The notes under the pieces: generated by a model
Database searches by the model: none
What the model was told of the DNA's origin: nothing
The model's input: the letters and a program-made list of their open reading frames with translations, nothing else
Program-made: the position numbers and the translations under genes
Shown here: piece after piece, positions 1 to 43,268 of the stretch
How the letters are laid out: each line of letters begins with the position of its first letter
How positions within the stretch are numbered: the first letter of the stretch is position 1
DNA from: a virus
Direction: 5' to 3' (one strand)
DNA length: 43,268 nt
Virus record (IMG/VR): IMGVR_UViG_3300027857_000032
Location: 1 to 43,268 of that record

Positions 1-110
1 TTGACGTTGCCGGCCACCAGTTTCGCGGTGAGACGTGCCACCACGGAGCGGACTTCCTCGGCCCGCTGCTTGATGGTCTGGTTTGGCTTCAGGCGGGTAT
101 CGCAAGGCAT
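1..110 (-). CDS. Partial unknown protein, last gene seen of the leftward operon
   Basis: The minus strand has an ATG at 110, three bases after the stop of the gene at 114-902, and stays open to the window edge. The 36 visible residues start MPCDTRLKPNQTIKQRAEEV and look helical and charged. The tight spacing indicates the same transcript as the AAA ATPase operon. I do not recognise the family with confidence; the C-terminus lies outside the window. The plus-strand reading across this region has a serine/arginine-rich composition and is a shadow. Confidence 0.6.
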   Translation of the reverse strand, partial: MPCDTRLKPNQTIKQRAEEVRSVVARLTAKLVAGNV

Positions 111-113
111 GGC

Positions 114-902
114 TCAGAACTCCAGGTTCGAAACAACGGGGATGGCGGGGGTAGCCGGTATGTCCAGGTCCGCAACCGGCTCCAGGTCGATCGCGCGACC
201 GGTGATCTCAGGTGCCTGGATTTCCTCGGCCTCAGTCACGTCCAGGAACATGGTCCGGCTTTCCCGGATCGTGCGAAGGGTGGCTTCGTCGATCTCCAGG
301 GCAGCGGCTTCGCCGGCCTTGACGATCTTACGGGCGGCGCTGCGCGCCACGGCGATAGCCTTCTCCGCCCGCTGCGCGGCCTCAGGAGACAGCATCGACG
401 ATAGTTGCTTGGCCTTCTCCGCAGCCTCCCGAACCACCTTCACGTCCAGGCGCTTCAAGCCATGTTCCATGTTGAACAGGAGGTCGGAAATCTCGGAGTT
501 GATCGCCCTCACGGCTTCAACTTCGTCAGCCGCAACTCGCCCGATCAAAATGAACACCGCGACCTGGGTCAGCGAAGCCTCACGGTTGAAGGAGGCGACA
601 ACCTCCCGCGCCTCCGCCATGGCAGCATCAAGTTTCTCGCGGTCGGCCTCCGGGCAAAGCAGGCCGAACTGTGAGTGGGTGCAAACGCTGGTCACGATCG
701 ACCGCGCCTTGGAGCGGGTCTTAACCGCAAGGTCGTATTCGGCTGGGTTTTCAATGATCCTGTCCGTTTCCCACTTGGCGCGGGCAGTGCCGTCAGCGGC
801 AATGTGATCGGCCTCGATATCGCGCCGCTGGTAGGCGACGTTGCCGGACAAGGAGGTCTTCAGGCTCACGAGTAATCCCGGCCTGAGCGTTGATATGTTC
901 AT
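114..902 (-). CDS. Conserved-looking phage protein of unknown function, AAA operon partner
   Basis: A 262-residue protein starting at the ATG at 902 (MNISTLRPGLLVSLKTSL), with AAGGAC about ten bases upstream; a longer in-frame start at 947 would run into the upstream gene. The first ~60 residues look beta-rich. The rest is alanine/glutamate-rich helix with a possible coiled coil (about 95-220). There are no membrane segments and no catalytic motif I can name. It follows the Ycf46-like ATPase, separated by an HNH-type gene that looks inserted, so ATPase and this protein were probably adjacent originally. A substrate or adaptor for the ATPase is an inference from position only. Confidence 0.8.
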   Translation of the reverse strand: MNISTLRPGLLVSLKTSLSGNVAYQRRDIEADHIAADGTARAKWETDRIIENPAEYDLAVKTRSKARSIVTSVCTHSQFGLLCPEADREKLDAAMAEAREVVASFNREASLTQVAVFILIGRVAADEVEAVRAINSEISDLLFNMEHGLKRLDVKVVREAAEKAKQLSSMLSPEAAQRAEKAIAVARSAARKIVKAGEAAALEIDEATLRTIRESRTMFLDVTEAEEIQAPEITGRAIDLEPVADLDIPATPAIPVVSNLEF

Positions 903-930
903 GAGGTTATTGTCCTTCGGTTCGGTTGGG

Positions 931-1479
931 TTAGGAGCCAAAGCCAAGTAGGCCGTTGATCATTTCAGGGGTGAAAACAGGGGCGAGTGACTTTGGCCGG
1001 TTTCTTGTCTGTGCCGTAAATCCCGTCCAGCGGCAGTTTCCGGGCTTGTAATCGCCATCAGGGTCAGGATGACGGTCGAGAGTGCATCCGGCCGGTCGGA
1101 TACCCATGTCGGCGAGGAAGCCAGCGAATGTCTGCCATTGCTCGCAGACCTTTATTCCTCGGCCACCCCAGTATTCGAAGCCAGTTGCGTTTGGATTGTT
1201 GCATCGCATCATCATGGAGTGCCAGGAGCGGTAGGTAGGTGAAGTGTCCCCGTGAGAAGCGTGCCCATGGGTTCGGAAGACGCTCGCGGCCTGTTCTCGT
1301 GAAAAGCAGCCACAACTAACCGTGGTGCCATCACGCAAGTGCCGACTGCCGATCACTTTCTGAGCGCCGCAAGCGCAGCGGCACGTCCAACGGGTGTGAT
1401 ACCGGCCTTTGTTCGAAGCCCGTTCGATCACGAGCAACCTCCCAAAACGTTGTCCTGTCAGGTCTATGACGCGAGGCAT
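931..1479 (-). CDS. HNH/AP2-type homing-endonuclease-like DNA-binding protein (copy 1)
   Basis: A 182-residue protein from the ATG at 1479, 12 bases after the ATPase stop. The N-terminus has the DLTGQRFGRLLVIERA segment followed by a cysteine knuckle (WTCRCACG and later SCGC). The C-terminal half has the family pattern RCNNPN, WGGRGIKVCEQW, FLADMG, TLDRHPDPDGDY and NCRW. This family is common in phages as free-standing, HNH/AP2-related genes. A clear paralogue lies at 40721-41236. Its position between two genes that otherwise form a compact coupled operon is what a mobile gene would show. Nuclease activity is inferred, not seen. Confidence 0.8.
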   Translation of the reverse strand: MPRVIDLTGQRFGRLLVIERASNKGRYHTRWTCRCACGAQKVIGSRHLRDGTTVSCGCFSREQAASVFRTHGHASHGDTSPTYRSWHSMMMRCNNPNATGFEYWGGRGIKVCEQWQTFAGFLADMGIRPAGCTLDRHPDPDGDYKPGNCRWTGFTAQTRNRPKSLAPVFTPEMINGLLGFGS

Positions 1480-1490
1480 TGCCACTTCTT

Positions 1491-3074
1491 TCAGAAATCG
1501 AGTTGCCGGCCGGTTACGGTTCCGCCCGTGACAATCTCTGGTGTGGTGGCAGCGCGAGCGCGGGAATTGCCCCACTCCCTCAGGCGCACAATCTTCTCGG
1601 CCGAGGTCTTTGACATCGGCACGACCGTCTTTGCAGCGGCCAGGATATCCGCGGTCGTGATCTCGCGTTGGTTGTCGGCAAAGGCCGCATACATCGCGTC
1701 CGGGATCAGGCTGGCGATCTCGGAACCGGTAAACCCTTCGCTGGCATCGGATACCGCAGCGAAATCGACCGGTGCATCCTTCCGACCGTGCGCCTTCAGA
1801 GCGGCGATGCAGATATCAGCCCGTTCGGTCCGGGTAGGCAGATCAACCCACCAGATTTCATCGAACCGCCCCTTGCGCATCAACTCAGGTGGCAAGCTGG
1901 TCACATCGTTCGCGGTTGCGATAACGAACGCTTCGCCGGCCCGCTCCTGCATCCAGTTCAGGACTGTGCCGAGGGCGTCCATCGACACGCCGCCATCAGC
2001 GCCGCCACCAGTCGCACCGGCGAGAGCCTTTTCAAGCTCGTCGATCCACACCACGCACCGGCCAATGGCTTCGATCACCTTCAGCGCGCGCCGCAGATTG
2101 CCTTCGGACTCCCCGACAAACTTGCTCTTGAGGGCGTTGAGGTCGAGCTTGAGCAACGGCACGCCCCACGCGGTTGCGATGGCCTTGGCAGTCAAGCTCT
2201 TGCCGCAGCCTGGAATGCCCACCAGGAGCGCGCCCTTCGGTGCTGGCAACCCATACTGCCGTGCCGCCGGGCTGTATGCGGCTTTGCGGGACACAAGCCA
2301 CTCCTTCAGGAGGTCAAGCCCGCCAACCGCATCCAGGCCGCCCGGGATCGGGTCATACCACTCGATAACCCGCTCCCTCGCGACAACCCGTTTCTTTTCC
2401 TGGGCCACGGTTGCCGGGTCGATCCGGCGATGCTGGACGAGCGAGCGAGCGTAGCAGGCCTGGGCTTCCTCGCCCGTGAGACCGACAGCGGCATCAATCG
2501 CGGCATCCCTGGAACCGTTGGGCGCGGCGGTCTTCTTGATCTCTTCCGGCAGGCCAGCGATGGAGGAGTCCAGGATGCGGGCAATCTCTGCGCGGTCCGG
2601 CAAGTCCCACTCCACAACCGTGCAGTGGTTGGTGAGCTCGGCCGGCACGTTGGCGGACGGTGACAGGATGACAATGGCCTGAGCGCTGTCCTGGCCGATG
2701 GTGGGCAGGATGCGGGCCACGTTCCGCAGCATCCGGCAGGTCGTGAGACCGATGGACCCTTCAAGCCACGGCGGCAGGTCCCGCATGATCCACACACACC
2801 GCTCGCGGCCAGACTGAGCGCGGTCCTGGATCGCCCGGAGCATATTGCCTGGATCTGGGTCGCCGATATTGGACTGAGGCTTGCCGTCCATGCCGCAAAC
2901 ACCCTGGGCCACGTCCCACGTCCGGGTGGCGTATTTGGCTGCGGCGGCAGCCTCCATGACGTAACCCTCAACGCGAGCCTCTTCCCGCGAGACGATCCAG
3001 ATCAGCGGATTGCGAGCGCGCAGAAGCGCCGCGATATCGGCCGCTTGAACGTCGGCCTTGGTTTTGGTGCTCAT
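1491..3074 (-). CDS. Ycf46-like AAA+ ATPase
   Basis: A 527-residue AAA+ protein. Residues ~1-250 are a degenerate, P-loop-less ATPase-like domain (LIWIVSREEARVEGY, then a DLP-rich segment), as in chloroplast/cyanobacterial Ycf46. The C-terminal AAA module has Walker A GIPGCGKS near residue 285, KSKFVGESEGNLRRAL, Walker B VVWIDELEKA near 340, a sensor TANDV and the RKGRFDEI arginine-finger box near 400. It overlaps the upstream gene by ATGA, so the two are translationally coupled. Ycf46 proteins are poorly characterised; in a phage it could remodel a replication or host complex, but the target cannot be read from sequence. The C-terminal ~40 residues are unique. Confidence 0.88.
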   Translation of the reverse strand: MSTKTKADVQAADIAALLRARNPLIWIVSREEARVEGYVMEAAAAAKYATRTWDVAQGVCGMDGKPQSNIGDPDPGNMLRAIQDRAQSGRERCVWIMRDLPPWLEGSIGLTTCRMLRNVARILPTIGQDSAQAIVILSPSANVPAELTNHCTVVEWDLPDRAEIARILDSSIAGLPEEIKKTAAPNGSRDAAIDAAVGLTGEEAQACYARSLVQHRRIDPATVAQEKKRVVARERVIEWYDPIPGGLDAVGGLDLLKEWLVSRKAAYSPAARQYGLPAPKGALLVGIPGCGKSLTAKAIATAWGVPLLKLDLNALKSKFVGESEGNLRRALKVIEAIGRCVVWIDELEKALAGATGGGADGGVSMDALGTVLNWMQERAGEAFVIATANDVTSLPPELMRKGRFDEIWWVDLPTRTERADICIAALKAHGRKDAPVDFAAVSDASEGFTGSEIASLIPDAMYAAFADNQREITTADILAAAKTVVPMSKTSAEKIVRLREWGNSRARAATTPEIVTGGTVTGRQLDF

Positions 3075-3397
3075 GACTTCACTCCGCAGCGTGCAAACAC
3101 ATCAGCAATCGCGTCATCGACCTTCAGCGATTGGCAGGGCGTGTAGGCGTCCCACCCGTCCGAGTAGGTCGCCACGATGCAAAGCGTTTGGTTGATCAGG
3201 TAGCAGGTCAGGAACGCCACGTTGGAGTTCTTCGGACCGCGCTCTTCCCACACAAGGCGGACGGTTGCGCCGGCTTCGCGGCAACGTTCGGCAAGCAGGG
3301 TGTTGGGGTAGACTTTGCCCCGGTTTGGATGCGTAACCACTTCATTACTCCGCCCCAGAGATCCGGCGAGGCGCCCGTCAATGAACCGGCTGGTCAT
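3071..3397 (-). CDS. Unknown small protein
   Basis: A 108-residue protein; the ATG at 3397 (MTSRFIDGRLAG) is preferred over an upstream TTG at 3427. It is beta-rich in the middle, with the segment VRLVWEERGPKNSNVAFLTC, and three later cysteines. Its stop overlaps the ATPase start (ATGA), so it is coupled to the ATPase. It is not recognised. No signal peptide or membrane segment is present. Confidence 0.65.
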   Translation of the reverse strand: MTSRFIDGRLAGSLGRSNEVVTHPNRGKVYPNTLLAERCREAGATVRLVWEERGPKNSNVAFLTCYLINQTLCIVATYSDGWDAYTPCQSLKVDDAIADVFARCGVKS

Positions 3398-3430
3398 TGC
3401 CACCACACCCGTAGGTGTGGGCCGCAATGG

Positions 3431-3550
3431 TCAGCGCGGGGTGTGAACCTGGGGCAGTTGGTGATAGTCGGGCGCGCCCATCAGGCGGACGAACGGCAAG
3501 CAGAGGGCCAGCGTGACGATAACGACAACGATGGTCGGGGAAGCGTTCAT
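3431..3550 (-). CDS. Small single-pass membrane protein
   Basis: A 39-residue ORF beginning MNASPTIVVVIVTLALCLPF, with an AAGAGAGAG ribosome-binding site and an ATGA overlap with the gene upstream. Residues 6-24 form one hydrophobic helix, followed by a short polar tail. Such tiny membrane proteins are common in phage early operons; the function is unknown. Coupling on its upstream side supports that it is real. Confidence 0.55.
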   Translation of the reverse strand: MNASPTIVVVIVTLALCLPFVRLMGAPDYHQLPQVHTPR

Positions 3551-3720
3551 GATTGCTCTCTCTTGATGGTGCGGGGGTTGCGGGCGGTCGTGACGTTGCC
3601 GACGCGAGGGTCAGCGGTGACAACCAACAGATGGTCGATCTCGGCCAGTCTGGCGGTTAGCTTGTCGATCTGACTGGCAAGGTCAGCGCGACGGGCTTCA
3701 AGCAGTTCGCGGACGGTCAC
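3547..3720 (-). CDS. Small helical protein
   Basis: A 57-residue ORF with a GTG start at 3720 overlapping the upstream stop (GTGA), preceded by GGAG at good spacing. The first 35 residues (VRELLEARRADLASQIDKL) form an amphipathic, heptad-like helix, suggesting a short coiled coil. The tail is basic. It is unrecognised; the chain of start/stop overlaps on both sides is the main support. Confidence 0.55.
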   Translation of the reverse strand: MTVRELLEARRADLASQIDKLTARLAEIDHLLVVTADPRVGNVTTARNPRTIKREQS

Positions 3721-3926
3721 GAGTTCGCTCCGTAGAACACGTGAGGATTGTTCGTCAGCGTGGGGTTGAACGTGCGGACAAGGCCAGACTTGCCGACCCG
3801 GTAGTCCACCAGACAGCCGTCGCCACGTGCGGCGCGGATAGCGACAACGATGCCGTGTAGGCGTTGACCATCGGACAACTCAATCATGAGACGAGCGCCG
3901 ACGATGGGAGTGTCCAGGGTTTTCAT
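3717..3926 (-). CDS. Unknown small beta-rich protein
   Basis: A 69-residue protein beginning MKTLDTPIVGARLMIELSDG. The alternation of short strands and glycines (SDGQRLHGIVVAIRAARGDG) resembles a small SH3-like barrel, but this is only an impression. It is coupled by ATGA to the gene upstream and GTGA to the gene downstream. No family is recognised. Confidence 0.6.
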   Translation of the reverse strand: MKTLDTPIVGARLMIELSDGQRLHGIVVAIRAARGDGCLVDYRVGKSGLVRTFNPTLTNNPHVFYGANS

Positions 3927-4123
3927 CGACCGACGATCCCCACCAGTTTGCCGGCCGCCACGGGCACCACCTGAACCTCATAGCCCTCGGCCTGGATCAG
4001 CCGGAGCTTATCGACCGTCAGCGTCTTGGTGCCTGCCATGGCGGCCAGGAACAGCGCGTGCCGGCAAACGGGGTAGACAGTCTCTACCCCGTAGACGTTG
4101 CGGATTGAGACCTGGATTTTCAT
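3923..4123 (-). CDS. Unknown small protein
   Basis: A 66-residue protein starting at the ATG at 4123 (MKIQVSIRNVYGVETVYPVC), overlapping the upstream stop by ATGA. It has a beta-strand N-terminus, then two helices (ALFLAAMAG, KLRLIQAEG). It resembles many short phage proteins that begin with an RNVYG-type strand, but I cannot name a function. Confidence 0.6.
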   Translation of the reverse strand: MKIQVSIRNVYGVETVYPVCRHALFLAAMAGTKTLTVDKLRLIQAEGYEVQVVPVAAGKLVGIVGR

Positions 4124-4410
4124 GCGCGGGTCTCCGCCTTGTGGTGCCTCAGGAGAGCCAGCAAGGCGGTCACGCCAGCCGGCGACAACAGATGGTAGCC
4201 GGGTGCAACCTCGGCCTTGGTGCGGTCCTGAAACCATACCCAGGTTGCGCGAGACAGCGAGTGGACGGTGGCGTTGGTCATTTCAGCAACCTCCCTGGAA
4301 CGCGACGGAGGAAGCAATGGCCGGGGGGAGGCAATGGGGAGGTAGGCCAGCATTGCGATGGTGTCGCCGGCAAGGTCGATGATCGCGTAGTCGAGTGACT
4401 TGATGCTCAC
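4120..4410 (-). CDS. Unknown protein, first gene of the leftward operon
   Basis: The reading frame is open from a GTG at 4410 with GGAG upstream (MSIKSLDYAIIDLAGDTIAM, 96 residues). An internal ATG at 4281 has a stronger site (GGGAGG, 7 bases away) and would give only 53 residues (MTNATVHSLSRATWVWFQD). The upstream part has high GC at codon position three, which favours the longer form, but the choice is open and both products may be made. The C-terminus is a short leucine-rich helix. Not recognised. Confidence 0.5.
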   Translation of the reverse strand: MSIKSLDYAIIDLAGDTIAMLAYLPIASPRPLLPPSRSREVAEMTNATVHSLSRATWVWFQDRTKAEVAPGYHLLSPAGVTALLALLRHHKAETRA

Positions 4411-4639
4411 GTCGTTGTCTCCGCCCCTGAAAAACCCCGAGGCGCGGGTAGCAAAATGGCAGAAGTCCTTAGGTTTTGGTCTTTTCGGCTTGTCACGTAG
4501 GCGGTAGGAGACCGAATAAGGCCAGAAAATCAACCCAACGTCAACACACATCTGTGGATTTAATGGAAGACTTGCGAAACGGTCTTTTCGGTGTGTAGTC
4601 AATCCCGGTGCACAACTGACTCCATTGGAGGATTTCAAA
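4411..4639. promoter_or_regulatory. Divergent control region of the early genes
   Basis: This 229-bp gene-free stretch separates the leftward operon from the rightward genes, so promoters for both directions should lie here. It is richer in A/T than its surroundings. It holds an 11-bp direct repeat, GGTCTTTTCGG, at 4478-4488 and 4581-4591, and an imperfect copy of the CCACA-N4-TGTGG palindrome (right arm 4553-4559). On the minus strand TTGACG (4544-4539) could be a -35 box, but no convincing -10 follows at 17 bp. Confidence 0.5.
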
Positions 4640-4846
4640 ATGGCGGGACCACTCGGAACCGACAAACACACCATCAAGGCGCCGGCACAGTCGTCGTCGA
4701 AACTGGCAACGAGCGTTGGTTCAGGCAGCCGGCCAGGTTCAAGCCGCTTCCCGATCGAAACGTCAGCGCCGGTTGACGCCTACACGCTCGATCGCGACCC
4801 GCCGAAAGGCGGTCTGGGACTGGGCGGCGAGAAAGCCCGGGGCTGA
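4640..4846 (+). CDS. Unknown small polar protein
   Basis: A 68-residue ORF starting MAGPLGTDKHTIKAPAQSSS behind a near-perfect ribosome-binding site (GGAGGATTTCAAA). The product is rich in serine, glycine and proline and probably disordered. It is the first rightward gene after the divergent control region. No family is recognised; the strong initiation signal is the main argument that it is translated. Confidence 0.5.
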   Translation: MAGPLGTDKHTIKAPAQSSSKLATSVGSGSRPGSSRFPIETSAPVDAYTLDRDPPKGGLGLGGEKARG

Positions 4847-4921
4847 CAAGCCACACATACGAGGCTAGTCCGATGGCTCGTCGATCGTTCGGCGGGCCAT
4901 CGTTCGTTCAGGGGGATTCGC

Positions 4922-5284
4922 ATGGAGTTTGAAGCCGCAGAGATCAGCATCACCACGTGCACCGAGAACCACGTCCACATCCGGTTGCGGCCGGTCGATG
5001 GCGGCGGTCCGACCTACGACACGCACTTCGACGCTGATACAGCCCGCCGCTTCGCCTGCACGGTCCTGGAGGCCGCCGCTGACATCGCGCCGGTATCCGA
5101 CGTGCCAGAGTTCGTCAGCGCCGTAGCGGTCCTGGAAGAGGCGCAGCGCCGCCACCCTGAAGCTGTTGAAGCCATCGTCGCCATTCTCGACAAGGACGGC
5201 AGGACCCTCATCTATCGCCGCTGTAGCCCGTCACAGATGGCCTATGTCGCCAGCAAGCTACTCGTCGTCGCAGGGAGCGAGTGA
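4922..5284 (+). CDS. Unknown protein
   Basis: A 120-residue protein with AGGGGG eight bases upstream. The N-terminal half is beta-rich (ITTCTENHVHIRLRP); the C-terminal half is two alanine-rich helices (about residues 60-115). Its stop overlaps the next start (TGATG), so the two are coupled. No motif or membrane segment is seen and it is not recognised. Confidence 0.7.
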   Translation: MEFEAAEISITTCTENHVHIRLRPVDGGGPTYDTHFDADTARRFACTVLEAAADIAPVSDVPEFVSAVAVLEEAQRRHPEAVEAIVAILDKDGRTLIYRRCSPSQMAYVASKLLVVAGSE

Positions 5285-5544
5285 TGCAGTTCCATGTCAC
5301 GCTGAACGATCGCCTGCCGATGCCCGCCGCCATGGGCATCGCCGGCATGGGCTATGGCTACTCAAACCCGAGCACGGTCCTGGTCGAAGCCGATGAGGTC
5401 AAGGTCACCGATCAAGGCGATTTGCTGTTCTACAGCAGCCTGATCGAAAGCATCACGGTCCGCGATGCCTACCGCACGATCCATCGCCAACCAATCGAAT
5501 GCTTTGCTCGCGGCCAATGGACCAGATGGAAGCGCATCGACTGA
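5284..5544 (+). CDS. Unknown protein
   Basis: An 86-residue protein starting MQFHVTLNDRLPMPAAMGIA, sharing a base with the preceding stop. It has short strands and an aromatic C-terminus (QWTRWKRID). The composition and GC-rich third positions match its neighbours. Function unknown. Confidence 0.65.
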   Translation: MQFHVTLNDRLPMPAAMGIAGMGYGYSNPSTVLVEADEVKVTDQGDLLFYSSLIESITVRDAYRTIHRQPIECFARGQWTRWKRID

Positions 5545-5666
5545 CTTGCACGAATAAGAAAACAAAGTAATCAAAACCAAAGAACTATTTGATTTATTCG
5601 CACTTGCAAATAACCAGCAACTGAGACAACCGTCGCATCAATTCCAAAATACCGACGGAAAGCCTC
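5545..5666 (+). promoter_or_regulatory. A/T-rich intergenic region with inverted repeat
   Basis: This 122-bp gap is sharply A/T-rich against its GC-rich surroundings. It holds an inverted repeat, CGAATAA at 5551-5557 and TTATTCG at 5594-5600, with further TTGCA copies outside both arms. It lies directly upstream of the candidate small terminase. A promoter, operator or replication signal are all possible; no clear -35/-10 pair was found. Confidence 0.4.
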
Positions 5667-6155
5667 ATGAGCGACCTTGTTGAAGCCCCACCAAAGAACC
5701 GCGGCGGACGCCCCAAAGGATCGACCAACAAGGTCACCAGGGAGATCCGCGCAATCGCAGCCGACTACGGGCCGGCCGCCGTCAGAAGGCTCGCAGTGTT
5801 GGGCGGACTGATCCCAAAGCGCCAACTGAAGGCCGGCGAGGAACCAGCCAAGTCCGAGGCAACCCAGGTCGTTGCTCTCAGCCACATCCTCAACCGTGCC
5901 TACGGCTTTCCCTCACAACCACTGCAACACTCAGCCGATGAGAGCTTCGAAAGCCTGCTTGACCGTCTCGAAAGCCGGCGCCTCGGCAAGCCCGAACCAA
6001 TCCAGGCCATCGAGCTCCAGGTCACCGCAGATGGATCGTTCGAAGCCATCGACCCCGGACCCCAGGGCGATCCAGAGCAAGCGCCTGTAAGCGCGCAGCA
6101 ACCCGACGAGGACGAGCAACCCATCACTGACTGGCTCGTCGAACCTGACGCCTAA
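5667..6155 (+). CDS. GRPKGS-type phage protein, possible small terminase subunit
   Basis: A 162-residue protein whose N-terminus (NRGGRPKGSTNKVTREIRAI) is an AT-hook-like basic patch leading into a helical region (to about residue 90) ending HILNRAYGFPSQPL. That arrangement, with a C-terminal acidic tail, is typical of phage proteins near packaging genes that are often called terminase small subunit. The large subunit lies 4 kb downstream rather than adjacent, so the role is tentative. The tail (105-162) is rich in glutamate, proline and glutamine and probably disordered. Confidence 0.6.
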   Translation: MSDLVEAPPKNRGGRPKGSTNKVTREIRAIAADYGPAAVRRLAVLGGLIPKRQLKAGEEPAKSEATQVVALSHILNRAYGFPSQPLQHSADESFESLLDRLESRRLGKPEPIQAIELQVTADGSFEAIDPGPQGDPEQAPVSAQQPDEDEQPITDWLVEPDA

Positions 6156-6223
6156 AGCCCGCACCAAAGGCCGCGAAAGGTAGCCACAGACAGGCAGGAG
6201 AAGACCCCGACGGGGGTATCGGG

Positions 6224-6285
6224 CTGTAAGACATCCGCTTGCCGGAATCGGTTTTGTCTTACAGACCGGGCTCGCGTTGTAAGAC
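6224..6285 (+). promoter_or_regulatory. Triple operator-like repeat in front of the RHH gene
   Basis: Three copies of one 9-bp word stand just upstream of the ribbon-helix-helix gene: CTGTAAGAC at 6224-6232, its exact inverse GTCTTACAG at 6256-6264, and TTGTAAGAC at 6277-6285. Their start spacings are 32 and 21 bp, close to whole helical turns. The last copy abuts the ribosome-binding site, so occupancy would block initiation. Autoregulation by the downstream RHH protein is the obvious reading. Confidence 0.7.
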
Positions 6286-6296
6286 AGGAGCGAGTG

Positions 6297-6530
6297 ATGG
6301 CGTCGATTACAGTCAGAGTGTCGGACGAGTTGAACGAGCGGTTGAAGGAGCGGGTGGTCAAGAACGCCACCACGGCAAGTGCGTTCGTTATCGCCGCATT
6401 GCAGGCTTCGCTGGATGGCGAGGATGACCACGACAAGACCGACTGGACCAAGTTGGGCTATCCGGCAATCGCGGGCGAAGTGACCACGAGGTTCAAGCGG
6501 AGCGCGGAGAAGAAGGCGCCAAAGCACTAA
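6297..6530 (+). CDS. Ribbon-helix-helix (CopG/Arc-like) repressor
   Basis: A 77-residue protein with an N-terminal strand (ASITVRVSDELNERLKERV) followed by two helices (ATTASAFVIAALQASLDG), the standard ribbon-helix-helix fold that binds DNA as a dimer through the strand. AGGAG lies six bases before the ATG. The C-terminal tail is charged and ends in lysines. The three repeated words upstream are likely its own operators. There is no toxin gene next door, so a phage transcription regulator is more likely than an antitoxin. Confidence 0.8.
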   Translation: MASITVRVSDELNERLKERVVKNATTASAFVIAALQASLDGEDDHDKTDWTKLGYPAIAGEVTTRFKRSAEKKAPKH

Positions 6531-6592
6531 CAGACCGCAAGATGTGGTGTTGACCGACAGGGCAAAGTCTATTCGGACAGATGGAGGCGGCA

Positions 6593-6865
6593 ATGGTAGT
6601 CGGTGTGGCAGCAGCGGCGGCGGCGGAAGGGTTGGGCTTGATGGCCAGCGGACTGGTGCGGTGCTGCCAGTGCGGCAAGCCATGCAGGGGCGGAGTGACC
6701 GACTACCTCGGCCGGTTCCGGTGCGAGGACTGCGCCCGGCTCTGGGAGGGCGTGGAGCAGGCCCGACGCCGGCAGGCCCAGGCCCAGCAGGAGGACGAGC
6801 GCAAGGCGGCCGTGGCGGTCGAGGAGGCCGAGCGCGAGGCGATGTGGTCGATGCCGCTGCGGTGA
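6593..6865 (+). CDS. Small zinc-ribbon protein
   Basis: A 90-residue protein; the ATG at 6593 has GGAGG at ideal spacing, better than the ATG at 6581. After an alanine-rich start it carries two CxxC knuckles, CCQCGKPC and CEDCARLW, about 19 residues apart, expected to bind one zinc ion. The rest is a long charged helix rich in Glu, Gln and Arg. Function unknown; nucleic-acid or protein binding is typical for such folds. Confidence 0.65.
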   Translation: MVVGVAAAAAAEGLGLMASGLVRCCQCGKPCRGGVTDYLGRFRCEDCARLWEGVEQARRRQAQAQQEDERKAAVAVEEAEREAMWSMPLR

Positions 6866-6927
6866 GGCGGCCAGCGCCGGCAGCGCGGAGGCGGGGACCG
6901 ATCCTGGCCGATCCGGGCCGGACCCGC

Positions 6928-7034
6928 CAGGAAAACGATCCCCACTGTGGAAATACCCCGGTGCATGTGAATATGCACCCACAGCCTCCACTATACCCCG
7001 CTGGCCCAAATTTATTTTTCTGGTAATTTTTCTG
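6928..7034 (+). repeat. 107-bp structured intergenic element, copy 1
   Basis: This element recurs at 8483-8589 with the same length. Shared blocks in order are CAGG-AAAACGA, CCACTG, a hairpin opening with GGTG, CACAG, CTGGC, AAATTT, and TTTCTG twice. In this copy the hairpin is GGTGCAT (6960-6966), loop GTGAAT, ATGCACC (6973-6979). The end is very T-rich. It stands between the zinc-ribbon gene and the gene at 7103, 69 bp before that start codon, and is otherwise gene-free. Confidence 0.7.
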
Positions 7035-7102
7035 AGAAGATTTTTCAGAGGGGGAGGGGTGTTCAGGGTCCTGGGTATATTTACTGTGCTTTGGCGGTTG
7101 AG

Positions 7103-7360
7103 ATGGTGAAGCGTTGGAAGTCTGGGGCTGCTCGTGGGAACCGTTTGGGTCGGGACAAGGGTTTTGTTGGGGGCAGTTATGGTGCGGCTGGTCCGGCGGT
7201 TCGGGTGACTTTATCTGGGGATCGGGTTGAACTGGGCATTCCGGTAGGGGATTGGGTAGTGGTTGGGTCTCAATGCCCGTGGAATACGACGCCTGGGGTT
7301 CGTCAGGTATGGCGGCGTGGCGAGTTGGTGAGTGACCCGGCGAAGCGGAAATATGACTGA
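7103..7360 (+). CDS. Unknown protein
   Basis: An 85-residue ORF; the ATG at 7103 is chosen over a TTG at 7091. The product is basic at its start (VKRWKSGAARGNRLGRD) and then beta-rich (VRVTLSGDRVELGIPVG). The codons use far more G and T than in flanking regions. It is the first gene after structured element copy 1. Not recognised. Confidence 0.55.
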   Translation: MVKRWKSGAARGNRLGRDKGFVGGSYGAAGPAVRVTLSGDRVELGIPVGDWVVVGSQCPWNTTPGVRQVWRRGELVSDPAKRKYD

Positions 7361-7369
7361 GGGGCGGGC

Positions 7370-7708
7370 ATGACGGACGATTTGACGGCGCAGGAGGTCT
7401 GGCAGGGTTTCCGTCTGGTTGAGAGTAGGCCTGAGGTTGCCGCCGCTGAGCGGGCTGTCGTGGATACAGGCGTGGCTCGTTACCTCGCTGCTGAGCGCGG
7501 CGTTCCAAGGGCGGAATTCGTCGCCGTCTGCGAGGCATTCAACGATGCCTGTCGCGACCTCCTTCGCCTCCGCGCCGCGCAGGAGAGCGGTCGGAAGGAT
7601 GGTTGCGTGGACCTGGGGGACATACGGGGCGGCCGGTGTCGGTTGACGGCGGATGGTGTGTGCAAGAAGGGTTTGGATTGTCCGTTGATGCGGGCGAGGT
7701 TTGGGTGA
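7370..7708 (+). CDS. Unknown helical protein with C-terminal cysteines
   Basis: A 112-residue protein with GAGGGG upstream of its ATG. Residues 1-75 are predicted helical. The C-terminus contains a CRLTADGVCKKGLDC pattern that could hold a metal. It overlaps the next start (TGATG). The family is not recognised. Confidence 0.6.
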   Translation: MTDDLTAQEVWQGFRLVESRPEVAAAERAVVDTGVARYLAAERGVPRAEFVAVCEAFNDACRDLLRLRAAQESGRKDGCVDLGDIRGGRCRLTADGVCKKGLDCPLMRARFG

Positions 7709-7818
7709 TGGTTTTTCTGAAGGCGGCGGTGGTTCTCGGGCTTTGTGCGATCCCGGTTTTGCTGTTCATTTTGATTTGGGTGTCGTTGCCGTTTCAGTGG
7801 CCGGTAAGGAGGGGTTGA
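7708..7818 (+). CDS. Tiny membrane protein
   Basis: A 36-residue ORF (MVFLKAAVVLGLCAIPVLLF onward) that is a single transmembrane helix with a positively charged end. It overlaps its neighbours on both sides by shared ATG/TGA bases, which supports translation. Holin- or inhibitor-like roles are possible but there is no lysis gene nearby. Confidence 0.5.
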   Translation: MVFLKAAVVLGLCAIPVLLFILIWVSLPFQWPVRRG

Positions 7819-7994
7819 TGGCTCGTCAGTTGATGCGGTGCTCGGTCTGGTTCCTGGGCAGTTGCCTGATCGGGGTGCTGCATGGGGTCGGCGACTTTGC
7901 TGTGGGCAATGAATACCTGAGTTGGTGGCAGGAGTTGCCTTCGATGGCGGCTGGTGGTGCGGTTTGTTGTTTGACGGCTTGGGCGGTGCGGTGA
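7818..7994 (+). CDS. Small membrane protein
   Basis: A 58-residue protein with a perfect AAGGAGG site. It has two hydrophobic stretches (about 8-25 and 42-55) and four cysteines. It follows another tiny membrane protein with an ATGA-type overlap and is coupled by GTGA to the next gene. A membrane pair of this kind is sometimes a lysis cassette, but no endolysin is in the window, so no function is assigned. Confidence 0.5.
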   Translation: MARQLMRCSVWFLGSCLIGVLHGVGDFAVGNEYLSWWQELPSMAAGGAVCCLTAWAVR

Positions 7995-8323
7995 AGGCAG
8001 CGGAGCGGCGGGCTCGGATTGATGCGTATGAGCGGTCGTTTCTGGCTCGGTTGGCGGGTGATGTTTCGCGGTGCCGGCGTGCTTTGAAGGAGGCTGAGCA
8101 GCGGTTGGCTGACGCTCGGGAGCAGAAGGCCAAGGGCGAGTTGATGACAGCGGCGCTGCACCCTTCGGTGGTGCGTATGTTGCAGGCGTTGGAGCCAGCG
8201 CCTCGGCCTGATCCTGTGCCTTTGGCGCCGAGCGGGGATGAGGCGCGGATGCTTTTGATGTGGTCTCATCCGCATTCGGAGGGTCGGGCGGTCGAATTGT
8301 TGGCGGGGAGCGAGTATTGGTGA
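7991..8323 (+). CDS. Unknown coiled-coil protein
   Basis: A 110-residue protein with a GTG start at 7991 overlapping the preceding stop. Residues 5-55 form a charged heptad-like helix (RRALKEAEQRLADAREQKAK). The C-terminal part is proline-rich, then helical. The preceding and following genes are both coupled by GTGA overlaps. Not recognised. Confidence 0.6.
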   Translation: MKAAERRARIDAYERSFLARLAGDVSRCRRALKEAEQRLADAREQKAKGELMTAALHPSVVRMLQALEPAPRPDPVPLAPSGDEARMLLMWSHPHSEGRAVELLAGSEYW

Positions 8324-8532
8324 TCCCGTTTGACGCGACCCGGCAGTGTTGCTGGTGCGGGAGCAACAACGAGGCTGGTGCGGTCGGGTATGGTGGCGAG
8401 CGGCAGTGTCTGGTTTGTGGTTGGGGCGGCGACGGCGAGCCTGACGTGCCTTGCATGTTTTATCGGGTGGTCGGGTGGCTGGCAGGGAAAACGACCTCCA
8501 CTGGTGAAAAGGGCCACCCGGTGTCCGAATGA
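8320..8532 (+). CDS. Small zinc-ribbon protein
   Basis: A 70-residue ORF with GTG start at 8320 (GGGGAG upstream). It has CCWCGSNN and, 21 residues later, CLVCGWGG, the paired knuckles of a zinc ribbon, plus a further cysteine. The last ~16 codons run into structured element copy 2, so the coding end and the element share DNA. Its function is unknown. Confidence 0.6.
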   Translation: MIPFDATRQCCWCGSNNEAGAVGYGGERQCLVCGWGGDGEPDVPCMFYRVVGWLAGKTTSTGEKGHPVSE

Positions 8533-8589
8533 GGACACACAGATTAGTGGATATCGGCTGGCAAATTTTTATTATTTCTGATATTTCTG
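8483..8589 (+). repeat. 107-bp structured intergenic element, copy 2
   Basis: The second copy of the element at 6928-7034, identical in length. Its hairpin is GTGTCC (8521-8526), loop GAATGA, GGACAC (8533-8538): the arm sequence differs from copy 1 but pairing is kept. It shares CAGG-AAAACGA, CCACTG, CACAG, CTGGC, AAATTT and two TTTCTG words. It overlaps the end of the zinc-ribbon gene and ends 27 bp before the ATG at 8616. Confidence 0.7.
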
Positions 8590-8615
8590 CCGGGGCAATT
8601 TAGGGGCTTGGTGGG

Positions 8616-8825
8616 ATGGACATTTCTGAGGTTCGGGATCTGGCTGCGGCTGATCGGTATTGGGCTGAGAAGGGTCCTCCGACGGCGGTAGAGTTGCACA
8701 TGGCGGTTCGGTCGGCTGAGCGGGCGTTGGTTGATGTTTGTTTGGCTGGTGTGGACCATGGCCCGGCGTTGGGTCTGCTACGGCAGTTGCTTGGCAGTCA
8801 GCCAGTGGAGGCTGGGGAATGCTGA
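8616..8825 (+). CDS. Unknown small helical protein
   Basis: A 69-residue protein starting MDISEVRDLAAADRYWAEKG, all-helical by composition. It stands directly downstream of structured element copy 2 and overlaps the next start by a few bases. Not recognised. Confidence 0.6.
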   Translation: MDISEVRDLAAADRYWAEKGPPTAVELHMAVRSAERALVDVCLAGVDHGPALGLLRQLLGSQPVEAGEC

Positions 8826-9118
8826 AATTCGATCCTGATGAGGGGATGGCCCGGGACCACGAGGGGTTCCCGGTGTGTTATGTGAGCCGGATCGCCCACG
8901 AACGGTGGCCTGAGATTGGGAAGCAACTGGCTCTGGCGCCTGAGATGGTGGTGGCGTTGAAGCGGTGCGTCGAGACGATCGACACGCTGTTTGCGATGGT
9001 GGTTGAGGCGACGCACAACAGTGGGGGCATGGACCCGTTTTTCCCGAGCAAGAGCGGCGAGCCTTGGGAGGCGATGCGCGCGGCGCACGACCTGATCAAG
9101 CGGCTGGAGGCTGGGTGA
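8819..9118 (+). CDS. Unknown helical protein
   Basis: A 99-residue protein from the ATG at 8819 (MLKFDPDEGMARDHEGFP), preceded by GGGGA. It is mainly helical after residue 35, with no membrane segment. The C-terminal segment SGEPWEAMRAAHDLIKRLE recalls many short phage proteins with an ATHNSGG-type centre; no function is known to me. It is coupled to the next gene by TGATG. Confidence 0.65.
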   Translation: MLKFDPDEGMARDHEGFPVCYVSRIAHERWPEIGKQLALAPEMVVALKRCVETIDTLFAMVVEATHNSGGMDPFFPSKSGEPWEAMRAAHDLIKRLEAG

Positions 9119-9348
9119 TGGCTGATGCGGAAATCAGGATGGAGGTCATCAGGGACTTGATCGAGCAGATCAGACCCATTCTGGCGGGGCATGGTCCGGG
9201 CGTTCAGGGTGCGGTGCTGGCTTATTTGCAGGCGATATGGGTGGCCGGGCATCCGCCACAGATGCGAGAGCGGTTGCTGGAGTTTCACTTGGAGGCGGTG
9301 CGTAAGCTGATCGTGCCGAACGCCAAGATTATGGGAACAGGGGTGTGA
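9118..9348 (+). CDS. Unknown small helical protein
   Basis: A 76-residue, entirely helical protein (MADAEIRMEVIRDLIEQI onward) that starts within the previous stop. It could form a helix bundle or dimer. Not recognised. Confidence 0.6.
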   Translation: MADAEIRMEVIRDLIEQIRPILAGHGPGVQGAVLAYLQAIWVAGHPPQMRERLLEFHLEAVRKLIVPNAKIMGTGV

Positions 9349-9349
9349 A

Positions 9350-9541
9350 ATGCCAAAAATGCTAAAGTTTAGCAACGGTCCATACCAATATTCGGTAAAT
9401 GCCGACCACGTCTCTTTTATTTTGCGAGGGGTGCACGACACCAAGACGCGGATTTTCTTTTCGGGCGGAGACACCGACTATATCGACGTCGATCTGGATT
9501 TTGACGAGGTCGAGATCCGGCTGTCCGCAGAGTTCCGGTAA
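9350..9541 (+). CDS. Unknown small acidic protein
   Basis: A 63-residue, beta-rich, acidic protein (SGGDTDYIDVDLDFDEVEIR). A second ATG three codons in is an alternative start. The codons are less G/T-biased than the genes just upstream, so this may mark the end of that block. Not recognised. Confidence 0.55.
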   Translation: MPKMLKFSNGPYQYSVNADHVSFILRGVHDTKTRIFFSGGDTDYIDVDLDFDEVEIRLSAEFR

Positions 9542-9620
9542 CCCGGAGCGGTTGGGCGTTACCGCTTGGGGCGGTCCCCCCGAGCCTCACGGCGTCGGGC
9601 CACTCCGGGCCGGTGAGGTC

Positions 9621-9658
9621 TTAACGGGAATCGCCCTGGGTTGGTAGCCGGGCTGGCC
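9621..9658 (+). promoter_or_regulatory. Repeated leader with tandem half-sites, copy 1 (wHTH gene)
   Basis: Contains TTAACGGGAATCG (9621-9633) and, starting 20 bp later, TTGGTAGCCGG (9641-9651), ending at the ATG of the winged-helix gene. The same two words at the same spacing stand before the terminase. Half-sites GGAATCGC (9627) and TGGGTTGG (9637) are 10 bp apart, the geometry used by OmpR/PhoB-type regulators. There is no normal Shine-Dalgarno sequence. Confidence 0.6.
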
Positions 9659-10069
9659 ATGAGCCAGTCTGATCGGGCATTGGCGATCTGCAAGGCCGAC
9701 CTGGGCCTGTGTCGGTTGGCCTTGCACGAAGCCAGAGAGCAAATCCGGGCGCTGGAAGAAGCGCTGGTCCCGACGGCGCCTCCGCAGCAGCCCAAACTTC
9801 CGATGAACCGGGCGACCGAGATAATCCTGATGGCTCTGAGGGGAGCGGACAGGCCGCTCAATCACGAGGCTCTGTGCGCTCGCCTGGACGTAGGGCTGAA
9901 GCGCCGGAAGCCGGTCAACGCACGGCATGTCGATGTGCTGATCTGCCGGCTCCGCGTGAAGCTGAAGGCGTTGAAGCCGCCGATCTACATCCATACGGCC
10001 AGATATCGGGGCTGGTGGATGGACGAGAAGAACAAGGCATTGCTGCGGGCGCTCTACGAGGGCGGTTAA
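9659..10069 (+). CDS. OmpR/PhoB-type winged-helix DNA-binding protein
   Basis: A 136-residue protein from the ATG at 9659. Residues 1-45 form a helix or coiled coil. Residues ~50-130 match the OmpR effector fold: ATEIILMALRGADRPLNHEA, then RHVDVLICRLRVKLKA (the recognition-helix signature VDVxIxRLRxKL), then IHTARYRGWW for the wing. There is no receiver domain. It lies directly before the terminase gene; both start codons follow the same leader with 10-bp-spaced half-sites. Autoregulation and control of packaging genes are inferred; a DNA-binding small terminase is an alternative. Confidence 0.75.
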   Translation: MSQSDRALAICKADLGLCRLALHEAREQIRALEEALVPTAPPQQPKLPMNRATEIILMALRGADRPLNHEALCARLDVGLKRRKPVNARHVDVLICRLRVKLKALKPPIYIHTARYRGWWMDEKNKALLRALYEGG

Positions 10070-10101
10070 CGGGAATCGGCTGGAATTGGTAGCCGGTTGC
10101 C
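10066..10101 (+). promoter_or_regulatory. Repeated leader with tandem half-sites, copy 2 (terminase)
   Basis: TTAACGGGAATCG (10066-10078) and TTGGTAGCCGG (10086-10096), 20 bp apart as in copy 1. The half-sites GGAATCGG (10072) and GGAATTGG (10082) match at 7 of 8 positions with exactly 10-bp spacing. The leader overlaps the stop of the winged-helix gene and ends at the terminase ATG, which lacks a usual ribosome-binding site. Confidence 0.65.
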
Positions 10102-11688
10102 ATGTCAGACACAGATATCGAACGGCGGCTTGAAGCTCTGGAGCGGCTGCGCCGCGAACTGCCGACCTTTGCCGAGGAATGCCTGAAGGTTCAGCCGAAG
10201 GACGTCGAGACCAATCCTTTGGTTCCGCTGGTGTTCAATCAAACGCAGAGGTTTGTGCATCAGAGACTTGAGGACCAGAAGAAGCGGATAGGCAAGGTCC
10301 GGGTTATTATTGGGAAGGGCAGACAAAGCGGCGTCTCTACTTACATAGCGGCGCGGTTTTACCACCGCAGCATCTTCTGGCGCGGCATCCATACTTACAT
10401 CATGACCCACGAGCAGCCGGCGACCGACAACCTGTTCGAAATGGTTGAGCGGTTCCAGGAGCATAATCCGCTCAGGCCATCCACGGGCGTGGACAACGCC
10501 AAGGAACTGGTCTTCGACCGGCTGGGCTCGTCGTATGAGGTCGGGACCGCGGGCACCAAGGCAGGCGGCCGGTCACAGACCATTCAGTTGCTGCACTGGT
10601 CGGAGGTCGCGGCGAGCCCCAATGCCAAAGGGCACTTCGCCGGCATCGTGCAGACCGTGCCGGACTTCGCCGGCACCGAGATCGTGCTGGAGAGCACCGG
10701 AGCCGGGCCGTCAGGAGCCTATTACGAGCACTGGCAAGACGCTGAGCGCGGGATCGGCGACTACATGGCCCTCTTTGTGCCGTGGTTCTGGACCGCGGAA
10801 TACACAAGGCCGTTCGATCCGGACTGGTCTCCCACGGAGGAAGAGCGGTTCTACCAGGGCGCTTATGGGCTGACTGACGGCCAAATGGCCTGGAGACGAG
10901 CCAAAATCGTCGAACTGAAGGACCCGAAGCTCTTCAAGCAGGAATACCCGGCTTCGGCGGTCGAGATGTTCGAAGCGACCGGAAAGATCTCGTATCTGGA
11001 CGCCGAAACCGTGATGGCTGCCCGCAAGGCCAACAAGGAGGGCTTCGGCCCGCTGGTGGTGGGCGTCGATCCGGCCCGGTTCGGCGACGATCGCTTCTCG
11101 GTGGCGTGGCGGAAAGGCCGCAAGGTCTCCAAGGTAGAGAGCCGCTCGAAGATCGGGACCACCGAGGCGCTGGCCTGGCTCAGGGATATCATCGACCAGG
11201 ACAAGCCGGTGCGGATGTTCATCGACGCGGGCGGCGGCGGCGACCGGCTGTATGACATCCTGGAAAGCTGGGGCGAGCCCTATTCCAAGGTGATCAAGCT
11301 GGTGAACTTCGGTGGCCGGCCGCAGACCGGTGTCCGGGTGCAGCGCGACGGAACCAAAAGGCCTGGACCGGTGGATCGGCGCGCGGAGATGTGGATGCGG
11401 TCGAAAGACTGGCTGGAGCAGCCAGCGGGTGCGGATATCCCGGACCTCGATAGTCTCCAGTCGGATGCCTGCGGGCCGACGTTCACCTACCAGACCACCG
11501 ATCAAAAGCTGCGGCTGGAAAGCAAGGAGCAGATGCGGTCGAGAGGGGTGCACTCGCCGGACGAGTGGGACGCCGTTGTGCTGACGTTCGCAGAGCCGGT
11601 GCGGGAATCGATCAGGGTTGCTAACCCGACGGAACTGACCCCGATGCAAATGCCGACCGGACCCGGAACCAGTTGGATGGGCACATGA
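10102..11688 (+). CDS. Terminase large subunit
   Basis: A 528-residue DNA-packaging motor. The ATPase half has a Walker A variant GKGRQSGVST (about residues 70-80), aromatic/hydrophobic strands and an acidic segment; the LESTGAGPSG segment near 195 is the usual coupling motif. The nuclease half has VGVDPARFGDDR near residue 317 (first catalytic Asp), MFIDAGGGGDRLYD near 373 and a late DEWDAVVL acidic motif. It cuts and pumps DNA into the procapsid through the portal. The portal gene is 14 kb downstream, an unusual separation. Its leader is shared with the winged-helix gene. Confidence 0.92.
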   Translation: MSDTDIERRLEALERLRRELPTFAEECLKVQPKDVETNPLVPLVFNQTQRFVHQRLEDQKKRIGKVRVIIGKGRQSGVSTYIAARFYHRSIFWRGIHTYIMTHEQPATDNLFEMVERFQEHNPLRPSTGVDNAKELVFDRLGSSYEVGTAGTKAGGRSQTIQLLHWSEVAASPNAKGHFAGIVQTVPDFAGTEIVLESTGAGPSGAYYEHWQDAERGIGDYMALFVPWFWTAEYTRPFDPDWSPTEEERFYQGAYGLTDGQMAWRRAKIVELKDPKLFKQEYPASAVEMFEATGKISYLDAETVMAARKANKEGFGPLVVGVDPARFGDDRFSVAWRKGRKVSKVESRSKIGTTEALAWLRDIIDQDKPVRMFIDAGGGGDRLYDILESWGEPYSKVIKLVNFGGRPQTGVRVQRDGTKRPGPVDRRAEMWMRSKDWLEQPAGADIPDLDSLQSDACGPTFTYQTTDQKLRLESKEQMRSRGVHSPDEWDAVVLTFAEPVRESIRVANPTELTPMQMPTGPGTSWMGT

Positions 11689-11912
11689 CCCCGATGTGTT
11701 TTGGCATGATCACCGATCATGTTTTCAGGCGGCCGTATTACCAGACCGCCACCACAACGCGACCACGCCGAGAATTGTCCCTCGTCATGGGCCGGCTGGG
11801 CCGCTCACTGGCGATCAGGCACCGCGAGCCATACCGGGTGCGGCAGAAACATCGCCGCTCTGACCGGCCACCGCAGCCGCCTATCGGTCCGTCTCCGCTG
11901 AGGGCCGCATGA
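11685..11912 (+). CDS. Unknown arginine-rich small protein
   Basis: A 75-residue ORF whose ATG overlaps the terminase stop (ATGA). The product is very arginine- and proline-rich, so composition alone does not prove coding. The tight coupling and the next overlapping start favour translation. Not recognised. Confidence 0.4.
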   Translation: MTPMCFGMITDHVFRRPYYQTATTTRPRRELSLVMGRLGRSLAIRHREPYRVRQKHRRSDRPPQPPIGPSPLRAA

Positions 11913-11944
11913 GAGGGCTGCTTGACCGGCCAGTGCTGCCGTGA
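11909..11944 (+). CDS. Possible 11-residue coupling ORF
   Basis: ATG at 11909 overlaps the preceding stop, reads MRGLLDRPVLP, and its stop overlaps the GTG of the next gene (GTGA). It may serve only to bring ribosomes to the membrane-protein start. It could equally be chance. Confidence 0.25.
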   Translation: MRGLLDRPVLP

Positions 11945-12054
11945 GCGACCGGAGAGGACGCCGGATCGGCTTTCTCTTCATGTTGGTGTCGGCCGCGATT
12001 TCGCTGACGGTGATCTGGGCCGCAGTCAAATGTCTGATCGGAGCCTGCCGGTAA
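11941..12054 (+). CDS. Small single-pass membrane protein
   Basis: A 37-residue ORF with a GTG start: a basic head (SDRRGRRIG), one transmembrane helix (about 10-28), and a short cysteine-containing tail. Positive-inside topology predicts the N-terminus in the cytoplasm. It directly precedes the regulatory gap before the candidate anti-CBASS gene. Function unknown. Confidence 0.5.
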   Translation: MSDRRGRRIGFLFMLVSAAISLTVIWAAVKCLIGACR

Positions 12055-12129
12055 TTTCCCTAAACCACACACTTGTGGAGATCGACCTGGAAGCCGATAA
12101 AGTGTGGCGCAACAGAAACGGGGGTTGAG
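12055..12129 (+). promoter_or_regulatory. Control gap before the Acb2-like gene
   Basis: A 75-bp gene-free gap that contains the palindrome at 12065-12078 and GGGGG before the next start. No clear -35/-10 pair was found. It likely separates the terminase-linked genes from the accessory cluster. Confidence 0.35.
12065..12078. promoter_or_regulatory. Palindrome CCACA-N4-TGTGG
   Basis: Inverted repeat CCACA (12065-12069), spacer CACT, TGTGG (12074-12078) in the 75-bp gap upstream of the Acb2-like gene. A longer version of the same palindrome lies at 14844-14861 and an imperfect one near 4542-4559, all in gene-free gaps. A dimeric repressor site is the simplest reading. Confidence 0.5.
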
Positions 12130-12345
12130 ATGCACGAAAGCACATTCGAATACCTGAAGCCGACCGATGCGCAGTTGACCACCATGGAAGCCTTGCGGAA
12201 GGCCGCCAAGGATTACCATGACGTGCTGGTCGCACTGCTGCCGGACGGCCCGGACAAGACCGCGACCATCCGGAACCACCGGACCACGGCGATGTGGGCC
12301 AACGTCGCAGTCACCCGCCACGCCGACGGCTCGCCGCGGCAATAA
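12130..12345 (+). CDS. Acb2/Tad1 hairpin-domain protein, candidate anti-CBASS sponge
   Basis: A 71-residue protein starting MHESTFEYLKPTDAQLTTME. The FEYLKPTDxQ start, a helix with an LR pair, LLPDGPDKTATIR and the final TAMWANVAVTRH match the pattern I know for the Acb2/Tad1 helical-hairpin domain. Acb2 proteins (including T4 Vs.4) assemble as hexamers and sequester cyclic di- and trinucleotides that activate CBASS. A partner gene is not needed. GGGGG lies upstream of the start, and a palindrome sits 52 bp before it. The identification rests on memory of the family pattern, not on a search. Confidence 0.65.
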   Translation: MHESTFEYLKPTDAQLTTMEALRKAAKDYHDVLVALLPDGPDKTATIRNHRTTAMWANVAVTRHADGSPRQ

Positions 12346-12356
12346 GGGAGGGTGAA

Positions 12357-13061
12357 ATGGAAAGTGAACCGACGCGGATTGGCATCGAGCGCTTCAACTA
12401 CGAGCTTCAGCGGCGGGAAATCCTGCTTGCTGACGGCGGCTGGCACCCGGTCGTTCCCCTGGCACTGCACGGCCAGGAACCGATAGGACTGCCCCGCAGC
12501 GTCTCGGTCCCCGCTGAAGAGATGGCCGCCACATGGGAGCGGCTTGAGCGCTCGCCTTCGCCCTGGCTGCCCATCAAGACTGACCCGCCTCCTGGCCGGA
12601 GCCTAGAGATCCAGACCCGCGAGGCCGAACTGACCAGGGAAAACATCATGCTCCGCTCCGAGCGGGACGCATGGCACAAGTTCTACGACGAAAAAAACGT
12701 CGAGAACATCAAACTGCGGGAGATGATCCAGCCCATAACCGACCGGGAAGGCCAATTGCTGGCCGAGATCGGCCGCCTGCGGAAGCAGCTATGGCTGCCG
12801 ACCGAACCAGGGAACCACCCTTACCACGGACCCACGGCCCCAGACCCGAAGACCGGCCGCTTAGCGCCGATCCCCGATCCGGTGCATGAGTCCTTCCATC
12901 AGTCGATTGGCAACGTGCTCGCCGGCAAGGTGATGCCGGAAGCCCGCAGACAGATGCAGGAGGCGCTGAAGAACGCCCCGAAGGAGAAACCGCCGCTCCG
13001 ACTGCAAGGCGACCAGGACGATCACAGGCGGATTGGATGGAGGATGAACGATGCCGTTTGA
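12357..13061 (+). CDS. Unknown protein with central coiled coil
   Basis: A 234-residue protein from the ATG at 12357 (MESEPTRIGIERFNYELQRR), with GGGAGGG just upstream. Residues ~85-150 form a long charged helix with heptad character. The following part is proline-rich (PNHPYHGP-type linkers) and the end is helical and basic. It is a soluble protein with no catalytic motif recognised. Its end overlaps the next start by 11 bp. Confidence 0.65.
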   Translation: MESEPTRIGIERFNYELQRREILLADGGWHPVVPLALHGQEPIGLPRSVSVPAEEMAATWERLERSPSPWLPIKTDPPPGRSLEIQTREAELTRENIMLRSERDAWHKFYDEKNVENIKLREMIQPITDREGQLLAEIGRLRKQLWLPTEPGNHPYHGPTAPDPKTGRLAPIPDPVHESFHQSIGNVLAGKVMPEARRQMQEALKNAPKEKPPLRLQGDQDDHRRIGWRMNDAV

Positions 13062-13422
13062 CAACACGCCGCAAAATGGACTGACCATGGCCGATCTGGC
13101 GTGGCGGTTGAGGCACCCCGAGACGTGGCCCAAAGGGTTCAGGTGGAATTACGGGAAATGCGCCACATGCGCCATGGGACTGGCTTGGAAGTTATCGGGG
13201 GGACGGTCGGGGGCGTTGTGGGATGACATGCCGTATCAGACGTTCGGCCGTGTCATCAAGGTTCTGAGCGATGCTGAGGCGGAGGACGTCGTTGCGCTGC
13301 AAGAGATTTTTCTGTTGATGTCTTACCACAAGGATGTCAGTTATCGTGACATAACCCCGGAAATTGTTTCGGACGCAATCGACGCTCATTTGGCATCCAA
13401 AAAGGTTCCGGTGCCGGGGTGA
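13051..13422 (+). CDS. Unknown protein
   Basis: A 123-residue protein (MPFDNTPQNGLTMADLAWRL). A centre with WNYGKCATCAMGLAWKL holds a CxxC pair; the C-terminal half is helical (DAEAEDVVALQEIF). It overlaps both neighbours. No family is recognised. Confidence 0.65.
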   Translation: MPFDNTPQNGLTMADLAWRLRHPETWPKGFRWNYGKCATCAMGLAWKLSGGRSGALWDDMPYQTFGRVIKVLSDAEAEDVVALQEIFLLMSYHKDVSYRDITPEIVSDAIDAHLASKKVPVPG

Positions 13423-13733
13423 AGGACTTCATCTCAAAGGCCAGCATGGTTCTGTTGTTGCTGTGCTGCGCCTTGCTCGGAGTGACCATTCTTGCCGGAT
13501 CGCTCTTCCTGCTGGTTTTGATGACCACGGTATGTGTGCCGATCATGGTCAGTGCCGCGGTCCTGCTGCGGTTGTGGGGGTTGCATGGACGCATCACGAG
13601 CGAAACTCCTCTCCCAGGTCAAAAAGACCTCTGTGGGTTACAGCCGTGGGATGAAGGACCGTCGGTGCGGTCTTTGCGCGTATTTCGAGAAACCCGACGG
13701 CTGCGAGAAAGTGGCCGGCCGGATCGACCCTGA
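13419..13733 (+). CDS. Small two-helix membrane protein with long 3' overlap
   Basis: A GTG at 13419, overlapping the upstream stop, opens a 104-residue frame. Residues 8-52 are two adjoining hydrophobic helices (SMVLLLLCCALLGVTILAG onward). From about residue 56 the composition turns arginine-rich because this part is read out of frame through the HiPIP-like gene at 13585. The membrane part looks real; the last ~50 residues would be dual-coded for 149 bp, which is long for this genome. Confidence 0.5.
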   Translation: MKDFISKASMVLLLLCCALLGVTILAGSLFLLVLMTTVCVPIMVSAAVLLRLWGLHGRITSETPLPGQKDLCGLQPWDEGPSVRSLRVFRETRRLRESGRPDRP

Positions 13734-13764
13734 GTATTGGTGCCGCCTGTTCAAGGCAAAGTGA
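13585..13764 (+). CDS. HiPIP-like small cysteine protein
   Basis: A 59-residue protein starting MDASRAKLLSQVKKTSVGYS. The C-terminal segment RCGLCAYFEKPDGCEKVAG ends with WCRLFKAK, giving four cysteines spaced as in high-potential iron-sulfur-like phage proteins (CxxC, FxxPxxC, WCxLF). Such genes often sit among phage structural or accessory genes. Iron-sulfur or zinc binding is likely; the role is unknown. It lies inside the 3' part of the membrane protein's reading frame. Confidence 0.65.
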   Translation: MDASRAKLLSQVKKTSVGYSRGMKDRRCGLCAYFEKPDGCEKVAGRIDPEYWCRLFKAK

Positions 13765-13835
13765 GCTTGCCCCGAATCCATTGAGGGGCTAATTCGGCTG
13801 CGGTTACGTTGGGTTCGTAGGACGCAAGTGGGGAT

Positions 13836-13872
13836 GGGGCGGGTTCTCTGGGGAGCGCCCGCCCCAAACTTT
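13836..13872 (+). terminator. GC-rich hairpin followed by T run
   Basis: GGGGCGGG (13836-13843) and CCCGCCCC (13858-13865) pair as an 8-bp stem, followed by AAACTTTT. It sits in the 120-bp gap after the HiPIP-like gene. The T run is short and slightly displaced, so attenuation rather than full termination is possible. Confidence 0.45.
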
Positions 13873-13884
13873 TCGGGGGTTTGT

Positions 13885-14097
13885 TTGCCAACCATCAGTG
13901 ATCTTTTCGACGACGCCAAAAGGCGGATCGAAGTCAACGAAATCCAGTCGCTTGCTTTGATTATGGTGGACGTCACCGGCAAGGTTTCGACCGCCACGGT
14001 GGCCGAGGGTATCGGCAGACTGACCCTGCTGGCCGGACTGGATATCTCCAAGGATCGCCTGAAGGCCGAGCTTTCGAGTGTGCCAGTTACCGGCTAA
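13885..14097 (+). CDS. Unknown small protein, TTG start
   Basis: A 70-residue protein. TTG at 13885 is preferred because GGGGG precedes it at proper distance and the sequence from there (PTISDLFDDAKRRIEVNEIQ) looks native; no ATG is available. It is helical with a central strand (ALIMVDVTGKVS). It overlaps the GcrA-like gene. Not recognised. Confidence 0.5.
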   Translation: MPTISDLFDDAKRRIEVNEIQSLALIMVDVTGKVSTATVAEGIGRLTLLAGLDISKDRLKAELSSVPVTG

Positions 14098-14605
14098 GCT
14101 GGTCGAACTCCTGCGGGAGATGCGAGCCAAGGGTGTGTCCCTTGCGGGCCTGCGCGAGGCGACCGGGCTCAATCAGAAAACCCTGATCCGTTACACCAGC
14201 GACGTGCCTCGAAGAGGCGTTTGCCCGTGCGGCCGGCCCGCCGACCATGGCGGTGGCTGCTCCGAGCGACGCAAGCGCTACTCGCCTGAGACGCTGGCCC
14301 GGAACATCGGCGAACGCACCCGCAAATGGACCGATGAAGCCGACAATTACCTGAAAGCGAACTACCCGACTGGCATGTCCCTGGAGGAACTGGCCACGCG
14401 CAGCAACGAAATGCTCGGCCGAACCGATATCACCCCTCATGCCGTCCAGGTCCGGGTGGGCAAATACAAACTGACGCGCAATCCGGACGCCCGCAACAAC
14501 GAGGCCATTGCCGAGGCACGCAGGGAGTATTGGCGCAGATGGCGTGCCGGCGAGATCACCAACAACCAGCGCTGCCCAGCCCCCAATGCTGATCATCCGC
14601 GTTGA
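14078..14605 (+). CDS. GcrA/Myb-like HTH regulator with zinc knuckle
   Basis: A 175-residue protein (GTG start at 14078; an ATG at 14118 is an alternative). An N-terminal helix-turn-helix (KGVSLAGLREATGLNQKTLI) is followed by a cysteine patch (CPCGRPADHGGGC). Then comes a SANT/Myb-like domain (KWTDEADNYLKANYPTGMSL and ITPHAVQVRVGKYKL), which resembles the DNA-binding part of alphaproteobacterial GcrA. A basic tail follows. It probably acts as a transcription regulator; combining two DNA-binding modules in one protein is noteworthy. Family assignment is tentative. Confidence 0.6.
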   Translation: MCQLPAKLVELLREMRAKGVSLAGLREATGLNQKTLIRYTSDVPRRGVCPCGRPADHGGGCSERRKRYSPETLARNIGERTRKWTDEADNYLKANYPTGMSLEELATRSNEMLGRTDITPHAVQVRVGKYKLTRNPDARNNEAIAEARREYWRRWRAGEITNNQRCPAPNADHPR

Positions 14606-14843
14606 ACTGCACTCTGCGATCACGCAGCGGGTGACCGAGATCGCCCGGATGGAAATCATCAACGACGGGTCATCGACCAATCCGGCCAGGGGCAATTATA
14701 TCGTTCGCACCCTGAAGGGCCGGTCCAAGGAATATCTGGACCGGAGAATGACCCTGCGGCTTGATGACGTGAAGAACTGGCCGCGCCTCGGCAAGCACGT
14801 CTGGTATCTGGTGGCCGCCGCCCTCCAGGCTCTGGGATATTAA
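14586..14843 (+). CDS. Unknown phage protein
   Basis: An 85-residue protein from the ATG at 14586 (MLIIRVELHSAITQRVTEIA). It has the pattern RMEIINDGSS, GNYIVRTLKGRS and a C-terminal helix with WYLVAAALQALGY, as in a short conserved phage family without known function. It overlaps the end of the regulator gene by 20 bp. Confidence 0.65.
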   Translation: MLIIRVELHSAITQRVTEIARMEIINDGSSTNPARGNYIVRTLKGRSKEYLDRRMTLRLDDVKNWPRLGKHVWYLVAAALQALGY

Positions 14844-14863
14844 ATCCACAAATCTGTGGATAA
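14844..14863. promoter_or_regulatory. Palindrome ATCCACA-N4-TGTGGAT containing a DnaA-box match
   Basis: A perfect 7-bp inverted repeat, ATCCACA (14844-14850), spacer AATC, TGTGGAT (14855-14861). TGTGGATAA at 14855-14863 is an exact match to the reverse of the DnaA box TTATCCACA. It sits in a 70-bp gene-free gap along with a small CGGTATTTACCG palindrome. Replication initiation and repressor binding are both possible; the related palindromes at 12065 and 4553 favour an operator. Confidence 0.5.
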
Positions 14864-14913
14864 ATGGGCCAATCGGTATTTACCGAGTGAGGCCGTTCCG
14901 CCATACTGATGCG

Positions 14914-15138
14914 ATGGCAATTTATGAAAAAACCGGTCTGACTTTGGTTCCCGACCAGAGCGGGAGAGAGATCCAGATCACGATAGACGATCGCAAGGAC
15001 CACATTTCGTTTACGCTCGGGTCTCTGTCCACTGCGATCCTCACCGCGGCACAAGCCCGCTATCTCGCCGGCAGGCTGAGTGCCGCAGCATCGCGGCTCG
15101 AAAAAAGGCAAGAAACACCGGAGATCGTCAGGAAATAA
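14914..15138 (+). CDS. Unknown small protein
   Basis: A 74-residue protein starting MAIYEKTGLTLVPDQSGREI. It has a beta-rich first half (IQITIDDRKDHISFTLG) and a C-terminal helix (AAQARYLAGRLSAAASRLEK). It follows the palindrome gap. Not recognised. Confidence 0.6.
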   Translation: MAIYEKTGLTLVPDQSGREIQITIDDRKDHISFTLGSLSTAILTAAQARYLAGRLSAAASRLEKRQETPEIVRK

Positions 15139-15432
15139 ATGGACTGGCACCGCTCCGCCGATGAGAAGCCGACCTCAAACACCGCGGTGCTGGGGTTCTG
15201 GCCCGTGTCCAGGTCGTATCTGATGGTGGTTTACCTGTCATCCAGGAAGCAATGGTTTGCCACCACGGGCGGAGAGGTCTCGCAACCAATAGCCTGGGCC
15301 ATCCCGGCCCCACCGGAGATCACAGCCGATGGTGGCATACTCGTTCAAGAAGCAGTTCGTCGCACCGATCAAAGCCCTGACCAAAGGGCAGACCATCCGA
15401 GCCAATCGAAAACGTCACGCACGGCCCGGTGA
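15139..15432 (+). CDS. DUF551-like protein
   Basis: A 97-residue frame. The first ~63 residues follow the DUF551 pattern: MDWHRSADEKPTSNTAVLGF, a tyrosine/tryptophan-rich middle and PIAWAIPAPP at the end. The family is common in phages and has no known function. Beyond that the sequence becomes a basic tail read out of frame through the ASCH gene, a 104-bp overlap, so the true tail may be shorter if a frameshift exists. Confidence 0.6.
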   Translation: MDWHRSADEKPTSNTAVLGFWPVSRSYLMVVYLSSRKQWFATTGGEVSQPIAWAIPAPPEITADGGILVQEAVRRTDQSPDQRADHPSQSKTSRTAR

Positions 15433-15724
15433 GACCTTGCAGCTATATACCGCAATGCGAACGAAGCACTGCACCCTTATCGGCACGGCGACCTGCTTCA
15501 CGATCCAGCCGATCCGGATCGACATCGAAGAAGCGGTGATTACCGTTTTGACAGGCAAAAGCCTGATCACCTTGACCGGCTTGGCCGCAGTCGATGCCTT
15601 CGCCCGCAGGGACGGCTTTGAGGACTGGTTTGAAATGCGGGACTTCTGGCGCGTAAACCACAAGACCGCGGTCTTTTGCGGGGTGCTGATCCGATGGACC
15701 AACTTCAGGGAGCCGAACCAATGA
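15329..15724 (+). CDS. ASCH-domain protein
   Basis: A 131-residue protein starting MVAYSFKKQFVAPIKALTKG. The segment KGQTIRANRKRHARPGETLQ and the following LYTAMRTKHCTLIGTATC are the hallmark of ASCH (PUA-like) domains, which bind RNA or modified nucleosides; one family member hydrolyses N4-acetylcytidine. The N-terminal strand is needed for the fold, so the long overlap with the DUF551-like gene is probably real. It could act on phage RNA or the nearby tRNAs, but this is speculative. Confidence 0.7.
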   Translation: MVAYSFKKQFVAPIKALTKGQTIRANRKRHARPGETLQLYTAMRTKHCTLIGTATCFTIQPIRIDIEEAVITVLTGKSLITLTGLAAVDAFARRDGFEDWFEMRDFWRVNHKTAVFCGVLIRWTNFREPNQ

Positions 15725-16011
15725 CCTGTGCAATCAAAATCTGGGGTGCCCAAATGGCTCGCGGCACGATGACCACCCCGGAAACCGGCCGCTATCTGAG
15801 GGATTTCGACGTCGGCGCACACAACGGCCGGGTCGATGACTTCCCGATACCGACAACCGACAAAATCGAAGAGGCCCGGCATTTTGCCAATGCCGGCGAA
15901 GCACTGACATTCTGGCAGACCCAGAGCCGCGTCAGGCCGCTGCGACCCGACGGCGATCCGAACCGGCCGCTGACGGCGTTCACCGTGGAGGTCGTGCAAT
16001 GCCCGACATAA
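15721..16011 (+). CDS. Unknown protein
   Basis: A 96-residue protein from the ATG at 15721, overlapping the ASCH stop (ATGA). It contains DNGR-like polar loops and a C-terminal strand (FTVEVVQCPT). There is no signal peptide and no known motif. It overlaps the next start by 13 bp. Confidence 0.6.
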   Translation: MTCAIKIWGAQMARGTMTTPETGRYLRDFDVGAHNGRVDDFPIPTTDKIEEARHFANAGEALTFWQTQSRVRPLRPDGDPNRPLTAFTVEVVQCPT

Positions 16012-16211
16012 ACCCGCTGCCCGAGTGCCTGTCGCATTTGGCCCAGCGCGACAAGTGGGTGCGGGATCGCACCATCGAATATGCCATCCTGGTCTGCGAG
16101 CGTGTGAAAGCCACCTATCCAAACAGCCAATACGGCGTTGACGTGTGCATCAAACGCCTCCGGGATCTGCTTCCTCTTGAAAAACAGCATCCGAGGCTCC
16201 GGGTCGAATGA
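15999..16211 (+). CDS. Unknown small helical protein
   Basis: A 70-residue, mostly helical protein (MPDINPLPECLSHLAQRDKW). It has three cysteines without CxxC spacing. It is coupled on both sides: an overlapping upstream end and an ATGA downstream. Not recognised. Confidence 0.6.
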   Translation: MPDINPLPECLSHLAQRDKWVRDRTIEYAILVCERVKATYPNSQYGVDVCIKRLRDLLPLEKQHPRLRVE

Positions 16212-16372
16212 GCGAGCCACGCCAGTCTGAATTCTCAATGAGCCGCAGGACGGTCACTTTCCGCTGTCCGCTCGGGCTCTACGAGCAATTGGAGCGCGAG
16301 GCCCTGGAGCGAAAGATTTCGGTCGCGGAAGTGATCATCGAACGGCTGACCAGGAAGGAGCACGGTTCATGA
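16208..16372 (+). CDS. Second ribbon-helix-helix-like protein
   Basis: A 54-residue ORF. After a polar start it reads RRTVTFRCPLGLYEQLEREA followed by a helix (RKISVAEVIIERLTRK), the strand-helix-helix order of Arc/CopG proteins. Its ATG overlaps the preceding stop and its own stop lies in the next ATG pair. It is unlike the RHH protein at 6297 outside the fold. No operator repeat was found nearby. Confidence 0.6.
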   Translation: MSEPRQSEFSMSRRTVTFRCPLGLYEQLEREALERKISVAEVIIERLTRKEHGS

Positions 16373-16611
16373 TGTGGGTTACCGTCGGTGCGCTGGCAGT
16401 TAATCTCGGACTGGCCGGCTTCAGTGCCTTTCAGATCCGGCGTCAGGCGCGGCTGATATGGCTGTGGTCCGACTTGGACGCCTTGCTGGCAACAATGGCC
16501 ATGGAGAGCCTCCAGAACCACTACCTGCCCATGTGGGCGGCGTGGTGCGGGATCATGGGCGACATCGAGGTTTCGATCACATCCAAGAGGCGCCGCGAGA
16601 CGATTGACTGA
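16369..16611 (+). CDS. Small membrane protein
   Basis: An 80-residue protein with a hydrophobic N-terminal helix (residues 3-22) and AAGGAG upstream of an ATGATG start pair (second ATG at 16372 equally possible). The rest is helical with several tryptophans and ends basic (TSKRRRETID). Function unknown. Confidence 0.55.
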   Translation: MMWVTVGALAVNLGLAGFSAFQIRRQARLIWLWSDLDALLATMAMESLQNHYLPMWAAWCGIMGDIEVSITSKRRRETID

Positions 16612-16659
16612 CCACGGCTGAACTTGCCTATGGTGCGGGCGTGTTGGTGGGGACCTGTC

Positions 16660-16821
16660 ATGCCCGGTGGAAAGAAAGCCAAGCCGCCCGTTTCGGAAGC
16701 TCAACGCCGGGCCATGGGAGCCGCGGCGTCAGGACATTCCACTATCGGAATTCCCAAGAGCGTTGGTAAAGAGAAGATCGCCGCCGACAAGGGCGGCCTG
16801 CTTCCAAAGCGAGCAAAGTGA
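16660..16821 (+). CDS. Small basic protein, AQRRAMGAAA type
   Basis: A 53-residue protein with SEAQRRAMGAAASGHSTIGI followed by KSVGKEKIAADKGG. This type of short basic protein is frequent in phage genomes near virion genes. It shares one base with the next start. DNA binding or a minor head role are guesses. Confidence 0.6.
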   Translation: MPGGKKAKPPVSEAQRRAMGAAASGHSTIGIPKSVGKEKIAADKGGLLPKRAK

Positions 16822-16970
16822 TGGCGACCAACAGCATGATGACCCCGTCGATGATCGGCACGCCGGACCGGGCCAAGGAAATCAATTTCACCAAGGCGGG
16901 CACGCCCAAGTTGAACGCCACCAACCAGCCGGCTCCGAAGAAAAAGCCGATGCGGAAGAAAAAGAAGTGA
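16821..16970 (+). CDS. Small lysine-rich protein
   Basis: A 49-residue ORF ending in KKKPMRKKKK, with ATG overlapping the upstream stop and its own stop overlapping the GTG of the HAD gene. It is probably disordered and nucleic-acid binding by charge. Not recognised. Confidence 0.5.
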   Translation: MATNSMMTPSMIGTPDRAKEINFTKAGTPKLNATNQPAPKKKPMRKKKK

Positions 16971-17299
16971 GCAACAAGGGATGGATCGGCGTCGATCTTG
17001 ACGGGACGCTGGCTCGCTATGACAGTTGGATCAGCGAGGAACACATCGGCGACCCGATCCCGGCCATGGCAGCCCGTGTGCGTCAGTGGCTGTCCGAGGG
17101 CCGCGAGGTTCGGATTTTCACCGCTCGTGTATCTAACGGCCGGCCAGCACATTTTATCCAGGACTGGACCGAGACCCATTTCGGCGTGCGGCTTCACGTG
17201 ACGAACGTAAAAGACTTCGCCATGGTCGAATTATGGGACGACCGGGCGGTGCAGATCATTCCAAATACCGGCATCCGTGTTGATGGAAAGAGGGACTAA
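16967..17299 (+). CDS. HAD-superfamily phosphatase-like protein
   Basis: A 110-residue protein with a GTG start (GTGA overlap). Motif I is GVDLDGTLARYDSW (nucleophile and acid Asp pair), motif II lies in VRIFTARVS, and an acidic motif occurs in VELWDDRAVQ. The size matches compact HAD hydrolases found in phages. Candidate substrates include nucleotides or sugar phosphates; there is no cap domain to indicate one. Its location between small basic proteins gives no pathway hint. Confidence 0.8.
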   Translation: MSNKGWIGVDLDGTLARYDSWISEEHIGDPIPAMAARVRQWLSEGREVRIFTARVSNGRPAHFIQDWTETHFGVRLHVTNVKDFAMVELWDDRAVQIIPNTGIRVDGKRD

Positions 17300-17491
17300 A
17301 TGAGAAAGCCCACCAAAATGGCGACGCCCAAGAAGGCAGCCAAGGCCGCTGGCGGACCGACCACCATGGAGAAGGCCAAATCCGGCAAGCACAAGGGCAC
17401 CGGGGTGAACGCTCTCATGAAAAAGGAATCGGTGCCCCAGACCGTGGCGAGCACCACCTACGGCCAGCCGAAGCCCACGCAAAAGCTGTGA
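17300..17491 (+). CDS. Small lysine/alanine-rich protein
   Basis: A 63-residue basic protein (KMATPKKAAKAAGGPTTMEK) that starts on the base after the HAD stop. It resembles histone-tail-like low-complexity sequences. It overlaps the next GTG start. The role is unknown; DNA condensation is a guess. Confidence 0.5.
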   Translation: MRKPTKMATPKKAAKAAGGPTTMEKAKSGKHKGTGVNALMKKESVPQTVASTTYGQPKPTQKL

Positions 17492-17682
17492 AGGTCCGGG
17501 ACCATCTGTTGAGCATCCCGGATCAGGTCCTCGACCTCGATGCCGCGTCGATCATTCTGGTGGCTGCCACCAAGCACACCCCAACGGTTTACTCCAACGT
17601 GCCGCCAGCCATGGCCCGGCGATTGCTGGCGCGGATCGTTGAGCACGGCGACTGGTCCGATAGCGTTCGCCTGGACCACTGA
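17488..17682 (+). CDS. Unknown small protein
   Basis: A 64-residue protein with GTG start in the preceding stop (GTGA). It has alternating strands and helices (AASIILVAATKHTPTVYSNV). Its stop overlaps the next ATG. Not recognised. Confidence 0.55.
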   Translation: MKVRDHLLSIPDQVLDLDAASIILVAATKHTPTVYSNVPPAMARRLLARIVEHGDWSDSVRLDH

Positions 17683-17906
17683 TGTTCCACTGGCTCTCTC
17701 ATTTGCTCGGTTGGAACCGCGGAATGGTGGTGAGCGAATGGCGACTGGCTACCATCGAGCACCGGCCGGTCTATTACGCGGTGGCGATCGGATTTAAGTG
17801 CGACGAGTGCGGCAAGGTCACCGGTTGGCACCTGACCAACATCACCATGTCCCTGGACTATTTCCCCCGTGAGAAATACTCCTGCGTCCCGGTGCACGAA
17901 CTTTAG
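17682..17906 (+). CDS. Unknown protein with CxxC knuckle
   Basis: A 74-residue protein (MFHWLSHLLGWNRGMVVSEW) with an amphipathic N-terminal helix, then a beta-rich domain with FKCDECGKVTGW and a later cysteine. One zinc knuckle would need a partner cysteine or histidine. It is the last gene before a gap with a perfect hairpin. Not recognised. Confidence 0.6.
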   Translation: MFHWLSHLLGWNRGMVVSEWRLATIEHRPVYYAVAIGFKCDECGKVTGWHLTNITMSLDYFPREKYSCVPVHEL

Positions 17907-17943
17907 TCACCATACCGTAATGCAGCATGTGGCTTGGGAATCG

Positions 17944-17966
17944 CGCTGATTTGCGTCAAATCAGCG
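17944..17966. terminator. Perfect 10-bp inverted repeat with CGT loop
   Basis: CGCTGATTTG (17944-17953), loop CGT, CAAATCAGCG (17957-17966). It lies in the 82-bp gap before the first glycosyltransferase gene, ends 22 bp before the ATG, and has no T run. It may be a two-sided transcription block, a leader hairpin, or an operator. Confidence 0.45.
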
Positions 17967-17988
17967 GCCTTAGCCCAGGAAACCCGTT

Positions 17989-18918
17989 ATGTTGCAGGCG
18001 TCCGACCTCCACGTATTCGCTGCCCGCTTCAATCCCCTTCGATATGAAACACCCGATCGCATCTACCGTGAGTGGGTCGATCACATGCTCCAGTGCGGGG
18101 TCTCCCTGACTGTCATCGAATGCCAGTATGGTAACCGCCCGTTTGTCTGTGAGCTTCCAGGCGTCAACCATATCGGGGTGCGTTCCCAGTCCGCCGCATG
18201 GTCGAAAGAGTGCCTGATCAACATCGGCATCAATCGCACGCCTTCTGCCGATTACATTTGCTGGTGCGACACCGATGTTTTCTTTGAGCATCCGAAGTGG
18301 GCGATGGAAGCGCTCGATGCGCTGCAACTCTATCGCTGGATACAGCCCTGGTCCCAGGCGATTGACCGTGGCCCCCGAGGCGAAGTGCTGACCGTGTTCC
18401 CCTCGTTCTGTCACCAATACGAGAAGGGTGAGCCGCTGATCCCGGACCGGCATGGCTGGACGGCCTACGCCGGCAAGTATCCGCACCCTGGGTATGCCCA
18501 TGCTTCTACCCGACGGGTGCTCGAATATGCCGGAGGCCTGTTCGAACTGGGCGGTATGGGCGCTTCGGACCATGCCATGTGCCTGTCTTTGGTCGGCAAG
18601 GCGGCGAACTCGGCTCCAAGGCACATCAACGGCCGGTATGTCGAACACCTGATGCGGTGGCAGGATCGCATCAACCACGCGGTCCATGGCCGGATCGGCT
18701 ATTCAAACGGGGTGATCAACCACTCGTTCCACGGAGCCAAGGCCGGTCGGCAGTATCTTTCCCGGTGGGAAATGTTCTTGCGGCACGGCTTCAACCCGGA
18801 CGAAGACCTGATGCGGAACACTCAGGGCGTTATCGAATGGTCTGGCACCAAACCCGAGCTTATCCGTGAGTGGATGCTTTACCTCAAGGCAAGAAATGAG
18901 GACGCCAACGTCTCCTGA
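17989..18918 (+). CDS. Glycosyltransferase-like protein (GT-A fold)
   Basis: A 309-residue protein. The segment YICWCDTDVFFEHPKWAMEA near residue 90 is a DxD-type sugar-nucleotide/metal site with the flanking strands of a GT-A domain, and a second acidic centre GGMGASDHAMCL near 190 fits the catalytic base region. There is no membrane anchor. It could decorate virion proteins, DNA or host surface sugars; the gene order places it upstream of secreted and tail-fibre genes. Its stop overlaps the next start. Confidence 0.7.
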   Translation: MLQASDLHVFAARFNPLRYETPDRIYREWVDHMLQCGVSLTVIECQYGNRPFVCELPGVNHIGVRSQSAAWSKECLINIGINRTPSADYICWCDTDVFFEHPKWAMEALDALQLYRWIQPWSQAIDRGPRGEVLTVFPSFCHQYEKGEPLIPDRHGWTAYAGKYPHPGYAHASTRRVLEYAGGLFELGGMGASDHAMCLSLVGKAANSAPRHINGRYVEHLMRWQDRINHAVHGRIGYSNGVINHSFHGAKAGRQYLSRWEMFLRHGFNPDEDLMRNTQGVIEWSGTKPELIREWMLYLKARNEDANVS

Positions 18919-19199
18919 TGCGACCGGAGCGGTGCAATAGCTGGTGTAGTTTTGACGACAAGGGACTTTGCCGCTACTGCGGCTGGCCGAAGGACCGTTC
19001 AACCATGGCGCTGACAATCTGGGACCCAGCGATGGGCGCTTCACGTGAAGCCAATCAGGCGGACATCGACGTTCTCCAGGCCAAGGCGGACGCCTTTGGT
19101 CGGTTTGTCGCCGAGTTCCGCGGGATGGAGCAGCGGTTGAGCGAGGAAGTCAGCCAGATCCGGGAGCGCTGGCGGACCTCGATGGAACTGTCGGGATGA
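18918..19199 (+). CDS. Unknown protein with N-terminal zinc knuckle
   Basis: A 93-residue protein. The first 25 residues hold CNSWCSFDDKGLCRYCGWP, four cysteines suited to one metal. The rest is a charged helix (residues 45-90). An internal ATG at codon 30 could start a shorter, knuckle-free form. Coupled on both sides. Not recognised. Confidence 0.6.
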   Translation: MRPERCNSWCSFDDKGLCRYCGWPKDRSTMALTIWDPAMGASREANQADIDVLQAKADAFGRFVAEFRGMEQRLSEEVSQIRERWRTSMELSG

Positions 19200-19582
19200 G
19201 CGACGAGGTCCAGAAGGCCTACGCCGAACTGCTTGAATGGGGCACCGCATCCGTGATGGTGGTCCAGTCCCCCGAGATGCCCGGCATTTTTGTGGCGGCC
19301 CAGGGTGGCGACGAGGACGCGCAGATGCGCCTCAGTGCGGTCGGCAAAGCGGTTCCCGTGATCCTGAAGGGCGGCCAAAAGTGCGTTCTGTGCGGCCGTG
19401 AGGCTACTTTGAACGACGTCGCGCTCCTGCTCTTCGTCTCAAAGCAGATCGCCCCAGGCGAAGACGCCCTGTGGGGGTTGGTCTGCATGGACTGCAACCA
19501 GCCCGACGTGCCGGCGCTGGTAGACAGGGCAGTCGGCCGGATGGGCTTCAAGCGCCTCCACCACCAGGCGGGCCACGGCTGA
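19196..19582 (+). CDS. Unknown protein with C4 zinc site
   Basis: A 128-residue protein with helices at both ends and KCVLCGREA near residue 62 and VCMDCNQPD near 100, a C4 metal site. The ATG overlaps the preceding stop (ATGA). The C-terminus is basic and histidine-rich (RLHHQAGHG). Function unknown. Confidence 0.6.
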   Translation: MSDEVQKAYAELLEWGTASVMVVQSPEMPGIFVAAQGGDEDAQMRLSAVGKAVPVILKGGQKCVLCGREATLNDVALLLFVSKQIAPGEDALWGLVCMDCNQPDVPALVDRAVGRMGFKRLHHQAGHG

Positions 19583-19852
19583 GTGCCGCTGGTCTTCCAA
19601 CCGCCGATCATCCACTACGACCCTGGGCTTGACGCTGAGGCCATCACCTACATTTGCCACACCGGCAAAGGGGCATACTGGATCAGGGCACCCAAGGCGC
19701 CTGAGGGCCGCAAGCGACGCGCCCAGAAGGAAGAGATGCTCGCCCGGCTTGCTGACGCGGTCGAAACCGACCAGCCCCCCGGCGAAGTGAGCATGGACCG
19801 CCCCAGACCGGAGAGGCTTGATGACTTCACCTTTGATCCCGACGGATATTGA
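19583..19852 (+). CDS. Unknown protein, GTG start
   Basis: An 89-residue protein starting on the base after the previous stop. It has an N-terminal strand-rich part (ITYICHTGKGAYWIR), a basic helix, and an acidic end. It overlaps the next gene by 32 bp. Not recognised. Confidence 0.5.
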   Translation: MPLVFQPPIIHYDPGLDAEAITYICHTGKGAYWIRAPKAPEGRKRRAQKEEMLARLADAVETDQPPGEVSMDRPRPERLDDFTFDPDGY

Positions 19853-20102
19853 CATCCGAAAGCTGGCACTGCTCGCGCCCGACGCGATCCCGCCGATCCC
19901 CAAGAGCATGGAAGCTCGCTTGCTCGATGTGGAGGGCCTGGAGCCGGCCATCATTCTGTTCCACCCGAAGGCCGAGCTATACGTCTATGTGCGGCTGCTC
20001 GACCGGGACAACATTCAAACCTACGTCGATCAACTGAACGTCACCGTGCTGAAGCAGGCAATGGGCGAAACACCCGAGGAAGAGGGCTACCGCATCAAAT
20101 GA
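19821..20102 (+). CDS. Unknown protein
   Basis: A 93-residue protein from the ATG at 19821, with GGAGAGG just upstream. It has helices at both ends and a central strand pair (AELYVYVRLLDRDN). Its stop overlaps the start of the GT2 glycosyltransferase (ATGA). Not recognised. Confidence 0.6.
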   Translation: MTSPLIPTDIDIRKLALLAPDAIPPIPKSMEARLLDVEGLEPAIILFHPKAELYVYVRLLDRDNIQTYVDQLNVTVLKQAMGETPEEEGYRIK

Positions 20103-21181
20103 CCATTTGCCTGTCGATGATCGTCAAGAACGAGGCGGACGTCATCGTGCGCTGCCTGAAGTCCGTCATGCCGGTGATCGACACGTGGTGCATCGTGGAC
20201 ACCGGTTCGACCGATGGCACCCAGGACCTCATCAGAGGGACGTTCCAGGACCTGAAGCCCGGTGTGTTGCATGAGCGGCCGTGGGTCGATTTCGCTTACA
20301 ACCGCAGCGAAGCGCTCGCACTGGCCCGGCCGATGGCCGATTACTCGTTCATCATCGACGCCGACGACTTCCTCACGGGCTGGTCGCTGAGCCCGCTCAC
20401 CGCGGACTGCTACAGCGTGCTGATCCAAAACCACGGGATCACCTACCCACGGGTTCAGCTTGTCAGCAACAAGCTGCCCTGGCGCTACCGCGGCGTGGTC
20501 CATGAATTTCTGGAATGCGAGGGCGCCGCTCCTGGTGACATGGTGCCATGGGTCATCGAGGTCGGCTCGGGCGGTGCCCGCGGCAAAGACCCGGAGACCT
20601 ATCGCAAAGACGCGCTGATCCTGGAAAACGCTTTCCACCAGGAGAAAGAGAGCTTTCTGAAGGCCCGATACGGGTTTTATTTGGCGCAAAGCTGGCGCGA
20701 CTGCGGCGAGAAACACAAGGCGCTGGTCTCCTACGAGTGGCGGGCCGCTCAAGGCCTGTGGTCCGAGGAGGTCTACGTCAGCCTGTTGAACGCCGGCCGG
20801 ATCGCCGAAGAGATCAAACCGGACGAGGCGCTTGGCTTCTACCAACAGGCGATCCGGGTAAACATGAGCCGAGCCGAGGCCTATCACGGAGCGGCCCGAC
20901 TGTGCCGCACCAGAAAGCAGTTCGCCGACGGTCTTTTGTATGCCCAGGAGGGCGTGCGACACACCAGCTTGCCACCCGGCAACGGCCTGTTTGTGGAGCC
21001 GTGGATCTACGAGTGGGCTCTGATCGACGAACTGGCGATCAATGCCTATTGGGCAGGCCATTACCGCCTGTCGCTCGATGCCAGCGAATTGATCCTGGCC
21101 GAGGGCAAATGTCCGCACGTCGATCGGGTGAAGACCAACGCCGCCTTTGCACGCCGAGCACTGATTGTTGCGAAACCCTGA
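20099..21181 (+). CDS. GT2-family glycosyltransferase with TPR-like C-terminus
   Basis: A 360-residue protein. The N-terminal ~190 residues follow the GT2 pattern: SMIVKNEADVIVRCLKS, VDTGSTDGTQD, an ASN-type NRSEALA, and the DxD site FIIDADDFL. The second half is repeated helical pairs (EVYVSLLNAGRIAE, GFYQQAIRVN, AYHGAARLCR) typical of TPR repeats. Proteins with this architecture glycosylate cell-surface or protein acceptors. It immediately precedes the transcription unit for two exported proteins. The target sugar is unknown. Confidence 0.85.
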   Translation: MTICLSMIVKNEADVIVRCLKSVMPVIDTWCIVDTGSTDGTQDLIRGTFQDLKPGVLHERPWVDFAYNRSEALALARPMADYSFIIDADDFLTGWSLSPLTADCYSVLIQNHGITYPRVQLVSNKLPWRYRGVVHEFLECEGAAPGDMVPWVIEVGSGGARGKDPETYRKDALILENAFHQEKESFLKARYGFYLAQSWRDCGEKHKALVSYEWRAAQGLWSEEVYVSLLNAGRIAEEIKPDEALGFYQQAIRVNMSRAEAYHGAARLCRTRKQFADGLLYAQEGVRHTSLPPGNGLFVEPWIYEWALIDELAINAYWAGHYRLSLDASELILAEGKCPHVDRVKTNAAFARRALIVAKP

Positions 21182-21230
21182 CCGGTAGGGCATAGATTAA
21201 GCGCCGAACCGTGACGGGCTTCCACGGGTG
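21168..21230 (+). promoter_or_regulatory. Late leader hairpin A with candidate promoter
   Basis: The 26-nt leader core spans 21205-21230. Its stem is CCGTG (21209-21213) with CACGG (21223-21227) around loop ACGGGCTTC. Upstream, TTGCGA (21168) and CATAGA (21191) could be -35/-10 at 17 bp spacing, putting the transcript start near the hairpin. Copies lie at 26090, 32925 and 39926. It precedes the exported-protein gene at 21260. Confidence 0.6.
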
Positions 21231-21259
21231 TCCAGACCGCTTTCCCTGGTGCCCGTCCT

Positions 21260-21658
21260 ATGTTGTTCCGGTTCCTCCTTTCCCTTTTGTTGCTGGTTCC
21301 CGGTGTCGCCTTTGCTCAACAGGCGGTCACCACTGGTAGAACGACCTACCAGGGAACTATCATCCTCCCCGCTGGTCAAAGCACCCCACTGACAGCCGCC
21401 AACGTGACCATGAGCCCAGGCTCTGGCGCGTTGCCGCAGCCCGGCTCGTTCGGGCGATTGACCTTCATCGCACCAGGAAGCGGCTGCCAATTCACTGTCA
21501 ACTGGGGCGGCGGAATTGCGACGGCGACCTCAGGCGAGCAGTTCGGCGGGTCGAACATCAGCAGCGACACGGTCGATCTGACCGGCCAATTAAACGCTCC
21601 GACGGTGTTCTCCACGTCGGGTTGCTCGTCGCCCAATCTAGTTCAATTTCGTAACTAA
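21260..21658 (+). CDS. Exported protein with Sec signal peptide
   Basis: A 132-residue protein. Residues 1-19 are a textbook signal peptide (basic start, leucine core, then VAFAQQ) with cleavage expected after AFA. The mature part is beta-rich and carries two cysteines (GSGCQ and SGCSS) that could form a disulfide in the periplasm. It is the first gene after leader A and lies 11 bp before a larger exported protein. Its role is unknown. Confidence 0.7.
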   Translation: MLFRFLLSLLLLVPGVAFAQQAVTTGRTTYQGTIILPAGQSTPLTAANVTMSPGSGALPQPGSFGRLTFIAPGSGCQFTVNWGGGIATATSGEQFGGSNISSDTVDLTGQLNAPTVFSTSGCSSPNLVQFRN

Positions 21659-21669
21659 AAGGTTAGCCG

Positions 21670-24198
21670 ATGCTTCTTCGCACACTCGCTGCGCTCTTCT
21701 TTATTGCCTTCGGGTCAGCCGCTCTGGCGCAGGTTGGCCAAGGGCCAACGCCGCCGATTGCTGTGCCCAACAACGGCGGAACATACCCAAACGGCTTCAC
21801 GATCACCGGCTCGTCCTATTACGCCAGGGACCCGCAATATGGGAATTGCACATGGTCAACGGCTGGTGGTGCGGATGCTGGCCCATGTATCAATGCAGCA
21901 ATAACGGCGGCAGCTACAGCGGGCGGCGGGACCATCATGCTGCCGTCCGGCAGCTTCAACGTCGCTACGACAATTATCAATGGCACCAGCGGCGTCCACA
22001 TTCAGGGCGCTGGCGTTGGCTACATCCGGGATAGCAACACGCCAAGTGCCTTTGTTCCAGTAACGCGATTGATCTGGACCGGGACAGCGGGCGCGACGAT
22101 GTTTATCGAAACGCCGTCGGGAAGTCGATCTCTCTACTCCGTAGATGTATGGGGCGTCACCTTCGACTGTGCCTCGCGTGCGAACATCTGCGCTGAATTT
22201 CAGGCGGTTAGCACTTCCTTTATCAATATCGGCGCATCCGAGCCGCGCACCATCGGCGTATGGTTTACGACGCTTTCTTCGTCCTTCGCGGATGGCCCCG
22301 GCAGCCAGGACAATGACATCTGGCTCCAAGCTCGCTCAACTTCAGCTTCGTTTTCTCCGACCGGTATATTGTTCGACGGCGCAGCCACATCTTCCTTCGA
22401 TTCATCGGTCAACCGCATTCATATGATGCTGGTATGGCTGGCCAAGGGCGATGGCATCGTTATGGGCTACAGCGACCATAACTATATTGAGACAGCGATT
22501 ACTTACTATGATCCGGTTAACCAGGGCGGCACGGCGATGGTCTTCGCTAACTCGCTCTATGTGCAAAAGAACGGCATCGCCGTTGCGGGTCAATCAAACG
22601 AGAACCGCCTTTATCAGAACGAGACCGTAGCGGATGTTAATGGGCTCTGGAACGGCTCGGCCATTACGCCGGGAACGCATACTGGTTCCGAAGCGGTTAC
22701 CACCCTTACAGCGACGCTGACCAGCCCGACACCCAATCTGTCGCAGACTCTTACGGTCTCTGGTGGTTTTGGCAACGTCGTCGCTGGGATGACCGCAAGT
22801 TGCTCGCCCAATGGCTTCTGCGGGATCATCGCGGGCAATCCCGTGACGGCGATCAGCGGCACCACGGCGACACTCGGTTCGCAGACCAACGGCATCACCA
22901 ACGGCACCGTCATCACGTTCAGCTACGGCGTCACGCAATATGCAGTGCCCGGCACTTACACGCTGACATTCACTGGCGCCACGACAGCCAACTTAACTGC
23001 TCCCTCGGGTGGTCATACGCAGACCGGCATTACACTGACGAATGGAAATCTGGTGTTCACCGACATGGTTATTCCATTCTCTGGGACGCCAGCGAACAAT
23101 GACACATACACGATCGTTGTCCCAACGCCGCCGAAAAATACCCAAATCCTCAATACCGACAAGGGAAACAGTGTTCCCAATCCGACGATTGAGCCTGGTT
23201 CTGGGTTAACGACATTCGTCTCAACCACGGCGTCGCCCTTTACGTCCAACTTCACCAACACAGCATACACACCGAGTTCCCCTGTTCTGGTCAGTGCACT
23301 TCCTGCAACTGCTGTTCAGGTTCGCTTTATTTTGACTGGACAAGGTGGCTGCGGCGGCGGCGGAGCAGCGATCGCTGCTTCTGGATCGGGATCGGGTGGT
23401 GGCGGCGGTGGTGGCGCAGGGGTTTTCGATACCGGCTGGTTCCCTGCTTCCTATGTTTCCGGCAACTACACGATTGCTTTTGGCACGCAATGCACAGCGG
23501 CATCGGCAGGCGCGAGTGGCGGTGCTGGCGGTAATACAACGTTAGCTATGTCTGGACTTGGCGGCGGTGGCAGCAACACCATCACAGCATTTGGCGGGGG
23601 TGGAGGCTCTGTAGGCGCCAATGGTGGTGCATCCGGAGGAGGCGGTGGTGGCGGCACCATTGGCGCGGGTTCATCTACCACTAATGGCACAGGCGGGGGC
23701 GCTGGTAACTTCGGCGCAACTGCTGGTGGCTCGGGGATCGGGGGCACAAACAACACTGCGGGTGGCCTCATAGGAATTGGTGGGTCAGGCGGTGGGGGTG
23801 CCAGCGCAACCGGTGTGATCGGCAACGGCGGGTTCTCGGAATATGGTGGATCAACTGGTGGTGGATCGGGTGGTGGTTGTAACGCAGGCGCGGCTTCAGT
23901 AGGCGGTTTCGGCTACGCACCCATTTATCTGAACCACGTAGGAGGCGGCGCGAACACCGGTGGCGCCGGCGTCCCCGGCATTGCCGCCGCAGCCAACGGT
24001 TCCGGTGCGGGAATTGGCGGCGGCGGTGGTGGGGGCGGAGGCGGTAATTCCGGCACGTCTACAGTCGGTGGCGCTGGTGCAGCGGGTGGCCAGGGAGGCG
24101 GCGGCGGCGGAGGCGGCGGCTCGGCTTGTGGGAATACCACAACCGGCGGCGTTGGCGGCGTTGGTGGAACGCCTCAAGTAATTGTTATGACACAATGA
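21670..24198 (+). CDS. Tailspike-like beta-helix protein with signal peptide and glycine-rich C-terminus
   Basis: An 842-residue protein. Residues 1-20 form a signal peptide ([20 protein letters not shown]). Residues ~60-340 look like a right-handed beta-helix of the pectate-lyase type ([29 protein letters not shown]). Residues ~340-540 resemble Ig-like strands. From ~550 on it is a glycine-rich domain with runs such as [11 protein letters not shown], which in phage fibres folds as packed polyglycine helices. It resembles an adhesin or tailspike, but cytoplasmically assembled spikes do not carry signal peptides. No catalytic site is obvious. Confidence 0.75.
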
Positions 24199-25097
24199 GC
24201 TTCGGCTTTCCGGTTCTCGGCCTCTCCAATCTATCGGCGGCGGGCACCCAGCAGGCCGATGCCGCACCCATCACACGGCAGTTCAACGAATTCACCAGCG
24301 TGCGTTCCGGCACTGGCTGTCGGCTCCCGGCTGTCGTCAACACTGCCATCACCATCCTGAACAACGGCGCCAATACCCTCCTGATTTACCCGTCGAACGG
24401 CGATCGGATCTTTGGCCTCGCGGTCAACGCGCCGTTGTCTCTGGTGGCAGGCGAGACGGTGTTGATCAATTCGACCGACACCCCTTTGGCCTATCAGCCG
24501 CGGGTCTGGTATCTGAAGGTCGGCGCTCAGGGTGTTGCCGGAGCCACGGGCGCGACGGGTGCGACAGGCCCTACGGGGCAGTCATCGAGTGTGCCGGGAC
24601 CCACCGGTTCGGTCGGCCCGACAGGCCCCACGGGACCCACCGGGCCGACGGGGTCAGCCTCCACGGTGCCAGGGCCAACCGGCGCAACCGGTGCAACTGG
24701 CGCGACCGGGGCGACCGGGCCGACGTTCTCTCAGTCGATCACCAACGTCACGACTACGGCGGGCGGCACGATCACCCTGTCTCCGACCGTCGGGATGGAC
24801 GTCGTGCTGACCATGCCGACCACGGGCGGGACGATCACCCTGAACGTCGGCACAGTGGCAACGCGCCAACGAGTGCTGCTCGATGTCATCAATGGTGCGA
24901 CGTTGGGCACCGTTGCGTTTCAGGCTGGTTCGACCGCAGCGGCTGGCTTCCTGTTCTCGGCCTCGCTGCCAAGCAGCAGCTACACCGGACAGGCACCGAA
25001 CACGACGGATAATCTGACCTTCATCGCGCCCGGAACCGTGGCCGGCAACACGAACCTGCTCCGGTTCGAAGGCCTGAACGTGGGCTTCCCAGTCTGA
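24195..25097 (+). CDS. Collagen-like tail-fibre protein
   Basis: A 300-residue protein starting [24 protein letters not shown]-coupled to the previous gene. Residues ~1-115 are a beta-rich domain of phage-fibre type. Residues ~118-182 are Gly-X-Y repeats ([27 protein letters not shown]) that form a trimeric collagen helix. The C-terminal ~115 residues are beta-rich, possibly a trimerising tip. It lacks a signal peptide, unlike its upstream neighbours, and is likely a virion fibre. Confidence 0.8.
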
Positions 25098-26047
25098 TGC
25101 CGACCGTCGTCGTCTTTCTGACCACACCCGGCACTGGGACGTTCACCATACCCAATGGCTGGACTTCAGCGACCTTCGAAGCGATCGGCGGCGGTGCGGG
25201 CAGCGGCAATGGCGCTGGCAGTTTCGGCACTGGCGGCGGCGGTGGTGCGTATTCCAAGAAGAATTCGATCGTCGTTTCCCCAGGAGTTGTGTGCAACTAT
25301 AATGTTGGCGCAGGCGGGACCCCTGGGTTAGGCAATTCCGCTGGCGATAGCTGGATCGCTCTGAACAACACGGCGACCAATATCAACAGTGCTGGCGTTG
25401 TCTGCGGAGCCAAAGGTGGCACGACCGGAGCATCGTCAGGTTCGGCAGTTCTGACCGGCCAGGGCGGCCAGGCATCGGCCGGCGTGGGCGATGTCAAATT
25501 CTCCGGCGGTAATGCAGACGCTCACAGCGTTCTGTGGTCCTGTTCAGGCGGTGGCGCAGCCGGCCCCTTCGGCAACGGCGGCACTTCTGGAATACCCGAT
25601 TCAACCGGTGGCGGTGCAGCAGGCGGCGGCGGCGGTGGCGGTGGAGGCAGCAACGGCGGCACCGGGAATGGCAGCACTGGCGTCGGTGGCGTCGGCGGCA
25701 ACAACCATTTGGGAACGGGCGGAGGCTCGTCGGGAACAGGTGGCGCGGCACCCGGCAACGGAACCAACGGCGGCGGCGGCGGTGGCGCGGCCAATAACGG
25801 CTCTGTGCCATCCGCTGGTGGCAACGGCACGGAATGGGATGCCTCCCACGGCTCAGGCGGCGGTGCTGGCGCTCCATCGGGACCCTCGGGAGCAGCCGGC
25901 GCTGGTGGCCTCTATGGTGGCGGCGCGAGCAGCACATCTGGTGGAACACCGGGAGCACAACATGCCGGGGCGCAGGGCATCATCGTTGTCACCGGAACGA
26001 TCGGCACCGACCTCCGAGACCTGATGTTCTTCAACACCCAGTTCTGA
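25097..26047 (+). CDS. Glycine-rich tail-fibre protein
   Basis: A 316-residue protein. The first ~50 residues (TTPGTGTFTIPNGWTSATFE) match the start of glycine-rich phage fibre domains. The remainder is very glycine-rich ([20 protein letters not shown]) with a terminal strand (AQGIIVVTG). It is clearly related to the C-terminal domain of the 842-residue protein. Such domains form sheaves of polyglycine helices in receptor-binding tips. Its start shares a base with the collagen-like gene stop. Confidence 0.75.
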   Translation: MPTVVVFLTTPGTGTFTIPNGWTSATFEAIGGGAGSGNGAGSFGTGGGGGAYSKKNSIVVSPGVVCNYNVGAGGTPGLGNSAGDSWIALNNTATNINSAGVVCGAKGGTTGASSGSAVLTGQGGQASAGVGDVKFSGGNADAHSVLWSCSGGGAAGPFGNGGTSGIPDSTGGGAAGGGGGGGGGSNGGTGNGSTGVGGVGGNNHLGTGGGSSGTGGAAPGNGTNGGGGGGAANNGSVPSAGGNGTEWDASHGSGGGAGAPSGPSGAAGAGGLYGGGASSTSGGTPGAQHAGAQGIIVVTGTIGTDLRDLMFFNTQF

Positions 26048-26050
26048 TGA

Positions 26051-26115
26051 TTGACCATTTCGTCGTCGGCGGTGTTATTGTCACCGGGCCGAACCGAGAC
26101 GGGCCTCCTCGGGTG
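26051..26115 (+). promoter_or_regulatory. Late leader hairpin B with candidate promoter
   Basis: Core 26090-26115. Stem CCGAG (26094-26098) with CTCGG (26108-26112) around loop ACGGGCCTC. TTGACC (26051) and GTTATT (26074) could be -35/-10 at 17 bp. The central stem pair is A-T here and T-A in copies A and C. It precedes the portal gene. Confidence 0.65.
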
Positions 26116-26144
26116 TTCCAACGCAGTAACGCGGTTTCCCGAAA

Positions 26145-28496
26145 TTGGCCCAAGATCCACTGAAGCCCAAGGACAACGGCCGCATCCGTATGCCGCGGCC
26201 CGATGTGGCGATGAACAAGATCGCCCCGAGCTTCGGTCTGCCCGACAAGAAGGGCACGATGCTGGGCTACGACGAGGACGGCGACAGCAAAGAGAAGATC
26301 CTTGAGACCATGCGCAAACGCATGGAACAGGTCATCTCAGCCGAAGCCGAGAACCGGAAGTCCGGTCTTGACGACAAGATGTTCCTCGCCGGCAATCAGT
26401 GGCCGACCGAGGTCATGGCCCAGCGGAACCTGGACAAGCGGCCCTGCCTGACCATCAACAAGCTGCCGACGTTCGTGGCCCAGGTGGTCAACGGCCAGCG
26501 CGAGAACCGGCCGAGCATCAATATCAGCCCAACCGGCGATATGGGCGATCCCGAGGTCGCCAAGATGTATCGCGGCCTGATCCGGTTCATCGAGAGGGAT
26601 TGCCACGCCGACGGTGCCTATGACACCGCGTTCGACGATGCCGTCACGATGGGCTGGGGCTACTGGCGGATCATCACCGACTACGAGGCACCGGATACCT
26701 TCGACCAGATCATCCAGATCAAGCGGGTCCGTAACGCCTTCACCGTCTACATGGACCCGATGTGTCAGGACCCCACGGCCGCTGACGCAAAATGGTGCTT
26801 CATCAGCGACATGATCCCCCGCGAGGAATTTCGCGACCGGTGGCCCGATGCGGTCGAAGTCCCGTTCAATGACGCCGGTATTGGCGAGAAGTATCAAAGC
26901 TGGGCAACGAAAGACGAAATCCGCATCGTTGAGTATTTCGTCATCAAGACCGACAAGCGGAAGCTCGTAAAGCTCAGTAATGGGCATGTCGGCTGGGAAG
27001 ACGAACTTGACGAGTTCACCAAGGCCCGGATCAAGCGCGGCACGCAACTCTGGGTCGAGGAAGAGCGCGAGAGCGAAGTGCCCAAGGTCATGTGGTATAA
27101 AGCCACGGCCGTGGACATCCTCGAAGAGAGCGAGTGGATCGGCACCACCATTCCGGTCATCCGGGTCATCGGCAATTCGATCGACATCGAGGGCAAGCTG
27201 AAGCTGTCCGGCCTGATCCGGCACGCCAAAGACCCGCAGCGGATGTATAACTACTGGAAGACGTCGGAAACCGAACTGATTGCGCTCCAGCCCAAGAGCC
27301 CCTGGATCGTCGAAGAGGGCCAGATCGAAGGCCACGAGGACGAGTGGAAGAACGCCAACGTCAAGAACCAGCCGTATCTGAGCTACAAGGGCACCAGCAT
27401 CGGCAACACGCCGGCTCCGCCACCGCAGCGCCAGCCCATGGCCGGCATCCCTCAGGGCGTCGTCCAGGCCTCCGCAGGCGCGGCCCAGGACATGATGGCG
27501 GTCACCGGTATCCGGTTCGACGCCACCCAGAACGAGCGGATGATCGACGAGAGTGGCAAGGCGATCCGGGAACTGCGTCGTGCCGGCGACATCGGCGCCG
27601 CCCACTACGTGGACAATCTGGCCCAGTCGCTGCGCCGCTGCGGTGAGATGCTGGTCGAGATCATCCCCAAGATTTACAACGAGCGCCGGGTAGTCACCAT
27701 TCTCCGGGAGGACGACAAGGAAGAGCAGGTCCGGGTCGATCCGAACCTGATGAAGCCGACCGGTGAGGAACCGAAGCGCGACGGCAAGAAGCGCAAAATC
27801 TTCAACCCGACCTTCGGCAAATACGGCGTCACGGTGACGATCGGCCCGAGCTACGCGACCAAGCGGATCGAGGCCTCCGAAAACATGATGGCGTTCATGC
27901 GGGCGCTGCCCAACACCGCGGCGCTGGTCGCCGACCTGCTGGCGGCCGAGCAGGACTGGCCGGGTGCCGAGAAGATCGCGGCCCGGTTGGCGAAGACCAT
28001 CCCGCCGAACCTGATGGCACCCGAGATGCAAGGAGTCCCGCCGCAAATCCAGGCCTTGCTTCAGTCGCAGGACACCCAACTGAAGGCGCTGAACGAGCAG
28101 CTTCGCCAGGCCATGGCCGCGCTCCAGGACAAGAACGCCGACCGCGCCATCGACATGGACAAGATCCAGAAGACCTACGAGGTCGCTCTGCTCAAGATCG
28201 TGGCCGACACCGAAACCAAGATGGCGAAAATCCAGGAAGCGGCGATCGCCAACGTCAACACCCACCTGACCGCCCAGATGCAGGCCCTCGGCAAGGGCGC
28301 GGCCGAACTGGGCAAGTCGGTAGAGAGCGCCATGGCCGCCAACGACGAGGCGGAACAGGAACAGGCGAAGACTGAGCCGCCACCAGAGGCGCTGCAACAC
28401 CTGAAGCCGGGGCGAGTGACCCGTTTTGCGAATGGTCAGTCTTGGACTATTAAAGACGGAGTTCCGACAAAGGTGGGTGGAAACGACGCAGTATGA
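26145..28496 (+). CDS. Portal protein, P22 type
   Basis: A 783-residue protein forming the dodecameric DNA entry ring at the capsid vertex. The N-terminal ~450 residues carry the P22-type portal pattern (DDKMFLAGNQWPTEV, RPCLTINKLPTFVAQVVNGQ, MGWGYWRIITDYE). The region 440-520 covers the wing/stem. From ~640 on it is a long coiled coil, comparable to the P22 barrel. TTG at 26145 is the start as read; ATGs at 26190 and 26211 are alternatives, none with a strong ribosome-binding site. It is preceded by leader hairpin B and overlapped by a NUMOD3/HNH gene. Confidence 0.9.
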   Translation: MAQDPLKPKDNGRIRMPRPDVAMNKIAPSFGLPDKKGTMLGYDEDGDSKEKILETMRKRMEQVISAEAENRKSGLDDKMFLAGNQWPTEVMAQRNLDKRPCLTINKLPTFVAQVVNGQRENRPSINISPTGDMGDPEVAKMYRGLIRFIERDCHADGAYDTAFDDAVTMGWGYWRIITDYEAPDTFDQIIQIKRVRNAFTVYMDPMCQDPTAADAKWCFISDMIPREEFRDRWPDAVEVPFNDAGIGEKYQSWATKDEIRIVEYFVIKTDKRKLVKLSNGHVGWEDELDEFTKARIKRGTQLWVEEERESEVPKVMWYKATAVDILEESEWIGTTIPVIRVIGNSIDIEGKLKLSGLIRHAKDPQRMYNYWKTSETELIALQPKSPWIVEEGQIEGHEDEWKNANVKNQPYLSYKGTSIGNTPAPPPQRQPMAGIPQGVVQASAGAAQDMMAVTGIRFDATQNERMIDESGKAIRELRRAGDIGAAHYVDNLAQSLRRCGEMLVEIIPKIYNERRVVTILREDDKEEQVRVDPNLMKPTGEEPKRDGKKRKIFNPTFGKYGVTVTIGPSYATKRIEASENMMAFMRALPNTAALVADLLAAEQDWPGAEKIAARLAKTIPPNLMAPEMQGVPPQIQALLQSQDTQLKALNEQLRQAMAALQDKNADRAIDMDKIQKTYEVALLKIVADTETKMAKIQEAAIANVNTHLTAQMQALGKGAAELGKSVESAMAANDEAEQEQAKTEPPPEALQHLKPGRVTRFANGQSWTIKDGVPTKVGGNDAV

Positions 28497-29245
28497 ATTG
28501 CCAGTGGCATTACGACAGACTGATCGAGCGGGCGCGAACTCGTTCGTTGTCCTGTTACACAGAACAGCATCACGTTGTTCCTCGTTGCATGGGTGGGACC
28601 AACGCTCGGTCCAACATAGTGGCCCTCACGCCTGAGGAACATTATGTAGCTCACCAATTGCTGGCAAAACTCTATCCCAAGCATCTCGGATTGTTGGGTG
28701 CCGCTATGCTTCTGGCGACTGGATCGGGTGGCCGGTCTCAAAACAAAATGTATGGATGGCTCAAGCGCCGTTTCGGTGCGGCTGTAAGCGAACGGATGTC
28801 AGGTCGGCCTGTGCCTCCTGCGACAAAAGCAAAATTGAGCGTGGCGAACAAAGGAAAGCCACTCACTGCCGAGCATCGCCAAAAATTGAGTGATGCGAAG
28901 CAAGGCAAAGACGCTTCGCCCGAAGTGCTCGCAAGACGCGCCAAACGGAAAGCCGCATATCTGCCAAAACCAAGGAAACCGAGGGGGCCACATTCAGCGG
29001 AGACGGTCGAAAAGATCAGGCTTGCTTTGACCGGGGTAAAGAGGGGGCATCTCTCTGACGCTCACCGAGCGAGATTATCGGTCATCAGAAAGGGTATGCC
29101 TCGGTCTGACCAGTGGCGAGCCAATCTGAGCGCCGCTTTGACCGGGAAGTCTGTGCCAATAGAGGTTCGGGCCAAGATTAGTGCCAGTCTCGTCACAAGG
29201 ATGAACGCAGCACGGGAACAGGATGGACTGCTGGCTCATGTCTGA
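28493..29245 (+). CDS. HNH homing endonuclease with NUMOD3 repeats
   Basis: A 250-residue protein. Residues ~20-60 are an HNH core (QHHVVPRCMGG, NIVALTPEEHYVAHQLL). From ~105 on there are at least five NUMOD3 DNA-binding repeats (e.g. ATKAKLSVANKGKPLTAEHR and SDAHRARLSVIRKGM). This is the architecture of free-standing and intronic homing endonucleases. Its ATG lies inside the portal stop (ATGA), so it exploits portal translation. The likely target is the intact portal-downstream junction of related phages. Confidence 0.9.
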   Translation: MNCQWHYDRLIERARTRSLSCYTEQHHVVPRCMGGTNARSNIVALTPEEHYVAHQLLAKLYPKHLGLLGAAMLLATGSGGRSQNKMYGWLKRRFGAAVSERMSGRPVPPATKAKLSVANKGKPLTAEHRQKLSDAKQGKDASPEVLARRAKRKAAYLPKPRKPRGPHSAETVEKIRLALTGVKRGHLSDAHRARLSVIRKGMPRSDQWRANLSAALTGKSVPIEVRAKISASLVTRMNAAREQDGLLAHV

Positions 29246-29489
29246 AAATCTTTCGCCATGGAAGCCGATCCACCACGTCGAGGCCGACGATCCCGAGGTT
29301 CAAGAAGGCGGCGGCGAGCAAAAGCCCGCTCCGCAGAAGCGCGAGAGCAAGGACGGCGGAGACGAGAGCAAGTCCACGGTCATGCTAAGCCTGGAACTGC
29401 CGGCCGATTTCACCAAGGCAGTCGTCACTGCGATCCAGGAGAACACCAAGGTGCTGCAAGCCATTTTGGCAAAGATGGGCGGCGAGTGA
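29238..29489 (+). CDS. Unknown acidic small protein
   Basis: An 83-residue protein (MSENLSPWKPIHHVEADDPE) with a charged, disordered first half and a C-terminal helix (TKVLQAILAKMGGE). It would directly follow the portal if the homing endonuclease were absent. A head-assembly role is guessed from position only. Confidence 0.6.
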   Translation: MSENLSPWKPIHHVEADDPEVQEGGGEQKPAPQKRESKDGGDESKSTVMLSLELPADFTKAVVTAIQENTKVLQAILAKMGGE

Positions 29490-30151
29490 TCCGGGACGAG
29501 ATCATGGCGAAGCTCCATCGCCAGAACGACCCGTGGAGCGGAATCATCCTTCCAGGCGGCCCAACGCGCATTCAGGGTTGGAACAGCGGCCACCCCTGGC
29601 TCCAGGAGGCAATCGCCGAGATCCGGCCGCGGATCGTGGTCGAGATCGGCGTGTGGAAGGGCGGGTCAGTCGCTCAGATGGCACTCAAAATGGCGGAACT
29701 GGGCTTGGACTCAGTCGTGATCGCCGTCGATACGTGGCTCGGTAGCTCCGAGCACTGGACGTCCGAGGAATGGTCGAAGGATCTGCCCTGGCTGTATCAC
29801 ACCTTCCTGGAGAACATCGGCAACGCCGGTCTCAAGGGTTTCGTGGTGCCATTGCGGTTGGACAGCCTGAATGCCGCCCGATTGCTGCGCCTCCTGGAGA
29901 TAAGGCCAAACCTGATCCATCTGGACGCCGGCCACGACTACCGCTCGCTTATCTCCGACCTCTCTGTGTGGTGGCCGCTCCTGGAACCGGGCGGACTGTA
30001 TCTGGGTGATGATTATCACACCGTCGGTGGCAACTGGCCCGAAGTGAAGCAAGCGACCGATGATTTCTTTTATGGCTGGGAAATCGAGAGCACGAACGGA
30101 AAATGCCGTGTGCGAAAATCAGGTGTTGACGAACCGATCCAGCAGCCCTAA
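29486..30151 (+). CDS. SAM-dependent methyltransferase-like protein
   Basis: A 221-residue protein with GTG start at 29486 (GTGA overlap). Motif I is VVEIGVWKGGSVAQMA near residue 50. An acidic loop follows (VIAVDTWLGS), then LIHLDAGHDYRSLISDL and the proline-glycine motif LEPGGLYLGDDYH. This is the pattern of small Rossmann methyltransferases often linked to sugar or polysaccharide modification. Together with the glycosyltransferases it may modify a glycan. The substrate is unknown; it is last before the tRNA island. Confidence 0.8.
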   Translation: MIRDEIMAKLHRQNDPWSGIILPGGPTRIQGWNSGHPWLQEAIAEIRPRIVVEIGVWKGGSVAQMALKMAELGLDSVVIAVDTWLGSSEHWTSEEWSKDLPWLYHTFLENIGNAGLKGFVVPLRLDSLNAARLLRLLEIRPNLIHLDAGHDYRSLISDLSVWWPLLEPGGLYLGDDYHTVGGNWPEVKQATDDFFYGWEIESTNGKCRVRKSGVDEPIQQP

Positions 30152-30234
30152 TTCGGACCCATCATGAAACCGATCGCCACATATCGCTGGCATAATCAGC
30201 AACCCGAACTCGGGTCGCGGTGTGCCGTGCGTAT

Positions 30235-30287
30235 GGGGGTTTAGTGGTCTGACTGACCACATTTCGGTTCAAGGCCGGAAGCCCCCA
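30235..30287 (+). tRNA. D-armless tRNA-like structure, apparent Val(GAC)
   Basis: Acceptor GGGGGTT (30235-30241) pairs fully with AGCCCCC (30280-30286), followed by A73. One arm, GTGGT-CTGACTG-ACCAC (30244-30260), has T33 and anticodon GAC. The T arm TTCGG-TTCAAGG-CCGGA (30263-30279) is standard. There is no D arm and no encoded CCA. The 3' acceptor strand is shared with the terminator at 30279. It may be a tRNA pseudogene or a regulatory mimic. Confidence 0.45.
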
Positions 30288-30309
30288 GAGAAATCTGAGG
30301 GGCTTTTTT
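30279..30309 (+). terminator. Intrinsic terminator with GAAA tetraloop
   Basis: AAGCCCC plus CAGA, tetraloop GAAA, TCTG, a bulged A, then GGGGCTT and a T run to 30309. This 11-bp stem would end transcription from the portal operon just before the tRNA-Ala. Its 5' strand is also the 3' acceptor strand of the tRNA-like structure, so the two folds exclude each other. Confidence 0.85.
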
Positions 30310-30388
30310 AGTGCCCGAGAGTGGTCAATCCCGTGCAAGTCCGGGGTCAAGTGCCGGCTTGGTGGCCTGTAGCACGATCAAATTTCAA

Positions 30389-30463
30389 TGGGGCATAGCA
30401 TAGTGGCCAGTGCTCCGGTCCTGCAAACCGGCGACCAGGGTTCGAATCCCTGTGCCTCCACCA
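30389..30463 (+). tRNA. tRNA-Ala(TGC)
   Basis: Acceptor (T)GGGGCA / TGCCTCC with A73 and encoded CCA. The third pair is G3-U70, the alanine identity element. Anticodon arm CCGGT-CCTGCAA-ACCGG gives TGC with C instead of T at position 33. T arm CAGGG-TTCGAAT-CCCTG is standard. The first pair (T1-C72) is mismatched. Confidence 0.75.
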
Positions 30464-30466
30464 TAG

Positions 30467-30514
30467 ACTGATTGGATAGTGACCGCTCTTGCGGGGAGGC
30501 ACTGTCCAATCAGT
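30467..30514 (+). ncRNA. Long hairpin between tRNA-Ala and tRNA-Gly
   Basis: ACTGATTGGATAGTG (30467-30481) pairs along all 15 positions (one G-U) with CACTGTCCAATCAGT (30500-30514). Inside is a second short stem, CCGC-TCTT-GCGG. It begins 4 nt after the tRNA-Ala CCA and ends 6 nt before tRNA-Gly. It may guide precursor processing or be a small RNA; no T run follows. Confidence 0.5.
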
Positions 30515-30519
30515 TCAGT

Positions 30520-30594
30520 GCGGCGTGTGCGCGATGGTTTGCGTCCCTCCTTGCCAAGGAGGATCACCGGGTTCGATTCCCGGCTGCCGCTCCA
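30520..30594 (+). tRNA. tRNA-Gly(GCC)
   Basis: Acceptor GCGGCGT / CTGCCGC, T73 (usual for glycine), encoded CCA. Anticodon arm CCTCC-TTGCCAA-GGAGG gives GCC; T arm CCGGG-TTCGATT-CCCGG is perfect. The last acceptor pair is a mismatch. Confidence 0.88.
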
Positions 30595-30597
30595 GAT

Positions 30598-30693
30598 AGC
30601 GGGCGTTGGCCCAGGCGGGCGGGTGCGCCTTATAAGCGCGCGAAAGCAGGAGATGCCTGCGACGGCAGGGTTCGACACCCTGGGCCGCTTCCA
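30598..30693 (+). tRNA. Class II tRNA, apparent anticodon TAT (or ATA)
   Basis: A 96-nt tRNA with a long variable arm (stem GCAGG / CCTGC), as in Leu, Ser and Tyr tRNAs. The best-paired anticodon stem TGCGC/GCGCG gives loop CTTATAA and anticodon TAT (Ile codon AUA), which does not suit a class II tRNA. Shifting by one gives ATA (Tyr) with four pairs. T arm CAGGG-TTCGACA-CCCTG and encoded CCA are clear; one acceptor pair is a mismatch. Confidence 0.65.
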
Positions 30694-30780
30694 TTCTAGC
30701 CCCAGCCGTCTTACCACGTTCTATCCAGTTTGCGGACCTGACCGGCTGGACCTTGTGAACGGATGTGGGAGGCTGGAGCA

Positions 30781-30954
30781 ATGACACCGATCAAAGACGC
30801 CACTGAGGACATGCTGAAGTCGGTCGAGGAATTGAACGCAAAGAGCAGGAAATACCGGAACGAAGGACTGCCGTTCAGCTTCGTCGCCGATCCGGCAGAG
30901 GACGGTGTCGTCGGTGTGCAAGTGCCGGTCGGCCGATTTACGTTTGGCGGGTAG
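30781..30954 (+). CDS. Unknown small protein overlapping tRNA-Gln
   Basis: A 57-residue protein starting MTPIKDATEDMLKSVEELNA, with GGAG upstream. It has an amphipathic N-terminal helix followed by strands (LPFSFVADPAEDGVVGV). Its last codons and TAG stop lie inside the 5' acceptor and D region of the tRNA-Gln, so one RNA cannot serve as both full mRNA and processed tRNA. Not recognised. Confidence 0.6.
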   Translation: MTPIKDATEDMLKSVEELNAKSRKYRNEGLPFSFVADPAEDGVVGVQVPVGRFTFGG

Positions 30955-31016
30955 CTCAGGGAGCAAATCGCGTTTTGAGCGCGATAAGGTGGGTTCGATC
31001 CCTACACCCGCTGCCA
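30946..31016 (+). tRNA. tRNA-Gln(TTG), short D loop
   Basis: Acceptor GGCGGGT / ACCCGCT, G73 and weak first pair (G1-U72), both glutamine-like; CCA encoded. Anticodon arm TCGCG-TTTTGAG-CGCGA gives TTG. The D arm is GCTC-AGG-GAGC with only three loop bases, so total length is 71 nt. T arm GTGGG-TTCGATC-CCTAC. Confidence 0.8.
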
Positions 31017-31019
31017 ATT

Positions 31020-31094
31020 GCCCCATTCGACCAGTGGTCTGGGCATCCGGCCTTCACCCGGAGGGTGAGAGTTCGATCCTCTCAGGGGGCACCA
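31020..31094 (+). tRNA. tRNA-Glu(TTC)
   Basis: Acceptor GCCCCAT / AGGGGGC with A73 and encoded CCA; one mismatch at pair six. Anticodon arm TCCGG-CCTTCAC-CCGGA gives TTC, with C rather than T at position 33. T arm GAGAG-TTCGATC-CTCTC is perfect. Confidence 0.8.
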
Positions 31095-31131
31095 TTGACC
31101 ACCAGAGACGAGGCTGCATATATGCCGGCAG

Positions 31132-31202
31132 GCGCGATCCGCCGAGCGGCCCACGGCCTTCAATCCAATGGGAGACGAGTTTGACCCTCGTATCGCGCAC
31201 CA
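31132..31202 (+). tRNA. Degenerate tRNA with unclear anticodon
   Basis: Acceptor GCGCGAT / ATCGCGC is perfect, with A73 and encoded CCA. The D stem GCCG/CGGC and T stem ACGAG/CTCGT are good, but the T loop is TTTGACC. The anticodon stem does not pair well in any register; the best gives loop ATCCAAT (CCA, Trp) with one mismatch and no variable loop. It is probably decaying or has a non-decoding role. Confidence 0.45.
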
Positions 31203-31295
31203 TCCGGCTTCACGACTTCTGAATTACATCCGGCTACCGGACCTCCGACCATGAGCATGACGCTCTTTTGCCTGCTCATAAAACGGAGAAATCAG
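31203..31295 (+). other. Spacer between degenerate tRNA and helical-protein gene
   Basis: A 93-bp gap with CCGGCTACCGG-type short palindromes and a small in-frame ATG run (from 31251) that could extend the following gene. Nothing else recognised. Confidence 0.3.
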
Positions 31296-31652
31296 ATGTC
31301 GCTCGCTTACCTGAAGGTCAAAATCAAGTCGCTCGCCGCTGAGGCGAGAATAATCCGTCACGAGGAAGAGGTCTGGCGCCACCGGGAGACCGACAAGGGC
31401 CGGCCGACGTTCTTTGGACTGCGCTCACACCGCAAGCTGGACGTCCGCACCGAGGCCCGCGCTGCCCAATTGGCCTATGCCTTCCTGCGAGGCCGGCCGT
31501 ATTCGCACACCGAGCCGACCGGCAAGGACAACGGCGGTCGCCAGAGCAACCCGATTGCCTGGAATCGGGTGATGAAGCTCGCGGCCAAGTATGGTCCCAA
31601 TCGCAACCTTGAATGGGACACCGTCAGGGAATGGGCCGATCCGAAACAATAA
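31296..31652 (+). CDS. Unknown helical protein inside the tRNA island
   Basis: A 118-residue protein from the ATG at 31296 (GGAGA upstream). It begins MSLAYLKVKIKSLAAEARII, is basic and helical throughout, and contains the segment HREEE-like charged stretches and an aromatic C-terminus (LEWDTVREWADPKQ). Its stop lies one base before the tRNA-Arg(ACG). Not recognised. Confidence 0.65.
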   Translation: MSLAYLKVKIKSLAAEARIIRHEEEVWRHRETDKGRPTFFGLRSHRKLDVRTEARAAQLAYAFLRGRPYSHTEPTGKDNGGRQSNPIAWNRVMKLAAKYGPNRNLEWDTVREWADPKQ

Positions 31653-31653
31653 C

Positions 31654-31728
31654 GCCCCTGCCGCTGGTCTAGCGGAACCTGCTCTACGAAAGCGGGATTC
31701 GGTGGTTCGATTCCACTCAGGGGCTCCA
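31654..31728 (+). tRNA. tRNA-Arg(ACG)
   Basis: Acceptor GCCCCTG / CAGGGGC, T73, encoded CCA. D arm CCGCT/AGCGG; anticodon arm CTGCT-CTACGAA-AGCGG gives ACG with the standard arginine loop. T arm GGTGG-TTCGATT-CCACT. Decodes CGU and, if deaminated, CGC/CGA. Confidence 0.85.
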
Positions 31729-31730
31729 CT

Positions 31731-31801
31731 GGGCCATCCGCTGGGCCGGGCAGGGTCTTCTACACCCAAGACGGGGGGTTCAATTCCTCCATGGCTCACC
31801 A
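31731..31801 (+). tRNA. tRNA-Arg(TCT), short D arm
   Basis: Acceptor GGGCCAT / ATGGCTC, A73, encoded CCA. Anticodon arm GGGT-CTTCTAC-ACCC gives TCT with a five-base variable loop. A competing register (GTCTT/AAGAC with an eight-base loop) leaves only one variable base and is less likely. The D arm is reduced; total length is 71 nt. Decodes AGA, a rare codon in GC-rich hosts. Confidence 0.7.
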
Positions 31802-31804
31802 AAT

Positions 31805-31879
31805 CTCCCGGTAGCACGATGGACGTGCAGCGGCCTCCGAAGCCGAAGGGTATGGGTTCGACCCCCATCCGGGAGTCCA
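31805..31879 (+). tRNA. tRNA-Arg(CCG)
   Basis: Acceptor CTCCCGG / CCGGGAG (perfect), T73, encoded CCA. Anticodon stem CGGC/GCCG with loop CTCCGAA gives CCG (codon CGG). T arm ATGGG-TTCGACC-CCCAT is perfect. Confidence 0.85.
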
Positions 31880-31885
31880 GATATT

Positions 31886-31961
31886 GCGCGACTAGCCCAC
31901 CGGCAGAGGCAACGGCTTCAAAACCCGTCAAGGCTCGGTTCAAGTCCGAGGTCGCGCACCA
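31886..31961 (+). tRNA. tRNA with anticodon CAA but class I shape (Leu?)
   Basis: Acceptor GCGCGAC / GTCGCGC (perfect), A73, encoded CCA. Anticodon arm ACGGC-TTCAAAA-CCCGT gives CAA (Leu UUG), with a C-C mismatch closing the loop. The variable loop is only five bases, whereas leucine tRNAs have a long arm. T arm CTCGG-TTCAAGT-CCGAG is perfect. Charging identity is uncertain. Confidence 0.7.
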
Positions 31962-31969
31962 ACTGAAAA

Positions 31970-32044
31970 GGCCGACCGGTCGCCCGATCGGCCCTCCCAG
32001 GAGGCATCCCGCCACCTACCGTATTGCCGGGGCGGAACGGTAGG
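31970..32044. other. Two hairpins between tRNA genes
   Basis: This gap (31962-32133, 172 bp, no gene) has GGCCGA/TCGGCC around 31970-31993, and an 8-bp inverted repeat, CCTACCGT (32015-32022) with ACGGTAGG (32037-32044). I see no tRNA in it; processing signals or a decayed tRNA are possible. The remaining 32045-32133 shows nothing I can name. Confidence 0.4.
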
Positions 32045-32133
32045 CACCCCACTATCCCATGACGCGCCTCGCGTAGGGGTTTCACCCACTGCTTTGGTTA
32101 ACGCCATCCGGTGACGACTGAATAACAGACTTT

Positions 32134-32214
32134 GGGCCAGATGCGATCACTGGTGTGCGCGGCGGTCTCTTAAACCGTGTCAATGGTTGGGTTCGATTCC
32201 CACCTGGCCCTCCA
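32134..32214 (+). tRNA. tRNA-Lys(CTT)
   Basis: Acceptor GGGCCAG / CTGGCCC (perfect), T73, encoded CCA. Anticodon arm GCGGT-CTCTTAA-ACCGT gives CTT. The T stem has one mismatch and the variable loop is eight bases, longer than usual for lysine, so length is 81 nt. Confidence 0.75.
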
Positions 32215-32218
32215 CTTT

Positions 32219-32293
32219 GCCGGCGTCATTCAATGGTAGGATGCGGCCCTCGTAAAGCCGCTATGACGGGTTCGATTCCCTCCGCTGGCTCCA
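32219..32293 (+). tRNA. tRNA-Thr(CGT)
   Basis: Acceptor GCCGGCG / CGCTGGC, T73, encoded CCA. Anticodon arm CGGCC-CTCGTAA-AGCCG gives CGT with a C-A pair next to the loop. The T stem has only three good pairs. Decodes ACG. Confidence 0.7.
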
Positions 32294-32308
32294 AACCCTG
32301 GTGAGACC

Positions 32309-32881
32309 ATGATCGCCGCTACAGACCGCCGCACCCTCGTGCTCAATGCCGACTACAGGCCGATCGCCACCTACCCTCTGTCGCTGATCAGCGGCCAGGA
32401 GGCGGTGAAGGCGGTCTATCGTGGTCGTGCTACAGTGGTCGAAGAGTGGGCCGAAGCGTTCCGCTCGCCCACCCGCGAGATCCGGGTGCCCAAGACCATC
32501 GCGCTCAACGAGTATGTGCCGATCAATGCGGCGCCCAAGTTTTGCCGGCGTTCCATTTTGTTGCGGGATCGGTTTCGCTGCCAGTATTGCGGTGAGCGGT
32601 TCGACAGCAAGGATCTGACGTTCGACCACGTCATCCCGAGGTCGAAGGGTGGTCAGACAGTCTGGTCCAACATCCTGTCGTGCTGCGTCGCCTGCAACAT
32701 CGCGAAGCGGAACCTGCCGGCGAACTGGTCGGGCAAGAAGGGCTCGGGGATGCGGCCGTTGAAGTCACCGCGGCAGCCGACAACAATGGAATTGCTTAGA
32801 GCGGGCATGGAGTTTCTTGACCCGGAAACCAGAGAAAACTGGAGTGAGTGGCTGTATTGGAGCGTTGAACTCAAACCGTGA
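32309..32881 (+). CDS. HNH endonuclease
   Basis: A 190-residue protein starting 16 nt after tRNA-Thr. Residues 1-75 are the conserved N-terminal region of this HNH subfamily (RRTLVLNADYRPIATYPLSL). The nuclease core is FRCQYCGERF, LTFDHVIPRSKGGQTVW, CVACNIAKRN, with zinc-binding CxxC pairs and catalytic His. It may be a virion-packaging HNH partner or a mobile gene. Its place in the tRNA island and not beside the terminase favours the latter. Confidence 0.88.
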   Translation: MIAATDRRTLVLNADYRPIATYPLSLISGQEAVKAVYRGRATVVEEWAEAFRSPTREIRVPKTIALNEYVPINAAPKFCRRSILLRDRFRCQYCGERFDSKDLTFDHVIPRSKGGQTVWSNILSCCVACNIAKRNLPANWSGKKGSGMRPLKSPRQPTTMELLRAGMEFLDPETRENWSEWLYWSVELKP

Positions 32882-32884
32882 GAC

Positions 32885-32950
32885 TTGACGCAAGGGAATC
32901 CAATACATTAGAGAGCGAACTATTCGGACCGTGACGAGCATCCACGGGTG
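32885..32950 (+). promoter_or_regulatory. Late leader hairpin C with candidate promoter
   Basis: Core 32925-32950. Stem CCGTG (32929-32933) with CACGG (32943-32947) around loop ACGAGCATC. TTGACG (32885) is a good -35; the matching -10 near 32907 is weak (ATTAGA). It precedes the scaffold gene. The loop differs from copies A, B and D, the stem does not. Confidence 0.65.
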
Positions 32951-32984
32951 ATGGAATCCAAAATGACCGGGATATTCACCACTC

Positions 32985-34238
32985 ATGGCGCTTGCCGCTC
33001 GTCCGCAACACGACATCATCTTCAATCCTTCGATCCCGTTGGCTGCAACTTCAGATGCACCCTTGGCCGAGATTGTTCGGCCACCCGAGTCAGCTTCAAA
33101 TGATCAGGGCGACCAGACTGCCGGCGTCCCGAAAGAGATATCGCCTGAAGAGGCAGCACTCGCAGCCGCGGCGCGCAAAGGCGATCCTGCTACAGCCGAA
33201 CTGACCGAGGACGGCAAAGAGAAGCCGGTCGATGCGAAGGCGAAACCCGACGAGGGCAAGCCGGACGAGGACGACGGCATCCAGGTCGATGAGAACGCGC
33301 CTTTCGCCTTCAAGAAGCAGGTCGCCGACATCCGCAAGAAGTCTGCCGAGCGTGTGCAGGCTATCCGTGATGCGGCCAAGGCCGAGGTCGGCGACGAGAA
33401 GTGGGACAAGGCCTGGGAAGCTGCCAACGCCAATGTCGTCGGCAAGTTCCGTGACGAAGTGAAGGCGGCCAAGGCCGAGGCGGCACGTGTCGCCAGGGAG
33501 AAAGAGGCGGTTGCGGCCGAGCGGGAAGCGCTCGCAGCGAAAATCGCCGAACTGGAGGCTGCCAGACCTCGCGAAGAGCCGAAGGCGGACCCACGGCCAG
33601 CCCGTGAAGACTTCGACGACCCGGATCTGTTCGCTGAAGCATTGGTCGCCTGGGGCAAGCGCGACCAGCAACGCGAAATCGAAGCGCAGCAGGCGGCCGA
33701 GAAGGCTGAAGCCGATCGCATCGCCGCTGAGAAAAAGGCCGAAGAGGACAAGAAGGCTGCCGAGGAGCAGGAAGAGGCGGTTCGTGAAGAGAACGCCAGG
33801 ATTGCGCTCGATTGGCAGGCCAAGACTGCCGCCGCTCAGGAGAAGTATGGCGACTACGAAGAGATCGTGATGCGGTCGCCGGCCGACGGCGGCCCCACGG
33901 TGACCGAGATCATGGCACAGGCCATGACGCGCACCGACAACGGTCCCGACGTCGCTTATTGGCTCGCCCTCAATCCCGAGGAATCGGTGAGGATCGCCGA
34001 GCTTCAAAACCCAATCCTTCAATACGGCGAGATCATGAAGATCTCCGGTCGTTTGTCCGCGCCAACGGCCCGGACGCGCACCCGTATCCCAGCGCCGATC
34101 AAGCCGATCGACGCCACCCGAAACGAACCGGTTCAGACCAATCCCGACGATGAGGACATGGACAGCTACTACAAGCGGCGCACACAGGCGACCTTGGCAG
34201 AGCGGCGTCCATTCTTCCCGAACGGCGGCCTGCACTGA
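32985..34238 (+). CDS. Scaffolding-like protein
   Basis: A 417-residue, highly charged protein directly upstream of the coat gene. Residues ~20-95 are acidic and disordered; ~100-285 are long Ala/Glu/Lys coiled coil (AAEKAEADRIAAEKKAEEDK); the C-terminal third ends basic (YYKRRTQATLAERRPFF), like the coat-binding end of P22-type scaffolds. It should direct procapsid assembly and leave before or during packaging. An ATG at 32964 in another frame is not used. Preceded by leader C. Confidence 0.82.
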   Translation: MALAARPQHDIIFNPSIPLAATSDAPLAEIVRPPESASNDQGDQTAGVPKEISPEEAALAAAARKGDPATAELTEDGKEKPVDAKAKPDEGKPDEDDGIQVDENAPFAFKKQVADIRKKSAERVQAIRDAAKAEVGDEKWDKAWEAANANVVGKFRDEVKAAKAEAARVAREKEAVAAEREALAAKIAELEAARPREEPKADPRPAREDFDDPDLFAEALVAWGKRDQQREIEAQQAAEKAEADRIAAEKKAEEDKKAAEEQEEAVREENARIALDWQAKTAAAQEKYGDYEEIVMRSPADGGPTVTEIMAQAMTRTDNGPDVAYWLALNPEESVRIAELQNPILQYGEIMKISGRLSAPTARTRTRIPAPIKPIDATRNEPVQTNPDDEDMDSYYKRRTQATLAERRPFFPNGGLH

Positions 34239-34242
34239 CCCA

Positions 34243-34347
34243 CCCGCTTCGGCGGGGATGACTACCATCGACCCGCTACGGCGGGGTTTTGCCTACCTAC
34301 CTCACCCGCCACGGCGGGGTTTCAGACCGCACCCGGAACGGCCGGGG
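34243..34347 (+). repeat. Four tandem YNCG-type hairpins between scaffold and coat
   Basis: CCCGC-(4 nt)-GCGGG stems start at 34243, 34272 and 34305 with loops TTCG, TACG and CACG; a fourth, CCCGG-AACGG-CCGGG-type, starts at 34332. Spacing is 27-33 bp. The second and third are followed by TTTT/TTT. This gene-free 160-bp stretch ends with AAGGAG before the coat GTG. Attenuation, RNA processing or transcript stabilisation are possible. Confidence 0.7.
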
Positions 34348-34398
34348 ACATCATCAGTGAAACCTTGTCAGTCGCCCTGATAGGCGAAGGAGAATTCC

Positions 34399-35595
34399 GT
34401 GGCTGCGAACGCACTTCTGACGCCTGCCTTGATCACCAAGGAGACGTTGACCATCCTGACGAACAACCTGGTCGCAGCGGCCAAGGTCAATCGTCAGTTT
34501 GAAAACCAGTTCGTGAAGATCGGCACCACCCTGACGGTGCGTAAGCCGAACCGCTTCACTGTGACCCTGGGGCCGGCGCTCCAGATCCAGGACATCACCG
34601 AGCCCTCAACGTCGATCTCGATCTCGACGCAGGCTCACGTGGACTTCCAGTTCAGTTCTCAGGAACTGACGCTGACCATCGAGGAATACAGCGAGCGGTA
34701 TTGCAAGCCAGCCGCCGAAACCCTGGCCAACACCGTCGATGTGTCCCTGCTTCAGTTGTTCAACCAGATCAACAACGAGGTCGGCACTCCCGGCTCACCA
34801 CCGGCTGCCTTCTCGTCGATCGCCGCGGTTGGTCAGCGCATGGACGAAAACGCAGCACCGCAGGACGGCCGCACGCTGATCCTGAATGCCGCGGCCTACT
34901 GGTCACTGGCGAACGGCGTGTCGAACCTGTTCACCCGTTCGGTTGCCGAACCGGCGCTCAAGGGCTTCCTGGCCGTGATCGCCAACTTCGAAATCTACCT
35001 GGATCAGAACGTCCAGGCTCAGACCGTCGGAGCTTACGCCGGCACTGGTGTTGTCAACGGCGCCGGTCAGACTGGTTCCCAGATCGTCACCAACGGCTGG
35101 ACCGCTTCGATCACCGGCCTGTTGAACGTCGGCGACGTCGTCAACTTCACTGGCGTGCACAACGTGAACGCACAGCCGGGACCGAACGGGTTCATTTCGA
35201 CCGGGACCTTGCAGGATTTCGTTATCACTTCGATCACCAACAGTGACTCGGGTGGCAACGCGACCCTCAACATCTCTCCGGCGATCACCATCAGCGGCGC
35301 CTATCAGAACGTGGATGGAGCACCGGCCAACGGTGCGGCGATCACCGTCAAGGGCTCTGCGAGCACGTCATACTTCCAGAACATCGCATTCACCCGCGAT
35401 GCCTTTGGTCTCGTGTGTGTGCCGATGGAGCTTCCGGGCGGTGTCGATTTCGCAGCACGGCAGATGTACCGCCAGATCTCGATGCGTATCGTTCGAGCCT
35501 ATGACGTGTGGAACGACGTCACCCCATGCCGTATCGACATTCTTTACGGCGTGAGCACGTTCTATCAGCAGCTTGCCTGCCGGTTGACCAACTGA
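34399..35595 (+). CDS. Major capsid (coat) protein, P22 type
   Basis: A 398-residue protein with a GTG start (AAGGAG upstream). The N-terminus NALLTPALITKETLTILTNN and the E-loop-like IGTTLTVRKPNRFTV match P22 coat-type proteins of the HK97 fold. An insertion domain with NVGDVVNFTGVHNVN at ~240-265 corresponds to the telokin-like I-domain of P22. It ends with the conserved DILYGVSTFYQQLACRL-type segment. It forms the icosahedral shell with the scaffold upstream. Confidence 0.9.
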   Translation: MAANALLTPALITKETLTILTNNLVAAAKVNRQFENQFVKIGTTLTVRKPNRFTVTLGPALQIQDITEPSTSISISTQAHVDFQFSSQELTLTIEEYSERYCKPAAETLANTVDVSLLQLFNQINNEVGTPGSPPAAFSSIAAVGQRMDENAAPQDGRTLILNAAAYWSLANGVSNLFTRSVAEPALKGFLAVIANFEIYLDQNVQAQTVGAYAGTGVVNGAGQTGSQIVTNGWTASITGLLNVGDVVNFTGVHNVNAQPGPNGFISTGTLQDFVITSITNSDSGGNATLNISPAITISGAYQNVDGAPANGAAITVKGSASTSYFQNIAFTRDAFGLVCVPMELPGGVDFAARQMYRQISMRIVRAYDVWNDVTPCRIDILYGVSTFYQQLACRLTN

Positions 35596-35972
35596 TGAGC
35601 AACCGCGCGCAACGTCGGCTGGAGCAGTTTCAGAAGCGTCCGGCGAACCGGTTCCTGAGTGAACTGGCTCGCCGCCGCCTGAACGGTGCCTATTCGGAAG
35701 CAATGCGGTCGGAGATGGAGCAGGAGGCCAATGGCCGTCCGACGCCACCCGAGATCGCAGCGAAAATGACCAAAGAGAAGCAGGATCAGCTTTTCCAGGT
35801 CATGGTTCCGGACAAGGTCACCGGGGAAATGTTCCATGCCTCGCCCATGATGGGGCGCGATGCGTGCGGTTCCATCGCCGAAACAATCAATCGCCAGGTC
35901 ATCAAGGGTAAGCGGCCAAACTGGGGTATGGCGGAAGTCCTCCCGGTGCAGCGCATTGAAGGAGCAGACTAA
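35595..35972 (+). CDS. Unknown small head-region protein
   Basis: A 125-residue basic helical protein starting MSNRAQRRLEQFQKRPANRF, coupled to the coat gene by TGATG and to the next gene by overlapping bases. Its place between coat and decoration-like genes suggests a head-associated role. Not recognised. Confidence 0.65.
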   Translation: MSNRAQRRLEQFQKRPANRFLSELARRRLNGAYSEAMRSEMEQEANGRPTPPEIAAKMTKEKQDQLFQVMVPDKVTGEMFHASPMMGRDACGSIAETINRQVIKGKRPNWGMAEVLPVQRIEGAD

Positions 35973-37036
35973 TGTCTGGGTTCAGCACTTCTGGAATTGT
36001 TACGACCACGTCAAACGTCCGTCAGTTGTCGGACGGAAACGCCCTGAGCGGCGGCCCCGGTGTTCAGCTTGGTATCAACGCCAGCGACAAGGTGGGCTTC
36101 TTCGGCGCAACCCCGGTCGTGGAGCCGGGCACCAACGGCCTGCCGCAGCGGGTGACCGCCAACGTGACCATCTGGGCAACCACCCAGAGCCCGTCAGCGG
36201 TCAACCCGAATACCTCGTCAGAAAAGGCGATGACCATCACCGGGGTGCTCGCCACCGACATGGTGGCAGTGGTGACCAAGCCGACCACCCAGGCCGGTCT
36301 GTTGGTCGGAACCGGCCGTGTGTCGGCTGCCAACACCGTCCAGGTGACATTCGGCAACGACACCGCGGCGACCATCACCCCGACCACCACTGAAACCTAC
36401 GACGTCATCACCATCGGTGCTGCGCTCGCGCAGACCCAGGCGTTGACGCCGGCCGCAGTCGGCCCGAACACCACGTCGGAACAATTCTTCGCTGTTTCGG
36501 GTGCTCAGCCGGGTCAGGTCGTGTTCGTCAACAAGCCGACCACTCAGGCTGGTCTGATCATCACCCAGGCTCGCGTTCCTTCTGCGGGTCAGGTGGCGAT
36601 CCAGTTCCAGAACCTGACCGCTGCCACCATCACCCCGACTGCGGCGGAGACCTACACCTTCGCACTGATGGCGGCTGCATCGCCGGCACCGATCATGACC
36701 AGGATCGTGCAGACCCTGACCCCGGTTTCGGTCGCGGCGAACACCACCGCGGAGCAGACCTTCACGGTGAACGGTTTGGTGGCTGGCACTGAGGTCTACG
36801 TCGTGAAGCCGTCGGTGACTGCGAACCTGGTGGTGGCCGGCGCTCGTGTCTCTGCGGCGAACACCCTGGCGGTCAACTACGCGAACAACTCCGGTTCCGC
36901 GATCGTTCCGCCAGCCGAAGCCTACACCATCGCCTACTTCACGACCTCTGCCCCGTCCGCGGGCTCTTCGACCGTTCTGCCGGCCCAGAAGGGCAGCGGA
37001 GAGGCGGCCCTGGCCCAGCTTGGCCTGTTGGTCTGA
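35972..37036 (+). CDS. Repeat protein, probable capsid decoration protein
   Basis: A 354-residue protein with an N-terminal region of ~70 residues followed by three ~88-residue repeats starting near residues 72, 159 and 247. Each has SxxNTxSEQ, then VxKPTTQAGL, ARVxSAxxVxxxF and AATITPTxAETY. The repeats look like beta sandwiches. It lies just after coat and ends in a strong terminator, so abundant display on the capsid is likely. Residues 330-354 are a serine/glycine linker and short helix. Confidence 0.65.
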   Translation: MSGFSTSGIVTTTSNVRQLSDGNALSGGPGVQLGINASDKVGFFGATPVVEPGTNGLPQRVTANVTIWATTQSPSAVNPNTSSEKAMTITGVLATDMVAVVTKPTTQAGLLVGTGRVSAANTVQVTFGNDTAATITPTTTETYDVITIGAALAQTQALTPAAVGPNTTSEQFFAVSGAQPGQVVFVNKPTTQAGLIITQARVPSAGQVAIQFQNLTAATITPTAAETYTFALMAAASPAPIMTRIVQTLTPVSVAANTTAEQTFTVNGLVAGTEVYVVKPSVTANLVVAGARVSAANTLAVNYANNSGSAIVPPAEAYTIAYFTTSAPSAGSSTVLPAQKGSGEAALAQLGLLV

Positions 37037-37048
37037 TCGAGAACAACG

Positions 37049-37081
37049 AAGGGGGTCGGTGCTGCCGGCCCCCTTCTGTTT
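37049..37081 (+). terminator. Strong intrinsic terminator
   Basis: AAGGGGGTCGG (37049-37059), loop TGCTG, CCGGCCCCCTT (37065-37075), then CTGTTT. An 11-bp stem with one G-U pair. It closes the coat/decoration transcription unit. Confidence 0.85.
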
Positions 37082-37129
37082 GACATGACTCCGTGAGCAG
37101 AGGGCAGGAAGCGGACAGTCAAGGAGCAA

Positions 37130-37834
37130 ATGATGTTCGTTCTGTTCGCTACACCCTGCTTGAGTGCCAAAGTCGATCTCGATTATTTCAGTTCGTATAT
37201 TCACACCAGTGTGGCGTTGAGCCAGCGTGGGATTGCCCACACCGTGCGTCTCCAGGCTGGGATTTGCTTTATCGACCACGTGAGAAACGTGCTCTGCCAC
37301 CAGTTCCTGCATGAATTCCCGGACGCGACCGACCTGTTTTTCATTGACGATGACCTGGGCTGGCCGTCGGATGGCGTGCTTCGGTTGCTGGACCGCAAGG
37401 AAGACATTGTCGGCGGCGTCTACCCGCTGAAGCAGGACCCGATCGGGTTCCCGATCTCGCTGGAGACCGACGGCAACCGCAAACTGGTCGAGAAAAACGG
37501 TCTGGTGGAGGCGGTGTTCCTGCCGACCGGTTTCATGCGGATCAAACGGCACGCAATCGAATTGATGGCCGCCGATCAGCCGACCTACCCGCATCACCGG
37601 GCCGATGGGGTGTGCGACCACATCAAGAACATCTTCCACACCGGGTATTACGAGGGCCAGCGCTGGGGCGAGGACGTGGACTTTGCCAACCGGTGGCGGG
37701 CCAAGGGCGGCCGGATGTGGGTCGATCCAGAGATTACCCTGAGCCACCTAGGGCGGAAACGGTGGACCGCCAGCTTTGCGCCGGCTGTGGAAATGGCGAA
37801 GCAGAAACTCGCTGAAACGGAACCTGCAACATGA
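37130..37834 (+). CDS. Third glycosyltransferase-like protein
   Basis: A 234-residue protein with AAGGAG before an ATGATG start (second ATG at 37133 is better spaced). DLFFIDDDLGWPSDGVLRLL near residue 70 is a GT-A DxD-type site; GEDVDFANRWRAKGG near 180 is the acidic motif of the acceptor side, followed by an SHLG histidine. It resembles small phage GT-A proteins. It lies between decoration and connector genes, so virion glycosylation is conceivable. Confidence 0.75.
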   Translation: MMFVLFATPCLSAKVDLDYFSSYIHTSVALSQRGIAHTVRLQAGICFIDHVRNVLCHQFLHEFPDATDLFFIDDDLGWPSDGVLRLLDRKEDIVGGVYPLKQDPIGFPISLETDGNRKLVEKNGLVEAVFLPTGFMRIKRHAIELMAADQPTYPHHRADGVCDHIKNIFHTGYYEGQRWGEDVDFANRWRAKGGRMWVDPEITLSHLGRKRWTASFAPAVEMAKQKLAETEPAT

Positions 37835-38067
37835 AAGCACCGAAGAAGGGCAAGTCAAAGGGCGGCAACGCACTGATGACGATGGGAGCGCCGATGCCAG
37901 CGCCGATGGAAGACGAAATGAAGTGGAAGGCGCAGGACGCGCTGAGCACCCTGAAGCGGGCGCACGAGATCAAGAACGATCCGCATCTGATGGCGCACGT
38001 CCACAAGCACGCTCAGACCGAGAAAGAGGCTCTGGGCAAGATCATTGGCAGGAAGAAGAAAGCATGA
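37831..38067 (+). CDS. Small basic protein
   Basis: A 78-residue protein with lysine-rich ends (APKKGKSKGG and IIGRKKKA) and a central helix (DALSTLKRAHEIKNDPHLMA). It is ATGA-coupled to both neighbours. It resembles small phage proteins encoded before head-completion genes. Role unknown. Confidence 0.65.
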   Translation: MKAPKKGKSKGGNALMTMGAPMPAPMEDEMKWKAQDALSTLKRAHEIKNDPHLMAHVHKHAQTEKEALGKIIGRKKKA

Positions 38068-38639
38068 CCCGTGAGTCAGAATTCCGCTCGTTTGCCGCGA
38101 AGCATGAACTGACCGATGCCAGGTTGGACGGTGACAAGGTGTTCATCAGCGTCGCCGACTACTGGAAGTGGGCCAATCGGGCTGCCGCGTCGTTCGTCAG
38201 ACCCGCATCCGAATTCGCTGGTTTCCTGCACGAGATCGATGGATTTCAAATCTATGTGGACGCCGAACTGGCCGGCACAGGTTTGACCGTGGCGTCTCCG
38301 CAGTGGCTGACCGACGCACTCCAGACCTTGGCTGGTCAGGATCACGAGGAAGGCAGGAAAAAAGCATGGATCGAGGCGATCAGCATTGCCCGGCGAAACT
38401 GTGAGGGCTTTGTTGTCCGTTCGTATAATATCATCACAGATCATTTCGACTGGCAATTTGGCAATGGGCGCTGGCCGCGATTGATCGACCCCAAAACCAG
38501 CGAGCCGTTCACCGATGACCCGATGCGTGATCAGCGTGATGACGTCCCGGTTGCTGAATTCATGACCTATCTGAACGATTGGTATTTTCCGCAGCGCAAG
38601 GCGCTGCATTGGATGACCCCCGAAAAGGCTGACGTATGA
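38064..38639 (+). CDS. Unknown protein
   Basis: A 191-residue protein from the ATG at 38064. It has aromatic-rich segments (SVADYWKWANRAAASFVR, HFDWQFGNGRWPRLI) but no motif I can assign, no membrane segment and no signal peptide. Virion or adapter functions fit the position; overlapping starts and stops tie it to both neighbours. Confidence 0.65.
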   Translation: MTRESEFRSFAAKHELTDARLDGDKVFISVADYWKWANRAAASFVRPASEFAGFLHEIDGFQIYVDAELAGTGLTVASPQWLTDALQTLAGQDHEEGRKKAWIEAISIARRNCEGFVVRSYNIITDHFDWQFGNGRWPRLIDPKTSEPFTDDPMRDQRDDVPVAEFMTYLNDWYFPQRKALHWMTPEKADV

Positions 38640-39517
38640 TCGACCAAACCGCACAAAGAACGATGCAGGTCCCAGGAGCGGGCATTATCCCCGCGGGCAG
38701 ACCCACCATCGACTACAAAGAATACCCGAAGATGATGACGCACCCTCAGTATCGGCCGGGTAAGCCGAGCCCTGAGATCAAGTCGCCGCACGGGTTCACC
38801 TATCATGGTATTGGCGAGCCGGTGCGGTTTCCCCCGGTGCTGGTGAAGACAAAGCAGGACGAGGAATATCACGCCTCGCTCGGCTACGAGAGCCAGGGCA
38901 AGTGCGATGCGGCCGCGTTTGACCGTGCCGTCGGCGCCGGCCAGATCCCGCAGGAGGTCGCACACAAGCCGCTGGAATACCCAAAGTGGGTGCTGGGCAA
39001 GCTCTGTGCCAACGCAGAGGAAGAGCAAAAGGTGCTCGGCGGCCCGACCATGGCTCAGATCGTGGCGGAGAATACTGAGCCAGCACTCAGCGAAGAGCTT
39101 AATTCTCTTTCGGAACCGGCCCTCAACACGGCGGCGCCTACGTCATATGGGGTCAAGACCCTCGACCAGCTTCGCATCGAAGACCTGGAAGCGAAGGTTG
39201 ATAAGCTGGTCGGCCTTGATTCCAAGGTCGATAAGTTGGCCGTCCTGATGGAGAAGGCCCTCGGTGCGCTGGAAAAGATGGACGGCCCACCGCACGACCG
39301 CGAATATGAATCCACCTTCCATCGCGTGGCGGCAGCGGCAGAGGCTGAAGTGAAGCAGCGCACACCACCCGCGAAGAAGAAGCGCAAGCCAGTCGTCCGG
39401 ACCGCGCAACAGAAGCGCGACCACTCCGAGGCGATCAAGGCGGGGCTCGCTCGGCGCAAAGCGCAATTGACCGAATCCATCCCAGCCGAACAGGGTGGCG
39501 ACGCCCCGGTTCAGTGA
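38636..39517 (+). CDS. Unknown virion-region protein
   Basis: A 293-residue protein starting MIDQTAQRTMQVPGAGIIPA. The first ~140 residues are a mixed domain; residues ~175-215 are a heptad-like coiled coil (EAKVDKLVGLDSKVDKLAVL); the end is basic (PPAKKKRKPVVRT) and ends with a SEAIKAGLARRKA helix. It is the last gene before a terminator. Not recognised. Confidence 0.65.
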   Translation: MIDQTAQRTMQVPGAGIIPAGRPTIDYKEYPKMMTHPQYRPGKPSPEIKSPHGFTYHGIGEPVRFPPVLVKTKQDEEYHASLGYESQGKCDAAAFDRAVGAGQIPQEVAHKPLEYPKWVLGKLCANAEEEQKVLGGPTMAQIVAENTEPALSEELNSLSEPALNTAAPTSYGVKTLDQLRIEDLEAKVDKLVGLDSKVDKLAVLMEKALGALEKMDGPPHDREYESTFHRVAAAAEAEVKQRTPPAKKKRKPVVRTAQQKRDHSEAIKAGLARRKAQLTESIPAEQGGDAPVQ

Positions 39518-39559
39518 TGCGTCCGGGGTTCTTGGACGTTTTTTCCTCCCTAAACTAAA

Positions 39560-39588
39560 ACCGCCGGGGTAATTGCCGGCGGTCTTTT
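39560..39588 (+). terminator. Intrinsic terminator, possibly bidirectional
   Basis: ACCGCCGG (39560-39567) and CCGGCGGT (39576-39583) form a stem flanked by AAAA before and CTTTT after. It lies in the 87-bp gap after the gene ending at 39517. Confidence 0.8.
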
Positions 39589-39604
39589 CCCCCAAAGGGG
39601 CAAC

Positions 39605-39913
39605 ATGGCGGAATCGATGGAAAACAACCGGTCTCGGTTGCGTCGTCTCCGTGCTGCCAATCCTGGCTGGAGCACCGACAAAAACGCCAAATGGAACGCT
39701 GCCAACCCAGAAAAGCGGCAGGCTCACAAAGCGGTGGAATATGCGCTCAGGAGCGGCAAGCTCGTAAAGCAGCCGTGCGAGCGCTGCGGAGCCACTGACT
39801 CGGTCCACGCACACCATGATTATTACTCGAAACCTCTGGAGGTTCGCTGGCTTTGTCCAACCGACCACCGGCAGCGTCATCGAGAACTGGCGAATTTGGC
39901 CGAAGCTGCGTAA
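39605..39913 (+). CDS. HNH-like zinc-finger protein
   Basis: A 102-residue protein. Residues 1-50 are basic and helical (LRRLRAANPGWSTDKNAKWN). The C-terminal core CERCGATDSVHAHHDYYSKP followed by RWLCPTDHRQRH has the two cysteine pairs and histidines of an HNH/zinc-finger nuclease often found as a free-standing phage gene. It stands alone between a terminator and the next late leader, as an inserted gene would. Confidence 0.78.
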   Translation: MAESMENNRSRLRRLRAANPGWSTDKNAKWNAANPEKRQAHKAVEYALRSGKLVKQPCERCGATDSVHAHHDYYSKPLEVRWLCPTDHRQRHRELANLAEAA

Positions 39914-39950
39914 ACTGACACCAGCCGGACCGAGACGGGCCTCCTCGGGC
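39887..39950 (+). promoter_or_regulatory. Late leader hairpin D with candidate promoter
   Basis: Core 39926-39950, stem CCGAG (39930-39934) with CTCGG (39944-39948), loop ACGGGCCTC as in copy B. Possible -35 CTGGCG (39887) and -10 GTAAAC (39910) are weak. It precedes the gp4-like connector. Confidence 0.6.
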
Positions 39951-39976
39951 TAATTCAATTTAGCTCGGATGCTCAA

Positions 39977-40717
39977 ATGGCGACCACGACGGCCACTGGT
40001 CTCGTTTCTGACGCGCTGCAAATGTTGCAGGTTTACCCAGCCGATCAGCCTATCGCCGATGCAGACCTGGCAAAGGGCATCGAGGTCCTCAACGACATGA
40101 TGGACCTTTGGAGCAACGAGAGCCTGACCTGCTATGCGTGGCTCACGCAGACCTTCACGCTGGTTCCTAACAAGTCGCAATACACCGTCGGACCAGGTGG
40201 GGCTATCAACGGCACACGGCCGCTTCGGGTCAGTGACGCTCCCGGCTCGGCGTATCTACTCGACGCCAATATGAACAAATATCTGATGAGCGTCGATGAC
40301 CAGCTTTCCTGGAACACGATCACCACCGCGGTCGCCAGTTCGGACCTGCCGGATCACCTGTTCTACGACCCGCAATTCCCGTTGGGGATCATCAATGTCT
40401 GGCCGACGCCCAATGTCGGCTATACGTGCTCGTTCCTGAGCTACCTGCAACTGGTCGATTTCAGCAGCCCAAATCAGGCTCTGAGCCTGCCTCCGGGCTA
40501 CAAGCGGGCGATTTCGACCAATCTGGCGGTCATGCTGAAGCCATACTTTCTGGACAGCCAGCTTGACCCGGATATCCGGCTGGAGGCCCGCGAGAGCAAG
40601 GCCACGGTGAAGCGGACGAATATGAGGACACAGGTGGCAGTATTCGATTCGGAACTGATCAGTCGCGGCAACCAAGTATATAATATCTACTCTGATCGTG
40701 GGAGCGGGAGGATTTGA
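39977..40717 (+). CDS. P22 gp4-like head-tail connector (tail accessory factor)
   Basis: A 246-residue protein with the gp4-like pattern: an N-terminal helical part (VSDALQMLQVYPADQPI, EVLNDMMDLWSNESLTCYAW), then LVPNKSQYTVGPGG, RPLRVSDA, and a helical end with LPPGYKRAISTNLAVML. In P22 this protein binds the portal after packaging and seals the head for tail attachment. Preceded by late leader D. It ends three bases before an HNH/AP2-type gene. Confidence 0.85.
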   Translation: MATTTATGLVSDALQMLQVYPADQPIADADLAKGIEVLNDMMDLWSNESLTCYAWLTQTFTLVPNKSQYTVGPGGAINGTRPLRVSDAPGSAYLLDANMNKYLMSVDDQLSWNTITTAVASSDLPDHLFYDPQFPLGIINVWPTPNVGYTCSFLSYLQLVDFSSPNQALSLPPGYKRAISTNLAVMLKPYFLDSQLDPDIRLEARESKATVKRTNMRTQVAVFDSELISRGNQVYNIYSDRGSGRI

Positions 40718-40720
40718 GGC

Positions 40721-41236
40721 GTGGTTGTTCCGATTGGTAACGCGATGCCCTTCAGAAGGGATCTCTTTGGCCAGAGTTTTAACGCATGGGTCGTCACTGG
40801 TTCGGTCAGACAGGAGCCGGGTGCCGGCCGGAACCTGCAATGGTGGTGCCGATGCGAGTGCGGCACGGAACGATGGGTCCAGGCTCAATCCTTGGTTGAT
40901 GGCCGAACGAAATCGTGCGGATGCAAGAAGCGGACATCGTTTCAAAGTGTAGGGGTGGCGGAATACCGCTCGTGGATGAGAATGCGTGAGCGGTGCAGCC
41001 CCAACAACAAAGAAAAGGCAAAATACTACGCTGAACGTGGGATCACAATCTGCCCGCAGTGGGAGTCATTCGATCAATTCCTCGCGGACATGGGGCCGGT
41101 GCCGCATCCTGGGTGGACGTTAGACCGGATAGACAACGACCAGGGTTATGCACCTGGGAACTGCCGTTGGGCGGACTGTCAGATTCAGGCACAGAACCGG
41201 CGACAGAACCAGCGCCGTGGATCGGGCCGCATCTGA
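40721..41236 (+). CDS. HNH/AP2-type homing-endonuclease-like protein (copy 2)
   Basis: A 171-residue paralogue of the protein at 931-1479. GTG at 40721 is used as start; ATG at 40745 is an alternative. It has LFGQSFNAWVVTGS, the cysteine knuckle WWCRCECG with SCGC, then MRERCSPNN, YAERGITICPQW, FLADMGPVP and TLDRIDNDQGYAPGNCRWAD. It separates gp4-like and gp10-like genes that are adjacent in P22 relatives, which suggests recent insertion. Confidence 0.82.
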   Translation: MVVPIGNAMPFRRDLFGQSFNAWVVTGSVRQEPGAGRNLQWWCRCECGTERWVQAQSLVDGRTKSCGCKKRTSFQSVGVAEYRSWMRMRERCSPNNKEKAKYYAERGITICPQWESFDQFLADMGPVPHPGWTLDRIDNDQGYAPGNCRWADCQIQAQNRRQNQRRGSGRI

Positions 41237-43268
41237 ATGCCGGCAAAGCCATCACCGATCCTCGGCGGGTTCTCGACGCAGCGTTCCCCCAACGCGGCGG
41301 ATAACGAGGCGGTCAATCTCGCGGTCGAAATCATCGAGACCAAGGACGGCATCGTCCCAGGCTATCTCCGTGGAATGTCCGGTCTGGACCTGCTTTACAC
41401 CGTCGGTAACGGGCCGATCCGTGGGATGCTGGCGCTCAACGACACCCTGTATGTGGTCTCCGGGGGTCAGGTCTACAGCGTGTCGGCAAACGCCACCAAG
41501 ACGCTCCTGGGCACGATAAACGGCACCACCGGGCCGGTCTCGATGTTCCAGAACACCCAGCAGCTTCTGATCCTGGACGGGACCGGTGCGTGGCTGGTGC
41601 CGGGCGGTCTGCCACTGACAGGTGGGACGATCAACGTCGGCGGCTCGCTCTATCAGGTGGGCGACAAGGTGGTGCTGAAAGCGGATAACGGTGGCACGCA
41701 ATCCGCGTTCCCCGAAATCCAGATCACCGCGATTGCCAAAAATCCGGCGACGTCGGTCGCTCTGGTCAACGCCGGCACGACCTACACCGGGGCGACCAAC
41801 GTCGCGACCACCCCGATCCAGCCACAGGCTGGCATCGGCAGCGGGCTGACCCTCAACATCACGGCAGTGAGCGGTCAGATCACCGCAGCCTCGATCAATG
41901 CCGCGGGTGCCAACTGGGCCGTCGGCGATACCGGAACGATTTCCGGGGCTGGTGGCGCTGGCGCCTGGTTCCAGGTCCTGACGGTCTCTGGTGGCGCTGT
42001 CGCCAGCCTGCGACTGCTTGCCCGTGGTTCGGGCTATGCCAGTGCCACAGGCGTCGCTACCACCGCTGGATCGCCATTTCCGGCCAACACCGGAGTGAAC
42101 CTGACGGTCAACACGGCGGCGACGGCCGGACCGATCACTGGCCTGAGCATCAACAACGGCGGCTCGGGATATACGGCGGGCAACGTCGCAGCGATCAGCG
42201 GTGGCACAGGTGATGCGACGTTGCTGATCACCGCGGTCGGCGGCAGTGGTGTGGTCACTGGGTTCAATATCCTGAGCGGCGGTGCGATCACGGCCGCGGC
42301 CACGACCTTCAGCCAGCAATCGACCGACGGCGAAGGGCAAAACCTGACGCTGCAAAGCCCGTCTTTCGGCTCTTTCCTGGGTCTGGTTCCGATCACAATG
42401 CCGTTCGATAGTCCGGTCGCCGGCTGCGTGATCGACGGCTTTGGTCTGGCGGTGTTCCTCGGCCAACAGGTCATAGCGCAATCGAACCAACAAGATTTGT
42501 CCACGTGGCCAGCTTTGTCCTTCGGGACGGCAAACCAGTCTCCGGACAACGTGGTGTCGATCGCCACGATGCACGACGAGGCCTACATCTTCAAAGAGAA
42601 GAACACGGAGATTTGGGCCAACCAGGGGACAAGCCCGTTCGCGTTCGGGCCGATCACCGGGGCGCACATGAGCTTCGGCACGCCAGCGCCGTTCTCCGTT
42701 TGCAAGACGGACAACGAGTTGATCTGGATCGCCCGCAACGAGCAGGGTCAGGGAACAATCCTGAAGGCCTCCGCTTATTCGCCACAACTGATCTCGACCC
42801 AGGCGCTGACCAACGAGATCCAGAAATACGCCAATATTGCGGATGCCATCTCGTATTCCCGCGAGGAAGGCGGCCACAGCTACTACGTGCTGACGTTCCC
42901 GAGCGCCAACGTCACATGGTGCTATGACAAGACCGCATCGGAACTGGTCGGCTTCCCGATCTGGACCAAGATGGCGGCCCTGAGCAACGGCGAACTGATC
43001 CGGCATTGGGGCAACGCCTTCACGACCTGGGCAGGGAGCGTTCCGGCGACCACGACAGCGACGACGTATCAGGCGCAATCGGTGACGATGACTAACGCGG
43101 ATACGTTGCAAACTGCCTCTGGGCTGAATGGCCTGATCACGAGCTTTAGCACCGCGGTGTTCTCGGTGTGGGTGTTGCTGCCCGACGGCGCACTCAACAG
43201 CGGGATCGTGTTCGGCAACCAGCAAGGCGGTGTCAAACCGGGCATTCAGATTACCATCGAAGATGATG
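41237..43268 (+). CDS. P22 gp10-like DNA-stabilisation protein, 3' end missing
   Basis: The ATG at 41237 follows the preceding stop and the frame stays open to the window edge (677 codons seen). The start PILGGFSTQRSPNAADNEAV, FYLR-like GYLRGMSGLDLLYTVGNGP and later ATMHDEAYIFKEKNTEIW match phage gp10-type packaged-DNA stabilisation proteins of the tail hub. Residues ~155-375 hold an inserted series of glycine-rich beta repeats (GSGYTAGN, GAGGAGAW, ARGSGYASA). The visible end has a laminin-G-like feel (FSVWVLLPDGALNSGIVFG). Confidence 0.8.
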   Translation, partial: MPAKPSPILGGFSTQRSPNAADNEAVNLAVEIIETKDGIVPGYLRGMSGLDLLYTVGNGPIRGMLALNDTLYVVSGGQVYSVSANATKTLLGTINGTTGPVSMFQNTQQLLILDGTGAWLVPGGLPLTGGTINVGGSLYQVGDKVVLKADNGGTQSAFPEIQITAIAKNPATSVALVNAGTTYTGATNVATTPIQPQAGIGSGLTLNITAVSGQITAASINAAGANWAVGDTGTISGAGGAGAWFQVLTVSGGAVASLRLLARGSGYASATGVATTAGSPFPANTGVNLTVNTAATAGPITGLSINNGGSGYTAGNVAAISGGTGDATLLITAVGGSGVVTGFNILSGGAITAAATTFSQQSTDGEGQNLTLQSPSFGSFLGLVPITMPFDSPVAGCVIDGFGLAVFLGQQVIAQSNQQDLSTWPALSFGTANQSPDNVVSIATMHDEAYIFKEKNTEIWANQGTSPFAFGPITGAHMSFGTPAPFSVCKTDNELIWIARNEQGQGTILKASAYSPQLISTQALTNEIQKYANIADAISYSREEGGHSYYVLTFPSANVTWCYDKTASELVGFPIWTKMAALSNGELIRHWGNAFTTWAGSVPATTTATTYQAQSVTMTNADTLQTASGLNGLITSFSTAVFSVWVLLPDGALNSGIVFGNQQGGVKPGIQITIEDD

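Follow-up and report, generated by a model that had tools for sequence, protein, structure and literature searches.

Genomic Setting of the Element

The window, meaning the whole stretch of DNA analyzed, is the 43,268-bp IMG/VR virus record IMGVR_UViG_3300027857_000032. It contains terL at 10102-11688, identified genes for the portal, major head and scaffold proteins, and ten predicted tRNAs. Two copies of a short element are located 1.5-3 kb upstream of terL (Table 1), and the small ORFs regarded as genes that flank both copies are all on the + strand, consistent with the orientation of the element. Above the Rfam gathering score only the tRNAs are matched in the window, with no match at the element. 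No close DNA match was found in 50,697 phage records (near search with window positions 1-25000, distant search with 6900-9350), and the relatives listed for terL are other phages, 178 of 178 below 60% identity, which we take not to be T4-type.

The + strand between 7001 and 9000 has an excess of G and T (GC skew 0.36 and 0.31, AT skew -0.33 and -0.22); this skewed stretch starts near copy 1, and the rest of the window differs. Further upstream, TGTAAGACA and TGTCTTACA repeats (6220-6300) are found immediately 5' of a ribbon-helix-helix-like gene at 6294-6530 (Pfam FitA-like, E 0.042, below the cut-off), where they could form an autoregulatory operator.

Table 1. Positions of the element copies, their parts, the adjoining genes and other intergenic repeats in the window.
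Feature	Position	Strand	Remarks
Element copy 1	6928-7036	+	nhmmer; alignment and controls
5' block of copy 1, GGAAAACGATCCCCACTGTGGAAA	6930-6953	+	83% identical to copy 2 over 24 nt
Hairpin of copy 1, GGTGCAT-GTGAAT-ATGCACC	6960-6979	+	7-bp stem, 6-nt loop
AT-rich tail of copy 1, CTGGC box and TTTCTGGTAATT	7000-7036	+	Extended -10-like TGGTAATTT at 7021
Cassette ORFs 7103-7360, 7370-7708, 7710-7820, 7818-7994, 7994-8323	7103-8323	+	No PHROG match; absent from the homologous place of the relative
Last cassette ORF, 70 aa, two CxxC pairs	8320-8532	+	3' end enters copy 2; stop codon in hairpin loop
Element copy 2	8484-8592	+	nhmmer; alignment and controls
5' block of copy 2, GGAAAACGACCTCCACTGGTGAAA	8486-8509	+	83% identical to copy 1 over 24 nt
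Hairpin of copy 2, GTGTCC-GAATGA-GGACAC	8521-8538	+	
Promoter-like AT-rich 3' part of copy 2, TGGATA-16-TATTAT	8540-8594	+	55/55 identical in the relative
Small gene 3' of copy 2	8616-8825	+	Conserved in the relative, 77% aa identity
Second repeat family, four copies	21196-21233, 26083-26118, 32917-32953, 39919-39954		Ahead of genes 21260, 26145 (portal), 32985 (scaffold), 39977
Third repeat family, 31-nt unit TTAACGGGAATCG...TTGGTAGCCGG, two copies	9616-9654, 10061-10098		Conserved in the relative

Two Copies of One Element

Alignment of copy 1 with copy 2 (6928-7034 against 8484-8589) gives 78 identical positions in 96 ungapped columns, with 21 gap columns. Its score is reached by none of 2000 dinucleotide shuffles, by none of 5000 shuffles in which the compositions of the body and the AT-rich tail were kept apart, and by none of 19,821 random 109-mer pairs from the window. 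The two stretches of about 107 bp singled out by the original prediction are therefore real copies of one element, every composition-matched control scoring lower than the observed pair. The first 24 nt form the strongest block, and the remainder alone also scores above 2000 of 2000 shuffles. The hairpin region in the middle is the least conserved; taken alone, its local score is reached by 230 of 2000 shuffles and its global score by 1 of 2000. From 5' to 3', each copy is composed of GGAAAACGAYCYCCACTG, soon followed by GAAA, a linker, a hairpin that begins with GGTG, CACAG, a GCTGG box, and an AT-rich TTTCTG tail, with the two predicted TTTCTG words present at the T-rich end of both copies. 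A third match to the 5' block in the window, with 3 mismatches, is at 40311 and recurs in a close relative (see below); nhmmer detects no further copies of the element in the window.

An exact IMG/VR scan for the 5' block returned three contigs, two with the block at unrelated places and a third, IMGVR_UViG_3300027857_000029, which is a close relative (terL 95% identical) carrying both copies, 266 nt apart. Among nine records with a related terL, the 5' block is found only in this relative, allowing up to 3 mismatches. No other convincing copy was detected by nhmmer in loci L004-L017, L022 and L023, the single relative on a genome contig (L017) lacks the element within the 15 kb examined, and an exact IMG/VR scan with a tail-only pattern gave no match. 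Three candidates were dismissed as chance: an L004 match to an 18-nt pattern, which covers the 5' block only and is in gene-like sequence; an L006 match to an 18-nt pattern, which is AT-rich and unrelated; and an L024 match from a relaxed scan, covering the first 24 nt only.

Orthologous copies in the two viruses are identical at 89 of 105 and 96 of 106 positions, and paralogous copies at 72-78 of 94-96. Orthologues are thus more alike than paralogues, indicating that the element was duplicated before the two viruses diverged. Perfect runs between the window and the relative span 78 nt at copy 1 (6906-6983) and 55 nt at copy 2 (8540-8594), in neighborhoods of approximately 82% and 78% identity; runs that long also occur elsewhere between the two genomes, which share 72 runs of at least 40 nt. 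An old duplication of intergenic DNA that is neutral and has survived by chance in both of these related viruses would agree with the restriction of the element to these two genomes and with the abundance of long identity runs between them. It is nevertheless improbable, as the perfect runs are embedded in blocks of much lower identity and the order of motifs survives even between paralogues. The prediction of a selected structure rather than a recent duplication accordingly holds for the most part, given the presence of both copies in the relative and their greater likeness as orthologues; its weaker component is the folded RNA, discussed below.

The copies had been described as intergenic and as preceding small genes of no known family. 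Copy 1 is indeed intergenic, located 3' of the stop codon of ORF 6581-6865, but the left half of copy 2, including a hairpin arm, is inside ORF 8320-8532, a putative gene without a family match in PHROG or Pfam. The downstream small ORFs lack PHROG matches, as stated. ORF 8320-8532 reads the 5' block in another frame (...GKTTSTG...) than the phrog_2864 gene of the relative, which ends ...RENDLH* inside it, the stop of the window ORF being a TGA. Since two frames read the block, and since copy 1 has it beyond the end of the preceding ORF, it is best explained by selection at the DNA or RNA level; its sequence was probably kept as such, not as protein.

The Hairpin and Its Possible Functions

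A hairpin is present at the same place in both copies, as predicted. Its arms had been reported to differ; GGTG and CAC are in fact common to both copies, and only three inner pairs are different. In an ungapped comparison of the 20-mers, these three pairs are changed on both sides and remain complementary (P 0.037 for Watson-Crick pairs, 0.089 with GU), which agrees with the idea of a compensated hairpin, but MAFFT prefers one indel in each arm, so that the number of independent compensating events is approximately one. A fraction of 0.0004 of window sites carries a stem of at least 6 pairs around a 6-nt loop; two such stems at the same place in the element are thus unlikely to be due to chance.

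All four copies in the two genomes have the outer half-sites GGTG...CAC in common, around a variable center, as in dimer operators. This pattern could reflect a pair of operators in which the inverted repeat and the 5' block bind a phage repressor or activator of both small-gene blocks, cassette exchange being incidental. The ribbon-helix-helix-like gene just upstream (itself below the Pfam cut-off) would be a candidate for such a regulator, but the repeats ahead of that gene are absent from the elements, and a single binding protein does not require inner pairs that differ and are still complementary (P approximately 0.037). We consider the operator pair unlikely, if worth keeping in mind.

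There is little to show that the RNA itself is folded. Folding z-scores of the entire element lie between +0.28 and -1.76 on the + strand, and between orthologues random substitutions would keep an equal number of pairs 30% of the time (P 0.30). Copy 2 has two mutually exclusive folds in both genomes. In one, its 5' block is able to pair with a downstream AGTGGA (z -3.2 and -3.45); in the other, GGTGTCC pairs with the GGATATCGG region, producing a long hairpin that ends at AAATTTTTATTATTT (-20.6 and -19.6 kcal/mol, with a fold at least as stable in 12 and 5 of 500 shuffles). Such competing folds are what an RNA attenuator or terminator would use, with a leader switching between two structures, one of them a long hairpin directly before a U-rich tract. 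Against this, the full fold is stronger than the alternative by 4-6 kcal/mol, the substitutions between the two genomes do not favor pairing, the tract starts with AAA, and no terminator is found by the scan described below. Moreover, copy 1 and its orthologue form neither fold, so attenuation would be at most a specialty of copy 2, and as an account of the element it is quite unlikely. The outer stem of copy 2, lacking in copy 1, was likewise dropped as a general feature of the element.

Promoter-Like Signals and the Search for Terminators

When 32-mers of the window are ranked by AT content, two of the top three places fall in the tails of the copies; the one in copy 1 starts at 7014. Extended -10-like words (TG-N-TA) are found at homologous places of the copies, and copy 2 has one 9-of-12 promoter match; counting against this reading, its tail also contains a promoter-like match on the minus strand. 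In a sigma-70 weight scan, for which the weights were approximate and in which AT-richness by itself lifts scores, copy 2 ranks 13 and copy 1 ranks 131 among 86,466 sites of the window, and their orthologues rank 4 and 233, respectively, among 42,368 sites of the relative. A promoter in the tail is, to judge from these signals, the likeliest function, with copy 1 offering weak evidence for one.

Scanning for intrinsic terminators gave no hit at the two copies in the window or in the corresponding stretch of the relative (locus L011). The hairpins end approximately 24-28 nt ahead of the AT-rich tract, unlike a rho-independent terminator, in which a U run adjoins the G+C-rich stem directly; only in copy 2 does an alternative hairpin adjoin the U-rich tract. 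Because the stem-loop is 5' of the candidate promoter, it would be part of the upstream transcript, at its end. The conserved words of the element are at least 24 nt ahead of the start codon.

A Replaced Gene Block Between the Copies

The original prediction missed a role of the copies as boundaries: they bracket a gene block that is fully replaced in the relative. The six small ORFs between the copies in the window (7103-8532) have no PHROG match at E 0.1 or better, and no relatives of the gene at 7370-7708 were found in IMG/VR, whereas the relative encodes between its copies a single 48-aa phrog_2864 gene (E 2e-10). Comparison of the window with the locus of the relative by blastn detects homology up to 7025 and again from 8482, with none across 7026-8481; it stops inside copy 1 and restarts at copy 2. 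The perfect run is on the left of copy 1 and on the right of copy 2, as exchange inside the copies would predict.

The two viruses are mosaic. Across window positions 1-21642 there are 14 variable blocks of at least 60 nt, separated by blocks of 78-95% identity. Only one of the 14, the block between copy 1 and copy 2, is edged by copies of one element, with scores reached by 0 of 300 shuffles. The block at 9349-9536 has weak edge similarity only, a gapped 33-column match starting GAGCGGTTG. Since the other 13 variable blocks were exchanged without such an element, it is not the general route of gene exchange, and as it is present in two genomes only, the breakpoints amount to one comparison.

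Two direct copies around a variable block near terL, and 7-bp arms with a 6-nt spacer as used by tyrosine recombinases, might also suggest a site-specific recombination core or another DNA-processing site, such as a packaging site or origin. The breakpoints are outside the spacer, with homology spanning the whole hairpin of copy 1 and beginning approximately 38 nt before that of copy 2, so they do not fit XerCD/dif-like exchange, which we rejected. Deletion between the copies would leave one, yet the relative keeps two, and no known recombinase is encoded among the scanned part of the window ORFs. A role as such a site is therefore very improbable.

A Probable Control Element at a Putative Site of Gene Exchange

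We favor, at roughly even odds (a probability of about 0.5), a composite control element whose copies also provide homology for cassette exchange. Each copy would consist of the fixed 5' block, followed by a stem-loop with which the upstream transcript ends and an AT-rich promoter of sigma-70-like type, from which the next small-gene block is transcribed. Homologous copies around a block would supply short homology with which related phages may swap it by ordinary homologous recombination, and exchange at the copies would spare the control signals on both sides. We infer, in this scheme, promoter activity, recombination at the copies, and a contribution of the stem-loop to 3'-end formation or message stability. 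The element is probably a reusable gene-control boundary for phage gene swaps, not something unheard of.

Cassettes with a comparable layout, termed PeSL, were reportedly described in T4-type phages by Arbiol et al. in 2010 and Comeau et al. in 2014. They combine an early promoter active with the host RNA polymerase and a stem-loop that serves as a transcription terminator. PeSL (promoter early stem-loop) cassettes are known from T4-type phages (PMC4503421). As in these cassettes, a stem-loop in intergenic DNA and a promoter-like sequence recur among small genes without known function, where close relatives differ in gene content, which here applies to 1 of 14 variable blocks. The element differs in belonging to an unrelated phage group, in having only two copies, in its candidate promoter (weak in copy 1) without a classical terminator, in its shared 5' block of approximately 24 nt, and in the overlap of one copy with the 3' end of a gene. 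It may resemble PeSL in the way it works, but given the terL relatives and the lack of a DNA match in phage records we do not classify it as one.

The 13-bp SAS of cluster K mycobacteriophages, present in 11-19 copies at translation starts and with a suggested role in translation initiation, is likewise a repeated short motif before a subset of small non-structural genes, with an imperfect inverted repeat upstream (ESAS) whose left and right repeats vary between phages (PMC3203893). Unlike SAS/ESAS, the words of our two-copy element keep their distance from the start codon, and direct reading shows that the 13-bp GGGATAGGAGCCC at start codons is absent from both copies. PB1-like Pseudomonas phages contain AT-rich boxes and conserved intergenic motifs suggested to be recognition sequences for phage sigma factors (PMC3008698). 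The likeness is in conserved AT-rich intergenic motifs of unknown function; neither a hairpin with compensating arms nor a link to gene exchange is reported in the portion of that source consulted. No description of the element was found in the open-licence papers searched.

How phages exchange small genes with transcription intact is only partly understood. An element with copies at both edges of a swapped block, in a phage group far from T4, would make the idea of promoter/stem-loop cassettes testable beyond T4-type phages, and it provides a sequence handle for locating gene-exchange points in uncultured phages.

Other Intergenic Repeats

The second repeat family forms a 5-bp hairpin around a similar 9-nt loop. 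Two of its copies have the arms CCGTG...CACGG and the remaining two CCGAG...CTCGG (a T-A/A-T double change); the family is also present in the relative (L011 20774-20811, L020 1875-1908). In the third family, the second copy is directly before terL, and a weaker third match is at 11602-11627. The genome has at least two intergenic families besides the element, which suggests that phages of this lineage habitually carry repeated units between genes. A bolder proposal, which we regard as doubtful, sees in the element a mobile, composite unit belonging to an undescribed phage group, with three parts that move as one: a covarying, self-complementary stem-loop, a 24-nt recognition block that stays fixed, and a promoter specific to the phage. 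Together with the other repeat families, of which there are at least two, it would constitute a modular "punctuation" that marks gene blocks and guides their exchange.

Between the scaffold and major head genes (34238-34345), three hairpins resembling CCCGC-NN-CGGCGGG stand in tandem and are followed by a CCGG...CCGG hairpin; the array may represent stacked terminators.

Follow-up and report, generated by a model that had tools for sequence, protein, structure and literature searches.

Four operons in the viral record IMGVR_UViG_3300027857_000032 (positions 1 to 43,268, this whole stretch of 43,268 nucleotides being the window) begin with a leader that looks like a member of a new family of cis-regulatory RNAs, that is, of an undescribed RNA control system. 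A short hairpin (P1) is followed by a second, overlapping hairpin (P2) predicted to cover the ribosome-binding site (RBS), and we lean, if not strongly, towards a two-part leader RNA through which a single trans-acting factor bound to P1 would set the translation of the virion operons together. The core CGRACCGWGACGRGCNTCCWCGGG was placed by a sequence search of the window at 21205, 26090, 32925 and 39926, all on the plus strand, which agrees with the coordinates in the first-pass annotation of this DNA; allowing up to three mismatches, no further copies were found in the window and none in 100 dinucleotide shuffles. All four are genuine, lie exactly in place and greatly exceed chance expectation. 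As annotated, the conserved block is 26 nt long, but the hairpin, which had been described as being of that length, is itself 19 nt and lies inside the block. Its arms read CCGTG/CACGG in copies A and C and CCGAG/CTCGG in copies B and D, as had been reported, and each copy lies 51–60 nt before a start codon. The downstream genes are also those originally named, namely those for an exported 132-aa protein, the portal, the scaffold and a gp4-like adaptor:

21205..21230, plus strand, conserved block of copy A (P1 hairpin 21209-21227)
21260..21658, plus strand, 132-aa exported protein of operon A, no Pfam family
21670-24198, plus strand, 842-aa exported protein of operon A, after the 132-aa gene, no Pfam family
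26090..26115, plus strand, conserved block of copy B (P1 hairpin 26094-26112)
26145..28496, plus strand, portal protein with a TTG start, after copy B (phrog_156, E=1.8e-132)
32925..32950, plus strand, conserved block of copy C (P1 hairpin 32929-32947)
32985..34238, plus strand, head scaffolding protein, after copy C (phrog_8865 and phrog_283 are listed for the operon C entry)
34399-35595, plus strand, major capsid gene within operon C (same operon C entry, phrog_8865 and phrog_283)
39926..39951, plus strand, conserved block of copy D (P1 hairpin 39930-39948)
39977..40717, plus strand, gp4-like head-tail adaptor, after copy D (phrog_12985; "tail adaptor" / "head completion adaptor")

P1 has the form A-CCGnn-loop-nnCGG-G, with 4–5 base pairs and an asymmetric loop, and is present in about 38 leaders across 11 related phage records. 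A lack of further copies in relatives had been named as the outcome that would speak against the element; instead, about 34 more were found in 10 related records. Most copies were recovered by pattern and mismatch searches that left the variable stem pairs free, no match being required of them. P1 pairing holds in 100% of cells, with 12 double changes, and the covariation score is 0.488 vs 0.078 for shuffled data (0/500 shuffles). Stem position 4 takes every one of the four Watson-Crick pairs and position 5 takes three pair types, so the covariation is stronger than originally claimed. Strict promoter-plus-hairpin matches number 31 on the late-gene strand vs 0 on the opposite strand, with 0 in four P1-free relatives, and promoter-linked P1 is absent from the four distant isolates examined. 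A search for close DNA relatives among phage isolates returned none, and the scaffold protein, used as a scan query, recovered a single relative that was too diverged. A scan with just the -10 box and half of P1 fixed led to a new phage (G024/G025), the leaders of which again contain P1, accompanied by P2-type hairpins in the vicinity of the start codon; ejection-protein leaders outside the strict pattern also carry both P1 and P2. Wherever the genes 3' of P1 could be identified, they are virion genes, often the first in their operon, and encode the portal, scaffold, tail adaptor, DNA-ejection protein, tail lysozyme and fibres. On the sequence evidence, the leaders belong to a group of uncultivated P22-like phages and are confined to virion operons.

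The claim that a TTG-like -35 element precedes every copy holds approximately: A, B and C have TTG, and D has CTGGCG. The spacing is TTGNNN-19-TANNNT upstream of copies A and B and CTGGCG-18-TAAACT upstream of copy D, and the promoter elements are as follows (those of A, B and D from comparison of TANNNT across leaders):

21193..21198, plus strand, -10-like TAGATT of copy A
26076..26081, plus strand, -10-like TATTGT of copy B
32885..32913, plus strand, promoter of copy C, TTGACG-17-TTAGAG, kept in orthologs
39911..39916, plus strand, -10-like TAAACT of copy D

A TANNNT box lies 8–16 nt 5' of the P1 stem in 19 of 29 leaders vs 3% background, and P1 starts about 0–5 nt from the predicted transcript start. 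A strict consensus promoter scan did not recover the leader promoters, which are approximate sigma-70 matches only.

The P2 hairpin overlapping P1 had been overlooked in the first-pass annotation. It begins within the P1 3' arm (GGG), and its partner is the Shine-Dalgarno (SD)/spacer sequence beside the start codon:

21224..21256, plus strand, P2 of copy A (ACGGGUG.CCAG / CUGGUGCCCGU), p 0.027, overlapping the P1 3' arm and ending 3 nt before the ATG at 21260
26109..26142, plus strand, possible weak P2 of copy B, p 0.17, not above shuffles
32946..32984, plus strand, P2 of copy C, adjoining the ATG, p 0.023, with 93.6% of cells paired in 6 orthologs
39945..39968, plus strand, P2 of copy D (UCGGGCUAA / UUAGCUCGG), p 0.003

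Across 26 leaders, pairing of the P1 3' arm with the tail that follows greatly exceeds its pairing with shuffled tails (Fisher p=4.9e-11, a combined value that overstates independence because the leaders are kin by descent). The pair types shift in step, with TG, TA, CG and AT at G24+1 and GC, GT, AT, CG and TA at G24+2. The overlap of the two hairpins is 2–5 nt in nearly all leaders, the P2 core being compatible with P1 in most, and many leaders have SD-covering hairpins of 5–10 pairs with bulges and G-U pairs; predicted P2 stabilities span about -5 to -20 kcal/mol. In P1/P2 leaders the RBS has a predicted accessibility of 0.28, vs 0.45 in 163 other genes (p=3.5e-8). Comparison backs the SD/start pairing expected of an RBS-occluding leader except at copy B; in several other portal leaders, too, P2 was not above shuffles. 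P1 does not appear to be a plain anti-sequestor because removal of its 5' arm in silico left RBS accessibility unchanged (0.283 vs 0.305, p=0.07), with no predicted gain from P1. A pseudoknot joining the P1 loop to the SD/start spacer was likewise rejected, the duplexes being no better than those of shuffled loops (Fisher p=0.08).

The two parts of the leader differ in how they evolve: P1 identity is 0.757 across operons within genomes and falls to 0.680 when the same operon is compared between genomes, whereas the respective values for the 30 nt after P1 are 0.393 and 0.492. As judged from these identities, the contrast is the signature of a putative recognition module held in common and coupled to expression platforms that are specific to each gene, and the concerted evolution of P1 fits a common binding partner. 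Alternatively, the likeness of P1 within a genome could come from recent copying between operons.

The further copies and the compensatory changes support the original proposal of a shared 5' RNA element involved in stability, translation control or binding by one protein, and it is because of the sense-strand restriction of P1 and the RBS-covering hairpin that we read the element as an RNA acting in translation. In the proposed mechanism, P1 would lie at, or a few nt from, the mRNA 5' end, near-identical in the operons of one phage, and P2 would shut the RBS by default, because it pairs with the SD and spacer. P1 would most likely be the landing site for one trans-acting factor, a phage or host RNA-binding protein, which would alter how easily the adjoining P2 opens, so that the translation of all virion operons would be set in common. 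Both this factor and the transcript start are what we infer, and the sign of regulation, by an activator or a feedback repressor, is likewise deduced. One protein encoded in the window is a weak candidate for the P1 partner:

18918..19199, plus strand, 93-aa protein with an N-terminal zinc ribbon (C6, C10, C18, C21) and a long C-terminal helix

It is confined to P1-positive phages, the co-occurrence being in one clade. We put forward only tentatively that a phage RNA-binding protein, possibly this one, might switch the translation of all virion operons at once through P1; in a dsDNA phage with host-type promoters, such a post-transcriptional regulon would stand in for late-promoter switching. 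Two other proteins were discarded: an 89-aa protein with an Arg-rich motif (19583-19852) is also present in P1-free relatives, and a 3436-aa giant protein, considered as an N4-like virion RNA polymerase for hairpin promoters, is DarB-like antirestriction instead.

P1 might instead be a 5'-terminal stabiliser, delaying the RNase E/RppH-type decay of late mRNAs, with P2 lowering initiation gene by gene (low-copy virion parts vs the major capsid protein) and no trans-acting factor involved. The closeness of P1 to the predicted transcript start agrees with such a role, as do the weak or unusual starts of several leaders (TTG, GTG; ATT, ATC and CTG in three relatives) and the capsid gene, the product of which is needed in hundreds of copies and which has a strong SD of its own without a P1/P2 leader. 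We nevertheless consider it rather unlikely: it leaves unexplained why the P1 loop is conserved within a genome yet differs between genomes, stability alone does not account for the P1-P2 overlap, and the scaffold, required in large numbers during P22-type assembly, also carries the leader. That P1, transcribed early from the promoter, loads an antitermination complex on RNA polymerase so that long late operons are read through is improbable, although lambdoid phage late operons are under such control and a single P1 copy lies directly downstream of each late promoter. Like HK022 put RNA and lambda nut, P1 is a short RNA structure directly 3' of a phage promoter, but P1 and P2 differ from these in size and sequence, are RBS-linked and lack boxA; neither boxA/boxB nor the two-hairpin put consensus was found, nor any boxA-like conserved block in the leader sequences read. 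The element is far smaller than put RNA, antitermination does not require consistent RBS closure by a second hairpin, and the start-codon distance stays short while gene order and operon length vary.

P1 is also an inverted repeat in the DNA adjoining the -10 box, and a palindrome would survive symmetric change in both arms, so it might be an operator or an initial-transcribed-region signal for a phage transcription factor. This seems very unlikely given that one stem position takes all four pair types, that the loop is asymmetric, that the orientation is sense in 31/31 cases and that a second pairing, with the RBS sequence, makes sense only in RNA; conserved, orientation-independent half-sites in both arms, as expected of a DNA operator, were not found. 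Least probable of all is a thermosensor in which P2 melts with temperature and P1 is the folding nucleus: the bulged, G-U-containing hairpins over the SD would suit it, but the overlap is very GC-rich, the spread of P2 stabilities is unlike a common melting point, and phage virion genes are not known to require a temperature signal.

In an Rfam search, only tRNAs reached the gathering threshold, P1 and P2 being covered by no family, and a literature search for such an element found no description. The MS2/R17 replicase operator hairpin and the T4 RegA and gp32 targets are translational operators bound by a phage protein; the leaders resemble them in having a short hairpin near the RBS of a phage gene with initiation predicted to be occluded, but P1 would lie at the mRNA 5' end, is distinct from yet overlaps the RBS hairpin, and recurs ahead of many virion operons in a dsDNA podovirus. 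A conserved recognition part that shares nucleotides with a variable part sequestering the SD is also the design of translational riboswitches and ribosomal-protein leaders, whereas P1 has just 4–5 base pairs, lacks any metabolite-binding fold, and is concerted inside each genome instead of being conserved from one genome to the next. The P22 scaffolding protein gp8 is translationally autoregulated, for gene 8 alone; the leaders here are likewise predicted to control a capsid assembly gene of a P22-type phage at a step after transcription, but the element is common to the portal, adaptor, ejection, lysozyme and fibre operons. The bistable RNA of lambda cIII, with two alternative structures around its RBS, is a possible parallel, but it concerns one gene only and lacks a shared 5' hairpin such as the one common to many operons here.

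Late control in tailed phages is usually ascribed to new sigma factors, phage RNA polymerases or antitermination. If the two-part leader works as proposed, virion synthesis would be coordinated at translation, by a natural modular riboregulator with a common recognition part and an interchangeable output part. Late operons across a large uncultivated phage group could then be marked genome-wide by the P1 leader, and the search for the RNA-binding factor would have P1 as a precise target.

The window, a 43,268-base virus record, had been annotated in a first pass as carrying a leader hairpin with a covarying stem ahead of four late operons. The CGRACCGWGACGRGCNTCCWCGGG pattern indeed occurs four times, always on the + strand and exactly at the coordinates proposed, with no fifth match in the window at up to 3 mismatches and none in 100 shuffles. 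Gene calls also bear out the genes behind the copies:

21205, + strand: copy A, ahead of two exported proteins, the first of 132 aa and the second of 842 aa
26090, + strand: copy B, ahead of a P22-type portal
32925, + strand: copy C, ahead of a scaffolding protein, then the major capsid protein
39926, + strand: copy D, ahead of a gp4-like adaptor

Six tRNA genes with homing/HNH endonuclease and methyltransferase genes (30389-32290) sit between the portal and scaffold operons; portal and scaffold genes are adjacent or almost adjacent in some isolate relatives inspected.

No DNA relative of the window was found among isolate phages, and the comparison set consisted of IMG/VR contigs that encode a related portal or adaptor. 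The first-pass annotation had staked its proposal on further copies in relatives, and such copies exist. Over 14 seed sequences, every cell of the shared hairpin (P1) pairs, with four pair types at pair 4 (GC 6, UA 4, AU 3, CG 1) and three at pair 5 (GC 10, CG 2, UA 2); covariation is 0.488 versus 0.078 in shuffles, none of 500 shuffles reaching the former value, which upholds the covarying stem. Copies recovered with the variable stem bases left free were paired in every case and added new C-G and G-C pair types, and scanning 49 portal loci with mismatches allowed located diverged copies at the corresponding position ahead of portal, scaffold and adaptor genes. The covariance model proposed in the first pass gave matches at E<=1 in 15 of 24 records, the strong ones being confined to one strand in each phage. 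When structure, -10 box and orientation were combined, 11 records together yielded 31 matches on the late strand and none on the opposite strand; four P1-free relatives yielded none, and control hairpins gave 2 and 1. Leaders found by orthology bring the total to about 38.

Of 29 leaders, 19 have a TANNNT box, often an extended -10 (TGCTANNNT), 8-16 nt ahead of the stem, versus 3% of random positions; the scaffold copies instead have TTGACG-17-TTAGAG/CTAACT in common. From the usual -10 to +1 distance, the RNA is predicted to start 0-5 nt ahead of the conserved block, and the start codon lies 51-66 nt downstream of the first base of that block. The genes behind the leaders in relatives encode portal, scaffold, adaptor and exported proteins, a DNA-ejection protein (phrog_598), a tail lysozyme (PF18013), and a small protein followed by a tail-collar fibre (PF07484); a few could not be named. 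Leaders with a good SD precede apparent ATT, ATC and CTG starts in the ejection gene of one related phage (G007) and the adaptor gene of two others (G015 and G004), where orthologs have ATG.

From the 3' arm of P1 (CGGG) onward, most leaders pair with the SD and pre-start spacer region, forming a second, gene-specific hairpin (P2):

related phage G005, ejection gene: CGGGUGUCUC/GAGAUACCCG
related phage G016, adaptor: CGGGCAUC/GAUGUCCG
related phage G016, ejection gene: CCGGGCA.CUC/GGAG.UUGUCCGG
window, copy A: ACGGGUG.CCAG/CUGGUGCCCGU
window, copy D: UCGGGCUAA/UUAGCUCGG

Pairing with the P1 arm brings a significant overall gain over dinucleotide-preserving shuffles of the tails (26 leaders; mean z -1.4; Fisher p=4.9e-11, a value that overstates the strength because of the non-independence of related leaders); among the window copies, A, C and D reach significance and B does not. 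The first P2 pairs past the invariant G differ in type between leaders. Across the six scaffold leaders, 93.6% of P2 cells are paired, compared with 43-58% after sliding, and four double changes are seen. In the leaders the ribosome-binding site (RBS) has a predicted openness of 0.28, versus 0.45 for 163 other genes from the same phages (p=3.5e-8). When viral contigs were scanned for the -10, the initial half of P1 and CGGG alone, with the loop and stem partners free, 21 stretches were returned; those with a paired stem near a start codon were the known members and one new phage (G024/G025), the leader of which again carries P2 (GGGUAUC.../GGAGAUACCC ahead of TTG) and the whole record of which holds more P1+P2 leaders.

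Other structured stretches of the window were noted as well. Three or four short tandem GC hairpins (ACCCGC..GCGGGG, then ACCCGG..CCGGGG) precede the major capsid gene at 34233-34398, with a further hairpin adjoining its strong AGGAG SD; the same gap in relatives holds ACCGG..CCGGG hairpins, often with a mini-ORF (MTTII*, MITNS*, MTATTQ*). Positions 39496-39597 match the alphaproteobacterial suhB/mmgR small RNA in Rfam below threshold (25.2 bits versus a gathering cutoff of 41) and include an intrinsic-terminator-like hairpin with a T run (39519-39549); the stretch may encode a phage small RNA, and the match is a hint that the host is alphaproteobacterial.

Within one phage, the P1 copies of different operons resemble one another more (0.757) than those of the same operon do across phages (0.680), and the 30 nt past P1 show the reverse (0.393 within a phage versus 0.492 across phages); the within-genome excess has permutation p=0.0005 for P1 and p=0.61 for the downstream part. 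A common trans-acting ligand would be expected to produce such likeness, the alternative source being recent copying between operons. Just one window protein, of 93 aa (18918-19199), contains a segment restricted to P1-bearing phages. This segment, an N-terminal zinc ribbon (CX3CX7CX2C), occurs in 10 of 10 P1-bearing records covering the locus, and all of the P1-free relatives lack it, two of them having only the C-terminal part of the protein. The co-occurrence is weak evidence and amounts to a single event because the P1-bearing phages form one clade (portal tree 100/100, capsid tree 87/96). The structural model has a small zinc site and a long helix (mean pLDDT 86.6, pTM 0.47), and the protein may tentatively be put forward as a P1 factor. 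Another related phage encodes a 3436-aa DarB-like antirestriction protein (L119:3058-13368), of which five other P1-bearing records have homologs.

By default, P2 would close the RBS of virion genes, with P1 shared at its 5' side. The two hairpins overlap by 2-5 nt, and their junction appears poised because the energies of the two arrangements usually lie no more than a few kcal/mol apart. Removal of P1 in silico neither opens nor closes the RBS, and therefore a switch, if any, would come from a P1-bound factor, the ribosome or co-transcriptional timing. We somewhat favour a factor bound to P1. Passive tuning of the RBS together with RNA stability is a less probable account, antitermination is unlikely, action of the conserved block as DNA is more doubtful still, and a thermosensor is the least credible.

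Leaders that occlude the RBS are a known kind of element, as are phage operators bound by proteins. The first-pass annotation did not recognize the motif as a described one; likewise, no Rfam family covers it and the literature searched yielded no description. We know of no description of a shared 5' hairpin combined with gene-specific RBS hairpins across a virion regulon. The sequence data support a putative RNA element that would keep the RBS closed by default in virion genes, with a shared 5' hairpin overlapping the closing one.
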